DNA from: Parabacteroides johnsonii DSM 18315
Lineage (GTDB): Bacteria; Bacteroidota; Bacteroidia; Bacteroidales; Tannerellaceae
DNA length: 64,000 nt
NCBI RefSeq assembly: GCF_025151045.1
Contig: NZ_CP102285.1
Location: 3,286,001 to 3,350,000, forward strand
Reading direction: 5' to 3'
Shown here piece by piece: positions 1 to 64,000 of this stretch. Each line of letters opens with the position of its first letter. Within the stretch, counting starts at the first letter, position 1. The position numbers were made by a program, and so were the translations under genes. The notes below the pieces were generated by a model. The model did no database searches. It had not been told where the DNA came from and saw only the letters and a program-made list of their open reading frames with translations.

Positions 1-110
1 TTGCGCGGAACAGCCAGCTTCTGCTCGAAGCGTTCGAAGTGGCCTTCAGGTAACAGGTCATCTTCAAAGGCTTCCCGGTTCGTGTCTATGAAATTTTTCA
101 GTTTATCCAT
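1..110 (-). CDS. Partial gene downstream of ECF sigma factor
   Basis: Only the first 36 or so codons are inside the window; the rest lies beyond position 1. The N-terminus reads MDKLKNFIDTNREAFEDDLL, then a hydrophilic stretch with PEGHFERFEQKL. This opening is typical of the small Bacteroidales proteins encoded directly after an ECF sigma factor, which often act as its membrane-bound regulator, but no membrane segment is visible yet. Its ATG overlaps the last codons of the sigma gene (the TAA stop lies inside ATGGATAA), so the two are translationally coupled. The role as an anti-sigma factor is inference from position. Confidence 0.7.
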   Translation of the reverse strand, partial: MDKLKNFIDTNREAFEDDLLPEGHFERFEQKLAVPR

Positions 111-651
111 TTTCTTTATTTGCTGCTATTATATCCAACAATTTGCGCTTTGCCCTGAGATACTGGCTGCGCACACTCGGCGGCTGGATCTTCAGGATGG
201 AGGCAATCTCTTCCATATCATATCCCTCAAAGAGGTAAAGCGAGAGGATCACGCGATAGCCGGCCGGCAATTTCTTACAGGCCTCTTTCACTTGGGCAAC
301 CGAATAACGGATTTCCTCCTCGTCCGGCCCGTCGTCGTCGGGTTCGGTGTAGTTATCCGAGAGTTCTTCCCAGTCGGGTGTCTGTCGGCGCACGTAATCA
401 ATGGCTGTATGGACGGCTATACGGTGCATCCATGCTTCGAAACACTGTCCATCCTGATACTGGTCCAGACGGGTGAATATTTTCAGGAAAGCATCCTGCA
501 TCGCTTCCTCCGCCTCTGACGTGTTACCGACAATACGCAGGCAGGCGACATACAACCGCCCTGCGAATTGCTTGTAAAGGGCAAGCTGTGCGGTCCGGTT
601 ACCACGTCGGCACCCCTCGATCAGATGTGCATTTGTTTCTTCCATTTTCAT
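103..651 (-). CDS. ECF-type RNA polymerase sigma factor
   Basis: A 182-residue sigma-70 family factor of the extracytoplasmic-function class. Region 2 spans about residues 20-90, with the helix NTSEAEEAMQDAFLKIFTRL followed by FEAWMHRIAVHTAIDYVRR, which carries the core-binding and -10 recognition elements. Region 4 spans about 115-175, with LPAGYRVILSLYLFEGYDME and the recognition helix IQPPSVRSQYLRAKRKLL. The linker is acidic (PDDDGPDEEE). It is the first gene of a pair with the partial gene at 1-110. Unlike the second sigma factor near 62.4 kb it has no SusC/D genes beside it, so its regulon cannot be read from context. Confidence 0.93.
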   Translation of the reverse strand: MKMEETNAHLIEGCRRGNRTAQLALYKQFAGRLYVACLRIVGNTSEAEEAMQDAFLKIFTRLDQYQDGQCFEAWMHRIAVHTAIDYVRRQTPDWEELSDNYTEPDDDGPDEEEIRYSVAQVKEACKKLPAGYRVILSLYLFEGYDMEEIASILKIQPPSVRSQYLRAKRKLLDIIAANKENG

Positions 652-755
652 ATATATAAACGAAGGTGAACGGAGGAACGTTGCATCTTTCCGGAAAGAA
701 AAGCAAAAAAAGATAGCACATTTCCGGAAAAAGCCTATAACTTCTGAAGAAAAAG

Positions 756-849
756 GGGGTGTGTCAAATATCGGTATTCATGGGATGCAGACGACTCAGT
801 CTGCGTGCTCCGCGTCATCTGCGTCCGGTAATATCAATTTGACACACCC
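756..849. repeat. MITE-like element with GGGTGTGTCAAA ends and 9-bp core
   Basis: The element begins AGGGGGTGTGTCAAA-like and ends TTTGACACACCCT, a perfect 12-bp terminal inverted repeat. The core contains spaced copies of TCTGCGT / CGCGTC with a period of about 9 bp. A longer relative lies at 45024-45176 in the opposite orientation: it shares the same ends and the flanking words TATCGGTATTCATGGGA and GGTAATATCA. No coding capacity is present. It looks like a non-autonomous mobile repeat, but no target-site duplication could be assigned with confidence. Confidence 0.7.
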
Positions 850-930
850 TCCACACAAAAAGAAAGGCATCATCCCGATGCCTCTCTCCCTGAACTAAAT
901 GATAAAAATAAAAGTTATGTGGGAAGGTTA

Positions 931-1665
931 TTATTCTTCTGTATCTTCCGTATCTTTTGATTTGTAATCCAACTCTACGGTATTATAGTCGTTCGAAACG
1001 AAAGATTTATATTTGATCTTCAACTTCACCGTCTTGCCTTCCGTACTCGGCAACTTATCCAGCTTGAAGGAAACCAGGCCGGCCGAAGGTCTGAGGGATG
1101 AATCGATATTGCCGTAGGCATTATGACGGAACTCCAATTCATACGGATCGGCACTGTTTGTCTGTACCAAGTTGATGAAATGCTTGACATTGTCGTTATA
1201 CCCTCTTTGGATATAGAAATCGAACGTGATATATCCGTCTTCGATCCACACACCGCTCTTGGACCAAATGCTACCTCCATTCAAGGCCAGCATGTCCGTC
1301 CCATAGTAAGAGTCGTTTTCCGCTCCCAGATCAGGGGCAACCTGTTTTGTCAGAAGAGTGTCCATTCTTAGCAATTGAACAGACTGGTCATAGCCTTCGG
1401 TCTTCTTCTCGTCGTTCTTATATATAACGAACGCACGGATTTCTTTCAAATTCTCAGGCATATATGAGTTTGTCGGGAACAGCGTCGTACTGTCGTCGAG
1501 CTGCATATAGTAAGAATTATCACTCAATGGCTTTACCGTTACAATCGCCTGGACACTATCTCTCCAAAACTCACTGTAAGCATCGTCATCATCCAAACAA
1601 GAATAAAAAACAGTAGAACCTAACAAGATTCCAACCAATAGCATAAAACTTTTCAACGTCTTCAT
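931..1665 (-). CDS. NigD-like surface lipoprotein
   Basis: A 244-residue lipoprotein. The signal peptide has a hydrophobic core LLVGILLGSTVFYS and the lipid-modified cysteine is Cys23. It is followed by LDDDD, the acidic tail that in Bacteroidetes acts as the surface-export signal for lipoproteins. The body alternates beta-prone stretches (ALNGGSIWSKSGVWIEDGYI, then TFDFYIQRGYNDN) and resembles the NigD-like family, named from a Bacteroides bacteriocin-associated gene but widespread with unknown function. It stands alone, between the MITE-like element and lpxB. Function beyond a surface-exposed lipoprotein is not known. Confidence 0.8.
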   Translation of the reverse strand: MKTLKSFMLLVGILLGSTVFYSCLDDDDAYSEFWRDSVQAIVTVKPLSDNSYYMQLDDSTTLFPTNSYMPENLKEIRAFVIYKNDEKKTEGYDQSVQLLRMDTLLTKQVAPDLGAENDSYYGTDMLALNGGSIWSKSGVWIEDGYITFDFYIQRGYNDNVKHFINLVQTNSADPYELEFRHNAYGNIDSSLRPSAGLVSFKLDKLPSTEGKTVKLKIKYKSFVSNDYNTVELDYKSKDTEDTEE

Positions 1666-1754
1666 AACATGTATCTAATTTGTTTATTTTTTCTTTCTAA
1701 AAAGGAAGATGATAAACACTCTATAAATGCTGCAAAGAAGGCTGATAAAAGATG

Positions 1755-2888
1755 TTAATGCTTCAGTGATTGATAGATAAGCTCCGCTGTACGGCGGGAA
1801 GCGCCAGGTTTTCCAAGCAGACGGATCATCTCGTCGTAGCCGTCGAGCATACGGTTACGGTAAGCAGGATCGTTCAAGACACGCCCCAACTCGTCATGTA
1901 TCTGGCTGTATGAAAATCGGACACCAAACAATTCCTGCACCACTTCGCGACCGGCTATCAAGTTAACCAGCGAAATATATTTGGTATGAAAGAAATGGCG
2001 GAAAATAAAACTTGCCACCCGGCCGGCCGCAACATAATAGCAGACGACTTGAGGCACACGGAAAAGCGCTGTTTCAAGCGTAGCCGTCCCTGACGTGACC
2101 AGTGCCGCATCACTATGGCTGAGGAGAGGATAGGTCTTGCCGAACACGATCTTGACATCCGCATCACCGATATATTGCTTATAATATCCCAGTTCCAGGC
2201 CGGGAGCACCGGCAATTACGGGTTGGTAGCCCGGATAGGCGGCTGCCACCTTCAGCATGGTCGGAAGGTTGTCTTTGATTTCCTGGCGGCGACTACCCGC
2301 CAACAGCGCCAGTACGGGACGGCAGTCCAGCCCTTCGTCCTCGCGGAAAGTATCAGGGCCGACCATCTGTTTTTCCCTATAGTAGGCAACCGAATCGACC
2401 GAAGGATTACCCACATAGTCCACCGGGTAGTCAAGGCTTCGGAAAAACTCCACTTCGAAAGGCAGAATACAGAACATACGGTCCACATAGCGACGGAAAT
2501 CCTTGATACGATACTTCTTCCAAGCCCATATCTTAGGAGAGATATAATAGTAGACAGGCACCCCCAACTGCTTCTTTACATATTTGGCTATCTTCAAATT
2601 GAATCCCGGATAATCGATCAGAATCACCACATCGGGCCTATACTGCCGGATTTCCTCCTGGCAAGCTTTCATGTTGTCCAAGATCGTACCAAGATTGAGC
2701 AGTACGGGGATAAAGCCCATGAAAGCCATATCCCTGTAATGTTTCACCAGCGTCCCTCCGACTGCCTGCATAAGATCACCGCCCAGAAAACGGAAATCCG
2801 CTTCCGCATCCTGCTCCTTCAGTGCTGCCATCAGGTTGGAGGCATGCAGATCACCGGAGGCTTCACCCGCGATTAAAAAATATTTCAT
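1755..2888 (-). CDS. lpxB: Lipid-A-disaccharide synthase
   Basis: A 377-residue GT19 glycosyltransferase that joins UDP-2,3-diacylglucosamine to lipid X to form the lipid A disaccharide at the inner face of the inner membrane. Recognised by the N-terminal GEASGDLHASNLMAAL (residues 8-23), the YYISPKIWAWKKYRIKDFRR block, LLAGSRRQEIKDNLP near residue 195 and the TSGTATLETALFRVPQVVCY block near 265-285. The length is normal for the family. It lies just downstream of surE and the pair surE-lpxB is common in Bacteroidales. The gap between them is filled by an inverted pair of heptamer repeats that ends six bases from this start codon. Confidence 0.97.
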   Translation of the reverse strand: MKYFLIAGEASGDLHASNLMAALKEQDAEADFRFLGGDLMQAVGGTLVKHYRDMAFMGFIPVLLNLGTILDNMKACQEEIRQYRPDVVILIDYPGFNLKIAKYVKKQLGVPVYYYISPKIWAWKKYRIKDFRRYVDRMFCILPFEVEFFRSLDYPVDYVGNPSVDSVAYYREKQMVGPDTFREDEGLDCRPVLALLAGSRRQEIKDNLPTMLKVAAAYPGYQPVIAGAPGLELGYYKQYIGDADVKIVFGKTYPLLSHSDAALVTSGTATLETALFRVPQVVCYYVAAGRVASFIFRHFFHTKYISLVNLIAGREVVQELFGVRFSYSQIHDELGRVLNDPAYRNRMLDGYDEMIRLLGKPGASRRTAELIYQSLKH

Positions 2889-2894
2889 ATTTTT

Positions 2895-3013
2895 CAGTTG
2901 AAAGTTGAGAGTTGAAAGTTGAAAAGATCAAGAGAATAAAGTAAGTAGGAAACTGGGATAATTTCACGTTATCTATTTCCAACTTTCAATTTTCAACTCT
3001 CAACTTTCAACTG
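2895..3013. repeat. Inverted heptamer arrays (AACTTTC) between surE and lpxB
   Basis: Two arrays of a 7-bp unit face each other: GTTGAAA-type units at 2895-2925 and AACTTTC/AACTCTC-type units at 2981-3013, separated by 55 bp. The transcript of surE-lpxB could fold them into a stem of nearly 30 bp. The right-hand array supplies the last codons and the TGA stop of surE; the left-hand array ends six bases before the lpxB start. Confidence 0.9.
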
Positions 3014-3769
3014 ATTTTTTAGCACAGCTAAAAAATCATAGTCCGTCACATCTATCTTGCAAGGGACAAGCGAAGCGTAGCCGCTGTCGAGTGCCAATGT
3101 GTCGTTGTCGGCATGGATCGGCTTGGCATTCTCGAATGCACCGGCAAGCCAGAAGACAGGTTCACCCGCTGCATTTTCCGACCGTTTGAATTCATTGGTC
3201 CAACGTCCGTCCGCCTGCCGGCAGACCTTCATTCCTTTTACGTTCGGGACATTGGGGACGTTCAGGTTCAGATAAGTGCCATGAGGCAATCCCTCTTTTA
3301 TGATCCGCCGTGCAAGCATACGACCTAAGCGGCAACTCTCGGTAAAATCAGCATCCGCACGGTGATCCAAAAGCGACACACCCATCGAAGGAATGCCGAA
3401 CACACATCCTTCGGCAGCTGCTCCCATCGTACCGGAATACTGGATGCAGATGGCATGGTTGCCTCCATGATTGATTCCGGAGGCCAACAGGTCAGGCTTG
3501 CGTTCCAGCACCTCGTTGATGGCCAGTTTCACACAATCGACCGGAGTCCCGGTACAGCTATAAACCGTCAGTCCTTTTTCTTTCTTCACCAATGTATATC
3601 TGATCGGCACGAGCGAAGTGATTGCACTTGCCATTCCCGAACGGGGTCCGTCGGGAGCAAAAACCACAATATCCCCCAGATCCCTGAGGCACTCGGTGAG
3701 CTCTTTTATCCCCTTGGCTTCAACACCATCATCATTTGTAATCAGAATAAGCGGTCTATCGTTCATCAT
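2993..3769 (-). CDS. surE: 5'/3'-nucleotidase SurE
   Basis: A 258-residue metal-dependent nucleoside monophosphate phosphatase of the SurE family. The metal site is [13 protein letters not shown] (Asp13-Asp14); the [12 protein letters not shown] block and [19 protein letters not shown] follow. The open frame continues upstream for 71 codons, but that part is encoded by a 22-bp repeat array and has no family similarity, so the start is placed at ATGATGAACGAT. A TATATTTG promoter box sits 20 bp upstream. The last residues (QLKVES) and the TGA stop are encoded by a heptamer repeat array, so the normal C-terminus has probably been replaced. Confidence 0.95.
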
Positions 3770-3788
3770 ATCTTTATTTAATTGTACA

Positions 3789-3796
3789 CAAATATA
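3789..3796 (-). promoter_or_regulatory. Bacteroidetes -7 box upstream of surE
   Basis: On the minus strand the sequence is TATATTTG, matching the TAnnTTTG consensus of the Bacteroidetes primary sigma factor, 20 bp before the surE start. A clear -33 TTTG was not found because the upstream bases belong to a 22-bp repeat array. Confidence 0.6.
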
Positions 3797-3798
3797 AG

Positions 3799-3974
3799 CA
3801 ATTTCTCTGAGTTCCCCGTGTGCCAAAACATTTTCCTCTGCTTGGCACACCCGTTTCCCCAGCATGGCACAGTTGTGCCAACGGCAGGAAACGCCTGTGC
3901 CATGCCGAGGGAACATCCATGCCAACGGTATGTCACAATACCGGAATAACAGGCGAATCCCGCTTCCATCGGCA
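3799..3974. repeat. 22-bp period array, TGGCACA/TGTGCCA type
   Basis: Eight consecutive 22-bp windows can be laid end to end (starts 3799, 3821, 3843, 3865, 3887, 3909, 3931, 3953). Units carry TGGCACA or its complement TGTGCCA together with GTTTCCCC or GGAAAC-type words; the unit at 3865 contains the palindrome GGCACAGTTGTGCC. The array lies directly upstream of the surE promoter. Units are diverged but the phase is kept. The same word TTCCATCGGCA occurs here (3963) and in the 45.7-kb array (45717), linking the two. Confidence 0.8.
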
Positions 3975-3989
3975 ATAGTCAAGCAAAAA

Positions 3990-4060
3990 GCGCAGACTAA
4001 CGCAGAGAGGGGGGGGACTTATCTTCTATAGATAATACCCCTCTCTACGTTACTCTGCGC
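3990..4060. repeat. Long inverted repeat with 9-bp CTGCGT words
   Basis: GCGCAGACTAACGCAGAG followed by a G run pairs with CCCCTCTCT and CGTTACTCTGCGC, giving a long imperfect hairpin with a 20-25 base loop. It continues to the right (to 4082) with CGTCCGCGT, AATTTGCGT and CCGGT at 9-bp spacing, as in the elements at 756 and 45024, but lacks their GGGTGTGTCAAA ends. It lies between rprY and surE and may end transcription from rprXY. Confidence 0.7.
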
Positions 4061-4094
4061 TCGTCCGCGTAATTTGCGTCCGGTCAAGCTCCGA

Positions 4095-4826
4095 TTAAAG
4101 AACCTGGATACCTTCTTCACGGGCAGCTTCTTCTCCTGAAGGAGTGATCAGCTTGTAGCCCTTACCGTGAATGTTGATGATTTCGATTCCCGGATCATCC
4201 TTCAACAGTTTGCGAAGTTTCGTGATATATACGTCCATGCTACGGGCATTGAAATAGTTATCGTCTACCCAGATTGTCTTCAGTGCATAATTACGTTCCA
4301 GAATTTCATTTGCATGTGCGCAAAGGAGACTCAGAAGTTCGCATTCCTTAGTTGTCAGCTTCGTGACCTTATCGCCGATAGCCAGTGTCTGTTTCTGGGT
4401 ATCGAACAAGAAGTTTCCTAACTTGTAGAAAGGAATATCTTTCATTTTCTTGCCTTTCACGCGGCGAAGGATCGCTTCGATACGGAGCAAGAGTTCTTCC
4501 ATACTGAAAGGTTTTGTCAGATAATCATCTGCACCAATTTTGAAACCTTCCAGGATATCTTCCTTCATAGTCTTGGCCGTAAGGAAGATAACAGGGATAT
4601 CAGGGTTGATGGAACGGATTTCCTGAGCCAGTGTAAAGCCGTCTTTTTTCGGCATCATCACGTCAAGTACGCAAAGGTCATATTTGCCTTTGGTGAAACC
4701 TTTGTAACCGGCTTCTCCATCGGAGAAGAGGTCAGTCACATAACCTTTTGCCTGCAAGTATTCTCTTAATAGCATACCCAGGTTCTCGTCGTCTTCGCAA
4801 AAGAAGATTTTTAGTTTTTCTTCCAT
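4095..4826 (-). CDS. rprY: Response regulator, RprY-like (OmpR family)
   Basis: A 243-residue DNA-binding response regulator. The receiver domain (residues 5-120) has the acidic pair in FFCEDDEN, the phosphorylated Asp55 in LCVLDVMMPKKDG, Thr83 and Lys105. The C-terminal winged helix (about 130-232) includes LTTKECELLSLLCAHANEIL and the recognition helix RSMDVYITKLRKLL. Sequence and pairing match the RprX/RprY system described in Bacteroides fragilis and studied in Porphyromonas gingivalis, where it is tied to envelope and redox stress. It follows the kinase gene with a 2-bp gap, so the two are co-expressed. Confidence 0.93.
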   Translation of the reverse strand: MEEKLKIFFCEDDENLGMLLREYLQAKGYVTDLFSDGEAGYKGFTKGKYDLCVLDVMMPKKDGFTLAQEIRSINPDIPVIFLTAKTMKEDILEGFKIGADDYLTKPFSMEELLLRIEAILRRVKGKKMKDIPFYKLGNFLFDTQKQTLAIGDKVTKLTTKECELLSLLCAHANEILERNYALKTIWVDDNYFNARSMDVYITKLRKLLKDDPGIEIINIHGKGYKLITPSGEEAAREEGIQVL

Positions 4827-4828
4827 AA

Positions 4829-6382
4829 CTAACTTTTTATAAGAGGTAAAGTAATAATAAATTTTGTTCCTACATTTCCGGAACCACTTTCAGCACGGAT
4901 TGTGCCTTTATGGTCCTCTACTATTTTACGGACGTAAGCAAGTCCGAGCCCGAACCCTTTCACGTCGTGTACGTTTCCTGTCGGTACGCGGAAGAAGCGG
5001 TCGAATACTTTCTTAAGGTATTCTTTCTTGATCCCGATACCGTTGTCCTCGATCGATATCAACAACTTGCCGTTCTCGTTCCAAGTGCGGCACATCAGTG
5101 TGAGCGGTACTTCGAGGCGGCGATACTTGACAGCGTTGTCCAGCAGATTGAACAGTACATTCGTGATGTGCATCTCATCCACGTATATGTCCGAATCTTC
5201 CGCCTGCAAGTCGATATCGATCGTGCCGTCATACTTCTCGACTTTCAGGGCAAATGTGTTGGCAACACTTGCCAGCAAATCGTTCGCATCTACCTCCTTC
5301 AGCTTGAGGGCCGCTTTCTGGCGCTCGAACAGCGACATTTGCAGCACCTTTTCCACCAGGAAGCCCAATCGCTTCGTCTCGTCGTTGATCACGCCAGATA
5401 TATGCTTGAACACATCGGGGCTCTTCGTGATGTCCGAGTCCTTCAGCATCTGCGCGGCAAGCGAAATGGTCGAAACCGGTGTCTTCAATTCGTGTGTCAT
5501 ATTGTTGATAAAATCATTCTTCATTTCCGAAAGTCTCTTCTGACGGAATACGATATAAATGGTAAAGATAAACGTTACCAAAAGTATCAGCGAGAAGATG
5601 ATCGACGGTACAATAAATGTTACAGAACTTGAAATATAATCACCCTTCGTCGGGAAATACACTTTCAGGTAGTTCTGCTTCGAAGGAGGATCGTTGGGGA
5701 ACAGCACCTGTTGAATCACGTCTGATACAGGAGGAATATCCCCGTTCTGATAGACGATCTTTCCGTCTTTGTTAATAACAGCAAAGACGAACGGCAGGTT
5801 CAATCCGTTGTTAACAAATTCTGATTTTAAGTAATTATTCAGCTTTTTAAAATCTATCCTTTCTTCGATCGGCTTCAGGTTCGCCGTGTGCAAGATATTC
5901 AAGATCACTTCGTTAAACAACCCGCTTTGGTACTGGTAACGGCGTTTCAGCGTTTGCTGCAAATCTTTTGACGTACTAACGATGCTGTTAGGTACTTTAT
6001 TGCTGCCCAGCGAAGGAAGCGGTTCGAACTTGCGTGTCCGGATGTCGCTATGAAACTCGATATGTTCTACGGTTCCGTCGGCATTGGTGAACTGCATCTT
6101 ATATTTTTTCTCGGTGATGATCCCACCGCCGAGGCTGCTCTGTCCGTTCTGATATAGATAGTTATTGGCCTCGTCACGGCTGAGATCTTCTTCCAGATAC
6201 CGGGCCGTTTCGTCAAGCTCCAGATTCTTCGAGACTTGGTGCATCGATCGTTTGACAGTTTCATTGAACTGCTCGCTACTTTTCTTGAGTATGATACTTA
6301 CATATTTCACCTGCAAAAAGAGCAAACCGGCAAAGGCAAAAGCCATCACCACCGCAAGCAACCAAATCGTAGACTTCCTCAT
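4829..6382 (-). CDS. rprX: Sensor histidine kinase, RprX-like
   Basis: A 517-residue membrane kinase. A first transmembrane helix covers about residues 6-25, a periplasmic sensor region about 26-252, and a second helix about 255-279. The HisKA dimerisation helix has FINNMTHELKTPVSTISLAA, with the phosphorylated His297. The ATPase part shows the N box (LFNLLDNAVKYR), the G1 box (ISIEDNGIGIKKEYL) and the G2 box (GFGLGLAYVRKIVEDHKG). It forms an operon with rprY just downstream. The periplasmic domain has no recognised fold, so the signal is unknown. Confidence 0.94.
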   Translation of the reverse strand: MRKSTIWLLAVVMAFAFAGLLFLQVKYVSIILKKSSEQFNETVKRSMHQVSKNLELDETARYLEEDLSRDEANNYLYQNGQSSLGGGIITEKKYKMQFTNADGTVEHIEFHSDIRTRKFEPLPSLGSNKVPNSIVSTSKDLQQTLKRRYQYQSGLFNEVILNILHTANLKPIEERIDFKKLNNYLKSEFVNNGLNLPFVFAVINKDGKIVYQNGDIPPVSDVIQQVLFPNDPPSKQNYLKVYFPTKGDYISSSVTFIVPSIIFSLILLVTFIFTIYIVFRQKRLSEMKNDFINNMTHELKTPVSTISLAAQMLKDSDITKSPDVFKHISGVINDETKRLGFLVEKVLQMSLFERQKAALKLKEVDANDLLASVANTFALKVEKYDGTIDIDLQAEDSDIYVDEMHITNVLFNLLDNAVKYRRLEVPLTLMCRTWNENGKLLISIEDNGIGIKKEYLKKVFDRFFRVPTGNVHDVKGFGLGLAYVRKIVEDHKGTIRAESGSGNVGTKFIITLPLIKS

Positions 6383-6646
6383 ATCAATAAATCTCTCGTT
6401 TTTAATGTCACAAATAACGCGCCTTTTAATTTAATATTCACACAAAAAAGGTAAAAACAAAACACCTTAAGTGTTAAAAATGCATTACCAAAGGACCGCT
6501 ATTCTCTTCCTATCTATTTTTAAACTAACACCTTACACCTCTCCACAGGCGTATTATCATATCCTATACATTCCGTACTAACTAATAAAAACAGCTATAC
6601 AAGGTGAATTGTTGCAGCCGACACTTAAAAACTTTTCCCGAAAGCA

Positions 6647-6675
6647 TTGACTTTTAATTATTAACTCTATCTTTG
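6647..6675 (+). promoter_or_regulatory. Promoter of the lipid acyltransferase pair
   Basis: TTGACTTTT at 6647 and TATCTTTG at 6668-6675 match the -33 (TTTG/TTG) and -7 (TAnnTTTG) elements of Bacteroidetes promoters with a spacing of 17 bp. The start codon of the first gene is 22 bp beyond the -7 box. Confidence 0.7.
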
Positions 6676-6697
6676 CCTCTCGTAAGAATTACGTGAA

Positions 6698-7522
6698 ATG
6701 ACACAAGAAGGTATTACACAGATAGACATCCAACAGGTATTACGGCAAAAGGCGCCTTCGGCCGTCCGTAAGATTCCCGGCTTTATAGTCCGCTATCTGA
6801 TCCGAACTGTTCATCAGGAGGAACTGAACGACATCCTCCGCCGGTATCACGATAAAGACGGGGTAGCGTTCATGCAGGAGTTGATCGGATATTTTGACTT
6901 GAACCTGGAATTGGTAAACGAGGAGAATATTCCTTCCGAAGGGCGGTACATATTCGCTTCCAACCACCCGCTGGGCGGACTGGACGGAATTTGCCTGTCG
7001 GCCATTATCGGCGGACGCTTCGACGGGAAGATCCGCTACCTGGTAAATGACCTGCTGCTCTACCTGTCCAACCTGAGATCGATCTTCGTCCCCATCAACA
7101 AACATGGGGCGCAGGGGAAAAAGAACGCCGAACTGATCGAAAAGGCTTATGCTTCGGACAACCAGATCATCACATTTCCTGCCGGCTTATGCTCACGCAA
7201 ACAAAACGGAAAGATACAGGATCCCGAATGGAAGAAGTCGTTTATCCAAAAGGCCGTGGAATACCGGCGGGACATCGTACCGGTGTTTTTCGAAGGACGT
7301 AACTCCAACTTTTTCTACCGTCTCGCCAACGTGCGGAAAGCATTGGGTATAAAGATGAATTACGAAATGATCTACCTGCCCGACGAGATGTTTAAAAGCA
7401 AACACAAGACATACCGCATCCATTTCGGGAAGCCGATTTCCTGGCAAACCTTCGACAGTAGCCGTAAACCGGCAGAGTGGGCAGAATGGATGAAGGAGGT
7501 CGTCTATAATCTAAAGAAATAA
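6698..7522 (+). CDS. glsA: Lyso-lipid O-acyltransferase, GlsA/OlsA-like
   Basis: A 274-residue acyltransferase of the PlsC superfamily. The catalytic block is ASNHPLGGLDGICLS, with His90 and Asp96; the glycine-rich variant and the spacing are those of the OlsA-type enzymes. A second block, FPAGLCSRKQNGKI, corresponds to the acceptor-binding motif. It is followed after 13 bp by a GNAT-type acyl transferase. In Bacteroides such a pair (GlsA and GlsB) makes glycine lipids, with GlsB adding the amide-linked fatty acid and GlsA the second, ester-linked one. The assignment rests on family resemblance and gene order; the amino-acid head group cannot be read from sequence. Confidence 0.82.
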   Translation: MTQEGITQIDIQQVLRQKAPSAVRKIPGFIVRYLIRTVHQEELNDILRRYHDKDGVAFMQELIGYFDLNLELVNEENIPSEGRYIFASNHPLGGLDGICLSAIIGGRFDGKIRYLVNDLLLYLSNLRSIFVPINKHGAQGKKNAELIEKAYASDNQIITFPAGLCSRKQNGKIQDPEWKKSFIQKAVEYRRDIVPVFFEGRNSNFFYRLANVRKALGIKMNYEMIYLPDEMFKSKHKTYRIHFGKPISWQTFDSSRKPAEWAEWMKEVVYNLKK

Positions 7523-7535
7523 TTGATTTTATTAT

Positions 7536-8507
7536 ATGCAAGACATTATCAAACCGATTGACCGTGCTCTCCTGAAAGCTGAACTGACCGGGGACAAGAA
7601 GCTGCGGAGAACCAACAAATCCAATAATGAGATATACATTGTCACAGCCCACGACTCTCCCAACGTGATGCAGGAAATCGGACGACTCAGGGAAATCGCT
7701 TTCCGATATTATGGAGGCGGGACCGGCTTTCCGGTCGATATCGACGAATACGACACGATGGACGATGCTTACCGCCAACTTATCGTATGGAGTCCTGAAG
7801 ATGAACAAATTTTGGGTGGTTACCGCTTCCTCTGCGGTTCGGACGTAAAGTTCGACAAAACCGGCAAACCTGTTTTAGCAACTTCCCATCTGTTTAGTTT
7901 TTCCGATAAGTTCAATAAAGAATATTTACCGTACACGGTCGAGCTGGGCCGTTCGTTCGTGACGCTGGAATACCAGTCAACCCGTAGTGGCAGCGCAAAG
8001 GGACTGTTCGTTTTGGACAATCTTTGGGATGGCCTGGGGGCTCTTTCCGTGGTAGATCCCAGCTTGCAGTATTATTTCGGGAAGGTAACGATGTATAACA
8101 CCTACAATTCCGAAGCCCGCAACATGATCCTGTATTTCCTGAACATGCACTTCCCCGATCCGGAGAAACTGATCACTCCGGCTTGTCCTTTGGAAACAGA
8201 CACGGACCTAAAAAAGATGCAGGAGCTTTTCAAGTATGACAACTTCAAGGACAATTATAAAGTGTTGAACCAAGAAGTTCGCAAGTTCGGCATCAATGTG
8301 CCGCCGCTGGTCAATGCTTATATGAGCCTTTCCCCTAAGATGCGCGTATTCGGCACAGCTATCAACCATGAATTCGGGGAAGTGGAAGAAACCGGCATCT
8401 TGATCGCTATCGACGAGATTCTCGAAGACAAAAAGAAGCGTCATATCGAGACCTATCTGAACGAGGAAGGCAAATCGGCTGACCTGATACGCAAGACCGA
8501 CATCTAA
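7536..8507 (+). CDS. glsB: N-acyltransferase for amino lipids, GlsB/OlsB-like
   Basis: A 323-residue GNAT-fold protein of the OlsB/hemolysin-like class. The fold-defining part is about residues 45-190, with REIAFRYYGGGTGFPVDIDE, a strand LGGYRFLCGS and the ELGRSFVTLEYQ block. A family-specific C-terminal extension follows. It transfers a 3-hydroxyacyl chain from acyl carrier protein to the amino group of an amino acid; in Bacteroides that amino acid is glycine. It is the second gene of the pair that starts at 6698 and ends in a strong bidirectional hairpin, so the unit is probably two genes only. Confidence 0.82.
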   Translation: MQDIIKPIDRALLKAELTGDKKLRRTNKSNNEIYIVTAHDSPNVMQEIGRLREIAFRYYGGGTGFPVDIDEYDTMDDAYRQLIVWSPEDEQILGGYRFLCGSDVKFDKTGKPVLATSHLFSFSDKFNKEYLPYTVELGRSFVTLEYQSTRSGSAKGLFVLDNLWDGLGALSVVDPSLQYYFGKVTMYNTYNSEARNMILYFLNMHFPDPEKLITPACPLETDTDLKKMQELFKYDNFKDNYKVLNQEVRKFGINVPPLVNAYMSLSPKMRVFGTAINHEFGEVEETGILIAIDEILEDKKKRHIETYLNEEGKSADLIRKTDI

Positions 8508-8512
8508 AAGAT

Positions 8513-8552
8513 AAAAGCCTATATCCTTTGTTCAAAAAAGATATAGGCTTTT
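8513..8552. terminator. Bidirectional terminator between convergent genes
   Basis: AAAAGCCTATATC pairs perfectly over 13 bp with GATATAGGCTTTT across a 14-base loop, between the ends of the GlsB-like gene and the DUF3109 gene. The A tract on one side and T tract on the other allow it to work in both directions. It is formed by the first two units of a 22-bp period array. Confidence 0.8.
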
Positions 8553-8606
8553 GCCTCAAAGGGTATAGGCTTTCCGGAAGAAAGCCCTATCTTTTTACTC
8601 TTCGCT
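8519..8606. repeat. 22-bp period array, TATAGGCTTT type
   Basis: Four windows of 22 bp (starts 8519, 8541, 8563, 8585) share a consensus of TATAGGCTTT, a variable centre and an A-rich end with AAAGG or AAAAG. Some units carry the complement (AAAGCCCTATC). The same consensus recurs in the array at 25386-25495. Confidence 0.8.
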
Positions 8607-9179
8607 CTTCTGTTTCTCCCACTCTCCGGCAATCTCCTCAAGAGCCTCGTACCATTCCTTTCCGAAACGGCGGATCAGCGGTTCCTTCAGAAACTTATAG
8701 ACCGGGAGTTTTTCTTTCTTACCCAATATCTCTGCGGCCTTGCAGATATTCCAGCGATTATAATTAACAGCTTCGAACGTATCGTACTTTTCCACACGTA
8801 TCGGGTACAGGTGGCAGGAAACCGGTTTATAGAAAGAGAGCTTCCCCTCGCGATAAGCCTTCTCCACCGCACATTTGCAAGTTCCGTCCGCATCATAGCA
8901 GGTAAAAACACAGTCTTTCCCGTTCACGATAGAAGTCACCAAGTCTCCCTCTTCATCAATATAGGCAACGCCTTGTTTCTTGATGATTTCCTGAGCTTTC
9001 GGCGCCAGATCGTCCCAGATAGCCGGAAGAGCTTTTTCCAGTTCGCCTACCTCTTCCTCCAGCAGGGGTGCGCCGGAATCACCTTCCACACAGCAAATGC
9101 CTTTGCAATGCGACAGATCACATAAAAACTGACGTTCGAGGACGTCGAGGCTGACCAGGGTATTGTCGATTTGTATCAC
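8595..9179 (-). CDS. DUF3109 family cysteine-rich protein
   Basis: A 194-residue cytoplasmic protein conserved in Bacteroidetes. Conserved cysteines lie in CDLSHCKGICCVEGDSGAP (about residues 19-37), in KDCVFTCYDADGTCKCAVE (about 88-106), in YKPVSCHLYPIRV and in NRWNICKAAE, a pattern that suggests a metal or iron-sulfur site. Related proteins are known only as DUF3109. It converges on the GlsB-like gene and is followed in its own upstream region by an inverted heptamer repeat next to gpmI. Function is not known. Confidence 0.85.
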   Translation of the reverse strand: MIQIDNTLVSLDVLERQFLCDLSHCKGICCVEGDSGAPLLEEEVGELEKALPAIWDDLAPKAQEIIKKQGVAYIDEEGDLVTSIVNGKDCVFTCYDADGTCKCAVEKAYREGKLSFYKPVSCHLYPIRVEKYDTFEAVNYNRWNICKAAEILGKKEKLPVYKFLKEPLIRRFGKEWYEALEEIAGEWEKQKSEE

Positions 9180-9188
9180 GATGAAAGA

Positions 9189-9252
9189 ATTTATGATTTA
9201 TGATTTATGATTTATGATTTATGCATCGACAATAAATCATAAATCATAAATC
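9189..9252. repeat. Inverted heptamer arrays (TTTATGA) between gpmI and DUF3109 gene
   Basis: Five TTTATGA-type units run from 9189 and about three ATAAATC-type units run to 9252, with only CATCGAC between them. A transcript would fold into a tight, AU-rich hairpin. The right edge lies at the gpmI stop codon and the left edge ends nine bases from the DUF3109 start codon. Confidence 0.9.
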
Positions 9253-9253
9253 T

Positions 9254-10771
9254 TCAGTTTTTAATCAAATCATTTCCTGTCATATCAGCCGGCTGTGCCA
9301 TACCCAAAATGTGCAGGATAGACGGAGCCACATCGGCCAGGACACCGTTTTCCACTTTTGCATTTTTGTTTTCTGTCACATATACAAAAGGAACAGGGTT
9401 CAGAGAGTGGGCCGTGTTGGGAGTGCCGTCTTCGTTGAGTGCGTGATCGGCATTACCGTGGTCGGCGATGATGATCACTTCATAACCGTTGGCTTTAGCA
9501 GCTTCGACAGTGTCTTTCACACAGTTGTCGATAGCAGTTACCGCCTTCTCGATAGCGCTGTAGATACCGGTATGGCCTACCATGTCGCCGTTAGCATAGT
9601 TTACGACGATAAAGTCGAACTTCTGTGTATGGATAGCTTCCACCAATTTGTCTTTTACTTCGTAAGCGCTCATTTCCGGCTTCAGGTCGTAAGTGGCAAC
9701 CTTCGGACTCGGAACCAAGATGCGCTCTTCAGCCTTGTATGGAGTTTCGCGACCACCGTTGAAGAAGAAAGTCACGTGAGCATACTTTTCCGTTTCAGCG
9801 ATATGAAGCTGGGTTTTCCCGTTTTCAGCCAGGTATTCTCCCAATGTATTCTGGACATTTTCCTTATCGAACAGGATATGAACACCTTTGAAAGAAGCAT
9901 CGTACGGAGTCATGCAATAGAACTGCAAGCCGGGGATCGTATGCATGCCCTGTTCCGGCATATCCTGCTGAGTCAGCACGACAGTCAGCTCTTTTGCACG
10001 GTCGTTACGGTAGTTGAAGAAAATCACGACATCACCTTCTTTGATCGTACCGTCTACAGTAGCGTTGTTGATCGGCTTGATAAACTCGTCGGTCACGCCT
10101 TCATCATACGATTCCTGCATGGCCTGAACCATATCGGTAGCCTGTTTGCCCTTGCCTTCAACCAACAAATCATAGGCTTCTTTCACGCGTTCCCAACGTT
10201 TGTCACGGTCCATTGCATAGAAACGACCGACGATGGATGCGATCTTTCCGGCCGACTGTTCACAATGGGCCGTCAATTGTTCGATAAATCCTTTACCGCT
10301 CTTCGGATCTGTATCGCGACCGTCCATGAAGCAGTGGATGAAAGTATTGTCGATTCCGTATTCTTTGGAGATATCGCAAAGTTTGAACAGGTGATCGAAA
10401 GAACTGTGTACACCACCATTGGAGGTCAACCCCATGAAATGGATGTTTTTGCCATTTTCTTTGGCATAAGAGAAGGCAGAAACGATTTCAGGGTTCTTCA
10501 TGATGCTGTTGTCGGCACAGGCACGGTTGATCTTCACCAAATCCTGGTAAACGATACGTCCGGCCCCGATATTGAGGTGTCCGACTTCAGAGTTACCCAT
10601 TTGTCCGTCAGGCAGCCCGACGTTTTCGCCGCTTGCCTGTAACTGTGAATGAGGATAAGTGGCCAGCAGGCTGTCCCAATAAGGAGTGGGAGTGTTAAAG
10701 ATTACATCGTCTTTACCTTGATCGCCGATACCCCAGCCGTCAAGAATCATTAAAAGGGCTTTCTTGCTCAT
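9254..10771 (-). CDS. gpmI: 2,3-bisphosphoglycerate-independent phosphoglycerate mutase
   Basis: A 505-residue two-domain enzyme of the alkaline phosphatase superfamily that interconverts 3- and 2-phosphoglycerate in glycolysis using two manganese ions. Seen in the sequence: MILDGWGIG with metal ligand Asp11, [17 protein letters not shown] with the phosphorylated Ser61, [14 protein letters not shown] in the substrate domain, and [13 protein letters not shown] plus [11 protein letters not shown] with the second metal site. Length is typical. A TATCTTTG promoter box lies 49 bp upstream, and the gene downstream is DUF3109. Confidence 0.98.
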
Positions 10772-10819
10772 GATTGCTTAATTATTATATTGTTTATACT
10801 CATTTTCGTTATCCGGGCG

Positions 10820-10827
10820 CAAAGATA
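10820..10827 (-). promoter_or_regulatory. -7 box upstream of gpmI
   Basis: TATCTTTG on the minus strand matches TAnnTTTG, 49 bp before the gpmI start. Just to the right, GCTTATCTT at 10883 and AAGATAAGC ending at 10913 form an inverted repeat between the two divergent genes. Confidence 0.55.
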
Positions 10828-10947
10828 ATGCAAACCAAGAGCAGAATAAAACGAACTTGTTCATTTTTTATGCCCAAGTGCCGCTTATCTTCGCCTTTAG
10901 GGCAAAGATAAGCAATTCCGGACATATATTGTTTGCCTGGAAAACAT

Positions 10948-10955
10948 TACTTTTG
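10948..10955 (+). promoter_or_regulatory. -7 box upstream of the YgjP-like gene
   Basis: TACTTTTG matches TAnnTTTG and lies eight bases before the ATG at 10964, which implies a very short leader. No well-spaced -33 element is evident. Confidence 0.45.
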
Positions 10956-10963
10956 TAAACGAT

Positions 10964-11662
10964 ATGGAAAAGACGATACAAGATAAGGAGTTGGGAACCA
11001 TCCTTCTCCGCACCAGTCCCCGTGCTATCCACTACACGTTGAAAATCTCCAAAGGGACAATTACGGCAACCATGCCCCCGGGAGGCGATGAAGCGCGTAT
11101 GCTGGCTTTTATCCGCGAAAACAGGAAAAAACTCCTCATAGCCCTTGCCAAACATCCCGCCCGTCCGCTCCTGACGGATGAGACAGAGATGCAGACCGCA
11201 ACGTTCCGCCTCCATATCTTCCGTACCGACCGGGCTAACTTCTATATGAAATTAGAGGGTGGCATCCTGCACATTGCCTGCCCCACACAAACAGACTTTG
11301 TCGACGAACGTGTACAAAAACTCCTGAAAGACTTCTTAGAGCAGGCTCTCCGTCACGAGGCCCGCCGCCTCCTGCCTACACGGTTGCTTGATCTGGCTTC
11401 CCGGCACAACTTCACCTGTACGGGTGTAAAGATCTTCAACAGCAAAAGTCATTGGGGAAGTTGCACACCACGACGCAGCATCAATCTCTCCCTCTCCCTG
11501 ATGCTCTTGCCCTGGCACCTGATCGACTATGTCCTCCTCCACGAACTTTGCCACACCATCGAGATGAACCACAGCGACCGTTTTTGGGCACTTATGGACA
11601 AGGTCACAGACGGGAAAGCGTTAGAGCTGAGGAAAGAGTTAAAGAAGTATCATATGTTGTAA
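10964..11662 (+). CDS. YgjP/DUF45-type zinc metallopeptidase
   Basis: A 232-residue protein of the YgjP family (DUF45, M48-related). The zinc site is LLHELCHTIEMNHSDRFW: His193, Glu194 and His197 form HExxH and His203 is the likely third ligand. Before it lies SKSHWGSCTPRRSINLSLSL, the second conserved family block. There is no signal peptide, so it is cytoplasmic. Substrates of this family are not established. A hairpin with a T run follows about 90 bp downstream. Confidence 0.88.
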   Translation: MEKTIQDKELGTILLRTSPRAIHYTLKISKGTITATMPPGGDEARMLAFIRENRKKLLIALAKHPARPLLTDETEMQTATFRLHIFRTDRANFYMKLEGGILHIACPTQTDFVDERVQKLLKDFLEQALRHEARRLLPTRLLDLASRHNFTCTGVKIFNSKSHWGSCTPRRSINLSLSLMLLPWHLIDYVLLHELCHTIEMNHSDRFWALMDKVTDGKALELRKELKKYHML

Positions 11663-11748
11663 GGAGGTGAATATCGGACACACTGCGAAGTTGCACTTCT
11701 AAGTTGAATCTTCACAATTATCTTTCCGATGTCTTTCCAATAAAAACG

Positions 11749-11786
11749 AATCCCCTGCAATCAATGACTGCAAGGGATTGTTTTTT
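11749..11786 (+). terminator. Rho-independent terminator after the YgjP-like gene
   Basis: AATCCCCTGCA pairs with TGCAAGGGATT (one mismatch) across a short loop and is followed by GTTTTTT. Confidence 0.75.
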
Positions 11787-11971
11787 GTCTGCTTCGGTCT
11801 TCACAGAGGGAGAGCAGATGAACTTTTTTTAATTTCATTACTTTAGTATTAATATTCACCGCTTGTTCGCCCTCACGGGGTAGTTGGTCAATTCGGACAG
11901 GGAGCTGTAAAAGCTGATGTTCCGGGAATACCGCACGATGAATCTTAGAATTATTTGATTTTAATTTCATC

Positions 11972-11999
11972 CTGTTCCTCCCCGTAAGAGGAGAAACAG
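11972..11999 (-). terminator. Hairpin after the first surface protein gene
   Basis: CTGTTCCTCC pairs with GAGGAGAAACAG with small bulges, about 30 bp beyond the stop codon at 12032. On the minus strand the sequence after it is AT-rich but has no long T run, so it may be an end-protecting hairpin more than an efficient terminator. The second surface protein gene also has a hairpin at the same place. Confidence 0.5.
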
Positions 12000-12031
12000 A
12001 AATACTATTATTATTTTATCAGTTTCGTCAA

Positions 12032-14737
12032 TTACTTAACGATAGCTTTAACAGCTTCTTCGCCTTCAACAGCAACCACAACTACACCCTGAGGAGCAGC
12101 GATAGTTGCGTTGTCGGAAGCGATAACCGTGTTAGCAACTGTCTGGCCAAGGATGTTAGAGATAACAACCTTCTTGCCCTGAGCACCTGCTACTGTTACA
12201 TTACCGTTACCAGCGATAACAGTTACTTCAGAAACTTCAACATCTTCGTTTGCTGTAGGAGCTTCAGTTGCTTCAGTTGTGAATGTCAAAGGAGCAACGT
12301 TGTCAGAGAAGATAACGACACCGTTTACTACGGCCAACTTCTTGTTTGAGTTCAAAGCAACGATTTCGAAGCCACCTTCTTCAACCACTTTGAAACCTAC
12401 AAGAGAAGTGTTCTTAGCATCTCTCACTTTATACTTATTCTGCTTGCCATCTTTCAAATCACCTTCATAAGCAATAGTATCCTTTACAATTGTTGCAGAA
12501 CGGAAGATAGCGCTGTCACCCTTAGCAGCGTCAGCAGCGAATTTACCCTTAGCAGACAGAACAGAACCAATGATCGTGTCATTCTTAACTTCTGCGCCTT
12601 TGTAGATGTAGTAACCATATTCCGTATTGTCTTCACCACGGTTTACATAAGCAGAGTCAACATACAGAGAGAAGTCATCAGCAGTAGAAGCAGCCTTCAG
12701 TTCGTCACCAACGCGCAACATTTTAGCTACACCGGCAGAAGCTGTCAACATTTCCAGACCGTTACCGATATTGTAGTGACCGCTTTCCATCTTCTTGTAA
12801 ACAGGAGCTTCAGCACCTTCGATGTTGAAATAAGTCTCAACACCGGCAACCGGTTCATCATAAGTCACAGACAAGTTAGAGATGTTCAATGTGAGTATAT
12901 CGTTATTAGTAGTCGTTGCTTCAACGATCTTATAAGAATCTTCAGCAGGACCTGCTACAAAGAAGAAACGCTGATTTTGCAAGTTGGCTTTTTTGCTCAA
13001 CTTAACAACTTCAACACTGTTGACAGGTTCGTGAGCCAAACGCCCTTCTGCATCATAAGCCTGTTCCAATGCATAAGCAACACGAACCAACGTATCACCT
13101 AATGCCTGAGCACCATAATAAACAGTGTCTTTTGCGATCTCTGCACCTTCAACTAAACGCAATTCAAGTGCCTTTTCAGCCCCCTTAGCACCAGCAATCA
13201 CAGAATCTTGAACCAAAGACAAATAGATATCATCGGCAGCAGCAGAAGCTAAGTTGAACTTAACAGCGCCATAACCCATTTCTTCTTTTGTATAGTACTT
13301 GTAACCGATATGTTCATTTGTCAAATCTACATCCAATTTCTTGAACACAAGAGTATCTGTGTCAGCACCTTTACCTAAGTGATAAACACCATTTGCTACA
13401 TCAACAGCATATAACGGTTCTTCGTCCAAAAGCAAAGAAGAAGCAATTGCTTCACCATAAGTTTCGCCATTAGAACCCGTCTTAGTTGATATAGAAGTAG
13501 CTTCACGACCTTGGATAGAATAAGTGCCATCTTCATGTTCTTTTACATAGAACTGGGTAGAAGGAATATAGGCAGAAGCTGCTGCTACATATGCAGAGCC
13601 ATCACCTACCAAATACTTGTCATTATTAGCAACCTCAGAATTGCCACCCTTAGCCTTCAATTGCAAAGAGTAAACACCTGTTCCACCAGCCAATTTAACC
13701 GGAGTACCTTTAGCAAGTGTGATAAACGGAGCTTCAATAGCAGCAGAGTCGATACATAATACCGGCGCACCATTGAAAGTCTTGTAACCAACGATATAGG
13801 TAGATGTAGCACCACCATGAACAGCAACTTCGTATTTACCATTTACAAAACGGACAATAGAATCTGTCGTCATACTGATTGAGTCGTTACCCAAATCCAT
13901 TGACAATTTGAATGTCTGCAAACCTTCATTACCTCCCTGGTACTGTGCACCACCGGCAGCAACGATTGTATCCAATTTGAAAGCAGCTACCTGAATAGAA
14001 GTAGTAGAACCGATCATTGTAGTATCGATAGTGATATACTGATCCTTCTTCGTACCCTTTGTGCTCTTTTCCTGACCTACAACCTGGAAACGATATTTAT
14101 CAACACCAGCAACCTGTACCGGAACCGGAATCAAATCCGTAGCAGTGAAGATTCCACCGTCTTTTCCTTTGAATTCAAATTTGAAAGTAGAAAGTTTACC
14201 GGCCAAATCTGCGACAGTAGCTAAAGAGATCGAAGCAGGAGCTGCAACTTCAAACTTTTCACCCGGCAATGAAGTTCCTACATTCAGCTTTCCAGGAGTA
14301 GTACTAATAGACACAATCGAATCCTGACCATAAGCTGCATAGATTTCAGAACCACCAGCTACGCCTGTCTTGAAGACAAACTTGTCAACACCCGGAGCAA
14401 TCATAGTACCATATGCACCGGCACCATTTTTCTTCACTGCAAAAGACAAATTCTTCTTTGTAGCTTTGTTTACAAACTGGAATACAGAATCTCCAGAAAC
14501 CATCTTCTCAACAAACTTCGGCAACCACAAAGCAGAGTCTTTTTGAGCTTTAGTTGTCAAATTCGCAGAAGATTCAAGTTTTACAGAGTCAGCTTTTGCC
14601 GAATTCTCCTTTGTAACCGTAAGGAAATTAGTAGTACTACTAGCCTTCAAATGCACATACTTGTCACCGATCTGTGCATAAGAGACAGTAGCAATTGCTG
14701 CGAACGCAGCAACGAGAGTAGAAAATCTCTTGTTCAT
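12032..14737 (-). CDS. Secreted surface-layer-like protein with type IX C-terminal domain (DUF6383-like)
   Basis: A 901-residue protein with a signal peptide (MNKRFSTLVAAFAAIATVSY, cleavage near AQ) and a long beta-rich body full of Asp, Ser, Thr and Gly. It has few or no cysteines apart from one in the middle. The last 75 or so residues contain KKVVISNILGQTVANTVI, then IAAPQGVVVVAVEG, and end in EAVKAIVK: the beta-sandwich sorting domain used by the type IX system to cross the outer membrane and attach to the surface. The 36.2-kb gene has almost the same tail. Similar tails occur on S-layer proteins of Tannerella and on Parabacteroides surface proteins; the S-layer role is inference. A 1.2-kb gene-free region lies upstream, which suits a strongly regulated gene. 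Confidence 0.82.
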   Translation of the reverse strand: MNKRFSTLVAAFAAIATVSYAQIGDKYVHLKASSTTNFLTVTKENSAKADSVKLESSANLTTKAQKDSALWLPKFVEKMVSGDSVFQFVNKATKKNLSFAVKKNGAGAYGTMIAPGVDKFVFKTGVAGGSEIYAAYGQDSIVSISTTPGKLNVGTSLPGEKFEVAAPASISLATVADLAGKLSTFKFEFKGKDGGIFTATDLIPVPVQVAGVDKYRFQVVGQEKSTKGTKKDQYITIDTTMIGSTTSIQVAAFKLDTIVAAGGAQYQGGNEGLQTFKLSMDLGNDSISMTTDSIVRFVNGKYEVAVHGGATSTYIVGYKTFNGAPVLCIDSAAIEAPFITLAKGTPVKLAGGTGVYSLQLKAKGGNSEVANNDKYLVGDGSAYVAAASAYIPSTQFYVKEHEDGTYSIQGREATSISTKTGSNGETYGEAIASSLLLDEEPLYAVDVANGVYHLGKGADTDTLVFKKLDVDLTNEHIGYKYYTKEEMGYGAVKFNLASAAADDIYLSLVQDSVIAGAKGAEKALELRLVEGAEIAKDTVYYGAQALGDTLVRVAYALEQAYDAEGRLAHEPVNSVEVVKLSKKANLQNQRFFFVAGPAEDSYKIVEATTTNNDILTLNISNLSVTYDEPVAGVETYFNIEGAEAPVYKKMESGHYNIGNGLEMLTASAGVAKMLRVGDELKAASTADDFSLYVDSAYVNRGEDNTEYGYYIYKGAEVKNDTIIGSVLSAKGKFAADAAKGDSAIFRSATIVKDTIAYEGDLKDGKQNKYKVRDAKNTSLVGFKVVEEGGFEIVALNSNKKLAVVNGVVIFSDNVAPLTFTTEATEAPTANEDVEVSEVTVIAGNGNVTVAGAQGKKVVISNILGQTVANTVIASDNATIAAPQGVVVVAVEGEEAVKAIVK

Positions 14738-14853
14738 AATCTAAATTTTAATATTAATAATACAGTTAATTGAAATATCAGTTCTTACTTCTTACTATCA
14801 TATGTACACGCATATATAATGTACACGTGTTAACATTTGTACTTTGATAGCAA

Positions 14854-15066
14854 AAACGATCCTTTTTTTTAGTCATTTTTTTTGCCTATCTTCAAAGTTC
14901 GTATTGGAAAGGTGGTTTTTTGTACTCCAATTGCTATCTAATTGATAAGAAAGGATATAGGGGTATGAAATTTTTTACAGAAAAGAGTTGTGGTTTAAAA
15001 AGGAATGCGTATTTTTGTCTCGGAAAAATGACGAATTTAAACGATCGTTTTTTTTAGTCATTTTTC
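14854..15066. repeat. Direct repeat pair with T tracts
   Basis: AACGATCC followed by eight T and AGTCATTTTT near 14856-14880 recurs as AACGATCG, eight T, AGTCATTTTT near 15040-15065. The two copies point the same way and are about 185 bp apart, upstream of the first surface protein gene. Confidence 0.65.
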
Positions 15067-15671
15067 ATCCCACCAACCACTTGATTACCAGTAAATTATT
15101 CTCCGAACATCAAGTCTTAAAATTCATCAACCCCGTTTTGGTCCAAAAATCGGTCCTTTTCAAGGAAATCCTTGATGCCCACAGGTTTTCAAGGGGATAC
15201 TTATTTATTTTTCACCCGATGCTTGTTCGTTCATTTTTTTAGTTTTACTGGATTTAGCCTAAAAAAGCAGCAAAAAACATCAAAATTCCTTCCACTTCAC
15301 TACACGGTCTCAACTTACTACCTGCTTTCGTTATTCGGGAATAACAGTTCACCCGGTAATTATTAGGGATAAACACAAGAATGAAGCCAATTGCACAGAT
15401 CAGTCCAAATCCGGCAGAAAGCGAGCCTTTTCGTTATATAAGTTTTCAAAAGTTACTGTTATACTATCATGATTTCGAATACATCCATTGAATATCAATA
15501 CAGATGAAGAATGATAGTACAAGATTCAACTATCATGCAACTATCATAGTTTGTCTGTCACCCTTAGATTGATCCGGAATCTATGGACAAATTTAACACA
15601 AAGCAGGCAGGACTTTTCACCAATACTCCCATTCAAGCTCGATTCTGATCCCCGTCTGCACGGTCTTTAGA

Positions 15672-15716
15672 TCCGGGTGTCACAAGCACCAACACCCGGG
15701 TGTTCAAGGGAATATA
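15672..15716. repeat. Two-unit CCGGGTGT repeat with 12-bp palindrome
   Basis: TCCGGGTGT at 15672 and CCCGGGTGT at 15695 are 23 bp apart, and the second forms the perfect palindrome ACACCCGGGTGT. It resembles the 22-bp period arrays elsewhere in the window but is too short and too diverged to assign firmly. Confidence 0.45.
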
Positions 15717-15902
15717 TAGGTAGTTACTTGAAAATAAGCTACATGCTTTCAAGAAAAATGTGTTTGTTTTTATGATAGTATGATCGTGAGAAAAACAACC
15801 GTCATACGATCAATCATTCTATATATTCATTGATTTATAATAGATTGAGAACAAATTATGATAGTATGACAGTTGTTTTCGAAAAGAGTTATAGCCGGAT
15901 TG

Positions 15903-18014
15903 TCACTGCATCGGTACAAAACCTTCGTAGCGAACCGTCCAGCTCCCGTCTTTCGGGAAACCGGGAGCCTCTCCCTCCGAACCGTCCCAACCACCGCACA
16001 TCATGGCGACTGCCGTCAGCAACGCTCCGTTGGAAGGAAAATAAGGAAACGGACCGCCTGTCGCCAAGCCATGTTCGTCGAACTGGAATCCGGCGGAAGG
16101 GTGCATCAGCATATCGATTGCCAACGCTGGCTGTCCCGTACGGGCGGCAGCCATTGCCAACATCGGGAAATCCCAGCCCCATATGCGGTTGAACTGCCAT
16201 TCTTTGCTGACTTTCTCCAACGTGCGCTTGAAAGTCGGCTGGTCTACCCCGTCACCAGGCAACATGCCGTAGACACCGGTCAGGGCCGGATGCTCGTAGG
16301 TATATTTTGTCCACATATCGGGAATGCCCTCGTAGGTGGTATAGACACCGTCGGCAACGGGAAGGGGAGCCATCTTCGAAAGTACTTCCTTCCATTTCCT
16401 CGTTCTTTTTTCCGATAGGCCCAGACGGTCCGCCCATTCCAATGCCGTGCGCAAGCCGTAGCGGAAATAGCCTAACTCGAAAATCGGATTGATAGTTTGC
16501 AACGGGTCCGTATTCTCGGAAACGACAACAACAGGGGGACCCAGGACATATTGTTTCGTCTTTTTGTCATAGAAAAGATAATCCGCCATATAATCGGCTG
16601 TGTTCAGCACGATATCTTCCCATTTCTCCAATGTTTCGGGAACAGGTTTCTGACGGTATTGCATCTCGGCGAAGTAGATCGGATGGGGTTCGTGCCAGAT
16701 CAGATAGGCATGGGCGCTGCCAGGCCATTCGCGGTTGAAGTTTCCGGTGCACTTCGGCCAACGTGCACCACTGCGGCCTTCGCTCTTGGCGCGTTCGAGG
16801 GCCTTCGGCATAAAGTCCTTATAGACGTTCAGATAGTTATCAAAACATTCCATCCGGTTCCACAACCCGTAGTGCACGCCATGCCACCAAATCATCTCGA
16901 AGTGGAAACGGCCGAACCAGCCGTTATTCACCAAACCGGATTCCTGAGGTGGGAACAGTCCGCTTTCATTTGCACGCATCAAGTACTGCGAGAGGACAAT
17001 ACGCCGTTCCAATTCCAACCAGCGGGGATCTTTGCTGCCGGAAAGATCGACGGCGGCTCCCGAACGCCAATATTTCTCCCAACTGACAGCACTCTTCCGT
17101 TCGATAGAGGAAACCGACTCGGTCACATTGATGACCGGCTCAGGAGAGAAGCAGCAGGTAAAAGAGAAAGTGGAGGTATGCTGGGGCTGGAGGAGGAACT
17201 TATGCGCCTTTTCAGATTCACGGCAGAAAGTAGCAGGGCCGGTCCAGTCAAGAGTAGCATAGTAATGAGTATCATCCATCGTACGGGCGATACGGACCGA
17301 GTTCGGAGCTAACTTCTCGAAGGTGGAGGTATGGCCCGATATCGTATCATAGCGTCCTATGTAATGCTTGAAATAGCGTCCGTCAGGATAAGGAAAGTCG
17401 AGATAGATGCTCATATTACCATCGTTCAACAGTTCGGACTCGATGCTGACACCGATCATATCTTTATCAGGATGGCAGACCGTGCGCACCTTCACCTCCT
17501 TGCGGTTCAGTTCGAAACGGCTGTAAACGACACCTGTCCACAGGTCGATCTCCTGGCGTGCGTTGCCAAGATCGATTTCCTGCGCTTCCGTACCGTCTTC
17601 GCGTAGCAGGCGGAAACCGATACGGCCCAGGTTATAGCGGTGGGGATTCTTGGTCAGCCATTCGGACAGTTCAGGCTGGTCGGGGTTACGGAGCTCGTAG
17701 GCGATCTTTTTGCCATGCGTCTCCACGACAACCGGACGGTAATCTTCGGCTTTCATTCCTTCGGGGAGGGGAAAACTGTGCCAGCTCCAGTCGGACAGGG
17801 TATTAAAAGGAACAAAAGTCTGCAATCCGGTTATATCCATCCCGAAGGCAAACTTGCCGTTACCTACTTGTGCCGGACTTTTCAGGAGTGTCCCGGTCGT
17901 ACATACACGATGCCGCTTGACAACAGCTTCCCGGTCAATGGGTTCCCCCATAACAGACAAAGGCAAAAAGGCCGACAGGCAAAAGAGGCAGACTAAACTT
18001 ATCAGTTTTTTCAT
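15903..18014 (-). CDS. Secreted six-hairpin glycosidase-like protein
   Basis: A 703-residue exported protein with a signal peptide (hydrophobic core LVCLFCLSAFLPLSV). An N-terminal beta-sandwich-like part (about 30-300) is followed by an all-helical part with the layout of an (alpha/alpha)6 barrel, including FGRFHFEMIWWHGVHYGLWN, WHEPHPIYFAEM, WGWDFPMLAMAAARTGQPAL and GPFPYFPSNGALLTAVAMM. This fits the six-hairpin glycosidase superfamily related to GH65 and GH95, but I cannot assign a numbered family or substrate. It stands next to a CstA-type transporter without SusC/D genes, so context gives no further clue. Confidence 0.7.
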   Translation of the reverse strand: MKKLISLVCLFCLSAFLPLSVMGEPIDREAVVKRHRVCTTGTLLKSPAQVGNGKFAFGMDITGLQTFVPFNTLSDWSWHSFPLPEGMKAEDYRPVVVETHGKKIAYELRNPDQPELSEWLTKNPHRYNLGRIGFRLLREDGTEAQEIDLGNARQEIDLWTGVVYSRFELNRKEVKVRTVCHPDKDMIGVSIESELLNDGNMSIYLDFPYPDGRYFKHYIGRYDTISGHTSTFEKLAPNSVRIARTMDDTHYYATLDWTGPATFCRESEKAHKFLLQPQHTSTFSFTCCFSPEPVINVTESVSSIERKSAVSWEKYWRSGAAVDLSGSKDPRWLELERRIVLSQYLMRANESGLFPPQESGLVNNGWFGRFHFEMIWWHGVHYGLWNRMECFDNYLNVYKDFMPKALERAKSEGRSGARWPKCTGNFNREWPGSAHAYLIWHEPHPIYFAEMQYRQKPVPETLEKWEDIVLNTADYMADYLFYDKKTKQYVLGPPVVVVSENTDPLQTINPIFELGYFRYGLRTALEWADRLGLSEKRTRKWKEVLSKMAPLPVADGVYTTYEGIPDMWTKYTYEHPALTGVYGMLPGDGVDQPTFKRTLEKVSKEWQFNRIWGWDFPMLAMAAARTGQPALAIDMLMHPSAGFQFDEHGLATGGPFPYFPSNGALLTAVAMMCGGWDGSEGEAPGFPKDGSWTVRYEGFVPMQ

Positions 18015-18144
18015 GGTGGTTATCCTTTTATATGTTTCTGTGGATAAAGATAAGAGATTCCCCCAAGCCTCAGTTTACAGTTCTGATATTTTTCCTTCGA
18101 TTTCTGGGAAATAATGGTTTATGGATACACAATAAAATAATGAT

Positions 18145-18238
18145 GTCCCGTAGGGGCGGGGTTCTACTCCACCCAATGAAAATAGCGTCCGCCTTGCCGG
18201 ATTTCAAAGGGCAGAGCAGAGCCCTGCCCCTACGGGAC
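18145..18238. repeat. Inverted repeat GTCCCGTAGGGGC
   Basis: GTCCCGTAGGGGC at 18145 pairs with GCCCCTACGGGAC ending at 18238, with a GC-rich interior that contains a second small palindrome (TCCGCCTTGCCGGA). It lies between the CstA-like gene and the glycosidase-like gene and resembles dispersed intergenic palindromes seen in many genomes. It could stop leftward transcription from the transporter gene, but no T run follows. Confidence 0.65.
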
Positions 18239-18263
18239 GATGATCATTTGTATAACCTCCATA

Positions 18264-19682
18264 TTATATCATCTTGCTGCTCTTCTTCTTCCAAACCAGG
18301 AAAAAGGCTAAAACAACGATTGTTATGGCAAAGCCGATAATTTGTGAAATGCCGTTTTCCATGCCTAAGCCTTCGGGAGCGACAAAGATGTATGTCGAGC
18401 AGACGGCTGTCATAAACAAGGCCGGGATCAGTGTAACGATATAAGGCTTCTTCGATATTACCAGATAGACAGTCAACGCCCATAAAGTAAACACCGCGAG
18501 CGTCTGGTTACTCCAGGCAAAATAACGCCAGATCATATCGAAGCCATCCTTGTCTTTCTGACTATAAAGCAAAAGAGCGATAGCCACCAAGAACAAAGGT
18601 ACACAGATCATGAGCCGCTTGGAGATACTGCGCTGCTCGAGGTGCAAGAAATCCGCTACGATCAGACGGGCCGAACGAAACGCCGTATCACCGGAAGTAA
18701 TCGGGGCGGCGATCACACCTAAGACAGCCAACACGCCGCCTACCGTACCGAGCCACTCTTTCGTAATGCTGTCGACGACAACGGCGGCATTGTTTTCACC
18801 CATACCGTTGTTATGATAGAAATAAGTAGCGGCAGCCGCCCAGATCAATGCAACAATACCTTCCGTAATCATGGAACCAAAGAATATAGGACGTCCGTAC
18901 TTCTCATTCTTGATGCAACGGGCCATCAACGGACTTTGTGTCGCGTGGAAACCGGAAATAGCACCGCAGGCAATGCTGACGAACATGATCGGGAAGATAG
19001 GCAGATGACCGGGATAAGTGTTCGGCATCCCATCCGTGATCTCAGGCAACGGCGGATGATTGACAAACAACATCACCAGGATACCAATCGCCATAAATAA
19101 CAGAGCGGCAGCAAACAAAGGATAGATTTTCCCGATAATCTTATCGACCGGCAACAAGGTCGCCAAGATATAATAGAGGAACACGACAATGATCCAGAAA
19201 GTGGTATCCAGATGTTCCGGTGTCAGCTTAGCCAGCAGACCGGCAGGTCCGGCCACAAACACGGAGCCGACCAGCACCATCAGGATCACCGTAAACCCGC
19301 GCATAAACTGTTTGAAGTTCACCCCCAGGTAGCGGCCGATAATCTCAGGTAAGCTCTCCCCGTTATGGCGCAAGGACAACATCCCGGACAGGTAATCGTG
19401 TACCGAACCGGCAAAGATACTACCCAGCACGATCCACAGGAAAGAGGCGGTTCCGAACTTCGCCCCCATAATGGCGCCGAAGATCGGTCCCAATCCGGCG
19501 ATGTTCAGAAACTGGATCATAAAGACTTTCCAGGTAGGCATCGGGATATAATCCACGCCGTCCTGATGTGTGTAGGCAGGAGTCTGCCGTTTGGCATCTA
19601 TGCCGAAAATACGTTCAATGAATGTACCGTAGACGAAATAACCTACGATGAGTGCAATAAGGCAACAAACAAAAGTAATCAT
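18264..19682 (-). CDS. cstA: CstA-family transporter
   Basis: A 472-residue inner-membrane protein with about a dozen hydrophobic segments, of the carbon starvation protein A family. Recognised by FVYGTFIERIFGID near the N-terminus, the substrate-path block NIAGLGPIFGAIMGAKFG, VLGSIFAGSVHDYLSGMLSL, and GVIAAPITSGDTAFRSARLI. E. coli members take up peptides or pyruvate; the substrate here is not known. It is shorter than the E. coli proteins (about 700 residues), as in many Bacteroidetes. The upstream gap has an inverted heptamer pair shared with the YqeY gene. Confidence 0.88.
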   Translation of the reverse strand: MITFVCCLIALIVGYFVYGTFIERIFGIDAKRQTPAYTHQDGVDYIPMPTWKVFMIQFLNIAGLGPIFGAIMGAKFGTASFLWIVLGSIFAGSVHDYLSGMLSLRHNGESLPEIIGRYLGVNFKQFMRGFTVILMVLVGSVFVAGPAGLLAKLTPEHLDTTFWIIVVFLYYILATLLPVDKIIGKIYPLFAAALLFMAIGILVMLFVNHPPLPEITDGMPNTYPGHLPIFPIMFVSIACGAISGFHATQSPLMARCIKNEKYGRPIFFGSMITEGIVALIWAAAATYFYHNNGMGENNAAVVVDSITKEWLGTVGGVLAVLGVIAAPITSGDTAFRSARLIVADFLHLEQRSISKRLMICVPLFLVAIALLLYSQKDKDGFDMIWRYFAWSNQTLAVFTLWALTVYLVISKKPYIVTLIPALFMTAVCSTYIFVAPEGLGMENGISQIIGFAITIVVLAFFLVWKKKSSKMI

Positions 19683-19689
19683 ACCGGTA

Positions 19690-19809
19690 ATTGAGAATTG
19701 AAAATTGAAAATTAGATTAATAAGGAGACAACAAGAGGAAGAAAATGGAAAACTGAAAAGTAAAGTATTTCTTCTTTATCTTTCAATTTTCCATTTTCAA
19801 GTTTCAATT
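19690..19809. repeat. Inverted heptamer arrays (TTTCAAT) between yqeY and cstA
   Basis: GAATTGA/AAATTGA units at 19690-19711 face TTTCAAT, TTTCCAT, TTTCAAG, TTTCAAT units at about 19780-19809. The right-hand array includes the TGA stop codon of the YqeY-domain gene. Confidence 0.85.
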
Positions 19810-20253
19810 CAGAAGTCTTTTAACGACTTCCGAGATCATACGTCCTTCAGCTTTCCCTGCCAATGCTTTGGAAGCGACTCCCATCACCTTACCCATGTCT
19901 TTCGGGCCGGCAGCACCTACCTGCGCGATGATCGCCTTCAACTCGGCTTCCAGTTCTTCAGCCGACATCTGTTTCGGCAGGTACTTTTCGATAACGGCAA
20001 CCTGTGCCAACTCGTCGTCTGCCAAATCCTGACGTCCTTGCTGCACATAGATAGTGGCGGAATCTTTACCCTGTTTGACGAGCTTCTGCATGATCTTCAA
20101 TGCATCAGCATCGGTCAATGTATCGTTGGCTCCCGGAGCGGTCTTCGCTTCGAGAAAGAACTTCTTCACGTTTCTCAATGTGGCGAGGGCGATTTTATCT
20201 TGCGCCTTCATTGCGTTTTTAATGTCTTCGCTGACTCTTTCGAACAAATCCAT
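19804..20253 (-). CDS. GatB/YqeY domain protein
   Basis: A 149-residue helical protein of the YqeY family, which equals the tRNA-binding tail domain of the amidotransferase subunit GatB. Blocks ALATLRNVKKFFLEAKTA, IMQKLVKQGKDSATIYVQQG and AAGPKDMGKVMGVASKALAG are characteristic. Its role when encoded alone is unproven; a part in tRNA-dependent amidation or RNA binding is suggested for the family. It follows ftsZ, as is usual in Bacteroidales, and its stop codon is supplied by a heptamer repeat. Confidence 0.9.
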   Translation of the reverse strand: MDLFERVSEDIKNAMKAQDKIALATLRNVKKFFLEAKTAPGANDTLTDADALKIMQKLVKQGKDSATIYVQQGRQDLADDELAQVAVIEKYLPKQMSAEELEAELKAIIAQVGAAGPKDMGKVMGVASKALAGKAEGRMISEVVKRLLN

Positions 20254-20261
20254 AGTTTTGT

Positions 20262-20360
20262 AAATTAAAGAATTAAGGATGAATAATCAAACCTTCAGGT
20301 CTCCAACTATTCATCATTAATTTTTCATTATTAATTATCAATTAGTCATTATCCATCATC
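20262..20360. repeat. Degenerate heptamer arrays between ftsZ and yqeY
   Basis: The stretch from 20308 to 20360 can be cut into 7-bp words (ATTCATC, ATTAATT, TTTCATT, ATTAATT, ATCAATT, AGTCATT, ATCCATC), and a shorter opposite set (AATTAAAG, GATGAATAAT) lies at 20262-20288. The ftsZ stop codon (TGA) lies inside the last word. Confidence 0.75.
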
Positions 20361-21699
20361 TAAAACTAATAACTGTGCCGCCCGACTTAGGCTTCTTGCC
20401 CTGGTTAGCAGTAGAAGAGGTGAACGACATACCTTGGGTACGTACCGGTTCCTCTCCTTTCCGGCGTATCTGCTGTATGTCTTTGACAGTCCGTTTATAG
20501 GCCGGTTTATCTTCCATGAAAGAGATCAGGGCGTCATCGTCCAATTCGTCGACGGCAAAGACAACGATTTCGGCATTCGGACGCGAGTCGATATATTCAC
20601 CGTAATAACGTCCCATCAAGGCATCTTCTTCGGCTCGTCTTTTCCTTTCCGCTTCTTCCTTCTCTGCCATTTCGCGCAGTTGTTCTTCTGTGACAAGCTC
20701 CTGCTGCTCCGTCTTGGTCAGGATATCTTCCAATCCGAAACCGGTCACCAAGATCGTAATCTTGATCTTATGACCCAAACTATCATCATAACCATGTCCC
20801 CACTTCACCTCGTATTCAGTCTTGAATTGCGACATGAAATCATGTATATCGTCCATTTCACTGATACGAAGTTCGTCTTCATGACTATAATAAATGACAA
20901 ACGCTACTCGCTTAGCATTGAAAATATTGTTCACATCGTTGACCAACGTACTCTCCAAAGCTTCCGTTATCGCTTGTCGCAAACGGCCTTCTCCTTCTCC
21001 GAAACCGATACTGATCAAAGCGACTCCACTGTTACGCATCGTTGTGTCGACATCGGCAAAGTCGACATTCTGTTCCAAATCGGTCGTCACGATTTCGGCT
21101 ATACTCTTGGCCGCGATTGTCAATGTTTCATCCGCTTTACGATTCGCCTGTGGAACCGGCATATCGGCAAAATTCCTCAACCGCTCATTGTTAATCACTA
21201 AAAGCGAATCGACATTCTGCGCCATATTTCTGACACCACGGAGCGCTTTCACGATTTTCGGCCGTCCTTCAAAGACGAAAGGTATCGTAACAATACCGAC
21301 AGTCAAAATCCCCATATCTTTAGAGATCTTAGCGACTACCGGTCCGGCTCCAGTTCCCGTACCACCTCCCATTCCGGCAGTAACAAAGGCCATACGAGTA
21401 CCGTCATCCAACATCCGGCTGATGTCTTCTTTACTTTCCAAGGCGGCTTTTTCTCCAACTTCCGGGACATTCCCCGAACCAAGTCCATGCGTCGTATTCT
21501 GTCCGATCAGTAATTTATTGGGTACTTCCGACTTCTGCAACGCCTGGTTATCGGTATTGCACAATACGAAAGATACATCCCGGATACCTTCGCGATACAT
21601 ATTGCTGACCGCATTACCACCACCGCCACCGACACCGATCACCTTGATGATTGTCTGAGGCGCTTTTGCCAAATCAAAATCGTATGTATTATCGTCCAT
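20356..21699 (-). CDS. ftsZ: Cell division GTPase FtsZ
   Basis: A 447-residue tubulin homologue that forms the division ring. The GTP-binding signature GGGTGTGAGP is at residues 111-120, preceded by the glycine cluster IGVGGGGGNAV (21-31). The C-terminal half of the core includes the T7-loop region NVDFADVDTTMRNSGVALIS. A long charged linker (about 330-400, rich in Glu, Arg and Lys) separates the core from the tail. The C-terminus (GKKPKSGGTVISFR) is basic and differs from the conserved hydrophobic peptide of proteobacterial FtsZ. It ends the division operon after ftsA with a 26-bp gap. Confidence 0.98.
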   Translation of the reverse strand: MDDNTYDFDLAKAPQTIIKVIGVGGGGGNAVSNMYREGIRDVSFVLCNTDNQALQKSEVPNKLLIGQNTTHGLGSGNVPEVGEKAALESKEDISRMLDDGTRMAFVTAGMGGGTGTGAGPVVAKISKDMGILTVGIVTIPFVFEGRPKIVKALRGVRNMAQNVDSLLVINNERLRNFADMPVPQANRKADETLTIAAKSIAEIVTTDLEQNVDFADVDTTMRNSGVALISIGFGEGEGRLRQAITEALESTLVNDVNNIFNAKRVAFVIYYSHEDELRISEMDDIHDFMSQFKTEYEVKWGHGYDDSLGHKIKITILVTGFGLEDILTKTEQQELVTEEQLREMAEKEEAERKRRAEEDALMGRYYGEYIDSRPNAEIVVFAVDELDDDALISFMEDKPAYKRTVKDIQQIRRKGEEPVRTQGMSFTSSTANQGKKPKSGGTVISFR

Positions 21700-21725
21700 T
21701 GTCGTCTGTCTTTTATTGTTACCGA

Positions 21726-23153
21726 TTATTGCTCATCTTTCAAGGCTTTGTCAATACCTTCTCCCATCTTATCCACAGCCTTATCGAAGAGATCGAAGAT
21801 TCCCCAGCTCTTGCCTTTTTTCTTCTCTTCCTCTTTCTTTGTCCCTGAATTGCGGTTCTTAGTCGTCGTAGCCGAAGCCGCCACCTGCTGTTCGACAGGT
21901 ACTTCTTCCTGCTTTTCTTCTACTTCAGCGATTACGGATTCTTCTTTCGGCTCGATCTTCGGTTCCACCACTTTCGGCTTCTCCGGTTCGGGAGCGGTAT
22001 AAAGAGCGCAGTTTTCCGTGCCTTTCAGCAACAGGGCGACTGCGGTCGTATATTCGGGATTGTTGGCTATCATCTCGCCGTCGGCAATCAAGTCTTTGCG
22101 GACAGATGCATAACGGACATCCATCTTGAAACGTTCGCTGAGGGCTTCGCGCATATTCTTCAGCGCGGCCCCGTTACCGGCAATCACGATGCTGTAACCG
22201 GGTTCTTTCGCCACTCCTGTATCTTCCAGGCGAGCATATATGTTTTCGATGATCTCACGGCTGCGGGCTTCCACCACCATATTGATATCCGAGAGTTTGA
22301 TCTCGCTCGAATGCTGTCCGTCAGCCAGGTCTACCGTGACCATCTGCTGTTCGTTGTCTTTTTCCCAGATAGCATTGCCGTACGTGCGCTTGACACGCTC
22401 CGCTTCCTTCTCCGGCATGCCTAAGGACGTCAGGTCGCGGGTGATCAGATGGCTGCCCAACGGGATAACGTACAGACCGGCCAGACTGCCGTCCTTGTAC
22501 ATCGTGACAGAGGTAACACCTGCACCAAAGTCAATCAGCGCACACCCTTTCAGCTTCTCCTGTTCCGTCAGGATCAGGTCCGCCAACGCCAACGGCGCGA
22601 CAACGGCACCTGCCACATCGAGTTTGATCTGTTCCGACATATTCGTGGTTACGGCATGACGGAGAGACGGACGGCCGACGAGTAACTTATAGCGGGCTTC
22701 AATACGCGAACAACCCAGACCTACCGGATGAGTTTCCGGCTGGTTGTCGAGATAATAAACGGGAGCAGCGATATCCAGCACGTCCAGCATATCGGGACGA
22801 TACTGCCGGCATTCCTGATCCAGTTCCTTCAGTACCTCTTCGGTCACCGTACCGCTACCGAGCACTCTCGACACTGCATGGTTGATCGAACGCAGCGACT
22901 GGCCTCCCACCCCGATATAAACCTTACCGATACGGGAACCGCCCAACTTGTTTTCCAGTTTGCGGATTAACCGCACGATCTTGCCGGCCGCATCTTTTAT
23001 ATTATATACACATCCTCTTCGTATACAGGTATCGGAGTTTTCCACTTCGTAGGCAATAATGGAAAGAGTCCCCGCAGGGCCTTTCGTACCTACCATACCG
23101 ACCATGTGAGAAGAGCCAAGGTCGATGGCCGCTATAAAGTCTGTGTATGCCAT
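21726..23153 (-). CDS. ftsA: Cell division protein FtsA
   Basis: A 475-residue actin-like ATPase that tethers FtsZ to the membrane. The phosphate-1 loop is AAIDLGSSHMVGMVG, the phosphate-2 region is GCALIDFGAGVTSVTMYKDG, and the adenosine motif is YSIVIAGNGAALKNM. The C-terminal region (about 395-475) is a long linker of Glu, Pro and Lys ending in a short amphipathic segment (GIFDLFDKAVDKMGEGIDKA), which fits the membrane-binding helix. It starts five bases after the ftsQ stop. Confidence 0.96.
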   Translation of the reverse strand: MAYTDFIAAIDLGSSHMVGMVGTKGPAGTLSIIAYEVENSDTCIRRGCVYNIKDAAGKIVRLIRKLENKLGGSRIGKVYIGVGGQSLRSINHAVSRVLGSGTVTEEVLKELDQECRQYRPDMLDVLDIAAPVYYLDNQPETHPVGLGCSRIEARYKLLVGRPSLRHAVTTNMSEQIKLDVAGAVVAPLALADLILTEQEKLKGCALIDFGAGVTSVTMYKDGSLAGLYVIPLGSHLITRDLTSLGMPEKEAERVKRTYGNAIWEKDNEQQMVTVDLADGQHSSEIKLSDINMVVEARSREIIENIYARLEDTGVAKEPGYSIVIAGNGAALKNMREALSERFKMDVRYASVRKDLIADGEMIANNPEYTTAVALLLKGTENCALYTAPEPEKPKVVEPKIEPKEESVIAEVEEKQEEVPVEQQVAASATTTKNRNSGTKKEEEKKKGKSWGIFDLFDKAVDKMGEGIDKALKDEQ

Positions 23154-23158
23154 ATTCT

Positions 23159-23887
23159 CTATCTTTTAGTACAAACAATCTGATCCTTATATTTTAAACT
23201 GATAATGCTGTACTTCTCCCATCCCACCTTCGGGATCGCTTTCTCGTAGAAGAGCCGGAGATTGTCCAGTTTTTCCTCGAAATCTACAAAGGAGCCCAGC
23301 ACGATACGGTGGTTACCGACCCGCGGGATCAGTTCCACCTCGTTATCAGGATGAACGTAAATCTGTTCTATCTGATTATTCCAGAAATCATTCTCCTGCA
23401 AAAATAATGCAAATTTGTATAAGTCGGTTACCGCCAGCTCTTTTTCCACATATCCGCTCACCACCGGAACGTGCGCCACATAACGGCGGCTGACAGGCAT
23501 CGTGCTTCCCAAATTATCCACATAATAGTTGCCTCTCGGACTTATCACACGCAAGATAGGGATTTTTTGCTCCACTTCCAATTTAATCATGCCGGAAGGA
23601 GTCTTGTAGGCTTCCACGCGGGCAATCATTTCATTTTTCAGCAGTTCGTTTTCAATCCGGTCGGTGTTGACCTCATCCATCGGTTTCTCGATCGGGTTCA
23701 AGTCAGCCTTCTTGAGGATATGCACCAGATCGCTCTCGCTCACAAAATGCTTGTCGAGACTGTCCACCACCACTACCTGGAGGTCACGGCACAATTCCTT
23801 CTGCCTACTTTCCCGAAAGAAGAAGGAGACAAACACAATGTAACAGAACAACAGTGTTGCAACGATTATGGATACGGTACGGATCAC
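23159..23887 (-). CDS. ftsQ: Cell division protein FtsQ
   Basis: A 242-residue bitopic membrane protein with one transmembrane helix (about residues 5-24) and a periplasmic POTRA-like region (about 35-110) with LKKADLNPIEKPMDEVNTDR, then RVEAYKTPSGMIKLEVEQ and VISPRGNYYVDNLGSTMPVS. It bridges early and late division proteins. It lies between murC and ftsA with gaps of three and five bases, the normal order in Bacteroidetes. Confidence 0.9.
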   Translation of the reverse strand: MIRTVSIIVATLLFCYIVFVSFFFRESRQKELCRDLQVVVVDSLDKHFVSESDLVHILKKADLNPIEKPMDEVNTDRIENELLKNEMIARVEAYKTPSGMIKLEVEQKIPILRVISPRGNYYVDNLGSTMPVSRRYVAHVPVVSGYVEKELAVTDLYKFALFLQENDFWNNQIEQIYVHPDNEVELIPRVGNHRIVLGSFVDFEEKLDNLRLFYEKAIPKVGWEKYSIISLKYKDQIVCTKR

Positions 23888-23890
23888 GAT

Positions 23891-25309
23891 TTATTCTTTT
23901 TTATCCAATATTTGTTTTACCGGGTCTACCAGCAGTTCAATATTACCGGCTCCGACCATCAGGACGACTTCGAGCTTTCCGGCTTCTGCAGCTACCACCT
24001 CCAACAGTTCCTCCTTACGGATCAACCGCTTGTCGGCGATAGTTACGGCATCGAAGATGATCTGTGAAGTGACACCCGGTATCGGTTCCTCACGTGCCGG
24101 GTAGATATCCAACAATATCAGTTCATCCAGAAGCGAGAGGCTGGCGGCAAAGTCGGCGGCAAAGTCACGCGTACGGGTGTAGAGGTGCGGCTGAAAAATA
24201 CCGGTCACCTTGCGCCCGGCATACAGTTCCTTCACAGAAAGGATACTTGCCTTCAACTCGGCAGGATGATGGGCGTAGTCGTCGATCAAAACAATATTTT
24301 CTTTCTTGAGATGAAAGTCGAAGCGGCGACGCGGACCGGCAAAGGTCGCCATACCGTGCTTGATCTCCTCCGGCGTCACACCGTTCAGCCAGGCAAGGGC
24401 GATAGCGGCGACTCCGTTCTCGACATTTACTTTCACGGGCACACCCAACTGTATATCGGGGATACGGACATCGGGGCCGACAAAATCAAAGAAAATCTCG
24501 CCTCCTCCGATACGGACGTTCTCGGCGTAGAAAGTTGAGAGTTGAGAGTTGGAAATTGAAAGTTCTTTTGTGTCGAGAGCGCCGGTATAAGTATAAAACT
24601 TCACGCCTTCTTGCAGACGAGGAGTGACATTGATACCCTGTTTCATGAGCAGGCAACCGTCCGGGCGGATCAGCGAAGTGAAATGTTCGAAACTTTCACG
24701 GTAGGCTTCCGGAGTCCCGTAGATATCCAGGTGATCGGGATCGGCCGACGTAATAACAGCCATATAGGGCTTCAACCAGTGGAAGGAACGGTCGAACTCG
24801 TCCGCTTCTATCACAGTCAAATCACTCTCTGCGGAAAGCATCAGGTTGCTGTTATAGTTCTTCAGGATACCACCTAAGAAGGCATTACAATCCACATGAG
24901 ACTGCTTCAGCAGGTGGGCGACCATCGAGGATGTCGTTGTCTTGCCATGCGTACCGGCCACACACAGTCCCCGGCTACAGTCGGTAATCTCACCCAATAC
25001 ACGGGCACGCTTCATCACCTCGAAACCATTCCCCCGGAAATAGCAGAGCTCCGAATGGTCTTCTGGGACGGCAGGGGTATAGACGACTAGCGTCTTTGCC
25101 GGATCGGTAAAGTCGTCGGGGATCAGGTCCACATTGTCTTCATAATGAATGACGGCTCCTTCATAGTTCAACTGTTCCGTCAGACCGGAAGGGGTCTTGT
25201 CGTAACCGGCCACCTTCTTTCCCTTCGAAAGGAAATAGCGGATCAAGGCACTCATCCCGATCCCGCCGGCTCCAACAAAATAGACAGCCGTTATATTGTT
25301 TATATCCAT
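23891..25309 (-). CDS. murC: UDP-N-acetylmuramate-L-alanine ligase
   Basis: A 472-residue Mur ligase adding L-alanine to UDP-MurNAc. The dinucleotide-like loop is FVGAGGIGMSAL (11-22), the ATP loop is GTHGKTTTSSM (119-129), and the C-terminal domain carries DDYAHHPAELKASI and FQPHLYTRTRDF. Residues 249-260 (ELSISNSQLSTF) are encoded by a 35-bp heptamer array (five 7-bp units) also found between genes here, so this is an in-frame insertion in the middle domain just before YAENVRIGGG. It likely lies in a surface loop because the rest of the protein is intact. It has its own promoter box 30 bp upstream. Confidence 0.97.
   Translation of the reverse strand: MDINNITAVYFVGAGGIGMSALIRYFLSKGKKVAGYDKTPSGLTEQLNYEGAVIHYEDNVDLIPDDFTDPAKTLVVYTPAVPEDHSELCYFRGNGFEVMKRARVLGEITDCSRGLCVAGTHGKTTTSSMVAHLLKQSHVDCNAFLGGILKNYNSNLMLSAESDLTVIEADEFDRSFHWLKPYMAVITSADPDHLDIYGTPEAYRESFEHFTSLIRPDGCLLMKQGINVTPRLQEGVKFYTYTGALDTKELSISNSQLSTFYAENVRIGGGEIFFDFVGPDVRIPDIQLGVPVKVNVENGVAAIALAWLNGVTPEEIKHGMATFAGPRRRFDFHLKKENIVLIDDYAHHPAELKASILSVKELYAGRKVTGIFQPHLYTRTRDFAADFAASLSLLDELILLDIYPAREEPIPGVTSQIIFDAVTIADKRLIRKEELLEVVAAEAGKLEVVLMVGAGNIELLVDPVKQILDKKE
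24530..24564 (-). repeat. Heptamer array inside murC
   Basis: On the coding strand: AACTTTC, AATTTCC, AACTCTC, AACTCTC, AACTTTC, five units of 7 bp without gaps. The same words make up the arrays at 2895-3013, 30662-30743 and 34775-34807. Here the array is translated as part of MurC residues 249-260 and the frame stays open on both sides. Confidence 0.92.
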
Positions 25310-25338
25310 ATTTTCTTATTCGTTACTATTCTTTATTA

Positions 25339-25346
25339 CAAAGATA
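25339..25346 (-). promoter_or_regulatory. -7 box upstream of murC
   Basis: TATCTTTG on the minus strand matches TAnnTTTG, 30 bp before the murC start, inside the dcw cluster. It could give murC-ftsQ-ftsA-ftsZ transcription independent of the upstream genes. Confidence 0.55.
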
Positions 25347-25385
25347 CTATCTTCCTATCGTATTTGCTATAATCTTCGGAAAAGA

Positions 25386-25495
25386 CTATAGCTTTTGCGG
25401 CAAAAGGCTATAGCTTTCTTGAAAAAAGACCATAGGTTTTCCAACGAAAGGTCATAGCCTGTTCCCGCGCTTGACGCGGGGACAAGGCCTATTCG
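25386..25495. repeat. 22-bp period array, CTATAGCTTT type
   Basis: Five 22-bp windows (starts 25386, 25408, 25430, 25452, 25474). Three begin CTATAG or CCATAG and end in AAAAGG, AAAAGA or GAAAGG; the last two form the hairpin GTTCCCGCG / CGCGGGGAC. The consensus matches the array at 8519-8606. It fills the gap between murG and the murC promoter and supplies the TAG stop codon of murG. Confidence 0.82.
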
Positions 25496-26595
25496 ATGAT
25501 CCTGACGATCTCGTCCACGATGCGTTCCGCGCTCTCATGGTGGGCCAGTGTCGCGATGTTGCGGCTCAAGGTACGGAGGCGTTCATCGTCGTGGATGATT
25601 TCGAGGGCTTTCGGGACCAATTGTTGTTCGGCATCTTTGTCGGCCACCATGATAGCAGCATCTTTACCCGCTAAAGCCAAGGCATTCTTCGTCTGATGAT
25701 CTTCTGCCACATTGGGAGAAGGGACCAGGATCACCGGTTTCTTCAACAGGCAAAGTTCGGAGATAGAGCTGGCTCCCGCACGAGAGATAATCAGATCGGC
25801 GGCCGCATATGCATAGTCCATGCGCGTGATAAAATCCGAACACCAGACCGGCATTCCCCTGTAAGCCTTCAGATGCTTTAAAGCCTCTTCATGATAGTAG
25901 CGTCCGGTTTGCCAGATCACTTGTACGTCGACATCCGAAGCGAAGAGCTTGTCTAAATCGCCCTGTATGCTGCGGTTGATCGTCCGGGCTCCCAAGCTGC
26001 CGCCCACCACCAGGATCGTCTTCTTATCCGGTGAAAGGCCGAAGAACTTCAAGGCTTCCTCACGTTTGCCCAACGCCTCTTCCAAATCCTGGCGGACCGG
26101 GTTGCCGGTCACGACGATGCGGTCGGCCGGAAAGAACTTCCCCATGCCTTCGTAGGCAACGCATATTTTGCTGGCTTTCTTTGCCAGAAGCTTATTCGTG
26201 ACACCCGCATAGGAATTCTGCTCCTGTATCAAGGTAGGGATTCCTAAAGAAGCGGCCATCCAAAGCGTCGGTCCGCTGGCATAACCGCCTACGCCTACGG
26301 CAATATCGGGTTTGAACTCGCGTATCGTCTTTTTGGCAAGCCGGAGGCTTTTGAGCAGACGGCCTACGACACGGATGTTATTAGCTAGGTGGGCACGGTC
26401 GAAGCCGCTTACCGGCAATCCCACGATACGATAACCGGCGGCAGGCACTTTCTCCATTTCCATCCGGTCATCAGCTCCCACAAACAGTATTTCCGCCTCC
26501 GGAAAACGTTTCCTGAAGGTATTGGCGATAGAGATAGCCGGGAAGATATGTCCTCCGGTTCCACCGCCGCTTATGATGATTCGGTACTGTTTCAT
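25489..26595 (-). CDS. murG: Lipid II synthase MurG
   Basis: A 368-residue GT28 glycosyltransferase that adds GlcNAc to lipid I on the inner face of the inner membrane. The glycine-rich loop is ISGGGTGGHIFPAISIA (8-24), the second loop is GVGGYASGPTLWMAASLGIP (about 102-121), and the donor-binding region is RAGASSISELCLLKKPVILV. It overlaps the end of ftsW by four bases (ATGA). The stop codon TAG falls at the border of a 22-bp period array. After it the operon is interrupted by that array and a new promoter box before murC. Confidence 0.97.
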   Translation of the reverse strand: MKQYRIIISGGGTGGHIFPAISIANTFRKRFPEAEILFVGADDRMEMEKVPAAGYRIVGLPVSGFDRAHLANNIRVVGRLLKSLRLAKKTIREFKPDIAVGVGGYASGPTLWMAASLGIPTLIQEQNSYAGVTNKLLAKKASKICVAYEGMGKFFPADRIVVTGNPVRQDLEEALGKREEALKFFGLSPDKKTILVVGGSLGARTINRSIQGDLDKLFASDVDVQVIWQTGRYYHEEALKHLKAYRGMPVWCSDFITRMDYAYAAADLIISRAGASSISELCLLKKPVILVPSPNVAEDHQTKNALALAGKDAAIMVADKDAEQQLVPKALEIIHDDERLRTLSRNIATLAHHESAERIVDEIVRIIE

Positions 26596-27944
26596 ATATT
26601 CTTTTCTGTTGTTGTTTCTTCTTTCAGCTCGGCTACGGCTTCGAGCGGGTTTATGTCACTGTCTACGTTTTCAACGGATGCCAGTCCGCTTTCAATCGGA
26701 TGCCCATCCGTATCCGGTTCGATGCCTACGGGATTTTCATCCGCCGCCGGTTCCTCTTCCTCCTCTTCATTTCCCATATTGGCTCCGAAGCGGCTCACAC
26801 TAAGGATAATCCCGATATAGGCACAAGAGATGACGGTCGACGTTCCGCCACGGCTGACCAACGGCAATGGCTGCCCCGTCACCGGTATGAGATCGACTGC
26901 GACTGCCATATTGGTCAATGCTTGGACAACAAGCATCAAGCCACATCCCAAAACAAGGAACTTGGGGAATAGTTTGTCGCATTTCCGGGCGATCATCCCC
27001 ACCCTGACAAGCAGGGCGATATAAAGGAAGAGGACGAAAGCTCCCCCAAAAACCATTCCCATCTCTTCTATAATAATAGCATAGATAAAGTCGGAATATG
27101 CCTGTGGCAGGAAGTCACGCTGCTGGCCGTGTCCGGGAAACTTGCCCCAAAGACCACCACGCGCAATGGCGATCTTGCCATGCACCACTTGGTAGTCATC
27201 TCCGTCAATATGGACAGCCTTGCCCGACTCTATCTTAACGGGAGGCGTACCGTCGACGAAGCGTTCAATACGCGCCCTCCAAGTATGTACACGCTCAGGC
27301 ATCCGCTTCATCACCGGCTCCGGAGCAAAATAGAGGAGCGACACCGCAAAGATCAGTATAAGTAACAAGCTCCCCCAAAACTTCAACAGACGAAGCAATG
27401 AGATCTGCCCGAAGAATGCCATCATCTGAATAACGGAGAAGAGCAGGATCGCCGTAGAGCCGTTTGTAAAGAAAATCAGGCCACAGATCACCAAGGCAGC
27501 TCCCTGTATCCACCAGAACATCTGCTTATCTGTAAACCAGTGGCGTTTGCTCAAGATGAAAGCGGTATACACCATCAATGTGATCTTGGCGATCTCGGAC
27601 GGCTGAAACGTCACGCCGATATTCATCCAACGAGGTTCGCCGTTTATTACCACCACCAATCCCGGTATCCTCGTCAACAAAAGGAGTAACAGAATGGCTG
27701 AAACCACAGCCCCTCCGGCAAGCAAGGCATACCAGCGGCAATGGATATTGTGCAAGAGCAAGACGAGCACACATCCTCCCAAGAGGAAGGTGGCATGATC
27801 TGCAATCGGCTCCCAATGCGTCGCGCTCTTGTAGGCAAGCGTGCTACTCGCGCTAAACACCTCTATTGCCGAAATCAGGCAAAGGAACATGAAGATGATC
27901 CAGATCACCAGGTCGCCTTTGAACAATTTACTTGCTAAATTCAT
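26592..27944 (-). CDS. ftsW: Lipid II polymerase FtsW
   Basis: A 450-residue SEDS-family membrane protein with about ten hydrophobic segments; it polymerises glycan strands at the septum together with FtsI. Family blocks: GEPRWMNIGVTFQPSEIAKI (with the catalytic-region Trp-Pro-Ser-Glu arrangement), GHGQQRDFLPQAYSDFIYAI and LVSRGGTSTVISCAYIGIIL. The C-terminus has an unusual cytoplasmic tail of about 60 residues after the last helix, strongly acidic (a run of Glu, then Asp-Glu-Pro rich). The tail is not part of the catalytic core. Start is 14 bp after the murD stop. Confidence 0.95.
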   Translation of the reverse strand: MNLASKLFKGDLVIWIIFMFLCLISAIEVFSASSTLAYKSATHWEPIADHATFLLGGCVLVLLLHNIHCRWYALLAGGAVVSAILLLLLLTRIPGLVVVINGEPRWMNIGVTFQPSEIAKITLMVYTAFILSKRHWFTDKQMFWWIQGAALVICGLIFFTNGSTAILLFSVIQMMAFFGQISLLRLLKFWGSLLLILIFAVSLLYFAPEPVMKRMPERVHTWRARIERFVDGTPPVKIESGKAVHIDGDDYQVVHGKIAIARGGLWGKFPGHGQQRDFLPQAYSDFIYAIIIEEMGMVFGGAFVLFLYIALLVRVGMIARKCDKLFPKFLVLGCGLMLVVQALTNMAVAVDLIPVTGQPLPLVSRGGTSTVISCAYIGIILSVSRFGANMGNEEEEEEPAADENPVGIEPDTDGHPIESGLASVENVDSDINPLEAVAELKEETTTEKNI

Positions 27945-27958
27945 CTCTCCGTTTTTCT

Positions 27959-29296
27959 TTACAGGTTACGCACACAGGCTTTGAACTGGTCGCCTCGATC
28001 CTCATAGCTTTTGAAGAGGTCGAAGCTGGCACAGCAAGGTGACAACAAGACGGTATCTCCCTTTTCAGCCAGTTTATACGCTTTCGACACCGCTTCTTCC
28101 ATCGAACGGGCATCTTCGATAACGGGCACCTTCCCGTCGAAGAAAGCGTGCAGCTTAGTATTGTCCACACCGAGAAATATCAGGGCGTGCACCTTTTTCT
28201 TCACCAGCTCTTCTATTTCGGAGTAATCATTTCCCTTATCCGTTCCGCCGAGTATCAGGACCAGCGGAGTGGTCATACTCTGCAAGGCGTACCAGCAGGA
28301 GTTTACATTCGTAGCTTTCGAGTCGTTGATATAATCGACTCCGCGCACACGTGCCACTTTCTCAAGGCGGTGCTCCACCCCGGTAAAGTCGCTCAGCGAA
28401 GCTCGCAGATTTTCATCATGGATATCCACCAGTTTGGATGCGATACCAGAAGCCAGCGAATTATACAGATTATGCGTTCCCGATAATGCTAATAAATCTT
28501 GTTCCATTGTAAACGTTCCGTTTGAGGTTTCAATTCTTATCTTTTTATCTTCCGTATAGCCCTTTACGCCAGCTTCGTGAGTTTCGGCGAACGGGTAGAG
28601 AGTTGCCTCGGGATGCCGTTTGGCAATTTCGCGGGCAATAATAGGATCGTCGTTCCAGAATATGAAAGCATCTTCGGCCGTCTGATTCTGGAGGATGCGG
28701 AATTTAGCATCCACATAGTTCTGCATCTCGTAGTTATAACGATCCAGATGATCGGGCGTTATATTCAATAAGATGGCGATGTCCGCCTTAAAGTCATACA
28801 TGTTGTCGAGCTGGAAACTACTCAGTTCGATCACGTAAACGGCGTGAGGATCTTCGGCCACCTGAAGGGCGAGGCTGTTCCCGACATTTCCGGCAAGCCC
28901 CACGTCCACTCCCGCCTGTCGGAGGATGTGGTAGGTCAGCATGGTCGTCGTCGTCTTGCCGTTACTCCCGGTGATACAGATCATCTTGGCGTCCGTATAC
29001 CGTCCGGCAAATTCTATTTCGGAGATGATAGGCGTACCCTTCTCCTTCAGTTTCTTTATAATGGGAGCCTTGTCGGGGATACCCGGGCTCTTGATAATTT
29101 CGTCGGCATTCAGGATGTCGGCTTCGGTATGCCGGCCCTCTTCCCAACGGATTTCGTGAGCATCCAGCATATCCTTATATTTGGGTTTGATAGACGAAAA
29201 ATCGGAAACGAACACATCGAGTCCTTTCGCCTTCGCCAGCACAGCGGCACCTGCGCCACTTTCACCACCCCCTAAGATAACAATCCTTTTCTTCAT
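27959..29296 (-). CDS. murD: UDP-N-acetylmuramoyl-L-alanine-D-glutamate ligase
   Basis: A 445-residue Mur ligase adding D-glutamate. It begins MKKRIVILGGGESGAGAAV; the ATP loop GSNGKTTTT is near residues 110-118 and the C-terminal domain has LILGGTDKGNDYSEIEELV and VLLSPCCASFDLFKSYEDRG. An in-frame ATG eight codons upstream would encode NKEIINQ, but those bases are a TTTATGA-type heptamer repeat, so the start is placed at 29296. The upstream array touches this start codon directly. Confidence 0.96.
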   Translation of the reverse strand: MKKRIVILGGGESGAGAAVLAKAKGLDVFVSDFSSIKPKYKDMLDAHEIRWEEGRHTEADILNADEIIKSPGIPDKAPIIKKLKEKGTPIISEIEFAGRYTDAKMICITGSNGKTTTTMLTYHILRQAGVDVGLAGNVGNSLALQVAEDPHAVYVIELSSFQLDNMYDFKADIAILLNITPDHLDRYNYEMQNYVDAKFRILQNQTAEDAFIFWNDDPIIAREIAKRHPEATLYPFAETHEAGVKGYTEDKKIRIETSNGTFTMEQDLLALSGTHNLYNSLASGIASKLVDIHDENLRASLSDFTGVEHRLEKVARVRGVDYINDSKATNVNSCWYALQSMTTPLVLILGGTDKGNDYSEIEELVKKKVHALIFLGVDNTKLHAFFDGKVPVIEDARSMEEAVSKAYKLAEKGDTVLLSPCCASFDLFKSYEDRGDQFKACVRNL

Positions 29297-29383
29297 TTGA
29301 TTTATGATTTCTTTATTCATTTATGATTTATAATTTATGATTTATGCGTCGATAATAAATCATAAATTATAAATCATAAATCA
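29297..29383. repeat. Inverted heptamer arrays (TTTATGA) between mraY and murD
   Basis: TTTATGA-type units at 29297-29345 face ATAAATC-type units at 29354-29383 with GCGTCGAT between them. Same sequence class as the arrays at 9189 and 43349. The array abuts the murD start and begins within three bases of the mraY stop. Confidence 0.88.
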
Positions 29384-29385
29384 CT

Positions 29386-30645
29386 TTATCTCATCTTTAA
29401 TGTCACAATCGTAACAACTGCCAGGATGATACCGATCAACCAGAAGCGGACCACGATCTTAGATTCGGGCACCACGTTAAACGGTTTCTGTATCAAAGCC
29501 TGTATTCCCGCATTACCGGGTTTCTGGAAATGATGATGGAGAGGAGCCATCTTGAAGATGCGTCGCCCTTCACCGTATTTCTTCTTCGTATATTTGAAAT
29601 AGAACGTCTGCATAAGAACGGAGAGATTCTCTACCAGGAAGATGCCACACAGGATCGGGATCAACAATTCCTTCCGGATAATGATTGCGAATACGGCGAT
29701 GATACCGCCCAGCGTCAAGCTACCCGTATCTCCCATAAACACTTGTGCCGGATAAGCGTTGTACCACAAGAATCCGACTGTCGCCCCGATAAAGGCAGCC
29801 GCAAATACCACCAGTTCTTCCGCTCCCGGAATGAACATGATATTCAGGAAGGAAGCAAACTCGAAGTGCGACGACATATATGCAAGGATTCCGAGCGCCA
29901 CCCCGATAATCGCCGAGCTTCCCGCCGCAAGTCCGTCCAGGCCGTCTGTCAGGTTCGCTCCGTTCGATACGGCCGTTACTACGAAGATCACCATCAGGAC
30001 GAAGACCAGCCAGGCGGCTTCCTCTTTATATTCGCCTGCCCAATTAACCAACTGGGCGTAATCGAAATTGTTGTTCTTCACAAACGGGATCGTCGTCTTG
30101 GTCGACTTCTTTTCAACCGTATGGAAGCGTACTTCCTCGATCACATTGTCATGCCGCACTTCCATATTCTCCTTGATCACCACATCCGGACTCATAAAAA
30201 GTACCAGGCCGACGATCAGCCCCAGACCGATCTGTCCGATGATCTTGAACTTGCCATGCATCCCTTCCTTGTTCTTCCGGAACACTTTGATATAGTCGTC
30301 GGCAAATCCCAATGCCCCTAACCAGATGGTCGTCACCAGCATCAGGATCACATAAATATTGGTCAGCTTCGCACAGAGCAAGGTCGGCACCACGATCGCA
30401 ATGATAATGATGATACCTCCCATCGTCGGCGTCCCTTTCTTACTCATCTGCCCTTCCAAACCGAGGTTACGCACCGTCTCGCCGATCTGCAATAGTTGCA
30501 GCTTGTCGATGATGCGACGTCCGATAGCCGTCGAGATGAACAATGACAGGATCAATACCAAAGCGGAACGGAATGATACATACTTGAACATACCGGCACC
30601 CGGGAAATCGAGCTGATCCAAATAATTAAACAAATAATACAACAT
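29386..30645 (-). CDS. mraY: Phospho-MurNAc-pentapeptide transferase
   Basis: A 419-residue polytopic membrane enzyme that makes lipid I from UDP-MurNAc-pentapeptide and undecaprenyl phosphate. Catalytic signatures: [20 protein letters not shown] (with Asp-Asp), [20 protein letters not shown] and the [18 protein letters not shown] block; the C-terminal [10 protein letters not shown] motif is present. The loop near residues 150-215 is longer than in E. coli MraY (360 residues), as is usual in Bacteroidetes. Confidence 0.97.
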
Positions 30646-30661
30646 AAAAAACTTCGTTTTT

Positions 30662-30743
30662 CAGTTGAAAGTCGAGAGTTGAAAATTGAAAGTTATGTTC
30701 AGCAGCATTTAACTTTCAACTTTCACCTTTCACCTTTCAACTC
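30662..30743. repeat. Inverted heptamer arrays (AACTTTC) between murE and mraY
   Basis: GTTGAAA-type units at 30662-30694 face AACTTTC/ACCTTTC-type units at 30711-30743. The right-hand array contains the TGA stop codon of murE. Confidence 0.88.
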
Positions 30744-32209
30744 TTAAATATTTCTTTTAACTGTTCCCGGTCGTCAAAATGGTGCTTTACGCCTTTTACT
30801 TCCTGGTAATCTTCATGGCCTTTGCCGGCAACCAAGATCACATCGCCTTTCCTGGCCAGCATAGTGGCCGTTTTGATCGCCTGCGCACGATCTGTAATAC
30901 AGAGTGTACGTTCCATATCGGCTGCATTCAGGCCGGCCACCATATCTTTAATGATCTCATCCGGTTCCTCGAAACGGGGATTGTCGGAGGTCAGGATCAG
31001 CTGGTCGCTCAACTTGGCCGCTTCCTTCGCCATGATCGGGCGCTTTCCTTTGTCGCGGTTGCCGCCACAGCCTACGACTGTGATCACACGGCCGTTGCCG
31101 TCCAACACCTCATGAATGCCGCTCAACACGTTCGTCAATGCATCAGGCGTATGGGCATAATCCACGATTGCCGTATATCCCAACGGAGACTGGATCGTCT
31201 GGAAACGACCGGAAACCGAATGCAGATCGCTCAACACGACCAACACTTCTTCCGGGTCCTTGCCCAACGAGACAGCCGCCCCATACACTGCCAACAAGTT
31301 ATAGGCATTGAAACGACCGACAAAACGTGTCATCACCTCACGACCGTTAACCAGCATTTCGGTTCCTTCGAAATGGGATTCCAAGATCTTTCCTTTGAAA
31401 TCTGCCAACGTACGCAGCGAATAAGTCAGCTTCTTAGCAGCCGTATTCTGTAGCATGACAAGGCCGGATTTATCATCCGCATTCGTAAGTGCGAAAGCCG
31501 AAGCAGGCAGATCATCGAAAAATTTCTTCTTGGCTTTCAAGTAATTCTCGACTGTCTTATGATAATCCAGGTGATCACGCGTCAGATTGGTAAAGATGCC
31601 CCCGTTGAAGGACAAACCACTGATACGCTTCTGGTCGATCGAATGCGAACTAACCTCCATAAAGGCATACTCGCAACCGGCATCCACCATCCGGGCCATC
31701 AGGTTATGGAGGGTGACAGGGTCAGGCGTCGTATGGTCGGTCGGAATCGCCTCGCCATCGATATAGTTGCAGACGGTAGAGAGCAGCCCCACTTTATGCC
31801 CCATCTTCCGGAACATCTCGTACAGGAGCGTCGCAATCGTTGTCTTTCCGTTTGTTCCGGTCACTCCCACCAGTATCAGGTTGTCCGAAGGATTCTCATA
31901 CCAAGCGGAAAGCGATTTACCTAAAGCATCCGCCGAATCTTTCACCCGGATGAAAACCGGTTTGCTTTCGGATACCTGCATATTTTCATCCGGAAGGACA
32001 GGGATTTCCTCGCAGACGATTGCGGCAGCACCTTTTTCGATCGCACTTTGGATATAAGCATGACCGTCTACGGCAGTACCCCGAACCGCTACAAACAAAA
32101 AGCCTTTTTCCACTTTACGGGAATCAGACTGGATGCCTGAGATCTCCACGTCGGCGTTTCCGACAACCTCAAGCACTTCCAACGGATGAATAAGTTCTTT
32201 TAGTTCCAT
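30737..32209 (-). CDS. murE: UDP-MurNAc-tripeptide synthetase (diaminopimelate adding)
   Basis: A 490-residue Mur ligase. The ATP loop is [15 protein letters not shown], with GTNGKTT at residues 118-124; [16 protein letters not shown] and [17 protein letters not shown] follow. The motif [12 protein letters not shown] contains the Asp-Asn-Pro-Arg set that in MurE marks use of meso-diaminopimelate. It starts four bases after the ftsI stop. The last residue and stop codon fall within a heptamer repeat array. Confidence 0.97.
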
Positions 32210-32212
32210 AGC

Positions 32213-34414
32213 CTATTTTAATGTTAATGAAACGGTTTGTCCTTTCGAAACTCGCGAACCGGGAGATATGGATTGAGAAGATACACGCCCCATACCATTC
32301 AACGACGCTTGTAATCCGACGCTTTCCAGCAAATAAACGGCATCTTTCGCTCCCATGCCGACTACGTTCGGCACCAATCCTTCGCGGATAGGGATATCTT
32401 TCAGTTTCACATCTTCCCTGCCGTCTTCACGCTTAGCCGTCACCCATTTGGTTTCGATACTATCGTTATCGGCCTCTATATCGAGTTTGTTCAAAACATA
32501 TTCCAACGCATCCCGTTCACCTGCTTTCGGTTGCGGCAACATTACAGCCAGTGAGTCCTTCTCCATGTCGCGGATATCAAAAGACATATGGCTGGCATAT
32601 ACCTTCTCGGCTATCGCCTTCACTACACCACCAGACATCGTACCACCCGAAGGATAGCCGTTGCGCGGCTGACGGATCACGACAATACAGGAATATTTCG
32701 GTTCGTCGGCAGGGAAATAGCCGCAGAAGGCAACTTGGTGCCCTGCCTGCCGGTAAACACCTCCCGAAGCGATCTGAGCCGTACCGGTCTTGCCGGCAAT
32801 ACGGACAAAGTCGGAATGGACAGCCTTACCGGTACCTTTCTCCACGACTCCTAACAACATATCCTTTATCATATTGAGCGTACGTTCCGAGCAGATGGAT
32901 TCCCGCACCACTTCGGTAGAGAAGCTCTGCACGGTCTTGCCGTTGTGCAAGATTTCTTTCGTAAAGATCGGACGCACCATCTTCCCGTTATTGGCAATCG
33001 CATTATAGAAAGCAAGCGTATAGATCGGCGGAATCTGGGTTTCATATCCGAAAGACATCCAAGGTAAAGCTGTCTTCGACCAGTAACGTACCGTGTCGTC
33101 CGGTCGGCGGATTTTAGCACGACCGGCTCCGGGAATTTCCAGACGCAGGTCTTCGTTCAAACCAATGCGGTAAAGTCCTTCCACAAACTTAGTCGGATTC
33201 TTTTCGTATCCTTTCAGGACCGTCTTGGCAACCCCGATATTAGACGAATACCAAATAGCCTGTTCCACCGAGATACGACCATAACCGCCTTTATTATTAT
33301 TATGGTCCGTCATACGGGCCCCTTTATACATATAGATACCGTTGCCAACATCGACCGTATCGCCGGGCTGGCAGACACCGTCTTCAAGCGCAACCATGAT
33401 AGATGCGACCTTAAAGGTCGAACCGGGTTCCGTTTCATCCGCTACGGCATGGTTGGTGTCCTCGCCGTAGACGCCTTCACGGATACGTCCCATGTTGGTA
33501 ATCGCCTTCACCTCACCTGTCGCAACTTCCATTACGACAGCCGTACCCGATGCGGCATCGATCTTTTTCAACATGTCGAGCAACGACTTCTCTGCTATAT
33601 CCTGGATATTGATGTCGATTGTCGTACGGATATCCATTCCTTCCACCGGTTCCACTTCCACGACATTCGTCCACCCTCCACCGAGACGTCGCACGGAATT
33701 CAAGCCGGCTACACCGTGAAGCAAAGTATCGTATTGCAATTCCAGCCCATTCTTTCCCTTGGTCAGTCCCGTTTTAGGATCGATATCACGGAACGTGTCT
33801 CCGATCGTACGGGAGGCCAATGTGCCAAACGGCTTTTGGCGTTCAACCATTTCCCGTGTATAGAAACCACTCTTGAACACTCCTAACCGGAGGAAAGGGA
33901 ATTTCTTGATTTCCTTCAAATCCGAATAGGACACCTTATCCCGGCAAATCGGGAACTGGCGGCTCTTTTTTTTCGCATTCAAACCACTTAACAGATATTT
34001 CTTATAACCGGCCGGTGTACGGTCTTTCAACTTACGGGAGAGGTAGACAGAAAGCGAGTCGACCCCGTTGTGCTTACTATACAAGAATGTATCCAAACTG
34101 CTCCATTTCTTTGTCTTATTTGAATAGCAATCGGCTGCGAAATCTATGTAAAGGTAATAGCAAGGAACACTGGTCGCCATCAGCTTGCCATCAGCAGAAA
34201 AGATGTTTCCCCGGCTGGGATAGACCAAACGGTCCGGCCGTTTTTGTATCGAATCAAGATGCAACCAATAGTCTCTCTCGACAAAAGCGGTTTGGGAAGC
34301 TCGTATCAACACGCTACCTGCTACACATACGAGCAGGAACACGATGAAGAAGTAACAGAATATAATCCGGTTACTCTTAGGAGCAAATTCTTTTGGTTCG
34401 ATATCTTCAGCCAT
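32213..34414 (-). CDS. ftsI: Septal transpeptidase FtsI (class B PBP) with PASTA domain
   Basis: A 733-residue class B penicillin-binding protein that cross-links septal peptidoglycan. One transmembrane helix (about 17-38), a dimerisation region (about 60-240) and a transpeptidase domain with the catalytic set Ser332-Thr-Phe-Lys335, Ser390-Ser-Asn392 and Lys542-Thr-Gly. A C-terminal PASTA domain (about 675-733) has GLVPNVVGMGAKDAVYLLES and ends in KGQTVSLTLK. A PASTA domain on the septal enzyme is uncommon in E. coli-type FtsI but usual in Bacteroidetes. It starts three bases after the ftsL-like gene. Confidence 0.96.
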   Translation of the reverse strand: MAEDIEPKEFAPKSNRIIFCYFFIVFLLVCVAGSVLIRASQTAFVERDYWLHLDSIQKRPDRLVYPSRGNIFSADGKLMATSVPCYYLYIDFAADCYSNKTKKWSSLDTFLYSKHNGVDSLSVYLSRKLKDRTPAGYKKYLLSGLNAKKKSRQFPICRDKVSYSDLKEIKKFPFLRLGVFKSGFYTREMVERQKPFGTLASRTIGDTFRDIDPKTGLTKGKNGLELQYDTLLHGVAGLNSVRRLGGGWTNVVEVEPVEGMDIRTTIDINIQDIAEKSLLDMLKKIDAASGTAVVMEVATGEVKAITNMGRIREGVYGEDTNHAVADETEPGSTFKVASIMVALEDGVCQPGDTVDVGNGIYMYKGARMTDHNNNKGGYGRISVEQAIWYSSNIGVAKTVLKGYEKNPTKFVEGLYRIGLNEDLRLEIPGAGRAKIRRPDDTVRYWSKTALPWMSFGYETQIPPIYTLAFYNAIANNGKMVRPIFTKEILHNGKTVQSFSTEVVRESICSERTLNMIKDMLLGVVEKGTGKAVHSDFVRIAGKTGTAQIASGGVYRQAGHQVAFCGYFPADEPKYSCIVVIRQPRNGYPSGGTMSGGVVKAIAEKVYASHMSFDIRDMEKDSLAVMLPQPKAGERDALEYVLNKLDIEADNDSIETKWVTAKREDGREDVKLKDIPIREGLVPNVVGMGAKDAVYLLESVGLQASLNGMGRVSSQSISPGSRVSKGQTVSLTLK

Positions 34415-34416
34415 CT

Positions 34417-34767
34417 TTACCTATACAATTCATACGGCGGATTCTTCGCCGCTTCCAATTCTATACCCTGTTCTTCTATCAATAGTTCGATCTGCGACTG
34501 GCGGCTGTTGCCCGTCAATTCCGAAGAAATGGACAACGCCTCGAATCGTACATCGCGCAATTGTTGTTGCAGACGATCGATCTCACGTAGCCGTTGCATA
34601 CAGACATATCGGTTACCGATAAAAATAAATATCAGCATAACGACAAGAACAATCATCTTCGTATGTTTGACGATGAAATCTTCTTTCAAGATCCCACCGC
34701 CCAATATATACAAAAAAGAGAAACGGTTCTCCTTCTTCTTTTTCTTCTGTTTCGTGTCCACAGCCAT
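34417..34767 (-). CDS. FtsL-like division protein
   Basis: A 116-residue bitopic protein with a highly basic N-terminus (MAVDTKQKKKKKENRFS), one transmembrane helix (MIVLVVMLIFIFIGNRYVC) and a short periplasmic coiled coil (LREIDRLQQQLRDVRFEALS). The position between rsmH and ftsI, size and layout match FtsL, a partner of the FtsQ/FtsB complex. The open frame extends 19 codons upstream, but those codons are a heptamer repeat overlapping rsmH, so the start is placed at 34767. Confidence 0.85.
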   Translation of the reverse strand: MAVDTKQKKKKKENRFSFLYILGGGILKEDFIVKHTKMIVLVVMLIFIFIGNRYVCMQRLREIDRLQQQLRDVRFEALSISSELTGNSRQSQIELLIEEQGIELEAAKNPPYELYR

Positions 34768-34774
34768 ACTTTTT

Positions 34775-34807
34775 AGTTGAAAGTTGAGAGTTGAGAGTTG
34801 AAAGTTA
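34775..34807. repeat. Single heptamer array (AACTTTC) between rsmH and ftsL
   Basis: About four and a half units (GTTGAAA, GTTGAGA, GTTGAGA, GTTGAAA) in one orientation only. It begins at the rsmH stop codon and ends seven bases before the ftsL-like start. Confidence 0.88.
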
Positions 34808-35740
34808 TTAGACTTTATGTTCATTATTCAACTCCGCAATTCTTAATTTTGCACTCCGGGAGCGGGGATTCCGTTCGATCTCCTCGCCCGACGGGACAAT
34901 CACCTTATTGTTTACCAGACGGAACGGAGATTTGATATTCCCAAAAAAGTCCTGCTCCGCCTTCCCTTCAAAGTTACCCGTCTTCAGGAAATTCTTCACC
35001 AACCGGTCTTCTAAAGAATGGTAAGTGATAACAACCAGACGACCACCGGGCTTCAACACTTGCAGCGTTTGTTGCAACATCTCGCGCAAAGCACGCATTT
35101 CATCATTCACCTCGATACGCAAGGCCTGAAATACCTGAGCCAGGAATTTCTTTTCCTTATCTTTTCCCGTAAAAGGCTTTATCACTTCCAAAAAGTCGGC
35201 GATCGTTTCTATCTTCTTTATTTCGCGGCTACGTACCAGCACGGATGCCAGTTTGCGTGCCACTTTCAATTCTCCGTAAAGATAAAACAAGTCGGCTAAC
35301 TGCTCTTCCGTATATGTATTAACAATATCCGCAGCAGTTTGTCCTGCCCGGGTATTCATTCTCATATCCAACGCCCCGTCGAAACGGAAAGAAAACCCAC
35401 GATCCTTGTCATCAAAATGATGGGAAGAAACGCCCAAATCTGCCAACAGTCCATCGACCTCACCAGCAACACCATGATAGCGCATGAAGTTATATAAATA
35501 ACGAAAATTACTGCGGACAAATACAAAACGGGAATCCGCCGGAATGTTTTTCTCAGCATCGGCATCCTGATCAAATCCATAAAGTGTCCCTTCGTTATCC
35601 AGCCGGTTCAAGATTTCACGTGAATGTCCTCCACCTCCAAAGGTGACATCGACATACACACCGGAAGGTTGAATGCCCAGTCCCTCCAAACTTTCATGAA
35701 GCATTACCGGCACATGATAACAGACTTCTTTTTCTTCCAT
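34808..35740 (-). CDS. rsmH: 16S rRNA (cytosine-1402 N4) methyltransferase
   Basis: A 310-residue SAM-dependent methyltransferase (MraW) that modifies C1402 of 16S rRNA in the P site. The SAM-binding loop is YVDVTFGGGGHSREIL; ADLGVSSHHFDDKDRGFSFR, MRMNTRAGQTAADIVNTY and VITYHSLEDRLVKNFL are the other family blocks. It is the first gene of the division cluster here. In most Bacteroidales mraZ precedes it, but no mraZ is present upstream. Confidence 0.97.
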   Translation of the reverse strand: MEEKEVCYHVPVMLHESLEGLGIQPSGVYVDVTFGGGGHSREILNRLDNEGTLYGFDQDADAEKNIPADSRFVFVRSNFRYLYNFMRYHGVAGEVDGLLADLGVSSHHFDDKDRGFSFRFDGALDMRMNTRAGQTAADIVNTYTEEQLADLFYLYGELKVARKLASVLVRSREIKKIETIADFLEVIKPFTGKDKEKKFLAQVFQALRIEVNDEMRALREMLQQTLQVLKPGGRLVVITYHSLEDRLVKNFLKTGNFEGKAEQDFFGNIKSPFRLVNNKVIVPSGEEIERNPRSRSAKLRIAELNNEHKV

Positions 35741-36051
35741 TTCTTCGCTACTTCATGTTAAACTTTTCCTTAAAATAAGGGCCTGTAGTTGGTTGATTAG
35801 CACACACATCACCCTATTGGAGGGTAAAAGTACACATTTCCTAATTTAACCGCCAAGAAATATAAGAGAAAAGTAACAAAAAGTTTTCAACAGGTCAGAA
35901 AAATACTTATATTATGGCGGCCCTAAACCCTGTCAGAATCGTGTATTTGGACGATTATACAGGATTGTTTTCAAATATCGTATTCTCCGGAGGATAAGCA
36001 GTCCCAATTCTTCAAATCCCCCTAATCTGTACATTCATATATATGCACAAA

Positions 36052-36083
36052 AAGCCTCTCCGATATTTCTACCGGAAAGGCTT
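36052..36083 (-). terminator. Terminator after the second surface protein gene
   Basis: On the minus strand AAGCCTTTCCG pairs with CGGAGAGGCTT across a 9-base loop and is followed by TTTTGTG, about 70 bp beyond the stop codon. Confidence 0.72.
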
Positions 36084-36096
36084 GTTTGTTTTCTGC

Positions 36097-36118
36097 CCTC
36101 TTTTCTCACGAAAAGAGG
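36097..36118 (-). terminator. Perfect hairpin next to the surface protein stop
   Basis: CCTCTTTTC and GAAAAGAGG pair over nine bases with a 4-base loop. It lies 36 bp after the stop codon and before the main terminator; a similarly placed hairpin follows the first surface protein gene. Confidence 0.6.
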
Positions 36119-36153
36119 AGCAGTCGATTTATTTAATTAATAAATGCATCGAA

Positions 36154-39100
36154 TTATTTAACGATAGCTTTAACAGCTTCTTCGCCTTCAACAGCAACTA
36201 CAACTACACCCTGAGGAGCAGCGATTGTAGCGTCGCTTGAAGTGATAACTGTGTTAGCCACTGTCTGACCTAAGATGTTAGTTACAACTACTTTCTTACC
36301 GGCAGCATTAGCAATTCTTACAGCACCTTCCTGAGCGATTACAGCTACTTCAGATGTTGCGATTTCTTCGTTGTCTGTTGCATATTCATCATCAGCACCC
36401 TTACGGTCAATATTGAATCTCAATGCAGGGTCACCACCAGTGACAGCATTTGCAAATGTTGACTTTTCATTTGTCAATACCAAGCAACCGTTCTGGTTCT
36501 TCAACCATGCAGCAACATTAGGAGCAATTGCCAATTTTTGACCAGCAGCATTATATTCACCATTTAATTCAGGATAAGCCATAGATTCGATCAAGAAAGA
36601 ATTATCTTTACCTTCTTCTGTTACTTCCAATGCTTTATCAGGGTATACATAACGGAATGACCAAGTTACATTTTTATGAGCATCACCTTTCAAATTAATA
36701 ATGAATGGGCACGGATATTTACTGTTTTTCTTAACCAATTCTGCATTTTCTTTTTCAAGAAGTTCAAAATTAATTTCTTCATTTTTCAATGATTTGTAAG
36801 CATCCGGTAAGACATACAAGCTATCGCCTCTTCTGATTGCTTCAACAAAACCGACACGAGTATAAGCATGATCATCATCCAAATAAGGAAGAGCCTCTTC
36901 AGAAGAAATACCAAGTTTAGCAACAGAATCTGCAAAACTTACCAAATATTTACCTCTCTGGAATGCAGGAATTGCCTTATGAGCATGAACGCACTGATAC
37001 GGATCAGTTATAATATTACCATCAATATCTACGTGAGGACCAGCTTCTGTACAAGCTTCACCAGCCTTACCTGCAAAATCATTACGATTTACAGAAATTA
37101 AATACTGTGGTTTAATGCCATTACCAAGACCACGTACAATCCAAGCAGAGTCAACAACAAACGCCAATTTTCCATCAGCTTTATCCTTACTCCAAATACC
37201 AAGATAATCTACTGTTTCATGTAAGAAATTCTCGTTTGTTTCATCCATCAAGTACTCGTTACGATATCTCTCCCAGAAGATCAAACTGTCAACGCCTGTT
37301 TCAACTTCGTTAATATTAGCATTGTTGAAACGACGATACAAAGGTGTATCATCCAAGCTAATTGCAAATGCAGAAGTTCTTTCTTCTGTTGTCAAGTTCT
37401 GAACACCAACAGGAGAGGTTGAATTATTATCAGAAACACCAGCTTTAGAATACATAGGTTTAACAGAATCCAATGCAACATTAGTCTGAACAGCCTTCAA
37501 TATTGCAAAGAAGTCATCACCATCATAATGATTATTTTCTTTAAAATAGAAACTATCTATAGCAGCACCCAAAACACCCTTAGCCATTGCATATTTGTGG
37601 TTCGTAATAGAATCCATTACAGCTTCGCCTTGAGCAATGATATACGGAGTTCTCTTCAACTGCACAATACCAATCTTCTTGTATGGATCTGTAGCAGCAG
37701 TACCAACAACAACACCATATTTGTATTCATTATCAGAAGCTCTCAATTCAAATGAACTAGCACCTGCTTTATATTCTTTAGCATACAATAATGTATCTTT
37801 TTCACCACCTACAGATAAATAACGAGCATTCTCACCTGTTGCATATGGATGATAATATTCGAACTTATATTTATTTACATTGTATTCGATAGCAGCCGGA
37901 TCCATATGGAAATATCCTAAATAAGGATCATTATAAGCTTCAGGATATGTTTCCTTATCGATTTCAACAATTTCCAGATCTGCATTTGCCAATTCGCCAT
38001 TAGAGACAAATATTTTACCTTCTGCATCCTTATACAACTGAACAGTCATTGTATTACCCGGATACTCACGGTTTTCAATTGTAATACTTGATGTTTCAGC
38101 TAAAGATTCGACAGTCTGAGTCTTACGGATGATCCACTGATAAGCAGGCATATGAGCAGCCAATTGAGATTCTTCATCAAATTCAACCCATAATCTGTTT
38201 GCACCATTCTGATACAACGGATAAGCAAAATATTTACCTGTTGTTTTATCTTTGATCGTATACAGACCATTAGCCACAGATACCTTGTTAGAAGCAGAAG
38301 CTTCACATGTTCCGAAACCTAAACCAATACGTGTACGGATTGTATCTTTGCCTACTGTCAAAGCCCATTCCTGACCAGGAATCAAATCCTGAAGAACTAC
38401 ATGAGTGCTATCATCACCTGATCTATAAACATCAAATGGACCTTTACCTATATTTGCACTATAGATAGCTGTATCCATCTTAATAAACAGGCTGTCTCCT
38501 TCCGGTGCATAAGTAAAGAAGAACGAATAAATACCAGTTCTACCAGCAGCTTCATCAATATTGAAAGTTGCAGCTTTTGTAGTATCAGTAAATGTCAAGA
38601 AATCTTCACCTGCTTTATTCTGATAAGCTGTATCTATACGCAGATAGGCACTCTTATCAGCTTTCATCAAATAGACACTACCATTAGTTCCATCTTCTGC
38701 AACCAGATCCTGTGCAAATACATTATTTTGAATCTTTTTGTGATCTAATTTCTGCTCTTTAGAACCAATCACTTTATAAAAATCCAAGTTAATTGCAGCA
38801 GAGTCACGAGAACCTAAAATTGTATGTAATGCTTTTGCATTCAAAGAAAGGCGCTGTGGTACTTTGACTGTAAAAATCCAACCATTAGTAATCATTTGTG
38901 GTTTAGAAGCACTTTCTGCATCCATTTCTACCGCTGTCATATGTCCAGCACCAGTCATAGATGAAATATTCGGATTAGCAGTGATCCCATTAGCATTAAA
39001 AGCTAACGCAGCAACTTTGTTCTCACCCGGAATATAAGAATAAAGAGGCATACCTTCTTCTATAGCTTCACCTTCGCCTGCTTTCATAGAAAAAGCCCAT

Positions 39101-39498
39101 CCATCAATCTCTGTACCAACAGGAAGACCTGTCGTTGCAGTCCAGCCAGAGGCCAAAACATCTTTCACGTCAACAGCTAACTTTTTACCTGTTGCTTTAT
39201 TCAAAAAGTCAAAAGTATAAGACTGACCTTGCACAGCAGGTTTAGTAACAGCCACACACCACAAAGTGTTTGCCAATTCATTTGCAGGAACATCAGAGAT
39301 AGCCTTTACATAAAGAGAGTCGTTGCCATCAATCCGGTTGGTCATATAGACAACAGAATCTCCTGTTGCTCCAGCCGCAATCTGATACAACTTTTCATTG
39401 TAGGCACCATCTGCTTTCAACTCTACAGCCGAAACAGAACTAGCTCCTACAGTTGCCAGCACAAGACCGGCACAAAGTGTAGAAAACTTTTTGTTCAT
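36154..39498 (-). CDS. Large secreted surface-layer-like protein with type IX C-terminal domain (DUF6383-like)
   Basis: A 1114-residue protein starting MNKKFSTLCAGLVLATVGAS, a signal peptide similar to that of the 12-kb protein. The body is beta-rich with many Asp, Tyr and Lys. The C-terminal 75 residues contain KKVVVTNILGQTVANTVI, IAAPQGVVVVAVEG and end in EAVKAIVK: nearly the same as the other protein, in DNA as well as protein. This is a type IX sorting domain; a surface-layer role is inference from similar Parabacteroides and Tannerella proteins. A second ATG two codons upstream is possible, but the chosen start matches the paralogue. A TATTTTTG promoter box lies 108 bp upstream, implying a leader of about 100 bases. 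Confidence 0.83.
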   Translation of the reverse strand: MNKKFSTLCAGLVLATVGASSVSAVELKADGAYNEKLYQIAAGATGDSVVYMTNRIDGNDSLYVKAISDVPANELANTLWCVAVTKPAVQGQSYTFDFLNKATGKKLAVDVKDVLASGWTATTGLPVGTEIDGWAFSMKAGEGEAIEEGMPLYSYIPGENKVAALAFNANGITANPNISSMTGAGHMTAVEMDAESASKPQMITNGWIFTVKVPQRLSLNAKALHTILGSRDSAAINLDFYKVIGSKEQKLDHKKIQNNVFAQDLVAEDGTNGSVYLMKADKSAYLRIDTAYQNKAGEDFLTFTDTTKAATFNIDEAAGRTGIYSFFFTYAPEGDSLFIKMDTAIYSANIGKGPFDVYRSGDDSTHVVLQDLIPGQEWALTVGKDTIRTRIGLGFGTCEASASNKVSVANGLYTIKDKTTGKYFAYPLYQNGANRLWVEFDEESQLAAHMPAYQWIIRKTQTVESLAETSSITIENREYPGNTMTVQLYKDAEGKIFVSNGELANADLEIVEIDKETYPEAYNDPYLGYFHMDPAAIEYNVNKYKFEYYHPYATGENARYLSVGGEKDTLLYAKEYKAGASSFELRASDNEYKYGVVVGTAATDPYKKIGIVQLKRTPYIIAQGEAVMDSITNHKYAMAKGVLGAAIDSFYFKENNHYDGDDFFAILKAVQTNVALDSVKPMYSKAGVSDNNSTSPVGVQNLTTEERTSAFAISLDDTPLYRRFNNANINEVETGVDSLIFWERYRNEYLMDETNENFLHETVDYLGIWSKDKADGKLAFVVDSAWIVRGLGNGIKPQYLISVNRNDFAGKAGEACTEAGPHVDIDGNIITDPYQCVHAHKAIPAFQRGKYLVSFADSVAKLGISSEEALPYLDDDHAYTRVGFVEAIRRGDSLYVLPDAYKSLKNEEINFELLEKENAELVKKNSKYPCPFIINLKGDAHKNVTWSFRYVYPDKALEVTEEGKDNSFLIESMAYPELNGEYNAAGQKLAIAPNVAAWLKNQNGCLVLTNEKSTFANAVTGGDPALRFNIDRKGADDEYATDNEEIATSEVAVIAQEGAVRIANAAGKKVVVTNILGQTVANTVITSSDATIAAPQGVVVVAVEGEEAVKAIVK

Positions 39499-39504
39499 AA
39501 TCAA

Positions 39505-40077
39505 ATAATTTAATATTAATACTAAAGTGTAAATAAATCAATCAAATAACACGTACGTCTTCTAAATCTTATAATCAAATACCATTGCGTACGATTTTCT
39601 CTTGGCAAAAATACGCATAACTTTTAAACCGACAATCCTTTTCCTTAATATTTTTTCCTTTTCTATATTCTTTCTTATCAACAAGATAAGTTATCCCGTA
39701 CGAAAATGCTTATTTACAAGACAAACTCTGGTATTTATAGAGGAACTACTCCAAAGTCCTACATGTCTGAAATTAATGTACGTGCGTACATTAAAAATAT
39801 AACCCGAATCGATCTCTATATGGTATAACGGAAAACAGCTGTCATACCTGTATATTATGTTACCAATCCTCACACAAGAAACATGATGATATGATGGTTG
39901 TTTTTAATTTACCATTGAAGTTCACATATTGGCAAATATGAATCATTTCAGCTTCACCCGACCTTGAAACCTTTTGATTATCATATCATACAAGAGTGAA
40001 GGCAATTTGGTTCAGTTTTTCTTATATCCGAGCCTTCTGCGTACAAATCATGAGAGCTTGAGAGATGAACAGCCCCC
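39505..40077. other. Gene-free region upstream of the second surface protein
   Basis: About 570 bp with no credible gene. It contains the TATTAATATTAAA leader word shared with the first surface protein gene, a promoter box at 39606-39613, the near-perfect palindrome AATGTACGTGCGTACATT at 39776-39793, related GTACG words near 39550-39600 and ATGATATGATGG / ATCATATCAT words near 39890-39990. Its general make-up resembles the 1.2-kb region upstream of the first surface protein gene. Confidence 0.65.
39606..39613 (-). promoter_or_regulatory. -7 box of the second surface protein gene
   Basis: TATTTTTG on the minus strand matches TAnnTTTG; ATTG lies 19 bp upstream as a possible -33 element. The start codon is 108 bp away, giving a long leader that could form structure or protect the message. 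Confidence 0.55.
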
Positions 40078-41034
40078 TTATAAAGACAAAATTATTTCTT
40101 CGCTTAAGCCGGTACACTTTACTATGGTAGCAACATCTACACCCGTATCTTTCATCTTCGAAGCGACTTGACGCATGCCTTCGGCAAGACCTTCCGCTTT
40201 CCCTTTCGCCTCACCTTCGGCGATTCCTTCTGCTTTTCCCTCTATTCTCCCTTCTAATTTGGCTGTGCCGATCACGTCGTTTTGGATCATGATAGCGTCG
40301 ATATGGCGGTCGTAGATAAGGCGTTCCTCGGGCGACATCGAGTAGTATTTCAACTTTTCACGGGCTTCCTTCAGACCCGGTGCAGTCGTGTCGGGACGGA
40401 TCGTGCCGTCTTTCAAGTATTCGATCCATTCGTCCAAAGGGGTGAGAGCCACTTTGTCGAACTCATTTACCCGGACCAGGATATATTCGGGGAAGATTTC
40501 GGCGGGAAGATGCGAGACGATCACATCCCGTTCACGCGTGTTGACACGCAGATGGTCTCCCGTATGTACACCGACGAAATGATTTTGGCCGTGATAGATA
40601 TAGTCTGTACCGATGCCGATATCAAAATAAAGGATGCTGATGGAGTAGACTTTCTTGATTTTCTCGTAACCTTCGCCAATCGAGATATGTTCAGTGATGG
40701 CTTTGGCGACACCGTACAGGATGCGTTCCAAGTAGTGCAGTTCGCGTGTGTTCTGGATTTCGACGAGGATGATTTCGCCCTTGCTATTCAAGGCTTTGAT
40801 ATCGACGCGGTTGAACTTGTCGTCGGCGCTTTCCTGGTTGCCTTCACTTTCGAGGATTTCAACGATCTTAATTTCTTCGTTCAGCATGACGGTCAGGAAA
40901 CCGTCGAGCACATCGAAATTGGCCTTCTGGCGCAACAAACGCTTGATGGCCCAGTCGAAGCGAATATACCTGTCCTGCAACTTTTTTCTTTCCATCTCTT
41001 CCATGATTTTCAGATCTGACCCTTCCTTTTTCAT
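40078..41034 (-). CDS. Rpn-family nuclease / PD-(D/E)XK putative transposase
   Basis: A 318-residue protein of the Rpn family (recombination-promoting nuclease). The catalytic core is in residues 20-110: RFDWAIKRLLRQKANFDVLD, then FNRVDIKALNSKGEIILVEI followed by QNTRELHYLERILYG, which gives the Asp and the Glu-x-Gln of a PD-(D/E)XK nuclease. The C-terminus has a run of GKAEGIAEGEAKG-type repeats (about 268-292) that varies in length among family members. Family members cut DNA and some promote RecA-independent recombination or defend against phage; no transposon ends are seen. It has a promoter box 26 bp upstream. Confidence 0.85.
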   Translation of the reverse strand: MKKEGSDLKIMEEMERKKLQDRYIRFDWAIKRLLRQKANFDVLDGFLTVMLNEEIKIVEILESEGNQESADDKFNRVDIKALNSKGEIILVEIQNTRELHYLERILYGVAKAITEHISIGEGYEKIKKVYSISILYFDIGIGTDYIYHGQNHFVGVHTGDHLRVNTRERDVIVSHLPAEIFPEYILVRVNEFDKVALTPLDEWIEYLKDGTIRPDTTAPGLKEAREKLKYYSMSPEERLIYDRHIDAIMIQNDVIGTAKLEGRIEGKAEGIAEGEAKGKAEGLAEGMRQVASKMKDTGVDVATIVKCTGLSEEIILSL

Positions 41035-41059
41035 AGTTACTGTTTTATTAGTTCATCCA

Positions 41060-41067
41060 CAAATATA
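41060..41067 (-). promoter_or_regulatory. -7 box upstream of the Rpn-like gene
   Basis: TATATTTG on the minus strand matches TAnnTTTG, 26 bp before the start codon. Confidence 0.55.
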
Positions 41068-41128
41068 CATATTATTTATGAATGGACAACGAACCGTAAT
41101 CTTTTTGTAATATCTTATCTTCCAATAA

Positions 41129-42364
41129 TTATCGGGTGAGCCATTTCTTCCCCAGATAGTGGACGGGATACCAAGCGGCAAGGAAGCCAATGGTGAGGAC
41201 AGTTATAAAGACAATAAGGATATCACCGGCTTCGACACGGACCGGATAAGCATCGATAATAAAGGAGCCGGCTGCCTGGCCTAATTTGATAATACCTAAT
41301 TCCTGTTGCAACAGACAAAGAACCAATCCAATAACGATACCGATCAGAGCGCCGAGCCCGGAAATCATCCAACCTTCGAAGAGGAAAATACGACGGATCA
41401 GACGGTCGTCCGCCCCCATATTCCGTAAAGTACGGACATCCTCTTTCTTTTCTATCATCAGCATGGATAGCGAACCGATCACATTGAACAGAGCCAGGAT
41501 CAGAATAAAACACAGAATCAGGAAGATCATCCACTTCTCCCCCTGCATCATCCGGAAAGAGGCTTCCTGCTGTTCATAACGGTCCTTGACCGAAAAATTA
41601 TCACCTAAAAGCGATTTTATACGGCTTTTGACCGAATGGATATCCGCACCGGGAACCAATGACAACTCTATCGCCGAAACTTCCTTCTCATAACTGAACA
41701 AAGAGCGGACCATCGACAAAGGCAGCAGGATGAAGTTTTCGTCATACATCTGCTGGTTAGTGGCATATACACCACCTACAAAAGCATATTCCAAATTCAG
41801 GGAAGCAACAGGGTTAGAGAGATTGACTTTCTCATTCCTCTTGGGAGCATAAATTTCCAAAGGATCGGCATAATTAGGACGCACCCCCAAGGAGAAAGCC
41901 GTTCCGACACCCAAGTTAGCATAATTGGCCACTTCGTCGGACAGGACAAATCGGCCTTCCCGACTATCGACCAAAATACTGTCTATCCGCGTCAGGCGCC
42001 CGAAAGTATCATCTACACCTTTCACTGTAGCAGTAATCTGGCGGTCCCGATAGCGAACCTGCGCATTGTCCTGCAACACTTCACAAAACAAAGCAACCTC
42101 AGGCAGTTCTTTCACTTCCCGGACAGCCGGAAGAGTCGGATCGAAAACTTTTCCCTGCACAGGCTGAATCTTCAACTCCGGATCGAAGTTGCTGAGCATG
42201 GAAGAAACCAGTCCGACAAACCCGTTCAATACAGACAGCGCACATACCAAAGCCATTGTAGCAACAACCACTCCACAAACAGATACCATCGAAATGATAT
42301 TGATGGCATTGTGGGATTTCTTCGAAAAAAGGTAACGCCGGGCTATATAAAACGGGAAGTTCAA
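41129..42364 (-). CDS. LolC/LolE-like lipoprotein-releasing permease
   Basis: A 411-residue membrane protein of the FtsX/MacB permease superfamily. It opens FYIARRYLFSKKSHNAINII with a first helix just after, then a long periplasmic part (about 45-270) and three C-terminal helices beginning near WMIFLILCFILILALFNVIG. The cytoplasmic coupling region MLMIEKKEDVRTLRNMGADD is typical of LolC/E, which free lipoproteins from the inner membrane using the ATPase LolD. LolD is not encoded nearby. It follows rbfA with an 11-bp gap. Confidence 0.87.
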   Translation of the reverse strand: MNFPFYIARRYLFSKKSHNAINIISMVSVCGVVVATMALVCALSVLNGFVGLVSSMLSNFDPELKIQPVQGKVFDPTLPAVREVKELPEVALFCEVLQDNAQVRYRDRQITATVKGVDDTFGRLTRIDSILVDSREGRFVLSDEVANYANLGVGTAFSLGVRPNYADPLEIYAPKRNEKVNLSNPVASLNLEYAFVGGVYATNQQMYDENFILLPLSMVRSLFSYEKEVSAIELSLVPGADIHSVKSRIKSLLGDNFSVKDRYEQQEASFRMMQGEKWMIFLILCFILILALFNVIGSLSMLMIEKKEDVRTLRNMGADDRLIRRIFLFEGWMISGLGALIGIVIGLVLCLLQQELGIIKLGQAAGSFIIDAYPVRVEAGDILIVFITVLTIGFLAAWYPVHYLGKKWLTR

Positions 42365-42375
42365 CGCAGTATTTT

Positions 42376-42711
42376 TTACTTTTTCAACAGATTATCAATG
42401 TTCTCGATATAATCCAAGGAATCGTCGATAAAGAAAGTCAGTTCAGGAATCTTGCGAACCTGCTGCCGGATGCGCTGTCCGAGGTCAAAGCGGATTGCCT
42501 TCGTATTCGCCCGGATATTCTCAAGCATCTCCTTCGACTTCTCAGACGGGAAGATACTCAGGTAAGCACGTGCCACACTCAAGTCAGGGCTTACGCGTAC
42601 CACACTGACAGAGATCAGGATGCCATGCATAGCCTGTGTCTGTTTCTGAAAGATATCACTCAACTCCTTCTGCAGGAGACGTTCTATTTTACTTAGTCTT
42701 GTACTTTCCAT
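42376..42711 (-). CDS. rbfA: Ribosome-binding factor A
   Basis: A 111-residue KH-fold protein needed for maturation of the 30S subunit. Blocks RLSKIERLLQKELSDIFQKQ, VSVVRVSPDLSVARAYLSIF and LGQRIRQQVRKIPELTFFID identify the family. It lies between the O-methyltransferase and the LolC/E-like permease in a tightly packed leftward run. Confidence 0.94.
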   Translation of the reverse strand: MESTRLSKIERLLQKELSDIFQKQTQAMHGILISVSVVRVSPDLSVARAYLSIFPSEKSKEMLENIRANTKAIRFDLGQRIRQQVRKIPELTFFIDDSLDYIENIDNLLKK

Positions 42712-42724
42712 AATTTCTTGCTTT

Positions 42725-43348
42725 TTATTTTTTCCAGATCATTGTGAGGCCGTCACGCAAAGGTAAGATAACTTTTTCAATACGCGGGTCTTCTTTGATT
42801 TTATCATTAAAACTAAGAATACCGAGTGTTTGTTTATCCGTGGGATGCTCTTCTATCACATGACCGTCCCACAACGTATTGTCGGCAAGAATCAATCCAC
42901 CGGCACGCACCATCGGGAAAACAAGGTCGAAGTATTCCGAGTAAAGCCGCTTGTCGGCATCGATAAAAACCAGATCGAAGGTTTCACCAAGCGCCGGGAT
43001 AATATCGAGGGCATCTCCGAAATGCACCCGTACCTTATCCTGATGGGGCGACTGTCTCAGATATTTCATGATGAAATCCTCCATCTCGTCGTTGATCTCA
43101 AGCGTATGGATCAGAGCGCCCTCTTCCAGCCCTTCCGCCATACAAAGAGTCGCATACCCCGTATAAGTACCGATCTCAAGCACACGGCGGGGACGAAGCA
43201 TCCGGCAAAACATCTTCAATATCCGCCCTTGCAAATGCCCCGACAACATACGCGGACGAAGCAGGTTCACATTCGCATCCCGGTTCAGGGCTGAGAGCAG
43301 CGCACCTTCTTCGTCGCTATGGGAAAGGATATATTCGTCTATTGTCAT
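42725..43348 (-). CDS. SAM-dependent O-methyltransferase
   Basis: A 207-residue class I methyltransferase of the catechol-O-methyltransferase-like family (methyltransferase family 3). The SAM loop is RRVLEIGTYTGYATLCMAEG; HTLEINDEMEDFI and FDLVFIDADKRLYSEYFDLV follow, with metal-ligand aspartates in the latter, and ADNTLWDGHV is the third. The substrate is unknown; bacterial members act on catechol-like small molecules. An inverted heptamer repeat touches its start codon and separates it from pyk. Confidence 0.9.
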   Translation of the reverse strand: MTIDEYILSHSDEEGALLSALNRDANVNLLRPRMLSGHLQGRILKMFCRMLRPRRVLEIGTYTGYATLCMAEGLEEGALIHTLEINDEMEDFIMKYLRQSPHQDKVRVHFGDALDIIPALGETFDLVFIDADKRLYSEYFDLVFPMVRAGGLILADNTLWDGHVIEEHPTDKQTLGILSFNDKIKEDPRIEKVILPLRDGLTMIWKK

Positions 43349-43429
43349 CTTTATGATTTATGATTTATGATTTATGATTTATGACTTGCCAGCTGGGACA
43401 TAAATCATAAATCACAAACCATAAATCTT
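43349..43429. repeat. Inverted heptamer arrays (TTTATGA) between pyk and the O-methyltransferase gene
   Basis: About five TTTATGA units at 43349-43383 face ATAAATC-type units at 43400-43429 across CTTGCCAGCTGGGA. The left array touches the start codon of the O-methyltransferase. Confidence 0.9.
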
Positions 43430-43432
43430 TGT

Positions 43433-44884
43433 TTACTCCTTAAACGTCGGTAACTGATAATTACTTCCGGCATCCAGCACCTTCCCTACATTATTGATTT
43501 CAAGGAAGCTCGTACCGCCACCTTCACCGAAACTACCGCTCAGATAAGCCACCATATCGTTACGGGTGATACGTCCGCTCTTGATCAACTCGTTCAGCGC
43601 ATCGTAGAAATAGCCACGGCGGCTGTCATTATAAGGCTGGTGAACAGCCCATACGCCGTAAGAAAGGGACAGCATACGCATGACACGGGGATTGTAGCAG
43701 ATCGAGAACACAGTGGAAGTACCACGGAATGCAGCCAGGTAACGTGCCGTACGTCCGGTATAGCTATCCGTAATAATAGCTTTCACATGCAGCTTGGAGG
43801 ACGACTTTACAGCCTGCTTGGCCAAGAAAGAAGTCACATCCAGATCGTTTCCTTCGATAGGGACGCGGATATCATTGGCAGAGAGCTTTGTCTTTTCTGC
43901 TTCGCGGGCTACCTTCGTCATCGTCTGGACAGCTTCGACCGGGTATTTTCCATAAGCCGTTTCACCGCTTAACATCAGGGCATCCGTGCGGTAATAGATG
44001 GCATTGGCGATATCCGTCACTTCGGCGCGGGTAGGACGCGGATTGTTGATCATGGAGTGAAGCATCTGGGTAGCTACGATCACCGGCTTTTTCACTTCGA
44101 CACATTTGCGGATCAACATACGCTGGATGCTCGGTATCTTCTCGGCCGGCACTTCGATACCCAAGTCACCACGGGCAATCATCACGCCGTAAGCGACTTC
44201 CAAGATCTCTTCCACATTGTCGACCCCTTCCTGGTTTTCGATCTTAGCGATAATCTTGATCGGGCTGTTGTGTTCGTCCAGGATACGCTGGATATCCATC
44301 ACGTCCTGCTTGTTGCGGACAAAAGAGTGAGCGATGAAATCCAGATCGTGTCCGATCGCCCATATGATATTTTTACGGTCTTTCTCTGTCAGGGAAGGCA
44401 GATTGATGCGTACACCCGGCACGTTCACGCTCTTACGGCTTCCCAAGGTTGCGTCGTTCTCCACTTCGCAAACCAGAAAATCCTCTTTCTTTTCGATTAC
44501 TTTCAATTCCAGATCTCCGTCATCGATCAGGATATCGCTACCGACGCCCAAGTCATTGACAAAATTCCGGTAAGAGACACAAATACAATCATGCGAAGTC
44601 TCTCCTTCCGGGTTTCCCATGATCTTAACAATTTCCCCGGTCTTAAACGGGATAGGAGCCTGTGCAGTAGTCGTACGTACTTCCGGCCCTTTAGTATCCA
44701 TCAGAATACCGATACGATTGGATACCGTACGGACATTATTAACGACTCTGGTCAAACCTTCCTCCGCCATATGAGCCGTATTGAGGCGCACGACATTCAT
44801 TCCTGCCTTGTACAACGCGTCGATAAACTCGACCTCGCAACGCTGGTCGGAAACTGTAGCAACAATCTTCGTATGCTTTAACAT
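43433..44884 (-). CDS. pyk: Pyruvate kinase
   Basis: A 483-residue glycolytic enzyme making pyruvate and ATP from phosphoenolpyruvate. Seen: MLKHTKIVATVSDQRCEVEF at the N-terminus, KIIAKIENQEGVDNVEEIL, the magnesium-binding MIARGDLGIEVPAEKIP, and the PTRAEVTDIANAIYYRTDAL block with GETAYGKYPVEAV. The open frame extends ten codons upstream, but those codons derive from an ATTGACA-type heptamer array, so the start is placed at ATGTTAAAGCAT. It heads the leftward group pyk, O-methyltransferase, rbfA, permease. Confidence 0.97.
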   Translation of the reverse strand: MLKHTKIVATVSDQRCEVEFIDALYKAGMNVVRLNTAHMAEEGLTRVVNNVRTVSNRIGILMDTKGPEVRTTTAQAPIPFKTGEIVKIMGNPEGETSHDCICVSYRNFVNDLGVGSDILIDDGDLELKVIEKKEDFLVCEVENDATLGSRKSVNVPGVRINLPSLTEKDRKNIIWAIGHDLDFIAHSFVRNKQDVMDIQRILDEHNSPIKIIAKIENQEGVDNVEEILEVAYGVMIARGDLGIEVPAEKIPSIQRMLIRKCVEVKKPVIVATQMLHSMINNPRPTRAEVTDIANAIYYRTDALMLSGETAYGKYPVEAVQTMTKVAREAEKTKLSANDIRVPIEGNDLDVTSFLAKQAVKSSSKLHVKAIITDSYTGRTARYLAAFRGTSTVFSICYNPRVMRMLSLSYGVWAVHQPYNDSRRGYFYDALNELIKSGRITRNDMVAYLSGSFGEGGGTSFLEINNVGKVLDAGSNYQLPTFKE

Positions 44885-44896
44885 ATAACCCTTTTT

Positions 44897-44932
44897 TAAA
44901 TTGACAATTGACAATTGATAATTGACAATTTA
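44897..44932. repeat. Single heptamer array (ATTGACA) upstream of pyk
   Basis: Units ATTGACA, ATTGACA, ATTGATA, ATTGACA in one orientation, ending about 12 bp before the pyk start. Confidence 0.85.
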
Positions 44933-45023
44933 AAAAACAGCCAATCCTCAACTCCAAAAGCCAAACCTTTATTAAACTTCTTTTTACCTAAACAAATTCT
45001 AAACCTTCCTAATTGTCCATGAA

Positions 45024-45176
45024 GAGGGTGTGTCAAAGTGATATTACCGGACGCGGATGACGCAGAATACGCAGACGGACGCAGATTTATTTTGCTAATA
45101 ATTAATAATATCTGCGTTAATCTGCGCTCTTCTGGGTTGTCTGCGTCCCATGAATACCGATATTTGACACACTCTC
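45024..45176. repeat. MITE-like element with GGGTGTGTCAAA ends (second copy)
   Basis: Begins GAGGGTGTGTCAAAGTGATA and ends ATATTTGACACACTCTCC. The core has two facing blocks of 9-bp words (GACGCGGAT, GACGCAGAA, TACGCAGAC on the left; ATCTGCGTT, AATCTGCGC on the right), so it can fold end to end. It is the reverse of the element at 756-849 with about 60 bp more in the middle. It touches the stop codon of aroQ. Confidence 0.75.
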
Positions 45177-45177
45177 C

Positions 45178-45597
45178 TCATTGAATCACCGCTTCCACCG
45201 CCAACCGGTACGAATCCAACCCGAATCCTAAGATCACTCCTTTGCAAGCAGCGGAAATCATGGACACGTGACGGAAAGATTCACGGGCATGTACGTTTGA
45301 AATATGTACCTCCACAACCGGAGTCGTTACAGCTTTTATTGCATCGTGGAGAGCAATGGACGTATGCGTATAAGCGCCTGCATTCATAATAATCCCGTCG
45401 TAATCGAAGCCGACCTCATGGATCTTGTTTATCATCTCACCTTCCACATTGCTCTGAAAATAAGCAATTTCACATTGTGGATATTGGGCACGCAATTCAC
45501 TCAGATAGCCTTCAAACGAAGTATTTCCGTACACTGTCGGTTCGCGCTTGCCTAACAGATTAAGATTGGGGCCGTTGATAATCTGAATTTTCTTCAT
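45178..45597 (-). CDS. aroQ: 3-dehydroquinate dehydratase, type II
   Basis: A 139-residue enzyme of the shikimate pathway. The active-site loop is IINGPNLNLLGKREPTVYGN with the catalytic Tyr; MNAGAYTHTSIALHDAI and VEVHISNVHARESFRHVSMI carry the other conserved residues. It is the usual neighbour of xerD in Bacteroidales, read in the opposite direction. Its TGA stop lies at the edge of the second MITE-like element. A TATCTTTG box lies 54 bp upstream. Confidence 0.96.
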   Translation of the reverse strand: MKKIQIINGPNLNLLGKREPTVYGNTSFEGYLSELRAQYPQCEIAYFQSNVEGEMINKIHEVGFDYDGIIMNAGAYTHTSIALHDAIKAVTTPVVEVHISNVHARESFRHVSMISAACKGVILGFGLDSYRLAVEAVIQ

Positions 45598-45650
45598 TTT
45601 GCCGTAATTTATTACCTTTGCCCTGTCTTTTACGGACAGGAAATATCCGG

Positions 45651-45658
45651 CAAAGATA
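45651..45658 (-). promoter_or_regulatory. -7 box upstream of aroQ
   Basis: TATCTTTG on the minus strand matches TAnnTTTG, 54 bp before the aroQ start. A facing TACCTTTG lies at 45613-45620 on the plus strand, so transcripts from the two would overlap if both are real. Confidence 0.5.
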
Positions 45659-45666
45659 GTAAAAAC

Positions 45667-45907
45667 TTATGAATTATGAAGTATGATTCCGCCTTCGTTC
45701 CCCGCCTACCTGACGGAAGTTCCATCGGCATGAAACTTTTGTTTCCCGCCAGTGAAACTAAAGTTTCCCCGGATGAAACAAAAGTTTCGTCCAAAGGAAA
45801 CAGTTGAAACTTTTGTTTCAACTCCGGAAGCCCTGTGAAACTTTTTTCCAAAGCCCCACGAACGCCTTCCGCCAATCATACATCATAACTCTAAAATCAT
45901 ACATCAA
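45667..45907. repeat. 22-bp period array (GAAAC-GTTTC) nested between facing heptamer remnants
   Basis: Between aroQ and xerD. The centre (about 45700-45868) has units starting at GAAAC with spacings 22, 21, 22 and then 31 (9+22); single units form palindromes such as GAAACTTTTGTTTC and GAAACTAAAGTTTC. The outer edges are ATGAATTATGAAGTATGA at 45669 and TCATACATCATAACTC near 45877 followed by ATCATACATC, a facing pair of heptamer type. The word TTCCATCGGCA also occurs in the 3.8-kb array. Confidence 0.8.
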
Positions 45908-45910
45908 AAT

Positions 45911-46816
45911 ATGCACCAAGAAAACGATAAAGTAGAACGATACAAAACATATCTCCGCCTGGAAAAAGCGCTCTCGGCCAACTCTATCGACGCTTACCTG
46001 ACGGATCTTGACAAACTGACAAATTTTGTCGAAAGCGAAGGCAAGAAGTATGCTGATGTCACATATGACGACCTGCAACAGTTTGTTGCCCGCCTACATG
46101 ATATCGGCATTCACCCACGTTCACAGGCAAGGATCATTTCAGGGATCAAATCTTTCTACCGGTTCCTGTTCCTGGACAATTATATAACAACTGATCCGAC
46201 CGAATTGTTAGAATCGCCCAAGATCGGCCTGAAACTACCTGAAGTTCTAACTGTCAACGAGATAAACAGCATCCTGGACACGATCGACCTGACATTGCCG
46301 GAAGGGCAGCGAAACAGGGCGATGCTCGAAGTCTTGTATAGCTGCGGACTGCGCGTGTCGGAACTGGTCTCGCTGCGCTTCACGGACGTTTATTTCGACG
46401 AAGGATTTATCAAAGTGGAAGGAAAAGGGAGCAAACAACGCCTGGTTCCCATCTCGGAAACTGCCATCAAAGAAATCAAAAACTACCTGTATGACCGCAA
46501 CCATGTCCCGGTGAAAAAGGGATTCGAAGATATCCTGTTCCTGAGCCGGAGGGGAACGGCTTTATCGCGGATCATGGTTTTCCATATTATCAAGCAACAG
46601 ACGGAAATGGCCGGTATCAAAAAAAACGTGAGCCCGCATACGTTCCGCCATTCCTTCGCCACCCATCTGTTGGAAGGCGGCGCCAACCTGCTCGCTATCC
46701 AGGAAATGTTGGGACACGAGAAAATCACCACAACCGAAATATATACCCACATCGATCGCCAGTTCCTACGGAAAGAGATACTGGAACATCATCCGAGAAG
46801 CAAGCCGCGGGATTAG
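45911..46816 (+). CDS. xerD: Tyrosine recombinase XerD-like
   Basis: A 301-residue site-specific recombinase. The N-terminal SAM-like DNA-binding domain spans about 8-95; the catalytic domain has Arg in SCGLRVSELVSLRFTDV, Lys in GKGSKQRLVPIS, His-x-x-Arg in HTFRHSFATHLLEGG, His in GHEKITTTEIYTHID and the nucleophile Tyr in the same segment. With a partner XerC it resolves chromosome dimers at dif; the location beside aroQ supports the housekeeping enzyme, not an integrase. Its stop codon overlaps the stop of the convergent DUF4954 gene. Confidence 0.92.
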   Translation: MHQENDKVERYKTYLRLEKALSANSIDAYLTDLDKLTNFVESEGKKYADVTYDDLQQFVARLHDIGIHPRSQARIISGIKSFYRFLFLDNYITTDPTELLESPKIGLKLPEVLTVNEINSILDTIDLTLPEGQRNRAMLEVLYSCGLRVSELVSLRFTDVYFDEGFIKVEGKGSKQRLVPISETAIKEIKNYLYDRNHVPVKKGFEDILFLSRRGTALSRIMVFHIIKQQTEMAGIKKNVSPHTFRHSFATHLLEGGANLLAIQEMLGHEKITTTEIYTHIDRQFLRKEILEHHPRSKPRD

Positions 46817-48810
46817 AGCAGCCGTTCCATGCGCCCGATCAGTTCATCGCCTAAAGCCCTCTTGACAACAATGTGCTCTTTGACAGCCGTGACGAACGGG
46901 TTGCTTTCGAATGCACCGCGCACGCCTTCGAAATCTTCCTGTTTCTCCTTATCCGAACCGTCCACGCCAAAACCGGTCATGAAGGTAAGGGAAAATTCTT
47001 TCTTTGCATCTTTATAAAGCAGGTTATCCAATCCGATCACCGAGTCCTGCCAACGACGGACAAGGTCAACGATCTGTGCTGCCGATATAGATGACAGATT
47101 CACGCCATAATATTCTTCCAACATATCATACGCCCATGTCCATTCCATATCATAATAATTGGAATGCATGGCTGCAAAGAACTCTCCTATCGCGTCAAGT
47201 GAAGTGATTTCACCTTCCTCAACCTTCTCAATCAACCCGTCCAATTCTTCACGAGGAAGGATCAACCCTGACAGATCCAGCCATTCCCCACGACCAGCCG
47301 AAGAGGTCGGTCTCAACTGCGCCCAGACTTCATCCATAGAACGGAAATCCGTTCCCTCCAAACGTTTGATCAAGGAGTTCCCCAAGAATTTATTGATTGC
47401 CATGCCATAAAGGTCGAGAGCCGTACGCAAAGAGGAACCTTTGATACGGGTATTCTGATAATAATAGACTTCGGATGTCTCGCCCACCAGTTCTTGCAAG
47501 TTCTTCAAGATTCCGACAGCCTTCATCATCTTATAAATAGTATACGGACTCAGCAAGTTGTAGTTAATCATATCCAGCCGTTCCGGGTCGGTACGCTTAT
47601 CACGTTTCGGCCATTTCTGCGCATCTCGAATCGTACCGACGCTACGCAGGTTCACACCGGGAACCAGATAGGTCTCATCGTCTTTCTCTATCAGATAGGA
47701 AAAAGGCAAGTCCGACGTATCACTATGATGGTGGTGACGTCCCATTACCAGAGAAAAAGCTCCGACACGTGCAGGCCACAAGATATAGGAATCACTGGTC
47801 GTCTTGGAACCTCTCTCCACAATTCCCTGGTGGATGGGCCCCAACTTGTACATGTGATTGCTCTGGTTCGAACCGCTTCCGGCATTCAGGAACGAATACA
47901 TACCAGCTATCAGCAGACTGCTCTTATGCATCGACACTGTAAAAGGCCCTGCAAAGATGGCACAAGCCTCCCCGTTTTCAAAAGTGCAATTGCTGAACAG
48001 AAGTGAATCATGCGCAGAGAAGTTATGTGTCACATGGCAAGCCTGCCCGATAAAGCAACGGATAATCTTGGCGGCATCGGCAACCACAGCCCCCGAAGAA
48101 ATGATAAAATCCTCTGCGATAACACTGTCGCCAATATATACCGGGGCATTCTCATTACTATTGACCGTACCGTTATCAAGACGAGTACAGTTTTCGACCG
48201 TCGCATAATCGGCAATTACAGTATTGCGCACAGTCCCCGTATTGATTATTTTCACATGGTTACCGATAAAGCCATAGCTACCAGTCTGCAGGTCGGCAAA
48301 GTCGGCAATCATAGCCTGCAAACGATGTATCAAGGCCGGACGATGACGGTACAAGGCTATAAGATAGGCCAATGATGCGGACAGGCCGTTATAAATAGGA
48401 ACTTCCCGGCCTCCTGTCTCATTCAGGACAGATACTTCGACATTGTTACCGAAAGATGATCTGCCTTCCACATACACCACATTCACGTTCTGTATGAAAC
48501 AATCATCGCCTATGAAATAATTGGAGATATAATTGTGCACATTTTCAATCAGCGTATTGTCGCCGATCTTACAATTATGCAAAGTCGCATTCCGGATACC
48601 ACTATGCTTCTTCACTCCTCCCGGAAGAGTAAATTCCTTTTCAAAAAGGCCCAATGCCACACTCCCCGAAAAATGGACGTTGCAAACGTGTTCGGCATGA
48701 AAAGGACTGGCAACCCTTACGTTTTCCCAATTATCGGCTGTACAGCCGTTCATCTCCAAATCTACAATTTCTTCCGATTGCAGATGCCTAAAAAAATATT
48801 CCTCACTCAT
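46813..48810 (-). CDS. DUF4954 family protein with left-handed beta-helix
   Basis: A 665-residue protein, DUF4954 family, found in Bacteroidetes. About residues 45-330 consist of hexapeptide-type repeats with words such as NTVIADYATVENCTRL and AEDFIISSGAVVADAAKII, which fold as a left-handed beta-helix like those of sugar acyltransferases and nucleotidyltransferases. A helical region follows (about 400-650). No catalytic histidine could be assigned with certainty. It overlaps hflX by four bases (ATGA), so the two are cotranslated, and it converges with xerD with no room for a terminator. Function unknown. Confidence 0.85.
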   Translation of the reverse strand: MSEEYFFRHLQSEEIVDLEMNGCTADNWENVRVASPFHAEHVCNVHFSGSVALGLFEKEFTLPGGVKKHSGIRNATLHNCKIGDNTLIENVHNYISNYFIGDDCFIQNVNVVYVEGRSSFGNNVEVSVLNETGGREVPIYNGLSASLAYLIALYRHRPALIHRLQAMIADFADLQTGSYGFIGNHVKIINTGTVRNTVIADYATVENCTRLDNGTVNSNENAPVYIGDSVIAEDFIISSGAVVADAAKIIRCFIGQACHVTHNFSAHDSLLFSNCTFENGEACAIFAGPFTVSMHKSSLLIAGMYSFLNAGSGSNQSNHMYKLGPIHQGIVERGSKTTSDSYILWPARVGAFSLVMGRHHHHSDTSDLPFSYLIEKDDETYLVPGVNLRSVGTIRDAQKWPKRDKRTDPERLDMINYNLLSPYTIYKMMKAVGILKNLQELVGETSEVYYYQNTRIKGSSLRTALDLYGMAINKFLGNSLIKRLEGTDFRSMDEVWAQLRPTSSAGRGEWLDLSGLILPREELDGLIEKVEEGEITSLDAIGEFFAAMHSNYYDMEWTWAYDMLEEYYGVNLSSISAAQIVDLVRRWQDSVIGLDNLLYKDAKKEFSLTFMTGFGVDGSDKEKQEDFEGVRGAFESNPFVTAVKEHIVVKRALGDELIGRMERLL

Positions 48811-50018
48811 TCTTCATCATATTGTTGGAAAAGGAAATCGTTATAAGGGAAACGGGTAATATGAATCTGTTTCACCCGCTCGTACAGCAAGGCTTTGAGT
48901 GCATCGATATTCGTCCGTTCCTTAGCCGAGATAAAGATGCAATTATCCTGCATCTTATTCATCCAGGTGCGTTTCAGTTCGTCCAAGTCGATATTCTCAC
49001 GCGTACGCGGAGTCAGATCATCTTCATCCTTCGGGACAAAAGTGAAAGCATCGATCTTATTGAATACCATAATCATCGGTTTCTCCGCCTTGTCGATTTC
49101 GGACAGGGTACGGTTCACGACCTCGATCTGTTCCTCAAACGTCGGATGAGAAATATCAACGACATGTACCAACAAATCCGCCTCACGTACCTCATCCAAA
49201 GTCGATTTGAAAGATTCGACCAGTTCGGTCGGTAACTTACGGATAAAGCCGACCGTGTCGGACAGTAGGAAAGGCAGATTGTCGACAATCACCTTACGGA
49301 CAGTCGTATCGAGTGTCGCAAACAATTTGTTTTCGGCAAACACATCGCTCTTACTAAGTTGGTTCATCAATGTGGACTTTCCGACATTGGTATAACCGAC
49401 CAGAGCTACGCGAACCATCTTTCCGCGATTTTTCCGTTGAACGCTTTTCTGCTTATCGATCTCGACCAGATCCCGTTTCAGCTTGGATATCTTATCCAGG
49501 ATGATACGCTTATCCGTTTCCAACTGAGTTTCACCCGGCCCACGCATACCGACACCACCGCGTTGACGTTCCAGGTGTGTCCACAAACGGGTCAGGCGGG
49601 GCAACATATATTTATATTGAGCCAATTCCACCTGCGTTTTCGCATGGGCTGTCTGTGCACGTCGGGCGAAGATATCCAGAATCAGATTCGTACGGTCCAG
49701 AATCTTCACCTGCAACTCTTTCTCGATATTACGCAGTTGCTTGGCGGAAAGTTCGTCATCGAATATCACCAACCCGATCTCATTTTCCACCACATATTCC
49801 TTTATCTCCTGCAACTTACCGGAACCTACAAAGGTCACGGAGTTCGGATAATCCAGTTTCTGATAAAAACGCTTCACAGCCTCGACACCTGCCGTATCGG
49901 CCAGAAAAGCCAATTCATCCAGATATTCCTTCACTTTTTGTTCATTCTGCTCAGGGGTAATCAACCCTACGAGAACTGCCTTTTCTGTCTGTGCTTCAGA
50001 TATAATAAATTCTTTCAT
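48807..50018 (-). CDS. hflX: Ribosome-associated GTPase HflX
   Basis: A 403-residue GTPase that splits or rescues stalled ribosomes in E. coli. An N-terminal ATP-binding-like domain (about 1-180) ends in a helical stretch with GGVGMRGPGETQLETDKRII; the G domain has GYTNVGKSTLMNQLSKSD (P loop), DTVGFIRKLPTELVESFKST (Switch II) and MVFNKIDAF (specificity). A TATCTTTG box lies only five bases before the start codon, so the message may have almost no leader. Confidence 0.94.
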   Translation of the reverse strand: MKEFIISEAQTEKAVLVGLITPEQNEQKVKEYLDELAFLADTAGVEAVKRFYQKLDYPNSVTFVGSGKLQEIKEYVVENEIGLVIFDDELSAKQLRNIEKELQVKILDRTNLILDIFARRAQTAHAKTQVELAQYKYMLPRLTRLWTHLERQRGGVGMRGPGETQLETDKRIILDKISKLKRDLVEIDKQKSVQRKNRGKMVRVALVGYTNVGKSTLMNQLSKSDVFAENKLFATLDTTVRKVIVDNLPFLLSDTVGFIRKLPTELVESFKSTLDEVREADLLVHVVDISHPTFEEQIEVVNRTLSEIDKAEKPMIMVFNKIDAFTFVPKDEDDLTPRTRENIDLDELKRTWMNKMQDNCIFISAKERTNIDALKALLYERVKQIHITRFPYNDFLFQQYDEE

Positions 50019-50022
50019 ACGG

Positions 50023-50030
50023 CAAAGATA
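50023..50030 (-). promoter_or_regulatory. -7 box at the hflX start
   Basis: TATCTTTG on the minus strand ends five bases before the hflX ATG; transcription would begin at or very close to the start codon. Confidence 0.5.
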
Positions 50031-50049
50031 GTAAATTCAATTATTTATG

Positions 50050-50057
50050 TATATTTG
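50050..50057 (+). promoter_or_regulatory. -7 box of the 50-kb secreted protein gene
   Basis: TATATTTG on the plus strand matches TAnnTTTG, 34 bp before the ATG at 50091. It is divergent from, and only about 20 bp away from, the hflX box. Confidence 0.55.
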
Positions 50058-50090
50058 TACGCATAATATCAATCCAAAATAGTATTAACT

Positions 50091-51860
50091 ATGAAAAAGA
50101 AAGTCATACACTTTGTTCAGTATGCACTTATAAAGATTTTATTCTTCGGTGCCGTTTATCCACTCCACGCACAGATTTCCAATCCGTCTTCATGGGAAAG
50201 TTTTGTCGGTAGCGATGAGAATAGGCTTGTTTCCGATACGTTCAGATTGCAGACATTCGGGGATTCAGAATGGGATAATTGGGAATATACGACCAGTGGA
50301 GCTACACAAATTCAAGATATATCCTCTGTCAACATCGATAAATTAGGAGGGAAAATGGGATTACGGATGTCTTTAGGAAGTAGAATCAACTTTATGCAAT
50401 ATACCCCGACTCTATACACAGATGTCAAAGCCGAAATATTCTTTGGAGGACGATATCTCAATAAAGGTAACAACTTGAGCATTCGCATCTACCGGGAGGA
50501 TGAAAGTCCTGTTAGCCCCCTTTTCTCTGTATCTAAAGACAATACTTCTTGCAAATACGATTTACTATCTATAACAAGAACACCTTTAAGATTCGATCTA
50601 TTTTCTGCTTCCAGTTCTTCCAACACGGAAGGTTATTACTGCCTGCAATATGCTTTTGCTTACGGCGACATCCCTTCATATTCTCTATTCTCCGGTATGG
50701 GAAACTGGAATGATACGATCCTTTGGTCGCATCTTCCTCCACTTCGCCACAGGAATGCGCTCATAAAAGGGGATGTAACTATAACGACGGATAGTTATTG
50801 CAAAGATATCGCCATCCATTCAGGTTCACTGAAAATCAATCCTGGTAATCGATTTATCCTACAGGATCTGGACTTATACGAAAATAAGGCGTATCTCAAT
50901 TCAGAAGGGACGATACTTCTTTCCGGCTGTGTCACCCTCCATAAAACTTTTGAAGAATCAGGCAAATGGTATTTTATCTCATTTCCTTTCGACGTTTATC
51001 CGTCCGGTATCGATCCCCGCTTTGAACAAAAGGATGCGACACCTAACGACGGAGGCAACTATTTTTATGTCCAATCCTACAATGGCGATAAACGGGCATC
51101 ATCCAATCAATCTGCCGGAAACTGGGAAGTCGTACCTGTTCGTCCCGACGATATCCCCCTGTTCGAAAAGAACAAAGGCTACCTGATCGCATTAGATGAG
51201 AAAACGACAAACCAAACCTTATCTTTTTCATCTCGATCCGGCGACATCCCCGAAAACTTTGCCAATATAGGAGTTATTGCAATCCCTCCAAGTTCTAACG
51301 TGACTCCAGGCAATCAAGAGAATTACGGCTGGTATTTATGCGGTAATCCATTCCCTTCCCCACTCGTATTATCACAAATAGAAGAAAATACTGTTTTGGA
51401 CGGAAACATCTATGTATATAACGGAAGCGGTTATAAAACTTATTCTCTCAACAGCAACTATGCTCTCCCTCCTTTCGCCGCCTTTTTCGTAAAAGCATCC
51501 TCACCGACCGAATTGAGAATACCATCCAACAGCCCCTCAACAAAAGCAATAAACATAATCCCAACAAACTTCCCTATAAGCAAAAGCATAACCGAACCCC
51601 ATCCCGATAAACAAAGCACAGAAATAAAGTCCCCCAATGCTGAGGATTTCCATTTTTTCATAAAAGACGGGCAACTGCATCTACAAAACATCCCGGAAGC
51701 AGGATATATCAAAATTTTTAACATGATGGGGCACTGCATGCTTCAAAAGAGAATACGACAAGGTTCACAGATGATTCCAATTACCATCCTTTCCGGAATA
51801 TACATTTTACAAATACATTCCGCCAACTATCAAAAACGCTATAAAGTGCTCCTTCCATAA
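50091..51860 (+). CDS. Secreted protein with type IX C-terminal sorting domain
   Basis: A 589-residue exported protein. The signal peptide is MKKKVIHFVQYALIKILFFG followed by AVYPLHAQ. A beta-rich N-terminal part (about 30-200) is followed by a middle region with WYFISFPFDVYPSGIDPRFE and WYLCGNPFPSPLVLSQ, words common in large Bacteroidetes surface proteins. The last 75 residues (HFFIKDGQLHLQNIPEAGYI, then IFNMMGHCMLQKRI and YILQIHSANYQKRYKVLLP) form a type IX sorting domain of the common kind, clearly different from the DUF6383-like tails. No enzymatic domain was recognised. It is a single-gene unit between hflX and the glycan-use locus. Confidence 0.78.
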   Translation: MKKKVIHFVQYALIKILFFGAVYPLHAQISNPSSWESFVGSDENRLVSDTFRLQTFGDSEWDNWEYTTSGATQIQDISSVNIDKLGGKMGLRMSLGSRINFMQYTPTLYTDVKAEIFFGGRYLNKGNNLSIRIYREDESPVSPLFSVSKDNTSCKYDLLSITRTPLRFDLFSASSSSNTEGYYCLQYAFAYGDIPSYSLFSGMGNWNDTILWSHLPPLRHRNALIKGDVTITTDSYCKDIAIHSGSLKINPGNRFILQDLDLYENKAYLNSEGTILLSGCVTLHKTFEESGKWYFISFPFDVYPSGIDPRFEQKDATPNDGGNYFYVQSYNGDKRASSNQSAGNWEVVPVRPDDIPLFEKNKGYLIALDEKTTNQTLSFSSRSGDIPENFANIGVIAIPPSSNVTPGNQENYGWYLCGNPFPSPLVLSQIEENTVLDGNIYVYNGSGYKTYSLNSNYALPPFAAFFVKASSPTELRIPSNSPSTKAINIIPTNFPISKSITEPHPDKQSTEIKSPNAEDFHFFIKDGQLHLQNIPEAGYIKIFNMMGHCMLQKRIRQGSQMIPITILSGIYILQIHSANYQKRYKVLLP

Positions 51861-51867
51861 ATGCGAC

Positions 51868-51916
51868 AAAGGCAGAATGTAAAGTGTCGAGATGGAGCAC
51901 TTTTAATTCTGCCTTT
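51868..51916. terminator. Long stem-loop between convergent genes
   Basis: AAAGGCAGAATGTAAAGTG pairs with CACTTTTAATTCTGCCTTT (small bulge) across a 10-base loop, between the ends of the 50-kb protein gene and the GH2 gene. A/T tracts on both sides make it suitable for both directions. The right arm also contains GGAGCACTTT, which can pair with AAAGTGCTCC at 51844-51853 in the end of the gene, so an alternative fold exists. Confidence 0.75.
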
Positions 51917-51944
51917 ACCCTATAATTCTGTATAATATAAAATA

Positions 51945-54641
51945 TTACAATTTATATTTTTTCTGTTGTACATTCCATCCACCGACAGTTAACGAGAACT
52001 CGCCTTCTGTAACTTTATCCACAGACGTATCGATAAGTACCTGTTTTGTTTCACCTGGCAACAACGAGAAGAAATTATCCGTATAGAATGAAGGGCGAAC
52101 AGGCTTGCCCGCTTTATCCAGGAACTGAAGTTGTGTAAAAAATGCAATCCGGGAAGAAGTATTCTTCAACGAGACTTCGATATAATACCGTCCATCCACC
52201 TTCTTCGTTTTGTACTTAGTCTGAAGTCGGGCTGCTGGCATATCATTCAAAGACTCAAAACCGGAAGACGTTGGCCCTGTCAATGTTTCCTTTCCTTCAT
52301 AGGCCGCATTAGAACGCCAATAGAACGTAGATGCTATTTCTTTCCCCTTTTCATCCGACAAGCCAAGCCGGATAAAATGTACAGGTGTTATATCCGAAGG
52401 AAAATCAATTTTAAACAGGTCATTCAGCACCTCATCTTCACCGATATCAATCCGTTGAGAATAGGAAAAGACCTTCTTACTGTTCAAATCATATACATCA
52501 GCCTTGACCTTGTAATTTTTAAAAGACTGATAATAATCATTGCACACCGAAACCGTATTCTTCAGATAATCGAACTGCGCATGTAACGGTTCCAATGCAT
52601 TCTGAGTATGATATAGTGAAGCCGTCGGCTCCAATGACCAATCCCACATACGGGCACATACCTGGCGTACCGGACAATTATGATACCAGAATAACAACCC
52701 TGAACAATAGCGATCTCCATAGTCCAGCTTATTATAATTCCAAACTTCCCAAATTGTCTTTGAATTCATTGCTCCCACCAACTGGCCTTTTTTAGCAAAC
52801 TCTTCTATCGACTGCGAAGATCCGTAATTATTGACAAGATCCTTATACATGGTGGACATTAAATGGAAGCCTCCTCCATCGTGGTAATCCCAGACCTCTT
52901 TGTTGATCGGCCATAAATCCTTTTCATCCATCACTTCCCGTAGAGTTTCAAGGGTCGGCAATGTTGGCGCTCCATACTCCGGGTTAAAACCATCCACACG
53001 GCTTCCACGCGGCGAGGCTGTATTTTCATAATGCTGCATCGGATTCACTTGCTTGTAGGGACTACCATCATGCACACCATCACATTCCGATTGCATCTGA
53101 TAACCGCGTGTACCATCCAATTTCATAATCAGATCCTTTGCGCCTGCCACTTCCGTACTTTCATTAGAAGAAACATAATAAGCCAAGGAAGGATGATTCC
53201 GCAAACGTTTTACCGTCGATTCCACATTTGCCAGATAAAGAGCCTGGTCGTGCGGATGCTTCGTATCACCTGTCAGCCAAAATTCCTGCCAGACCAGCAG
53301 TCCCATTTCGTCACACAATTGGAAGAAATAGTCGGATTCAGCAATACCGCCTCCCCACATACGTACCAAATTAACGCCGGATTGTTTGGTATAGCGTAAT
53401 TCTGCATAAGTACGCTCATCCGAATGCCGTAACATTCCTTCCGGTATCCAGTTTGTTCCCCGGATAAAGATCTTCTTACCGTTGACATAAAACTGACGGG
53501 ATTTGTCTGGTGTATTCTGATCCGATGTAATCTCGCGAATACCAAAACGAGTCTTCAACGAATCCGAAACTTGCCCCTTAACTGAAACTGTCATCTTCAA
53601 TTCATACAATTCCGGTTTACCTTTAAACAACGGCCACCACAACCGGGGATTATTAATTTTCAACTGCGGAAATTCTTCCGGGGTAAAGACTATTTCACGA
53701 GTTTCTCCACGGAAAAGATTTATCTCTTTTGAAAAACGAATGTTTTCACCTGTAATCTCACCCGCTACAACACATTTGACCGAACCTGTCGTCGGATTGG
53801 TAACCTCAACAGAGACAGTCTCCTCAGCTTTATCATATCCCGGCTTGGCAAGCTCAGAACGAATAAACGGATTGCGGATCACAGCTTTGTCGGTTGCATA
53901 CAACGATATACTCTTCCAGATACCGGTATTTCGGTCACGTATGCCGTCCAAGAAAGTAAAGTCCCAACCGACAGACATCAGCATCGTCGTGTTCAACCCG
54001 ATATTCCCGTCACCACCGTTATGAAATTCTCCAACAGCTCCCCACTGTTTTTGTTTGACAGTTCCAGGCATATCGACTGGATAGACTTTCACAGCTAAAG
54101 CGTTCGTTTCGCCAATACGAGCAAACTCTGTTATATCCACATAATCCTGAATAAACATACCGGAAATATTACTCAATAAATGACCGTTCACCCAGACTTC
54201 CGCCCGATAATTAATCCCGTCCAACTGCAACCAAACGACTTTCCCCTTATAATCAGCAGGAACGACAAAATCGGTACGGAACCAATAAGTATAAAAATCA
54301 CGTCCGGCAACAGACAAGTCCGGAATGACATTACTTGTCAGTTTATTATTCAATCCATAATAAGGTTCGGGATATACTTTGTTATATACAAGAGAATTAA
54401 GTACAGTACCCGGAACAACCGCCGGCATCCAGTCACCTGTCTCATATCCGGGCTTCGACACAGCTTCCGCACCTGCTGTAACATCTCCGGCCTTCTTCAT
54501 TTTCCAAAGGAATGCACCTTGGTGTCCATCTTTTGAATCCAGATAAATCCTATCAGGATTACGATAATAATTCACATCCTGCCCCCATACAAAAGAACAG
54601 CCTGCAATACATAAAAATAGAATCAGAACGATTTGTTTCAT
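51945..54641 (-). CDS. Secreted GH2 family glycosidase (CsxA / endo-mannosidase type)
   Basis: An 898-residue exported enzyme with a signal peptide (IVLILFLCIAGCSFVWGQ). The GH2 order is visible: sugar-binding domain (about 45-220, FRTDFVVPADYKGKVVWLQL, NYRAEVWVNGHLL), a block GWDFTFLDGIRDRNTGIW, an Ig-like domain, and a TIM barrel with KIFIRGTNWIPEGML, RMWGGGIAESDYFF and NHPSLAYYVSSNESTEV where the Glu after Asn is the likely acid/base. The GWD and RDRNTGIW blocks resemble exo-glucosaminidase CsxA and mannosyl-glycoprotein endo-beta-mannosidase; the substrate is not proved. The start at MKQIVLIL is preferred over an ATG five codons upstream. It ends the locus that begins with the sigma factor. 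Confidence 0.85.
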   Translation of the reverse strand: MKQIVLILFLCIAGCSFVWGQDVNYYRNPDRIYLDSKDGHQGAFLWKMKKAGDVTAGAEAVSKPGYETGDWMPAVVPGTVLNSLVYNKVYPEPYYGLNNKLTSNVIPDLSVAGRDFYTYWFRTDFVVPADYKGKVVWLQLDGINYRAEVWVNGHLLSNISGMFIQDYVDITEFARIGETNALAVKVYPVDMPGTVKQKQWGAVGEFHNGGDGNIGLNTTMLMSVGWDFTFLDGIRDRNTGIWKSISLYATDKAVIRNPFIRSELAKPGYDKAEETVSVEVTNPTTGSVKCVVAGEITGENIRFSKEINLFRGETREIVFTPEEFPQLKINNPRLWWPLFKGKPELYELKMTVSVKGQVSDSLKTRFGIREITSDQNTPDKSRQFYVNGKKIFIRGTNWIPEGMLRHSDERTYAELRYTKQSGVNLVRMWGGGIAESDYFFQLCDEMGLLVWQEFWLTGDTKHPHDQALYLANVESTVKRLRNHPSLAYYVSSNESTEVAGAKDLIMKLDGTRGYQMQSECDGVHDGSPYKQVNPMQHYENTASPRGSRVDGFNPEYGAPTLPTLETLREVMDEKDLWPINKEVWDYHDGGGFHLMSTMYKDLVNNYGSSQSIEEFAKKGQLVGAMNSKTIWEVWNYNKLDYGDRYCSGLLFWYHNCPVRQVCARMWDWSLEPTASLYHTQNALEPLHAQFDYLKNTVSVCNDYYQSFKNYKVKADVYDLNSKKVFSYSQRIDIGEDEVLNDLFKIDFPSDITPVHFIRLGLSDEKGKEIASTFYWRSNAAYEGKETLTGPTSSGFESLNDMPAARLQTKYKTKKVDGRYYIEVSLKNTSSRIAFFTQLQFLDKAGKPVRPSFYTDNFFSLLPGETKQVLIDTSVDKVTEGEFSLTVGGWNVQQKKYKL

Positions 54642-54721
54642 ATTTACAATAGTCAAATTAAAACTTTAAAACAGTATGTACAAATATTTTATCGATATAT
54701 ATCCTCGATCCAAGACATAAT

Positions 54722-54768
54722 ATACCCGTCTGCCGATCCTTTTAAACCAGGAAATAACAGACGGGTAT
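54722..54768. terminator. Intergenic hairpin between FAD oxidoreductase and GH2 genes
   Basis: ATACCCGTCTG and CAGACGGGTAT pair perfectly over 11 bp with a 25-base loop. No T run follows on the minus strand, so it more likely protects or separates parts of the message than stops transcription. Confidence 0.55.
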
Positions 54769-54778
54769 CCAACTTACA

Positions 54779-56158
54779 TCAGATCAACTGACCGACTTCT
54801 TTCAACCTTTTTCTCAACTGCTGAATATCGACATTGTGAATATCAGGAGATTTGGATTTACAAATCTGACCGGCAGCAACACCAACTGCTTCGCCTGTTA
54901 CAAGCGACGGTGGCATCACACGCAGACTACCATGAGCATAGGAATCCGTCGAGATACAACGTCCTGCAACCATAACATTTTTCAAACCTGCAGGAGTCAG
55001 ACAACTAAAGGGGATTCCATGAGATTCTCCTTTCTTATAGCGAGGATACACGGTTGCATCCTGTTTATGGACATCAATATAATAACAGTTGCGCCCAATT
55101 CCATCTTCGAATTCCTTACGAGCCAGCCAATCCTCTAATGTGAATGTATAATCACACTTTATTCGGCGACTTTCCCGAATTCCCATCAAATTAGCCGTGC
55201 TTGCCAAAAAAGAAGCACCAAATGACTTTGGTTCAAACTCAACCAATCCTTCATGCAATTGTCGAGCCAGCTTACGCCCCTTCATCATAGCTTCAGTCAA
55301 AGAAGCAGGATCAGTACTATCGACAGTCACATGCCCTGCATTAAACCCTAAGAAACCTGGTCCGATCAACTTGTCATTCATATGCTTATCCTTCACCAAC
55401 GGGTATTTGGGATTACCATAAATAGAATGAATCGGGCTATTCGCTCGGTTAGTATGAACATTTCCTATTAAAGAAAACTCATAAGGATCGACATTCGACA
55501 AGGTAAAACATAGAGTACCTTCTTGTACGGAACCACTTTCATCTCCCATTACAAAATCAGCACCAGCCCAAGCCGCGAGATCACCATCACCCGTACAATC
55601 TATAAAAACTTTCGCCTTGTAAGTTGACAATCCGGCTTTATTGGCAACAACTATCGCATCGACAACACCTTTACGTTTCATTTCGACAGCAGCCATTGTT
55701 GTAAAAAAGAGAACTGATACGCCTTCAGTGGTTACCAAATCATCATACACGACTTTCAGATATTCACCATTTATAGGCACCCAATTATCATAATGAATAT
55801 GAGGAACACCTTTCTTTGATTCGGAAAAAACCCGTTCCGCAATTCCTTTATAAATAATCTTCTCACCATCCGTAAAAGGGCACCACGCATTCAGTAAGCC
55901 AGAAGTCCCCATTCCACCTAAAGCACCAGTTCCTTCTATCAACAAGGTTTTGGCACCTTCGCGTGCCGCAGCCGTAGCCGCAGCACATCCCGAAGGTCCT
56001 CCTCCCACAACTATCACGTCCCACTCATCATATACCGGTATTTTCGATTTTCCCGGAGAGTCGCTATTTTGGGGACTTTCTGCAGCAAAAGATGTTCCCA
56101 TCGCTACAGATGCCAAGCCTAAAGAACTTATGTTTCTGATAAAATTTCTTCTCTTCAT
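54779..56158 (-). CDS. Exported FAD-dependent oxidoreductase
   Basis: A 459-residue flavoprotein of the FAD_oxidored family. It starts with a twin-arginine type signal, MKRRNFIRNISSLGLASVAM, so it may be exported folded with its cofactor. The FAD loop is VIVVGGGPSGCAAATAAARE, the second loop is FIDCTGDGDLAAWAGADFVM, and VMVAGRCISTDSYAHGSLRV is the third conserved block. Members next to SusC/D genes are common in Bacteroidetes but their substrates are unknown; oxidation of a sugar is a reasonable guess. The start was chosen for the twin-arginine motif; an ATG seven codons upstream overlaps the SusD stop. Confidence 0.82.
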   Translation of the reverse strand: MKRRNFIRNISSLGLASVAMGTSFAAESPQNSDSPGKSKIPVYDEWDVIVVGGGPSGCAAATAAAREGAKTLLIEGTGALGGMGTSGLLNAWCPFTDGEKIIYKGIAERVFSESKKGVPHIHYDNWVPINGEYLKVVYDDLVTTEGVSVLFFTTMAAVEMKRKGVVDAIVVANKAGLSTYKAKVFIDCTGDGDLAAWAGADFVMGDESGSVQEGTLCFTLSNVDPYEFSLIGNVHTNRANSPIHSIYGNPKYPLVKDKHMNDKLIGPGFLGFNAGHVTVDSTDPASLTEAMMKGRKLARQLHEGLVEFEPKSFGASFLASTANLMGIRESRRIKCDYTFTLEDWLARKEFEDGIGRNCYYIDVHKQDATVYPRYKKGESHGIPFSCLTPAGLKNVMVAGRCISTDSYAHGSLRVMPPSLVTGEAVGVAAGQICKSKSPDIHNVDIQQLRKRLKEVGQLI

Positions 56159-56172
56159 ATAATAATACTTAT

Positions 56173-57654
56173 TTACCATCCTGGAGTTTGCTCCAATAAC
56201 TTATTTGCATCCAATTCTGTCACAGGTATAGGCAACAGATAATGTTTTTCCTCTACCACAGCACCAATAGTCGGATTCTGTGCCATCATGGCTTCCTTCA
56301 ACTTATGCGTACGTACCAAGTCAAAACGACGTTGTCCTTCAAATGCAAATTCTTTACGACGTTCCAAAAGAATTACATCCAAAAAATCTTCTTTACTCAA
56401 TCCAGGCTTAATATCAATAGCAGAAGCCTCGTTCATATTAAGTCCAAAAGCCCTACGACGTATGACATTTAAGCACTCATACGCCTCTGCATCAGAAGTA
56501 TTAATTGCATTCAAGGCTTCCGCACGCATTAAATAGACGTCCGAATAACGTAATATCGGATAATTATTTTCCCCTCCTTGAGATCTTACAGCCAACGGCG
56601 AAGGATCCTGAAATTTATTTACATAACAAGGAAACTCATAGTTGGAAGACATATTCGGATACTCTTCTTTCGTATAAAGACGAACATTTATATCCCGACG
56701 CAAATCACCTTCCTCGTAACATTCATAATGATTACGGGTCACAGGGTCATCACCATATCCTACCCATCCGTTTATATTTACGAAAGGAGGACGGTAATAT
56801 CCGTTATAATTACTACCAGACACACCCGGTGTATTTCGTTTAAACTGAATTTCAAAAATAGATTCCTGTCCATTTTCTTTTTCTACATCAAAGTTATCAG
56901 CATAGTTATCCCATAGTTTATAACCCATCTGCATTACTTCAGATGTCTCCTTCACTACATTTTGGTAATCTTCACGAGTCAAATACACCTTTGCCAACAT
57001 AGCAGAAGCGGAACCTTTCGTTGCCCGTCCTAAGTATCCTTCCGGAAGTTGATCGATAGTAGGAAGAACAGATTTCGCTTCTTGCAAATCTGAAATAATC
57101 TGTTCATAACACTCGTCAACTGTATTCCGGGGAACTTCCAAACCATCCAACGAAGTAGTTTGTTTCAATACTAAAGGAACTCCTCCGTATACGCGGACCA
57201 AATTAAAATAGGCTAATGCACGTAAAAATTTAGCTTCTCCAATCAGTCTCTTTCTGGCATCATCCTTTATCTGGTCGTTCCCCATATTCGAAATATTTTC
57301 TATTGCGAAATTAGAGCGATTAACTGCGACATAGTGCTTAATCCAAACGGAATAAACCAAATTCGTATTTCCATCATACTCAAATTTATCTAAAGCATTT
57401 TTGTCCAGGTTGGTCGTTGTGCGACCACCACTCCACTCGCAATCATCAGTTCCCTGGCTTTGCAATACTTCCCAAAACTGATTATAAATATCATTATCAG
57501 TAAAAACAGAATACGTTCCATAGACAGCAGCAGTTGCATCTTCTTCGGATTTAAAGAAGTTTTCAGGACTCAGATTGGACTCCGGTATCAGATCCATATC
57601 CGTACATGAGCTCATCATGAGCGAACTCAATATTATAAATGCTATTTTTTTCAT
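56173..57654 (-). CDS. SusD/RagB-type glycan-binding lipoprotein
   Basis: A 493-residue surface lipoprotein. The signal peptide IAFIILSSLMMSS is followed by the lipid-modified Cys in SCTDMDLIPES. The helical SusD fold is shown by LSPENFFKSEEDATAAVYGT near the N-terminus, the TPR-like KFLRALAYFNLVRVYGGVPL block and the C-terminal LLERRKEFAFEGQRRFDLVR. It covers the SusC channel and captures glycan on the cell surface. It follows susC with a 17-bp gap. Confidence 0.95.
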   Translation of the reverse strand: MKKIAFIILSSLMMSSCTDMDLIPESNLSPENFFKSEEDATAAVYGTYSVFTDNDIYNQFWEVLQSQGTDDCEWSGGRTTTNLDKNALDKFEYDGNTNLVYSVWIKHYVAVNRSNFAIENISNMGNDQIKDDARKRLIGEAKFLRALAYFNLVRVYGGVPLVLKQTTSLDGLEVPRNTVDECYEQIISDLQEAKSVLPTIDQLPEGYLGRATKGSASAMLAKVYLTREDYQNVVKETSEVMQMGYKLWDNYADNFDVEKENGQESIFEIQFKRNTPGVSGSNYNGYYRPPFVNINGWVGYGDDPVTRNHYECYEEGDLRRDINVRLYTKEEYPNMSSNYEFPCYVNKFQDPSPLAVRSQGGENNYPILRYSDVYLMRAEALNAINTSDAEAYECLNVIRRRAFGLNMNEASAIDIKPGLSKEDFLDVILLERRKEFAFEGQRRFDLVRTHKLKEAMMAQNPTIGAVVEEKHYLLPIPVTELDANKLLEQTPGW

Positions 57655-57671
57655 AAACTACTTAGACTCTT

Positions 57672-60600
57672 TTAGAATTTAACATTCAAACCAAACAATA
57701 CAGATTTTGCAAATGGATAAGAGAATGCATCATATCCGGCTCCCAAGTTATCTTGACCATATTTACTAACTTCTGGGTTATCACCGGAATAGCTTGTTAT
57801 TGTAAAGAAATTCTGCAAAGACGCATACACCCGTAATCCCGATACATACTTTGTAAAGTTCAAAAACTCAGCAGGTACATTATAACCTAACGTAATATTC
57901 TGGAAGCGCAAATAAGAACCGTTTTCCACATATTGGTTGGAAACACGCATCACAGCCTTTGAACGGAGCGGACGTGGCAACGGAGCGTTTTGATTATCAG
58001 GCGTCCAATAATTCATTGTTGAAGCAAACATATTTGTTGATCCCTGCATATTCTCCATAGTAACTCTCGTACCATTATAAACATCATTTCCGATCGTAAA
58101 AATCGTATTTACATTCAAATCAAAATTTTTGTAAGAGAATGTGTTATTGAATCCTCCAAAGAGTTTTGGCTGTGCACAACCGATAATCGTACGGTCAAGG
58201 TCGTTGATCACTCCGTCAGGAACGCCATCCGGGCCGCTAATATCTTTATAGCGAATATCACCCGGTTTAGCGGTCGGCTGGGCAGAAGAAGCTATATCAT
58301 CCGTCGTACTGAAAAGTCCGTCATACACATATCCGTAGAACGTTCCTAAAGGTTGTCCGACCTGTATGATACGTCCTAAATGTATTCCGGTTTCATCCTG
58401 GCCCGGCTGGCTTGGATAAATAAACGAGACATCACCCAAATCCAATACTTTATTCTTGTTATAAGTAAGGTTTAAACTCGTATTCCAAGTAAAATCACCT
58501 TCAATCGGTGTTGCATTGATAGCCAATTCAAAACCTTTATTTTCGACTTCTCCAATATTTTTCAGGCCAGAAGAGAAACCTGAAGACCCCGGCACTTTCA
58601 CTTTCAACAGCAAGTCACGGGTTTTCTTGTAATAACCATCGATAACTACAGTCAAACGATTATTAAAGAAACCGAAATCGATACCGGCATCGAACTGGGA
58701 AGTTGTTTCCCACTTCAGATTCGTATTGGCAACTTGCGACGGATAATAGCCAGTCACCTTATCTCCACCTGCCACATAACCATTCGAGCCCAATAAAGCA
58801 TACGCCGGATAAGTACCAATTCCATCTTGGTTACCTGTGATACCGAAACTTACACGAGGTTTCAAATTACTAAAGATATTCAAATCTTTAATAAAAGGTT
58901 CTTCAGAAGCTCTCCATGCCAAAGCCGCAGAAGGGAAATATCCCCAGCGGTTGTCCGAACCAAAACGGGATGAACCGTCTGCACGAATAGAAGCAGTCAA
59001 TAAGTATTTATTATTCACAGTGTAGTTAACACGGGCCAGATAAGAGTTCAAAGCCCATTTCTTAACTTCAGACCCCGGAGCCGTATAAGTCGTACCCGAT
59101 CCTAAATTATTCATCTGCAAATTATCATTCAAGAAACCATAAGAACCGGCATTAAAACCATCATAAGTCGATTGCTGTTGCGTATATCCGACCATACCCG
59201 TAAAAGAGTGTACACCCCATGTATTCGTATAAGTCAAGATATTTTCATTAATCCACGTATAAGTGTTATTAGATACTTTTTTGGCTTCTCCACTTTTTTG
59301 GCTACCGGAATAGACAGAACGGGGATTATAACTTTTGTTAGTGGCATAATCGATATCAATACCAAAAGAAGATTTGAACTTCAGTCCTTTAATTATATTC
59401 CACTCAACAAATGCATTGTTTAATGAGCGGAAACTGGTATGCCAATCCACCTTTTCGTTTATAACTCCAACCGGATTGTCGAATGTAATGACACCATTGT
59501 TGTCACTAAACGTATAACTTCCGTCATCCTGCATCACAGGCAAATTCGGCGGCGTAGTCAAACGAGACTGCAAAACAGAATTTCCGACACGGTTATTATC
59601 AACCTTCGTCATCGTCAAACTCAACCCTAAATTTATTGTTGAAGAAATCTTATGATCGATATTGGCCCGGAAAGCATATTTTTTCATTTCGGATGCTTTG
59701 ATGACGCCCTCCTGATCGAAGTAATTGAAAGAAGTCAAGAAAGTCGTTTTATCATTACCGCCAGAAACAGTCAACTGGTAGTTTTGCGTCAGAGCATTCT
59801 TATTGGATGTCAAATCCTGCCAATCCGTTGTAGCAGGAATCAGGCTTTCATCATAAATCGCTGCACCACCTGAATTTACCAATGCCTCATTTGCCAGTCT
59901 CTCAAATGAGCGGGAATCCAGCAAGTCGTATTTCTTATAGATATTCTGAATGCCCCAGTAGGCATCAAACGCAACAGAGGTTTTTCCACTTTTACCTTTT
60001 TTGGTTGTTACTATGATAACACCGTTAGCACCACGGGAACCGTAAATAGCTGTCGAAGAAGCATCTTTCAGAACTTCTATCGATTCAATATCCGATGTCG
60101 GGATCGAGTTCAGCGGGCTTAATGCCGTCTGGCTTGCATCCGCACTCGGATAAACAGGCATACCATCAATGATATACAACGGTTCGTTACCACCAGAAAT
60201 AGAGTTACCTCCACGGATACGGACAGTAGAACTTGCACCCGGCATTCCTGAATTCTGCACCATATACAAACCGGACGTACGTCCCTGCAACATCTGGTCT
60301 ACGGATTTCACGCTGATTCCCTGCACCTTATCAACTTGAATGGAACCGACAGCACCGGTCAAGTCGCTTTTCTTTACCGAACCGTAACCGATCACAACCA
60401 CTTCTTCCAAATTCTGGGTATCTTCGGATAAGATAATCTTCAAAACAGACTGGCTACCTACAGGCACTTCCTTAGTCAGATAACCGATGTAAGACACGAC
60501 TAACGTTGCAGTAGGCTTGTCCAATGCTAAGGTAAACTTACCATCGACATCCGTCACTGTTCCAACTGATTCTGAACCTTTTTCGACCACGTTGGCACCA

Positions 60601-61052
60601 ATAATAGGCTCACCATTGATATCCGTAATCACACCACTAACCGTTTTACCCTGCTGTGCTGACAAAGGGATTGTAGTCGTCGTTCCACCTGCGGACAGTA
60701 ATATATATGAACCATCGACAGAATATTTCACATCCGTTCCGGCGAACAGATTTGCCAAGACTTCCTCCAGAGAGGCTTTCTTCAAATTAACAGACACTTT
60801 TCTGTCCACATTCACAAACTTGTTGTAAATAAACAGATAATCAGTTTGTTTCTCAATATCGTTCAACACATTCTCTAGTTCGGTGTTACTTCTTTTGATC
60901 GTAACATTTACATTCTGAGAACTGGAGTTTTCTGCGTGCATGCAGAAAATGAACACGAATAATAACAAAGTGGTTATTCTCATGACTCTAAAAAATTGTT
61001 TACATCGAGATCTTTTTACAGAATAAGACATCGACAAAGATTTTTTATTCAT
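57672..61052 (-). CDS. SusC/RagA-type TonB-dependent glycan transporter with STN domain
   Basis: A 1126-residue outer-membrane receptor. After a signal region (hydrophobic TTLLLFVFIFC) comes an STN domain (about 50-115: NVTIKRSNTELENVLNDIEK, then YNKFVNVDRKVSVNLKKASL), which passes the substrate signal to a FecR-type anti-sigma factor. Next are a carboxypeptidase-like domain (about 135-210), the TonB plug (VVVIGYGSVKKSDLTGAVGS, GSRGANGVIIVTTKKGKSGK) and the 22-strand barrel, ending in an aromatic residue (GLNVKF). The STN domain, together with the sigma and FecR genes upstream, marks trans-envelope control as used for host-glycan loci. Confidence 0.96.
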   Translation of the reverse strand: MNKKSLSMSYSVKRSRCKQFFRVMRITTLLLFVFIFCMHAENSSSQNVNVTIKRSNTELENVLNDIEKQTDYLFIYNKFVNVDRKVSVNLKKASLEEVLANLFAGTDVKYSVDGSYILLSAGGTTTTIPLSAQQGKTVSGVITDINGEPIIGANVVEKGSESVGTVTDVDGKFTLALDKPTATLVVSYIGYLTKEVPVGSQSVLKIILSEDTQNLEEVVVIGYGSVKKSDLTGAVGSIQVDKVQGISVKSVDQMLQGRTSGLYMVQNSGMPGASSTVRIRGGNSISGGNEPLYIIDGMPVYPSADASQTALSPLNSIPTSDIESIEVLKDASSTAIYGSRGANGVIIVTTKKGKSGKTSVAFDAYWGIQNIYKKYDLLDSRSFERLANEALVNSGGAAIYDESLIPATTDWQDLTSNKNALTQNYQLTVSGGNDKTTFLTSFNYFDQEGVIKASEMKKYAFRANIDHKISSTINLGLSLTMTKVDNNRVGNSVLQSRLTTPPNLPVMQDDGSYTFSDNNGVITFDNPVGVINEKVDWHTSFRSLNNAFVEWNIIKGLKFKSSFGIDIDYATNKSYNPRSVYSGSQKSGEAKKVSNNTYTWINENILTYTNTWGVHSFTGMVGYTQQQSTYDGFNAGSYGFLNDNLQMNNLGSGTTYTAPGSEVKKWALNSYLARVNYTVNNKYLLTASIRADGSSRFGSDNRWGYFPSAALAWRASEEPFIKDLNIFSNLKPRVSFGITGNQDGIGTYPAYALLGSNGYVAGGDKVTGYYPSQVANTNLKWETTSQFDAGIDFGFFNNRLTVVIDGYYKKTRDLLLKVKVPGSSGFSSGLKNIGEVENKGFELAINATPIEGDFTWNTSLNLTYNKNKVLDLGDVSFIYPSQPGQDETGIHLGRIIQVGQPLGTFYGYVYDGLFSTTDDIASSAQPTAKPGDIRYKDISGPDGVPDGVINDLDRTIIGCAQPKLFGGFNNTFSYKNFDLNVNTIFTIGNDVYNGTRVTMENMQGSTNMFASTMNYWTPDNQNAPLPRPLRSKAVMRVSNQYVENGSYLRFQNITLGYNVPAEFLNFTKYVSGLRVYASLQNFFTITSYSGDNPEVSKYGQDNLGAGYDAFSYPFAKSVLFGLNVKF

Positions 61053-61101
61053 ATCTTTGGAAATAAAGTTTATTAATACAGTTAAATAATTGTGTTAAGC
61101 T

Positions 61102-61138
61102 ATGCCGATAAGTGTGGGGACACTTGTCGGCATTTTTC
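61102..61138 (+). terminator. Hairpin between fecR and susC
   Basis: ATGCCGATAAGTGT pairs with ACACTTGTCGGCAT across GGGG and is followed by TTTT on the plus strand. On the coding (minus) strand the run is on the wrong side, so it may instead control the step between fecR and susC expression. A perfect palindrome AAAGGTTAACCTTT lies next to it at 61145-61158. Confidence 0.6.
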
Positions 61139-61195
61139 TCAATAAAAGGTTAACCTTTCTCCTTTATCATAGGCATTATATTTTAAGATTAGACA

Positions 61196-62137
61196 TTACT
61201 TTATATAGATGACCGATTCATCTTTATTCCGTTCAAACGTATATTTGGCATCTTTTTGCAGAATACGCAGTGCCTTGTCTATACCGTCCGATATCCGGAA
61301 TTTACCACTACAGATATAATCGGCTAATTTAGGGTTCTCTATAATAATATGTATACCGTAGCATTTTTCAAAACGAGACATCAACTCCTTAAAATGCATA
61401 CTCTTAAAACAAATTAATCCCTCTTTCCAACGGAAAGGATCAAAATCCGCAATCGGTTTCGACTGCAAATGTCCGTTGATCCAAGAAACCTGTTGATTAG
61501 GTGCCAAGACCAAGCTCTCCGACGGATTCCCTTTATCCGACACCCGTACCGAGCCTTCCATCAGCGACGTGCAGAAATCCTCAGAGTCGCTATATGCTTC
61601 CACGTTGAACTTTGTCCCCAGTACCTCGACATTACACTTGTTAGTCTGAACAACAAAAGGTTTGTCATCATTGTGAGTCACCTCGAAATAAGCCTCTCCA
61701 TCCAGAGTTATCTCTCGCTTATTGCCCGTAAAGGCAGCAGGATAACACATTTCGGAACGGGCATTCAGCCAGACGTTCGTACCATCCGGCAAAGTCAGAT
61801 TGGCTCGCTGACCGGCAGGAACCTTGATCGTATTCATTGCCTCTCCTATCTTCCTGATTTCCGACTTATAGAAATACGTTCCGCAGGCGACAGTAATAGC
61901 AAACACGGCAGCAATCTTCATGGCTTCGAACAAGACAGTCCGGTAAAAAGGACGGGATTTCTTTTCCGTCCCAGCCGACTTCGTGCTACCCGACAGAATC
62001 ATCGCATCGAAAAACTCTCGTTCTCTGAAAAGCATTTGCTCGTTTTCGGGAGAGGATTCCAGCCAGATACGGACAGCTTCTTTCTCTTCACGAGAAGCTT
62101 TTCCGTCAAAGAATTTATATAGTGTTTCTTTTTCCAT
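61196..62137 (-). CDS. FecR-type anti-sigma factor
   Basis: A 313-residue inner-membrane regulator. The cytoplasmic N-terminus (about 1-75) binds the sigma factor and has EKETLYKFFDGKASREEKEA; the transmembrane helix is near MKIAAVFAITVACGTYFYKS. The periplasmic FecR domain follows (VPAGQRANLTLPDGTNVWLN, TLDGEAYFEVTHNDDKPFVV) and then the DUF4974 domain (FKSMHFKELMSRFEKCYGIH). It receives the signal from the SusC STN domain. It lies between the sigma gene and susC with spacings of about 300 and 140 bp. Confidence 0.93.
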   Translation of the reverse strand: MEKETLYKFFDGKASREEKEAVRIWLESSPENEQMLFREREFFDAMILSGSTKSAGTEKKSRPFYRTVLFEAMKIAAVFAITVACGTYFYKSEIRKIGEAMNTIKVPAGQRANLTLPDGTNVWLNARSEMCYPAAFTGNKREITLDGEAYFEVTHNDDKPFVVQTNKCNVEVLGTKFNVEAYSDSEDFCTSLMEGSVRVSDKGNPSESLVLAPNQQVSWINGHLQSKPIADFDPFRWKEGLICFKSMHFKELMSRFEKCYGIHIIIENPKLADYICSGKFRISDGIDKALRILQKDAKYTFERNKDESVIYIK

Positions 62138-62294
62138 TTTTTCCGTTTCTGTTTATAAAGCAAATAAGCAGGAAATATCCCTAACGGAAAAGGAAACTTT
62201 TTTTGAAAAAATTTTCATAACGTAAAAAACAGAGCCAAAGGAAAGCGAAAACAGTAGGCTAATAATTCTGGTCGGACACCGTGTATTTGAAATT

Positions 62295-62448
62295 TACCTG
62301 CCAAGTATTCCGATTTACTCTCCAAGTATCGGGATTTTTCCGTCGAGTAATCGCCTGTCGACAACCGTCAGCACGCTTGTTGACAACTGTCAGCAAACTT
62401 GCCGACAATTATAAGCAGGCTTGCCGACAATTGTCGACAGGCAAGTAT
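62295..62448. repeat. 22-bp period array next to the sigma gene
   Basis: Seven consecutive 22-bp windows (starts 62295, 62317, 62339, 62361, 62383, 62405, 62427). The last four begin ACAA and share CTTGCCG, CTTGTTG or GGCAAG near the end; CGACAATTGTCG is a perfect palindrome near 62425. The first two share CCAAGTAT and GATTT. The array lies between the sigma gene and fecR and supplies the sigma gene's TGA stop. Confidence 0.85.
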
Positions 62449-63017
62449 CAGCAAAAGAATCTCGGAAAAAAAGCCAGTAAAGGGAAATAATCTTTTAAGG
62501 CTACACGCAAAACTTTCAAGGCCTTGGTAATGTGGAACTCCACTGTTTTCGTCGAGATGTCCAAGGCTGCTGCGATCTCCTTATGGCTTTGGTTGTTGTA
62601 GCGGCTGCGGACAAAAATGTCACGTGTTTGTTCAGGTAATGTTTCCAACGCCTTGTCGACAAGCGACTGCAACTCGTCGGAGAACAGCTTTTCAGGATTA
62701 CAGGCTTCGAGGGTGGCGATGCGCAGGTTCAATTCCCAAGTGTCGCAGTCCTTCAAATACTCGACTATTTCTTCCCGCGTACGCAAACGTTGCAGGTAAT
62801 TCAGACATTTGTGTTTGATAACGGTCAGGATATAGGCCGGGACATTCGAGTCAGGTGCAAGTTTTCCCCTATTTTCCCAATAATACATCAGGCTTTCGAT
62901 CGCAATATCTTCTGCAACCATACTATCGCCTACATATGTGTTGGCAAAATGGACAAAACGACCTTTATAGTCAGTAAACAACTGATTAAAAGAATATATC
63001 TCGGATCCACCTTTCAT
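62448..63017 (-). CDS. ECF sigma factor of the SusC/D locus
   Basis: A 189-residue sigma-70 factor. Region 2 is about 20-85 (FANTYVGDSMVAEDIAIESL, YILTVIKHKCLNYLQRL) and region 4 about 125-180 (LPEQTRDIFVRSRYNNQSHK, ISTKTVEFHITKALKVL). The start at MKGGSEIYSFNQ is preferred because the 38 codons upstream have no family similarity. Together with the FecR-type gene and the STN-bearing SusC it makes a three-part surface signalling path that turns on the locus. The last codons (FPRFFC) and stop run into the 22-bp period array. Confidence 0.92.
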   Translation of the reverse strand: MKGGSEIYSFNQLFTDYKGRFVHFANTYVGDSMVAEDIAIESLMYYWENRGKLAPDSNVPAYILTVIKHKCLNYLQRLRTREEIVEYLKDCDTWELNLRIATLEACNPEKLFSDELQSLVDKALETLPEQTRDIFVRSRYNNQSHKEIAAALDISTKTVEFHITKALKVLRVALKDYFPLLAFFPRFFC

Positions 63018-63141
63018 ACATATAGAATCAAATCGCCGATAAAGATATACATAAATCCGACTTGTCCATCTTTCTTGCAGGATTTTCCGGCATTTATCCG
63101 TTAAATAGAAACAAAGACAAACATAAATCATATTTTTTCTC

Positions 63142-63149
63142 TAAGTTTG
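63142..63149 (+). promoter_or_regulatory. -7 box of the small membrane protein gene
   Basis: TAAGTTTG on the plus strand matches TAnnTTTG, 22 bp before the ATG at 63172. Confidence 0.55.
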
Positions 63150-63171
63150 CACATTAAATACGAGAAATCCG

Positions 63172-63381
63172 ATGAAGAAAGTAAACATAACAACCGCAGT
63201 TCTATTGATTTACCTGATCATTATGAGCATAATTGGCTGGCCGGGCAAACAAGCCGATCCTGATTATGTGCAGTATTTCGGGGTGATCGCGGCGACTGTT
63301 CTTGTTATCGGCCTGCTGCGTTTCCTGCAGATCAAACGGTTGAAGATTCGGGACAAGATGAAAGACGGAAAAATAGAATAA
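63172..63381 (+). CDS. Small two-helix membrane protein
   Basis: A 69-residue protein with two hydrophobic helices (about 7-25, TAVLLIYLIIMSIIG, and 38-53, GVIAATVLVIGLLRFL), a short loop with WPGKQADPDYVQYF between and a basic tail (KRLKIRDKMKDGK). Similar small proteins occur beside glycan-use genes in Bacteroidetes but have no known function. It lies 33 bp before the GH92 gene, probably in the same transcript. Confidence 0.7.
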   Translation: MKKVNITTAVLLIYLIIMSIIGWPGKQADPDYVQYFGVIAATVLVIGLLRFLQIKRLKIRDKMKDGKIE

Positions 63382-63414
63382 CGAAGTTTAATTGCAAATA
63401 TAAAATTCTAATTC

Positions 63415-64000
63415 ATGAAGGACCTTGTGATCGGACTGTCTCTGTTAGGGATGGTCAGTGCGTGCAGCCCTGCACCTCAGGCAAAGGACAATGTCGAGGA
63501 AGACTATTGCCAGTATGTTAATCCCTTTATCGGAAATGCGGACAACGGACATACGTTTCCGGGTGCTTGTGCACCGTTCGGCCTGATACAGGCGAGCCCC
63601 GAATCCGGTGTCGGCTCCTGGAGATACTGTTCGGGATATAATTACGATGATAACTTTATCGAAGGTTTCGCCCAAACACATTTGAACGGAACGGGCTGTC
63701 CGGACTTGGGCGACATCCTACTGTTCCCGTTCAGCGGCGATATAAAAGACAATACTTATAAAAGCGAATACGACAAATCCACCCAGAAAGCATCGCCGGG
63801 TTATTATGCGGTCACCTTGTCCGACTATGGTGTTGATGCTGAGATTACGGCTACCGCCCACACAGCCCTCCATCGCTATAAATACAACAACGAAGGGCCG
63901 GCACGTCTGCTGGTCGACCTTCAACGCGGTATGGTCGGAAGCAAGGATGCACTGAAAACACATGTCTTAGAAGCCGAGCTCGAAATGCCGGACAACCAGA
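63415..64000 (+). CDS. GH92 alpha-mannosidase lipoprotein (partial)
   Basis: The first 195 codons of a gene that runs off the window. A lipoprotein signal ends at VSACSPAP with the lipid-modified Cys, so the enzyme is membrane-anchored. The N-terminal GH92 domain is clear: YVNPFIGNADNGHTFPGA, APFGLIQASPESG and FAQTHLNGTGCPDLGDILLF are characteristic of calcium-dependent exo-alpha-mannosidases acting on N-glycans or yeast mannan. It starts on the opposite strand from the sigma gene and probably supports the same locus. The catalytic C-terminal domain is outside the window. Confidence 0.9.
   Translation, partial: MKDLVIGLSLLGMVSACSPAPQAKDNVEEDYCQYVNPFIGNADNGHTFPGACAPFGLIQASPESGVGSWRYCSGYNYDDNFIEGFAQTHLNGTGCPDLGDILLFPFSGDIKDNTYKSEYDKSTQKASPGYYAVTLSDYGVDAEITATAHTALHRYKYNNEGPARLLVDLQRGMVGSKDALKTHVLEAELEMPDNQ

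What the first reader, a model, noticed from the sequence alone, without database searches (positions are those of the whole stretch)
3799..62448. A family of intergenic arrays with a constant 22-bp period but changing unit sequence
Five loci (3.8, 8.5, 25.4, 45.7 and 62.3 kb) can each be cut into consecutive windows of 22 bp that align with each other. The period is kept (one 21-bp exception) while unit sequence differs by locus: TGGCACA, TATAGGCTTT, CTATAGCTTT, GAAAC-GTTTC and ACAA-CTTGCCG. Many units hold a palindrome of the form GAAAC-n4-GTTTC, and neighbouring units often carry one word on alternate strands. Twenty-two bp is close to two helical turns, so repeated words would lie on the same DNA face. 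This is not CRISPR: there are no unique spacers. Porphyromonas gingivalis is reported to carry a tandem repeat of similar length inside a MITE, so a Bacteroidales-wide family is possible, but I know of no function.
Basis: seen in the sequence. Interest (0 to 1): 0.78.

Follow-up and report, generated by a model that had tools for sequence, protein, structure and literature searches.

The report
Two-turn-phased binding-site arrays between genes
Short rows of DNA words placed two helix turns apart are scattered between the genes of this gut bacterium; they look like rows of landing sites for a protein, and the same word and spacing turn up inside replication genes of bacterial viruses, which suggests a protein to test.

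Summary
Confirmed: each of the five window loci matches itself at lag 22 (0 of 400 shuffles each). In a 26% genome sample lag 22 stands out in 36 of 608 intergenic regions (shuffles 1.0; 3 of 1015 coding regions), with 44; only 14 and 21, from separate heptamer arrays, reach like counts. By proportion, about 140 arrays per genome.
Words differ by family. In the main one (45.7 kb; 3.8 kb is a variant) dyads GAAAC-n4-GTTTC lie 21, 22 or 31 bp apart, whole helical turns. Between eight orthologous array pairs half-sites differ at 8.8%, centres 31%, linkers 41%, and dyad halves do not covary: protein recognition rather than hairpins.
Lead: in 12 viral contigs with this word and phase, the array lies in a replication-initiator gene in 4 (3 more weaker); off-phase control 1, reversed word 0. 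This genome has one initiator-like Lin1244_N gene carrying 21-bp-phased sites; all 7 genus genomes with 20 or more array places have such a gene, 11 of 29 others too, and some array genomes lack it. Best reading: iteron-like arrays, binder unproven. The 8.5, 25.4 and 62.3 kb words stay unexplained.

The parts
3797..3984 (.). 3.8-kb array: 22-bp spaced cores GGCACACCCGTTTC, GGCACAGTTGTGCC, GAAACGCCTGTGCC (variant half-sites of the main family), in a segment of about 185 bp missing from both sister genomes
   Evidence: lag-22 score 18, 0 of 400 shuffles; empty in G063 and G057, AAGCAA at both edges against G057; G110 has a different-word 22-bp array there
8513..8584 (.). 8.5-kb array, AAAGCCTATATC / GATATAGGCTTT words, between convergent genes; by eye it doubles as a terminator hairpin
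   Evidence: lag-22 score 15; sisters have other hairpins there, by eye
25373..25458 (.). 25.4-kb array, AAAAGNCTATAGCTTTT words, between murG and murC
   Evidence: TRF period 22; lag 22 score 22, lag 44 score 20; present in G063, absent in G057 and in P. massiliensis L066
45732..45841 (.). 45.7-kb array of the main family: cores at 45732, 45754, 45775, 45806 (spacing 22, 21, 31) and a half-site at 45837
   Evidence: orthologous array in G057
62352..62442 (.). 62.3-kb array, GACAATTGTC / CTTGCC words, 4 units
   Evidence: lag-22 score 37; 2 units in G063; like words in G080 locus L156, by eye
62292..62337 (.). further 21-bp repeat beside the 62.3-kb array
   Evidence: TRF

Best explanation
The arrays are rows of protein-binding sites placed on one face of the DNA. 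In the main family each site is a 14-bp dyad of two 5-bp half-sites (GAAAC or GAAAA; GGAAC, GGCAC as variants) with a free 4-bp centre; neighbouring dyads are two turns (21-22 bp) or three turns (31 bp) apart so that bound dimers line up. SHOWN: period, phasing, half-site conservation, lack of covariation, gain and loss between species. INFERRED: that a protein binds, and that it is, or descends from, a phage-type replication initiator of the Lin1244_N kind, some of whose genes carry the same word in the same phase like in-gene iterons. Chromosomal copies would then be iteron-like arrays scattered as small polar elements; whether they are decoys, spread selfishly, or organise the chromosome is open. 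The other word families (8.5, 25.4, 62.3 kb) share only the phasing and would need other binders. My split: protein-site reading about 0.65; Lin1244_N-type binder for the main family about 0.3.
For: Pairs of like 5-4-5 dyads in the sampled intergenic regions (L018 left out) are spaced 22 (21 pairs), 44 (9), 31 (2), and 21, 43, 52, 53, 63, 66 (1 each), with 25 and 50 (1 each) off-phase; shuffles at most 0.2 and CDS at most 1 at any spacing. A pattern allowing linkers of 2-32 listed only 7, 8, 17, 18, 29, 30 (listing partial). Eight orthologous array pairs: half-sites 26/294 differ, centres 36/115, linkers 89/216, flanks 123/617. Dyad halves are exact complements in 56 of 90 units (24 G000 arrays) against 55.1 when half-sites are dealt anew within arrays. 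Viral contigs: GAAAC word with linker 7-8 in 12 contigs, linker 11-14 in 1, reversed word in 0, GGCAC word in 2. Seven of the 12 array-bearing ORFs were scanned: 3 pass the Pfam Lin1244_N cut-off, 4 match PHROG replication-initiation families, 3 are weaker. Host Lin1244_N genes: GAAAC at 417/459/480 (G000), 411/432/453 (G098), six GTTTC 21 bp apart (G006); 0 of 1015 sampled G000 CDS reach 3 of 5 such steps. The sites are encoded in the low-confidence linker 132-195 of the model. Phyletic: 7 of 7 genus genomes with 20 or more array places have a strong Lin1244_N match against 11 of 29 others, Fisher 0.004; G178, array-rich in another family, is one of 4 of 60 order genomes with Lin1244_N.
Against: No binding was tested. 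G063 (single contig, 99% complete), G096 and G108 have 12-14 places but no Lin1244_N match. Several genomes have the gene and few or no places: G092 and G114, with close homologues of the G000 protein, have 0 and 1; G006, with six in-gene sites, has 0. The association is not corrected for kinship and the cut at 20 was chosen after seeing the counts. G060 (20 places) shows no match to the G000 protein. By my count only 3 of the 21 Lin1244_N-type genes read reach 3 of 5 phased steps; those of G178 and G106 do not. Raw half-site density in the G000 gene is only mildly raised (6 against 2.1, P 0.02). The viral link rests on 12 contigs. G290, with 63 places, was not tested for the gene. Arms were called by motif, which favours their conservation, and pairs vary from 0/40 to 7/30 arm differences; centres and linkers change faster than the flanks. 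Families B, C, E, F, G do not carry the GAAAC word.
Confidence: 0.42

Rival explanations
1. They are parts of small non-autonomous mobile elements (MITE-like), without a host role; the unit word is the binding site of a transposase and the period reflects how it docks.
For: Polar ends seen in several species (16 of 17 rows look real, but the signature was drawn from the same data); a segment of about 185 bp with the 3.8-kb array is cleanly absent in G057, with AAGCAA at both edges here; a 22-bp array inside a dispersed element of 300-430 bp in G063 and L019; lineage bursts: element D 62, 49, 19 and 5 copies, G290 63 places against 0 in a congener.
Against: No terminal inverted repeats or consistent target duplications were established; no transposase was sought; orthologous sites are often both occupied, with changed words (10 of 12 pairs, a set biased to shared sites).
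Confidence: 0.3
2. Sites of a chromosome-organising (nucleoid) or insulating protein that needs two-turn phasing, with loose sequence demand, which would explain several words with one period.
For: Arrays follow the make-up of intergenic regions: 23 tandem, 8 divergent, 6 convergent among 356, 114, 95; several word families share the phase.
Against: Half-sites are kept within the main family; counts of the two-unit pattern differ strongly between sister species (53, 40, 12).
Confidence: 0.12
3. RNA-level elements: hairpins acting as terminators or mRNA 3' stabilisers.
For: 10 of 23 tandem arrays start within 15 nt of a stop codon (3.1 expected, p 0.0001); the 8.5-kb array takes the place of other hairpins in sisters, by eye.
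Against: If 50, 80 or 100 nt before the next start are kept free for promoters, 5.6, 6.8 or 8.2 are expected (p 0.009, 0.05, 0.20). No covariation. G-U 9 against A-C 6 mispairs in the sense strand, too few to show a bias. Arrays occur between divergent genes. No Rfam hit at gathering score in the window.
Confidence: 0.08
4. Neutral minisatellites: slippage and gene conversion homogenise units within an array, and words drift.
For: Unit gain or loss in whole units (62.3 kb: 4 against 2 units in G063); words alike within and different between arrays.
Against: Does not explain one period for unrelated words, nor half-sites that differ 3.5 to 4.7 times less than centres and linkers of the same units.
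Confidence: 0.08

Closest known systems
BrickBuilt MITE of Porphyromonas gingivalis (PMC4596501; abstract, sections 5 and 8, part 1 of section 7 read)
   Same: Intergenic dispersed tandem units of about two helical turns in a Bacteroidales species, predicted stem loops, varying copy number between strains
   Different: 23-nt unit, up to 22.8 copies, leader and tail, ends like IS5-family elements, 19 loci; here 21-22 bp, mostly short arrays, several words, about 140 arrays by proportion
Iterons of phage replication origins, e.g. lambdoid ori in the middle of gene O (PMC7466680, passages read)
   Same: Repeated sites bound by an initiator and lying within the initiator gene; the same layout is seen here for the GAAAC word in some viral contigs and some host Lin1244_N genes
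   Different: Chromosomal arrays lie between unrelated genes in large numbers; no origin activity is known or tested
REP/REPIN and other dispersed palindromes (PMC3733652, PMC3116915; search listing only)
   Same: Short palindromic repeats in high copy outside genes
   Different: Recalled: tagged hairpins tied to RAYT transposases; not tested here

Membership tests
BrickBuilt MITE | 23-nt tandem unit | tested here: not met
   period 22 or 21
BrickBuilt MITE | leader and tail with terminal inverted repeats | tested here: inconclusive
   polar ends in part of the arrays, no clear inverted ends
CRISPR array | near-identical repeats with unique spacers of tens of bp | tested here: not met
   linkers mostly 7-8 bp, repeats variable
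MITE | target-site duplication at filled against empty sites | tested here: inconclusive
   one case, AAGCAA at 3.8 kb against G057
Phage-type iteron array | sites in helical phase | tested here: met
   in viral contigs 12 in phase against 1 off-phase
Phage-type iteron array | same sites within an initiator gene | tested here: met
   viral contigs L326, L327, L328, L329 and host genes of G000, G098, G006; not in the genes of G178 and G106
Phage-type iteron array | bound by the initiator and active as origin | not testable with these tools
   needs binding and replication assays
REP/REPIN | RAYT transposase in the genome | not tested
   no search made
Known RNA family | Rfam match | tested here: not met
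   no match at gathering score in the window

The most novel reading that the evidence does not exclude
A phage-type replication initiator (Lin1244_N), now a resident chromosomal gene, recognises many of the iteron-like arrays scattered between genes of Parabacteroides: either a domesticated initiator turned into a chromosome-wide DNA-binding protein, or a site family that spreads by mimicking phage origins or soaking up initiator. The two-turn phasing in unrelated word families would then reflect several such protein-word pairs.
Probability: 0.25. Interest if true: 0.87.

Novelty: new variant of a known kind. Interest (0 to 1): 0.68.

Why it matters
About 6% of the sampled intergenic regions of a gut Parabacteroides hold a class of phased sites for which my searches found no description. 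If a resident phage-type initiator binds them, it would tie bacterial dispersed repeats to phage replication and give a concrete protein, sites and assay. Even if not, the phasing and half-site conservation give a clean case of repeats kept by recognition and not by base pairing.

Tried and rejected
Hairpin or cruciform selection: not favoured, because halves do not covary and mispairs show no clear strand bias. Terminator or operator role for all arrays: not favoured, orientation-blind; the stop-codon excess fades once promoter space is kept free. Element D first looked like a one-way promoter element (14 of 15); with 38 of the 62 copies read it is 20 divergent, 16 tandem, 1 convergent, 1 undefined, so it goes with promoter regions but is not one-way. 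Apparent left end GGTAAAAAGTTTC: in L018 and L282 it contains the stop codon of the gene before it, by eye. My note guessing ECF or SusC genes beside D was not borne out by the proteins. A plasmid search with the 45.7-kb array gave six weak partial hits. Literature searches (listings, and passages of PMC5771137, PMC7366714, PMC10434189) showed no description of these arrays; (22-bp, tandem repeat, intergenic, Bacteroidetes) returned none; only open-licence PMC papers are held, so this is no proof of absence. A PDB sequence search with the Lin1244_N protein gave one chance-level row (E 0.33). The script label 'transaldolase-like' was wrong; the gene is a GNAT acetyltransferase.
Full report
WHAT WAS CHECKED. 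The window is G000:C1:3286001-3350000 of a 4,749,455-bp single-contig genome. Each of the five loci was tested alone against 400 dinucleotide shuffles: lag-22 self-match scores were 18, 15, 22, 11 and 37, never reached by a shuffle; lag 22 was the best of 53 lags in four loci, and at 45.7 kb the best lags were 21, 22 and 31.

GENOME-WIDE. In the window plus 59 stretches (L018 left out, because it was chosen off-grid and holds a known array) 36 of 608 intergenic regions have a lag-22 match scoring 12 or more, against 1.0 in shuffles (mean of three) and 3 of 1015 coding regions; lag 44 gives 18 against 0.7. Only lags 14 and 21 (49 and 37 regions), from a separate heptamer class, are as high; 8, 16 and 42 show 8-10. 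A smaller, looser test also showed 66. By proportion this is about 140 arrays in the genome (inference). In 120-kb samples the lag-22 peak recurs in G080 (3 of 56 regions against 0.1) and G084 (5 of 46 against 0.4), where the heptamer lags are near background.

ANATOMY. Thirty-eight arrays were catalogued. Words differ: GAAAC/GAAAA/GGAAC/GGCAC dyads (main family), AAAAGCTATAGCTTTT, CAAAACATATATGTTTTG, TAACCCTATGGGTTA, GACAATTGTC with GCAAGCTTGC, CAAAAGCCCTTTTG, and a non-palindromic element D. Twenty-two of 38 are palindromic beyond what their period gives (column permutation p<0.05). A periodic array with one dyad has a second dyad half a period away, so such arrays are rows of alternately inverted 11-mers. 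Like 5-4-5 dyads are spaced 22 bp (21 pairs), 44 (9), 31 (2) and 21, 43, 52, 53, 63, 66 (1 each); 25 and 50 occur once each. A search allowing linkers of 2-32 listed only 7, 8, 17, 18, 29 and 30 (partial listing). All but the 25 and 50 are close to whole helical turns.

SURROUNDINGS. Window neighbours are SurE and a response regulator (3.8 kb), a GNAT acetyltransferase and DUF3109 (8.5), a Mur ligase and a glycosyltransferase 28 (25.4, the murC-murG junction), dehydroquinase II and a tyrosine recombinase (45.7), FecR and a sigma-70 factor (62.3). Arrays do not follow gene orientation: 23 tandem, 8 divergent, 6 convergent, 1 undefined, among 356, 114 and 95 regions. In tandem regions 10 of 23 start within 15 nt of the upstream stop, 3.1 expected, but 5.6, 6.8 or 8.2 expected if 50, 80 or 100 nt before the next start are kept free.

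EVOLUTION. Against sisters G063 and G057 the 3.8-kb array is absent in both (about 185 bp), with AAGCAA at both edges against G057, while G110 has another 22-bp array there with other half-sites. The 25.4-kb array is in G063 and not in G057. The 45.7-kb array is in G057, whereas G063 has a heptamer hairpin there. The 62.3-kb array has 2 units in G063 and 4 here; G057 was not covered. The 8.5-kb site has other hairpins in both, by eye. In 12 further pairs printed, a set biased to shared sites, 10 have arrays in both species, sometimes with other words (L289 against L192), one is degenerate and one not comparable. In eight aligned pairs half-sites differ at 26/294 (0/40 to 7/30 by pair), centres 36/115, linkers 89/216, flanks 123/617, flanks including gene ends. 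Exact complementarity within units (56 of 90) equals the within-array expectation, 55.1. I read this as recognition of each half-site, not base pairing.

SPREAD. The two-unit GAAAM pattern is in 31 of 118 family genomes and 23 of 36 of the genus: 53 places here, 40 in G057, 12 in G063; backward controls are 0 to 3 except 7 in G108. With the exact GAAAC word 5 of 198 order genomes match: G000 13, G014 7, G008 3, G178 15, G290 63; the one congener of each of G178 and G290 in that sample has 0. Other words were not searched across the order. In six G178 stretches lag 22 stands out in 6 of 63 regions against 0.0, and the six arrays shown share GTTTCCCACT-type edges by eye; my ORF caller puts two of them in coding DNA.

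THE LEAD. In IMG/VR the word with linkers 7-8 is in 12 contigs, with linkers 11-14 in 1, the reversed word in 0, the GGCAC word in 2. Seven of the 12 array-bearing ORFs were scanned: L326, L327, L328 pass the Pfam Lin1244_N cut-off and, with L329, match PHROG replication-initiation families; L320 and L322 match DUF6291 below its cut-off and PHROGs of unknown function; L319 only weakly a RepA domain. In several (L326, L327, L320, L322) the frame gives ETxVS-type repeats. The other five, not scanned, are L318 (a small ORF with ETTVS repeats), L321 (an intergenic array that looks bacterial), L323 (end of a phage gene), L324 and L325 (doubtful ORFs). Lambdoid phages likewise have their iterons in gene O (PMC7466680). 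This genome has one Lin1244_N gene; at 21-bp steps it carries GAAAC at 417, 459 and 480, G098 at 411, 432 and 453, and G006 six GTTTC; none of 1015 sampled G000 coding regions, which do not include this gene, reaches 3 of 5 steps. By my count 3 of 21 genes read reach it; G057, G080, G090 and G092 have two. The gene is syntenic in G057 beside TCA-cycle genes, here also beside a type I restriction system. Its model has a confident N-terminal domain and a low-confidence linker 132-195, where the in-gene sites are encoded (13 sequences, mean pLDDT 69.9). Among 36 genus genomes 18 have a strong match; all 7 with 20 or more array places are among them (Fisher 0.004, rank test 0.005, G118 and G119 dropped because absent). 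In 60 order genomes Lin1244_N is in 4, including both array-rich ones. Against: G063, G096 and G108 have arrays without the gene; G092, G114 and G006 have the gene with 0-1 places; G060 has no match to the G000 protein; the genes of G178 and G106 lack a phased in-gene array; kinship is not controlled.

VERDICT. The arrays are best read as phased protein-binding rows; for the main family a phage-type initiator is a concrete but unproven binder. The other words are unexplained. Closest known: BrickBuilt for setting, phage iterons for working.

Noticed in passing
window 2896-3012, 9189-9252, 29319-29383, 30663-30742, 43350-43427, 44899-44930: Heptamer arrays (AGTTGAA, TTTATGA and others), mostly as inverted arms around a variable loop; lags 7/14/21 peak in G000, G063, G057 and are near background in the G080 and G084 samples. 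The 45.7-kb array sits in such a loop, by eye.
   Followed up: partly
G000, e.g. L011:9724-9810, L170, L189; 62 copies, none listed in the window: Element D (TTAAAAAATATTACCC plus 22-bp units): 62 copies here, 49 in G057, 19 in G110, 5 or fewer in the other 35 genus genomes searched (exact 16-mer); 20 of 38 copies read lie in divergent regions, 1 convergent. One copy lies about 360 bp before the Lin1244_N gene, one before a gene that looks like Cas9 by eye (L196); relatives lie on Bacteroides plasmids, two of which list cfxA within 2.5 kb.
   Followed up: partly
window about 755-851 and 45026-45172: A MITE-like element with GGGTGTGTCAAA ends and GCAGA-rich arms, absent at the same places in G063 and G057; near 726-744 it abuts a remnant of an AAAAGCCTATAACTT array that is longer in G063.
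   Followed up: partly
L148:4216-4650 (G063) and L019:8809-9106: A dispersed element of about 300-430 bp carrying a conserved 22-bp array (GACCAGTGTCAAAAGGGCTTTTGACC), a MITE-with-minisatellite layout like BrickBuilt.
   Followed up: partly
G290 (unnamed, 2.3 Mb, family f86): 63 places of the exact GAAAC two-unit pattern against 0 in a congener, which suggests a recent burst; presence of Lin1244_N there not tested.
   Followed up: no
L374 from 10492 and L375 from 10389: The Lin1244_N gene overlaps a second gene and is followed by small genes, one amidase-like by eye (AmpD match E 0.009, far below cut-off); it looks like a resident phage-derived module.
   Followed up: partly
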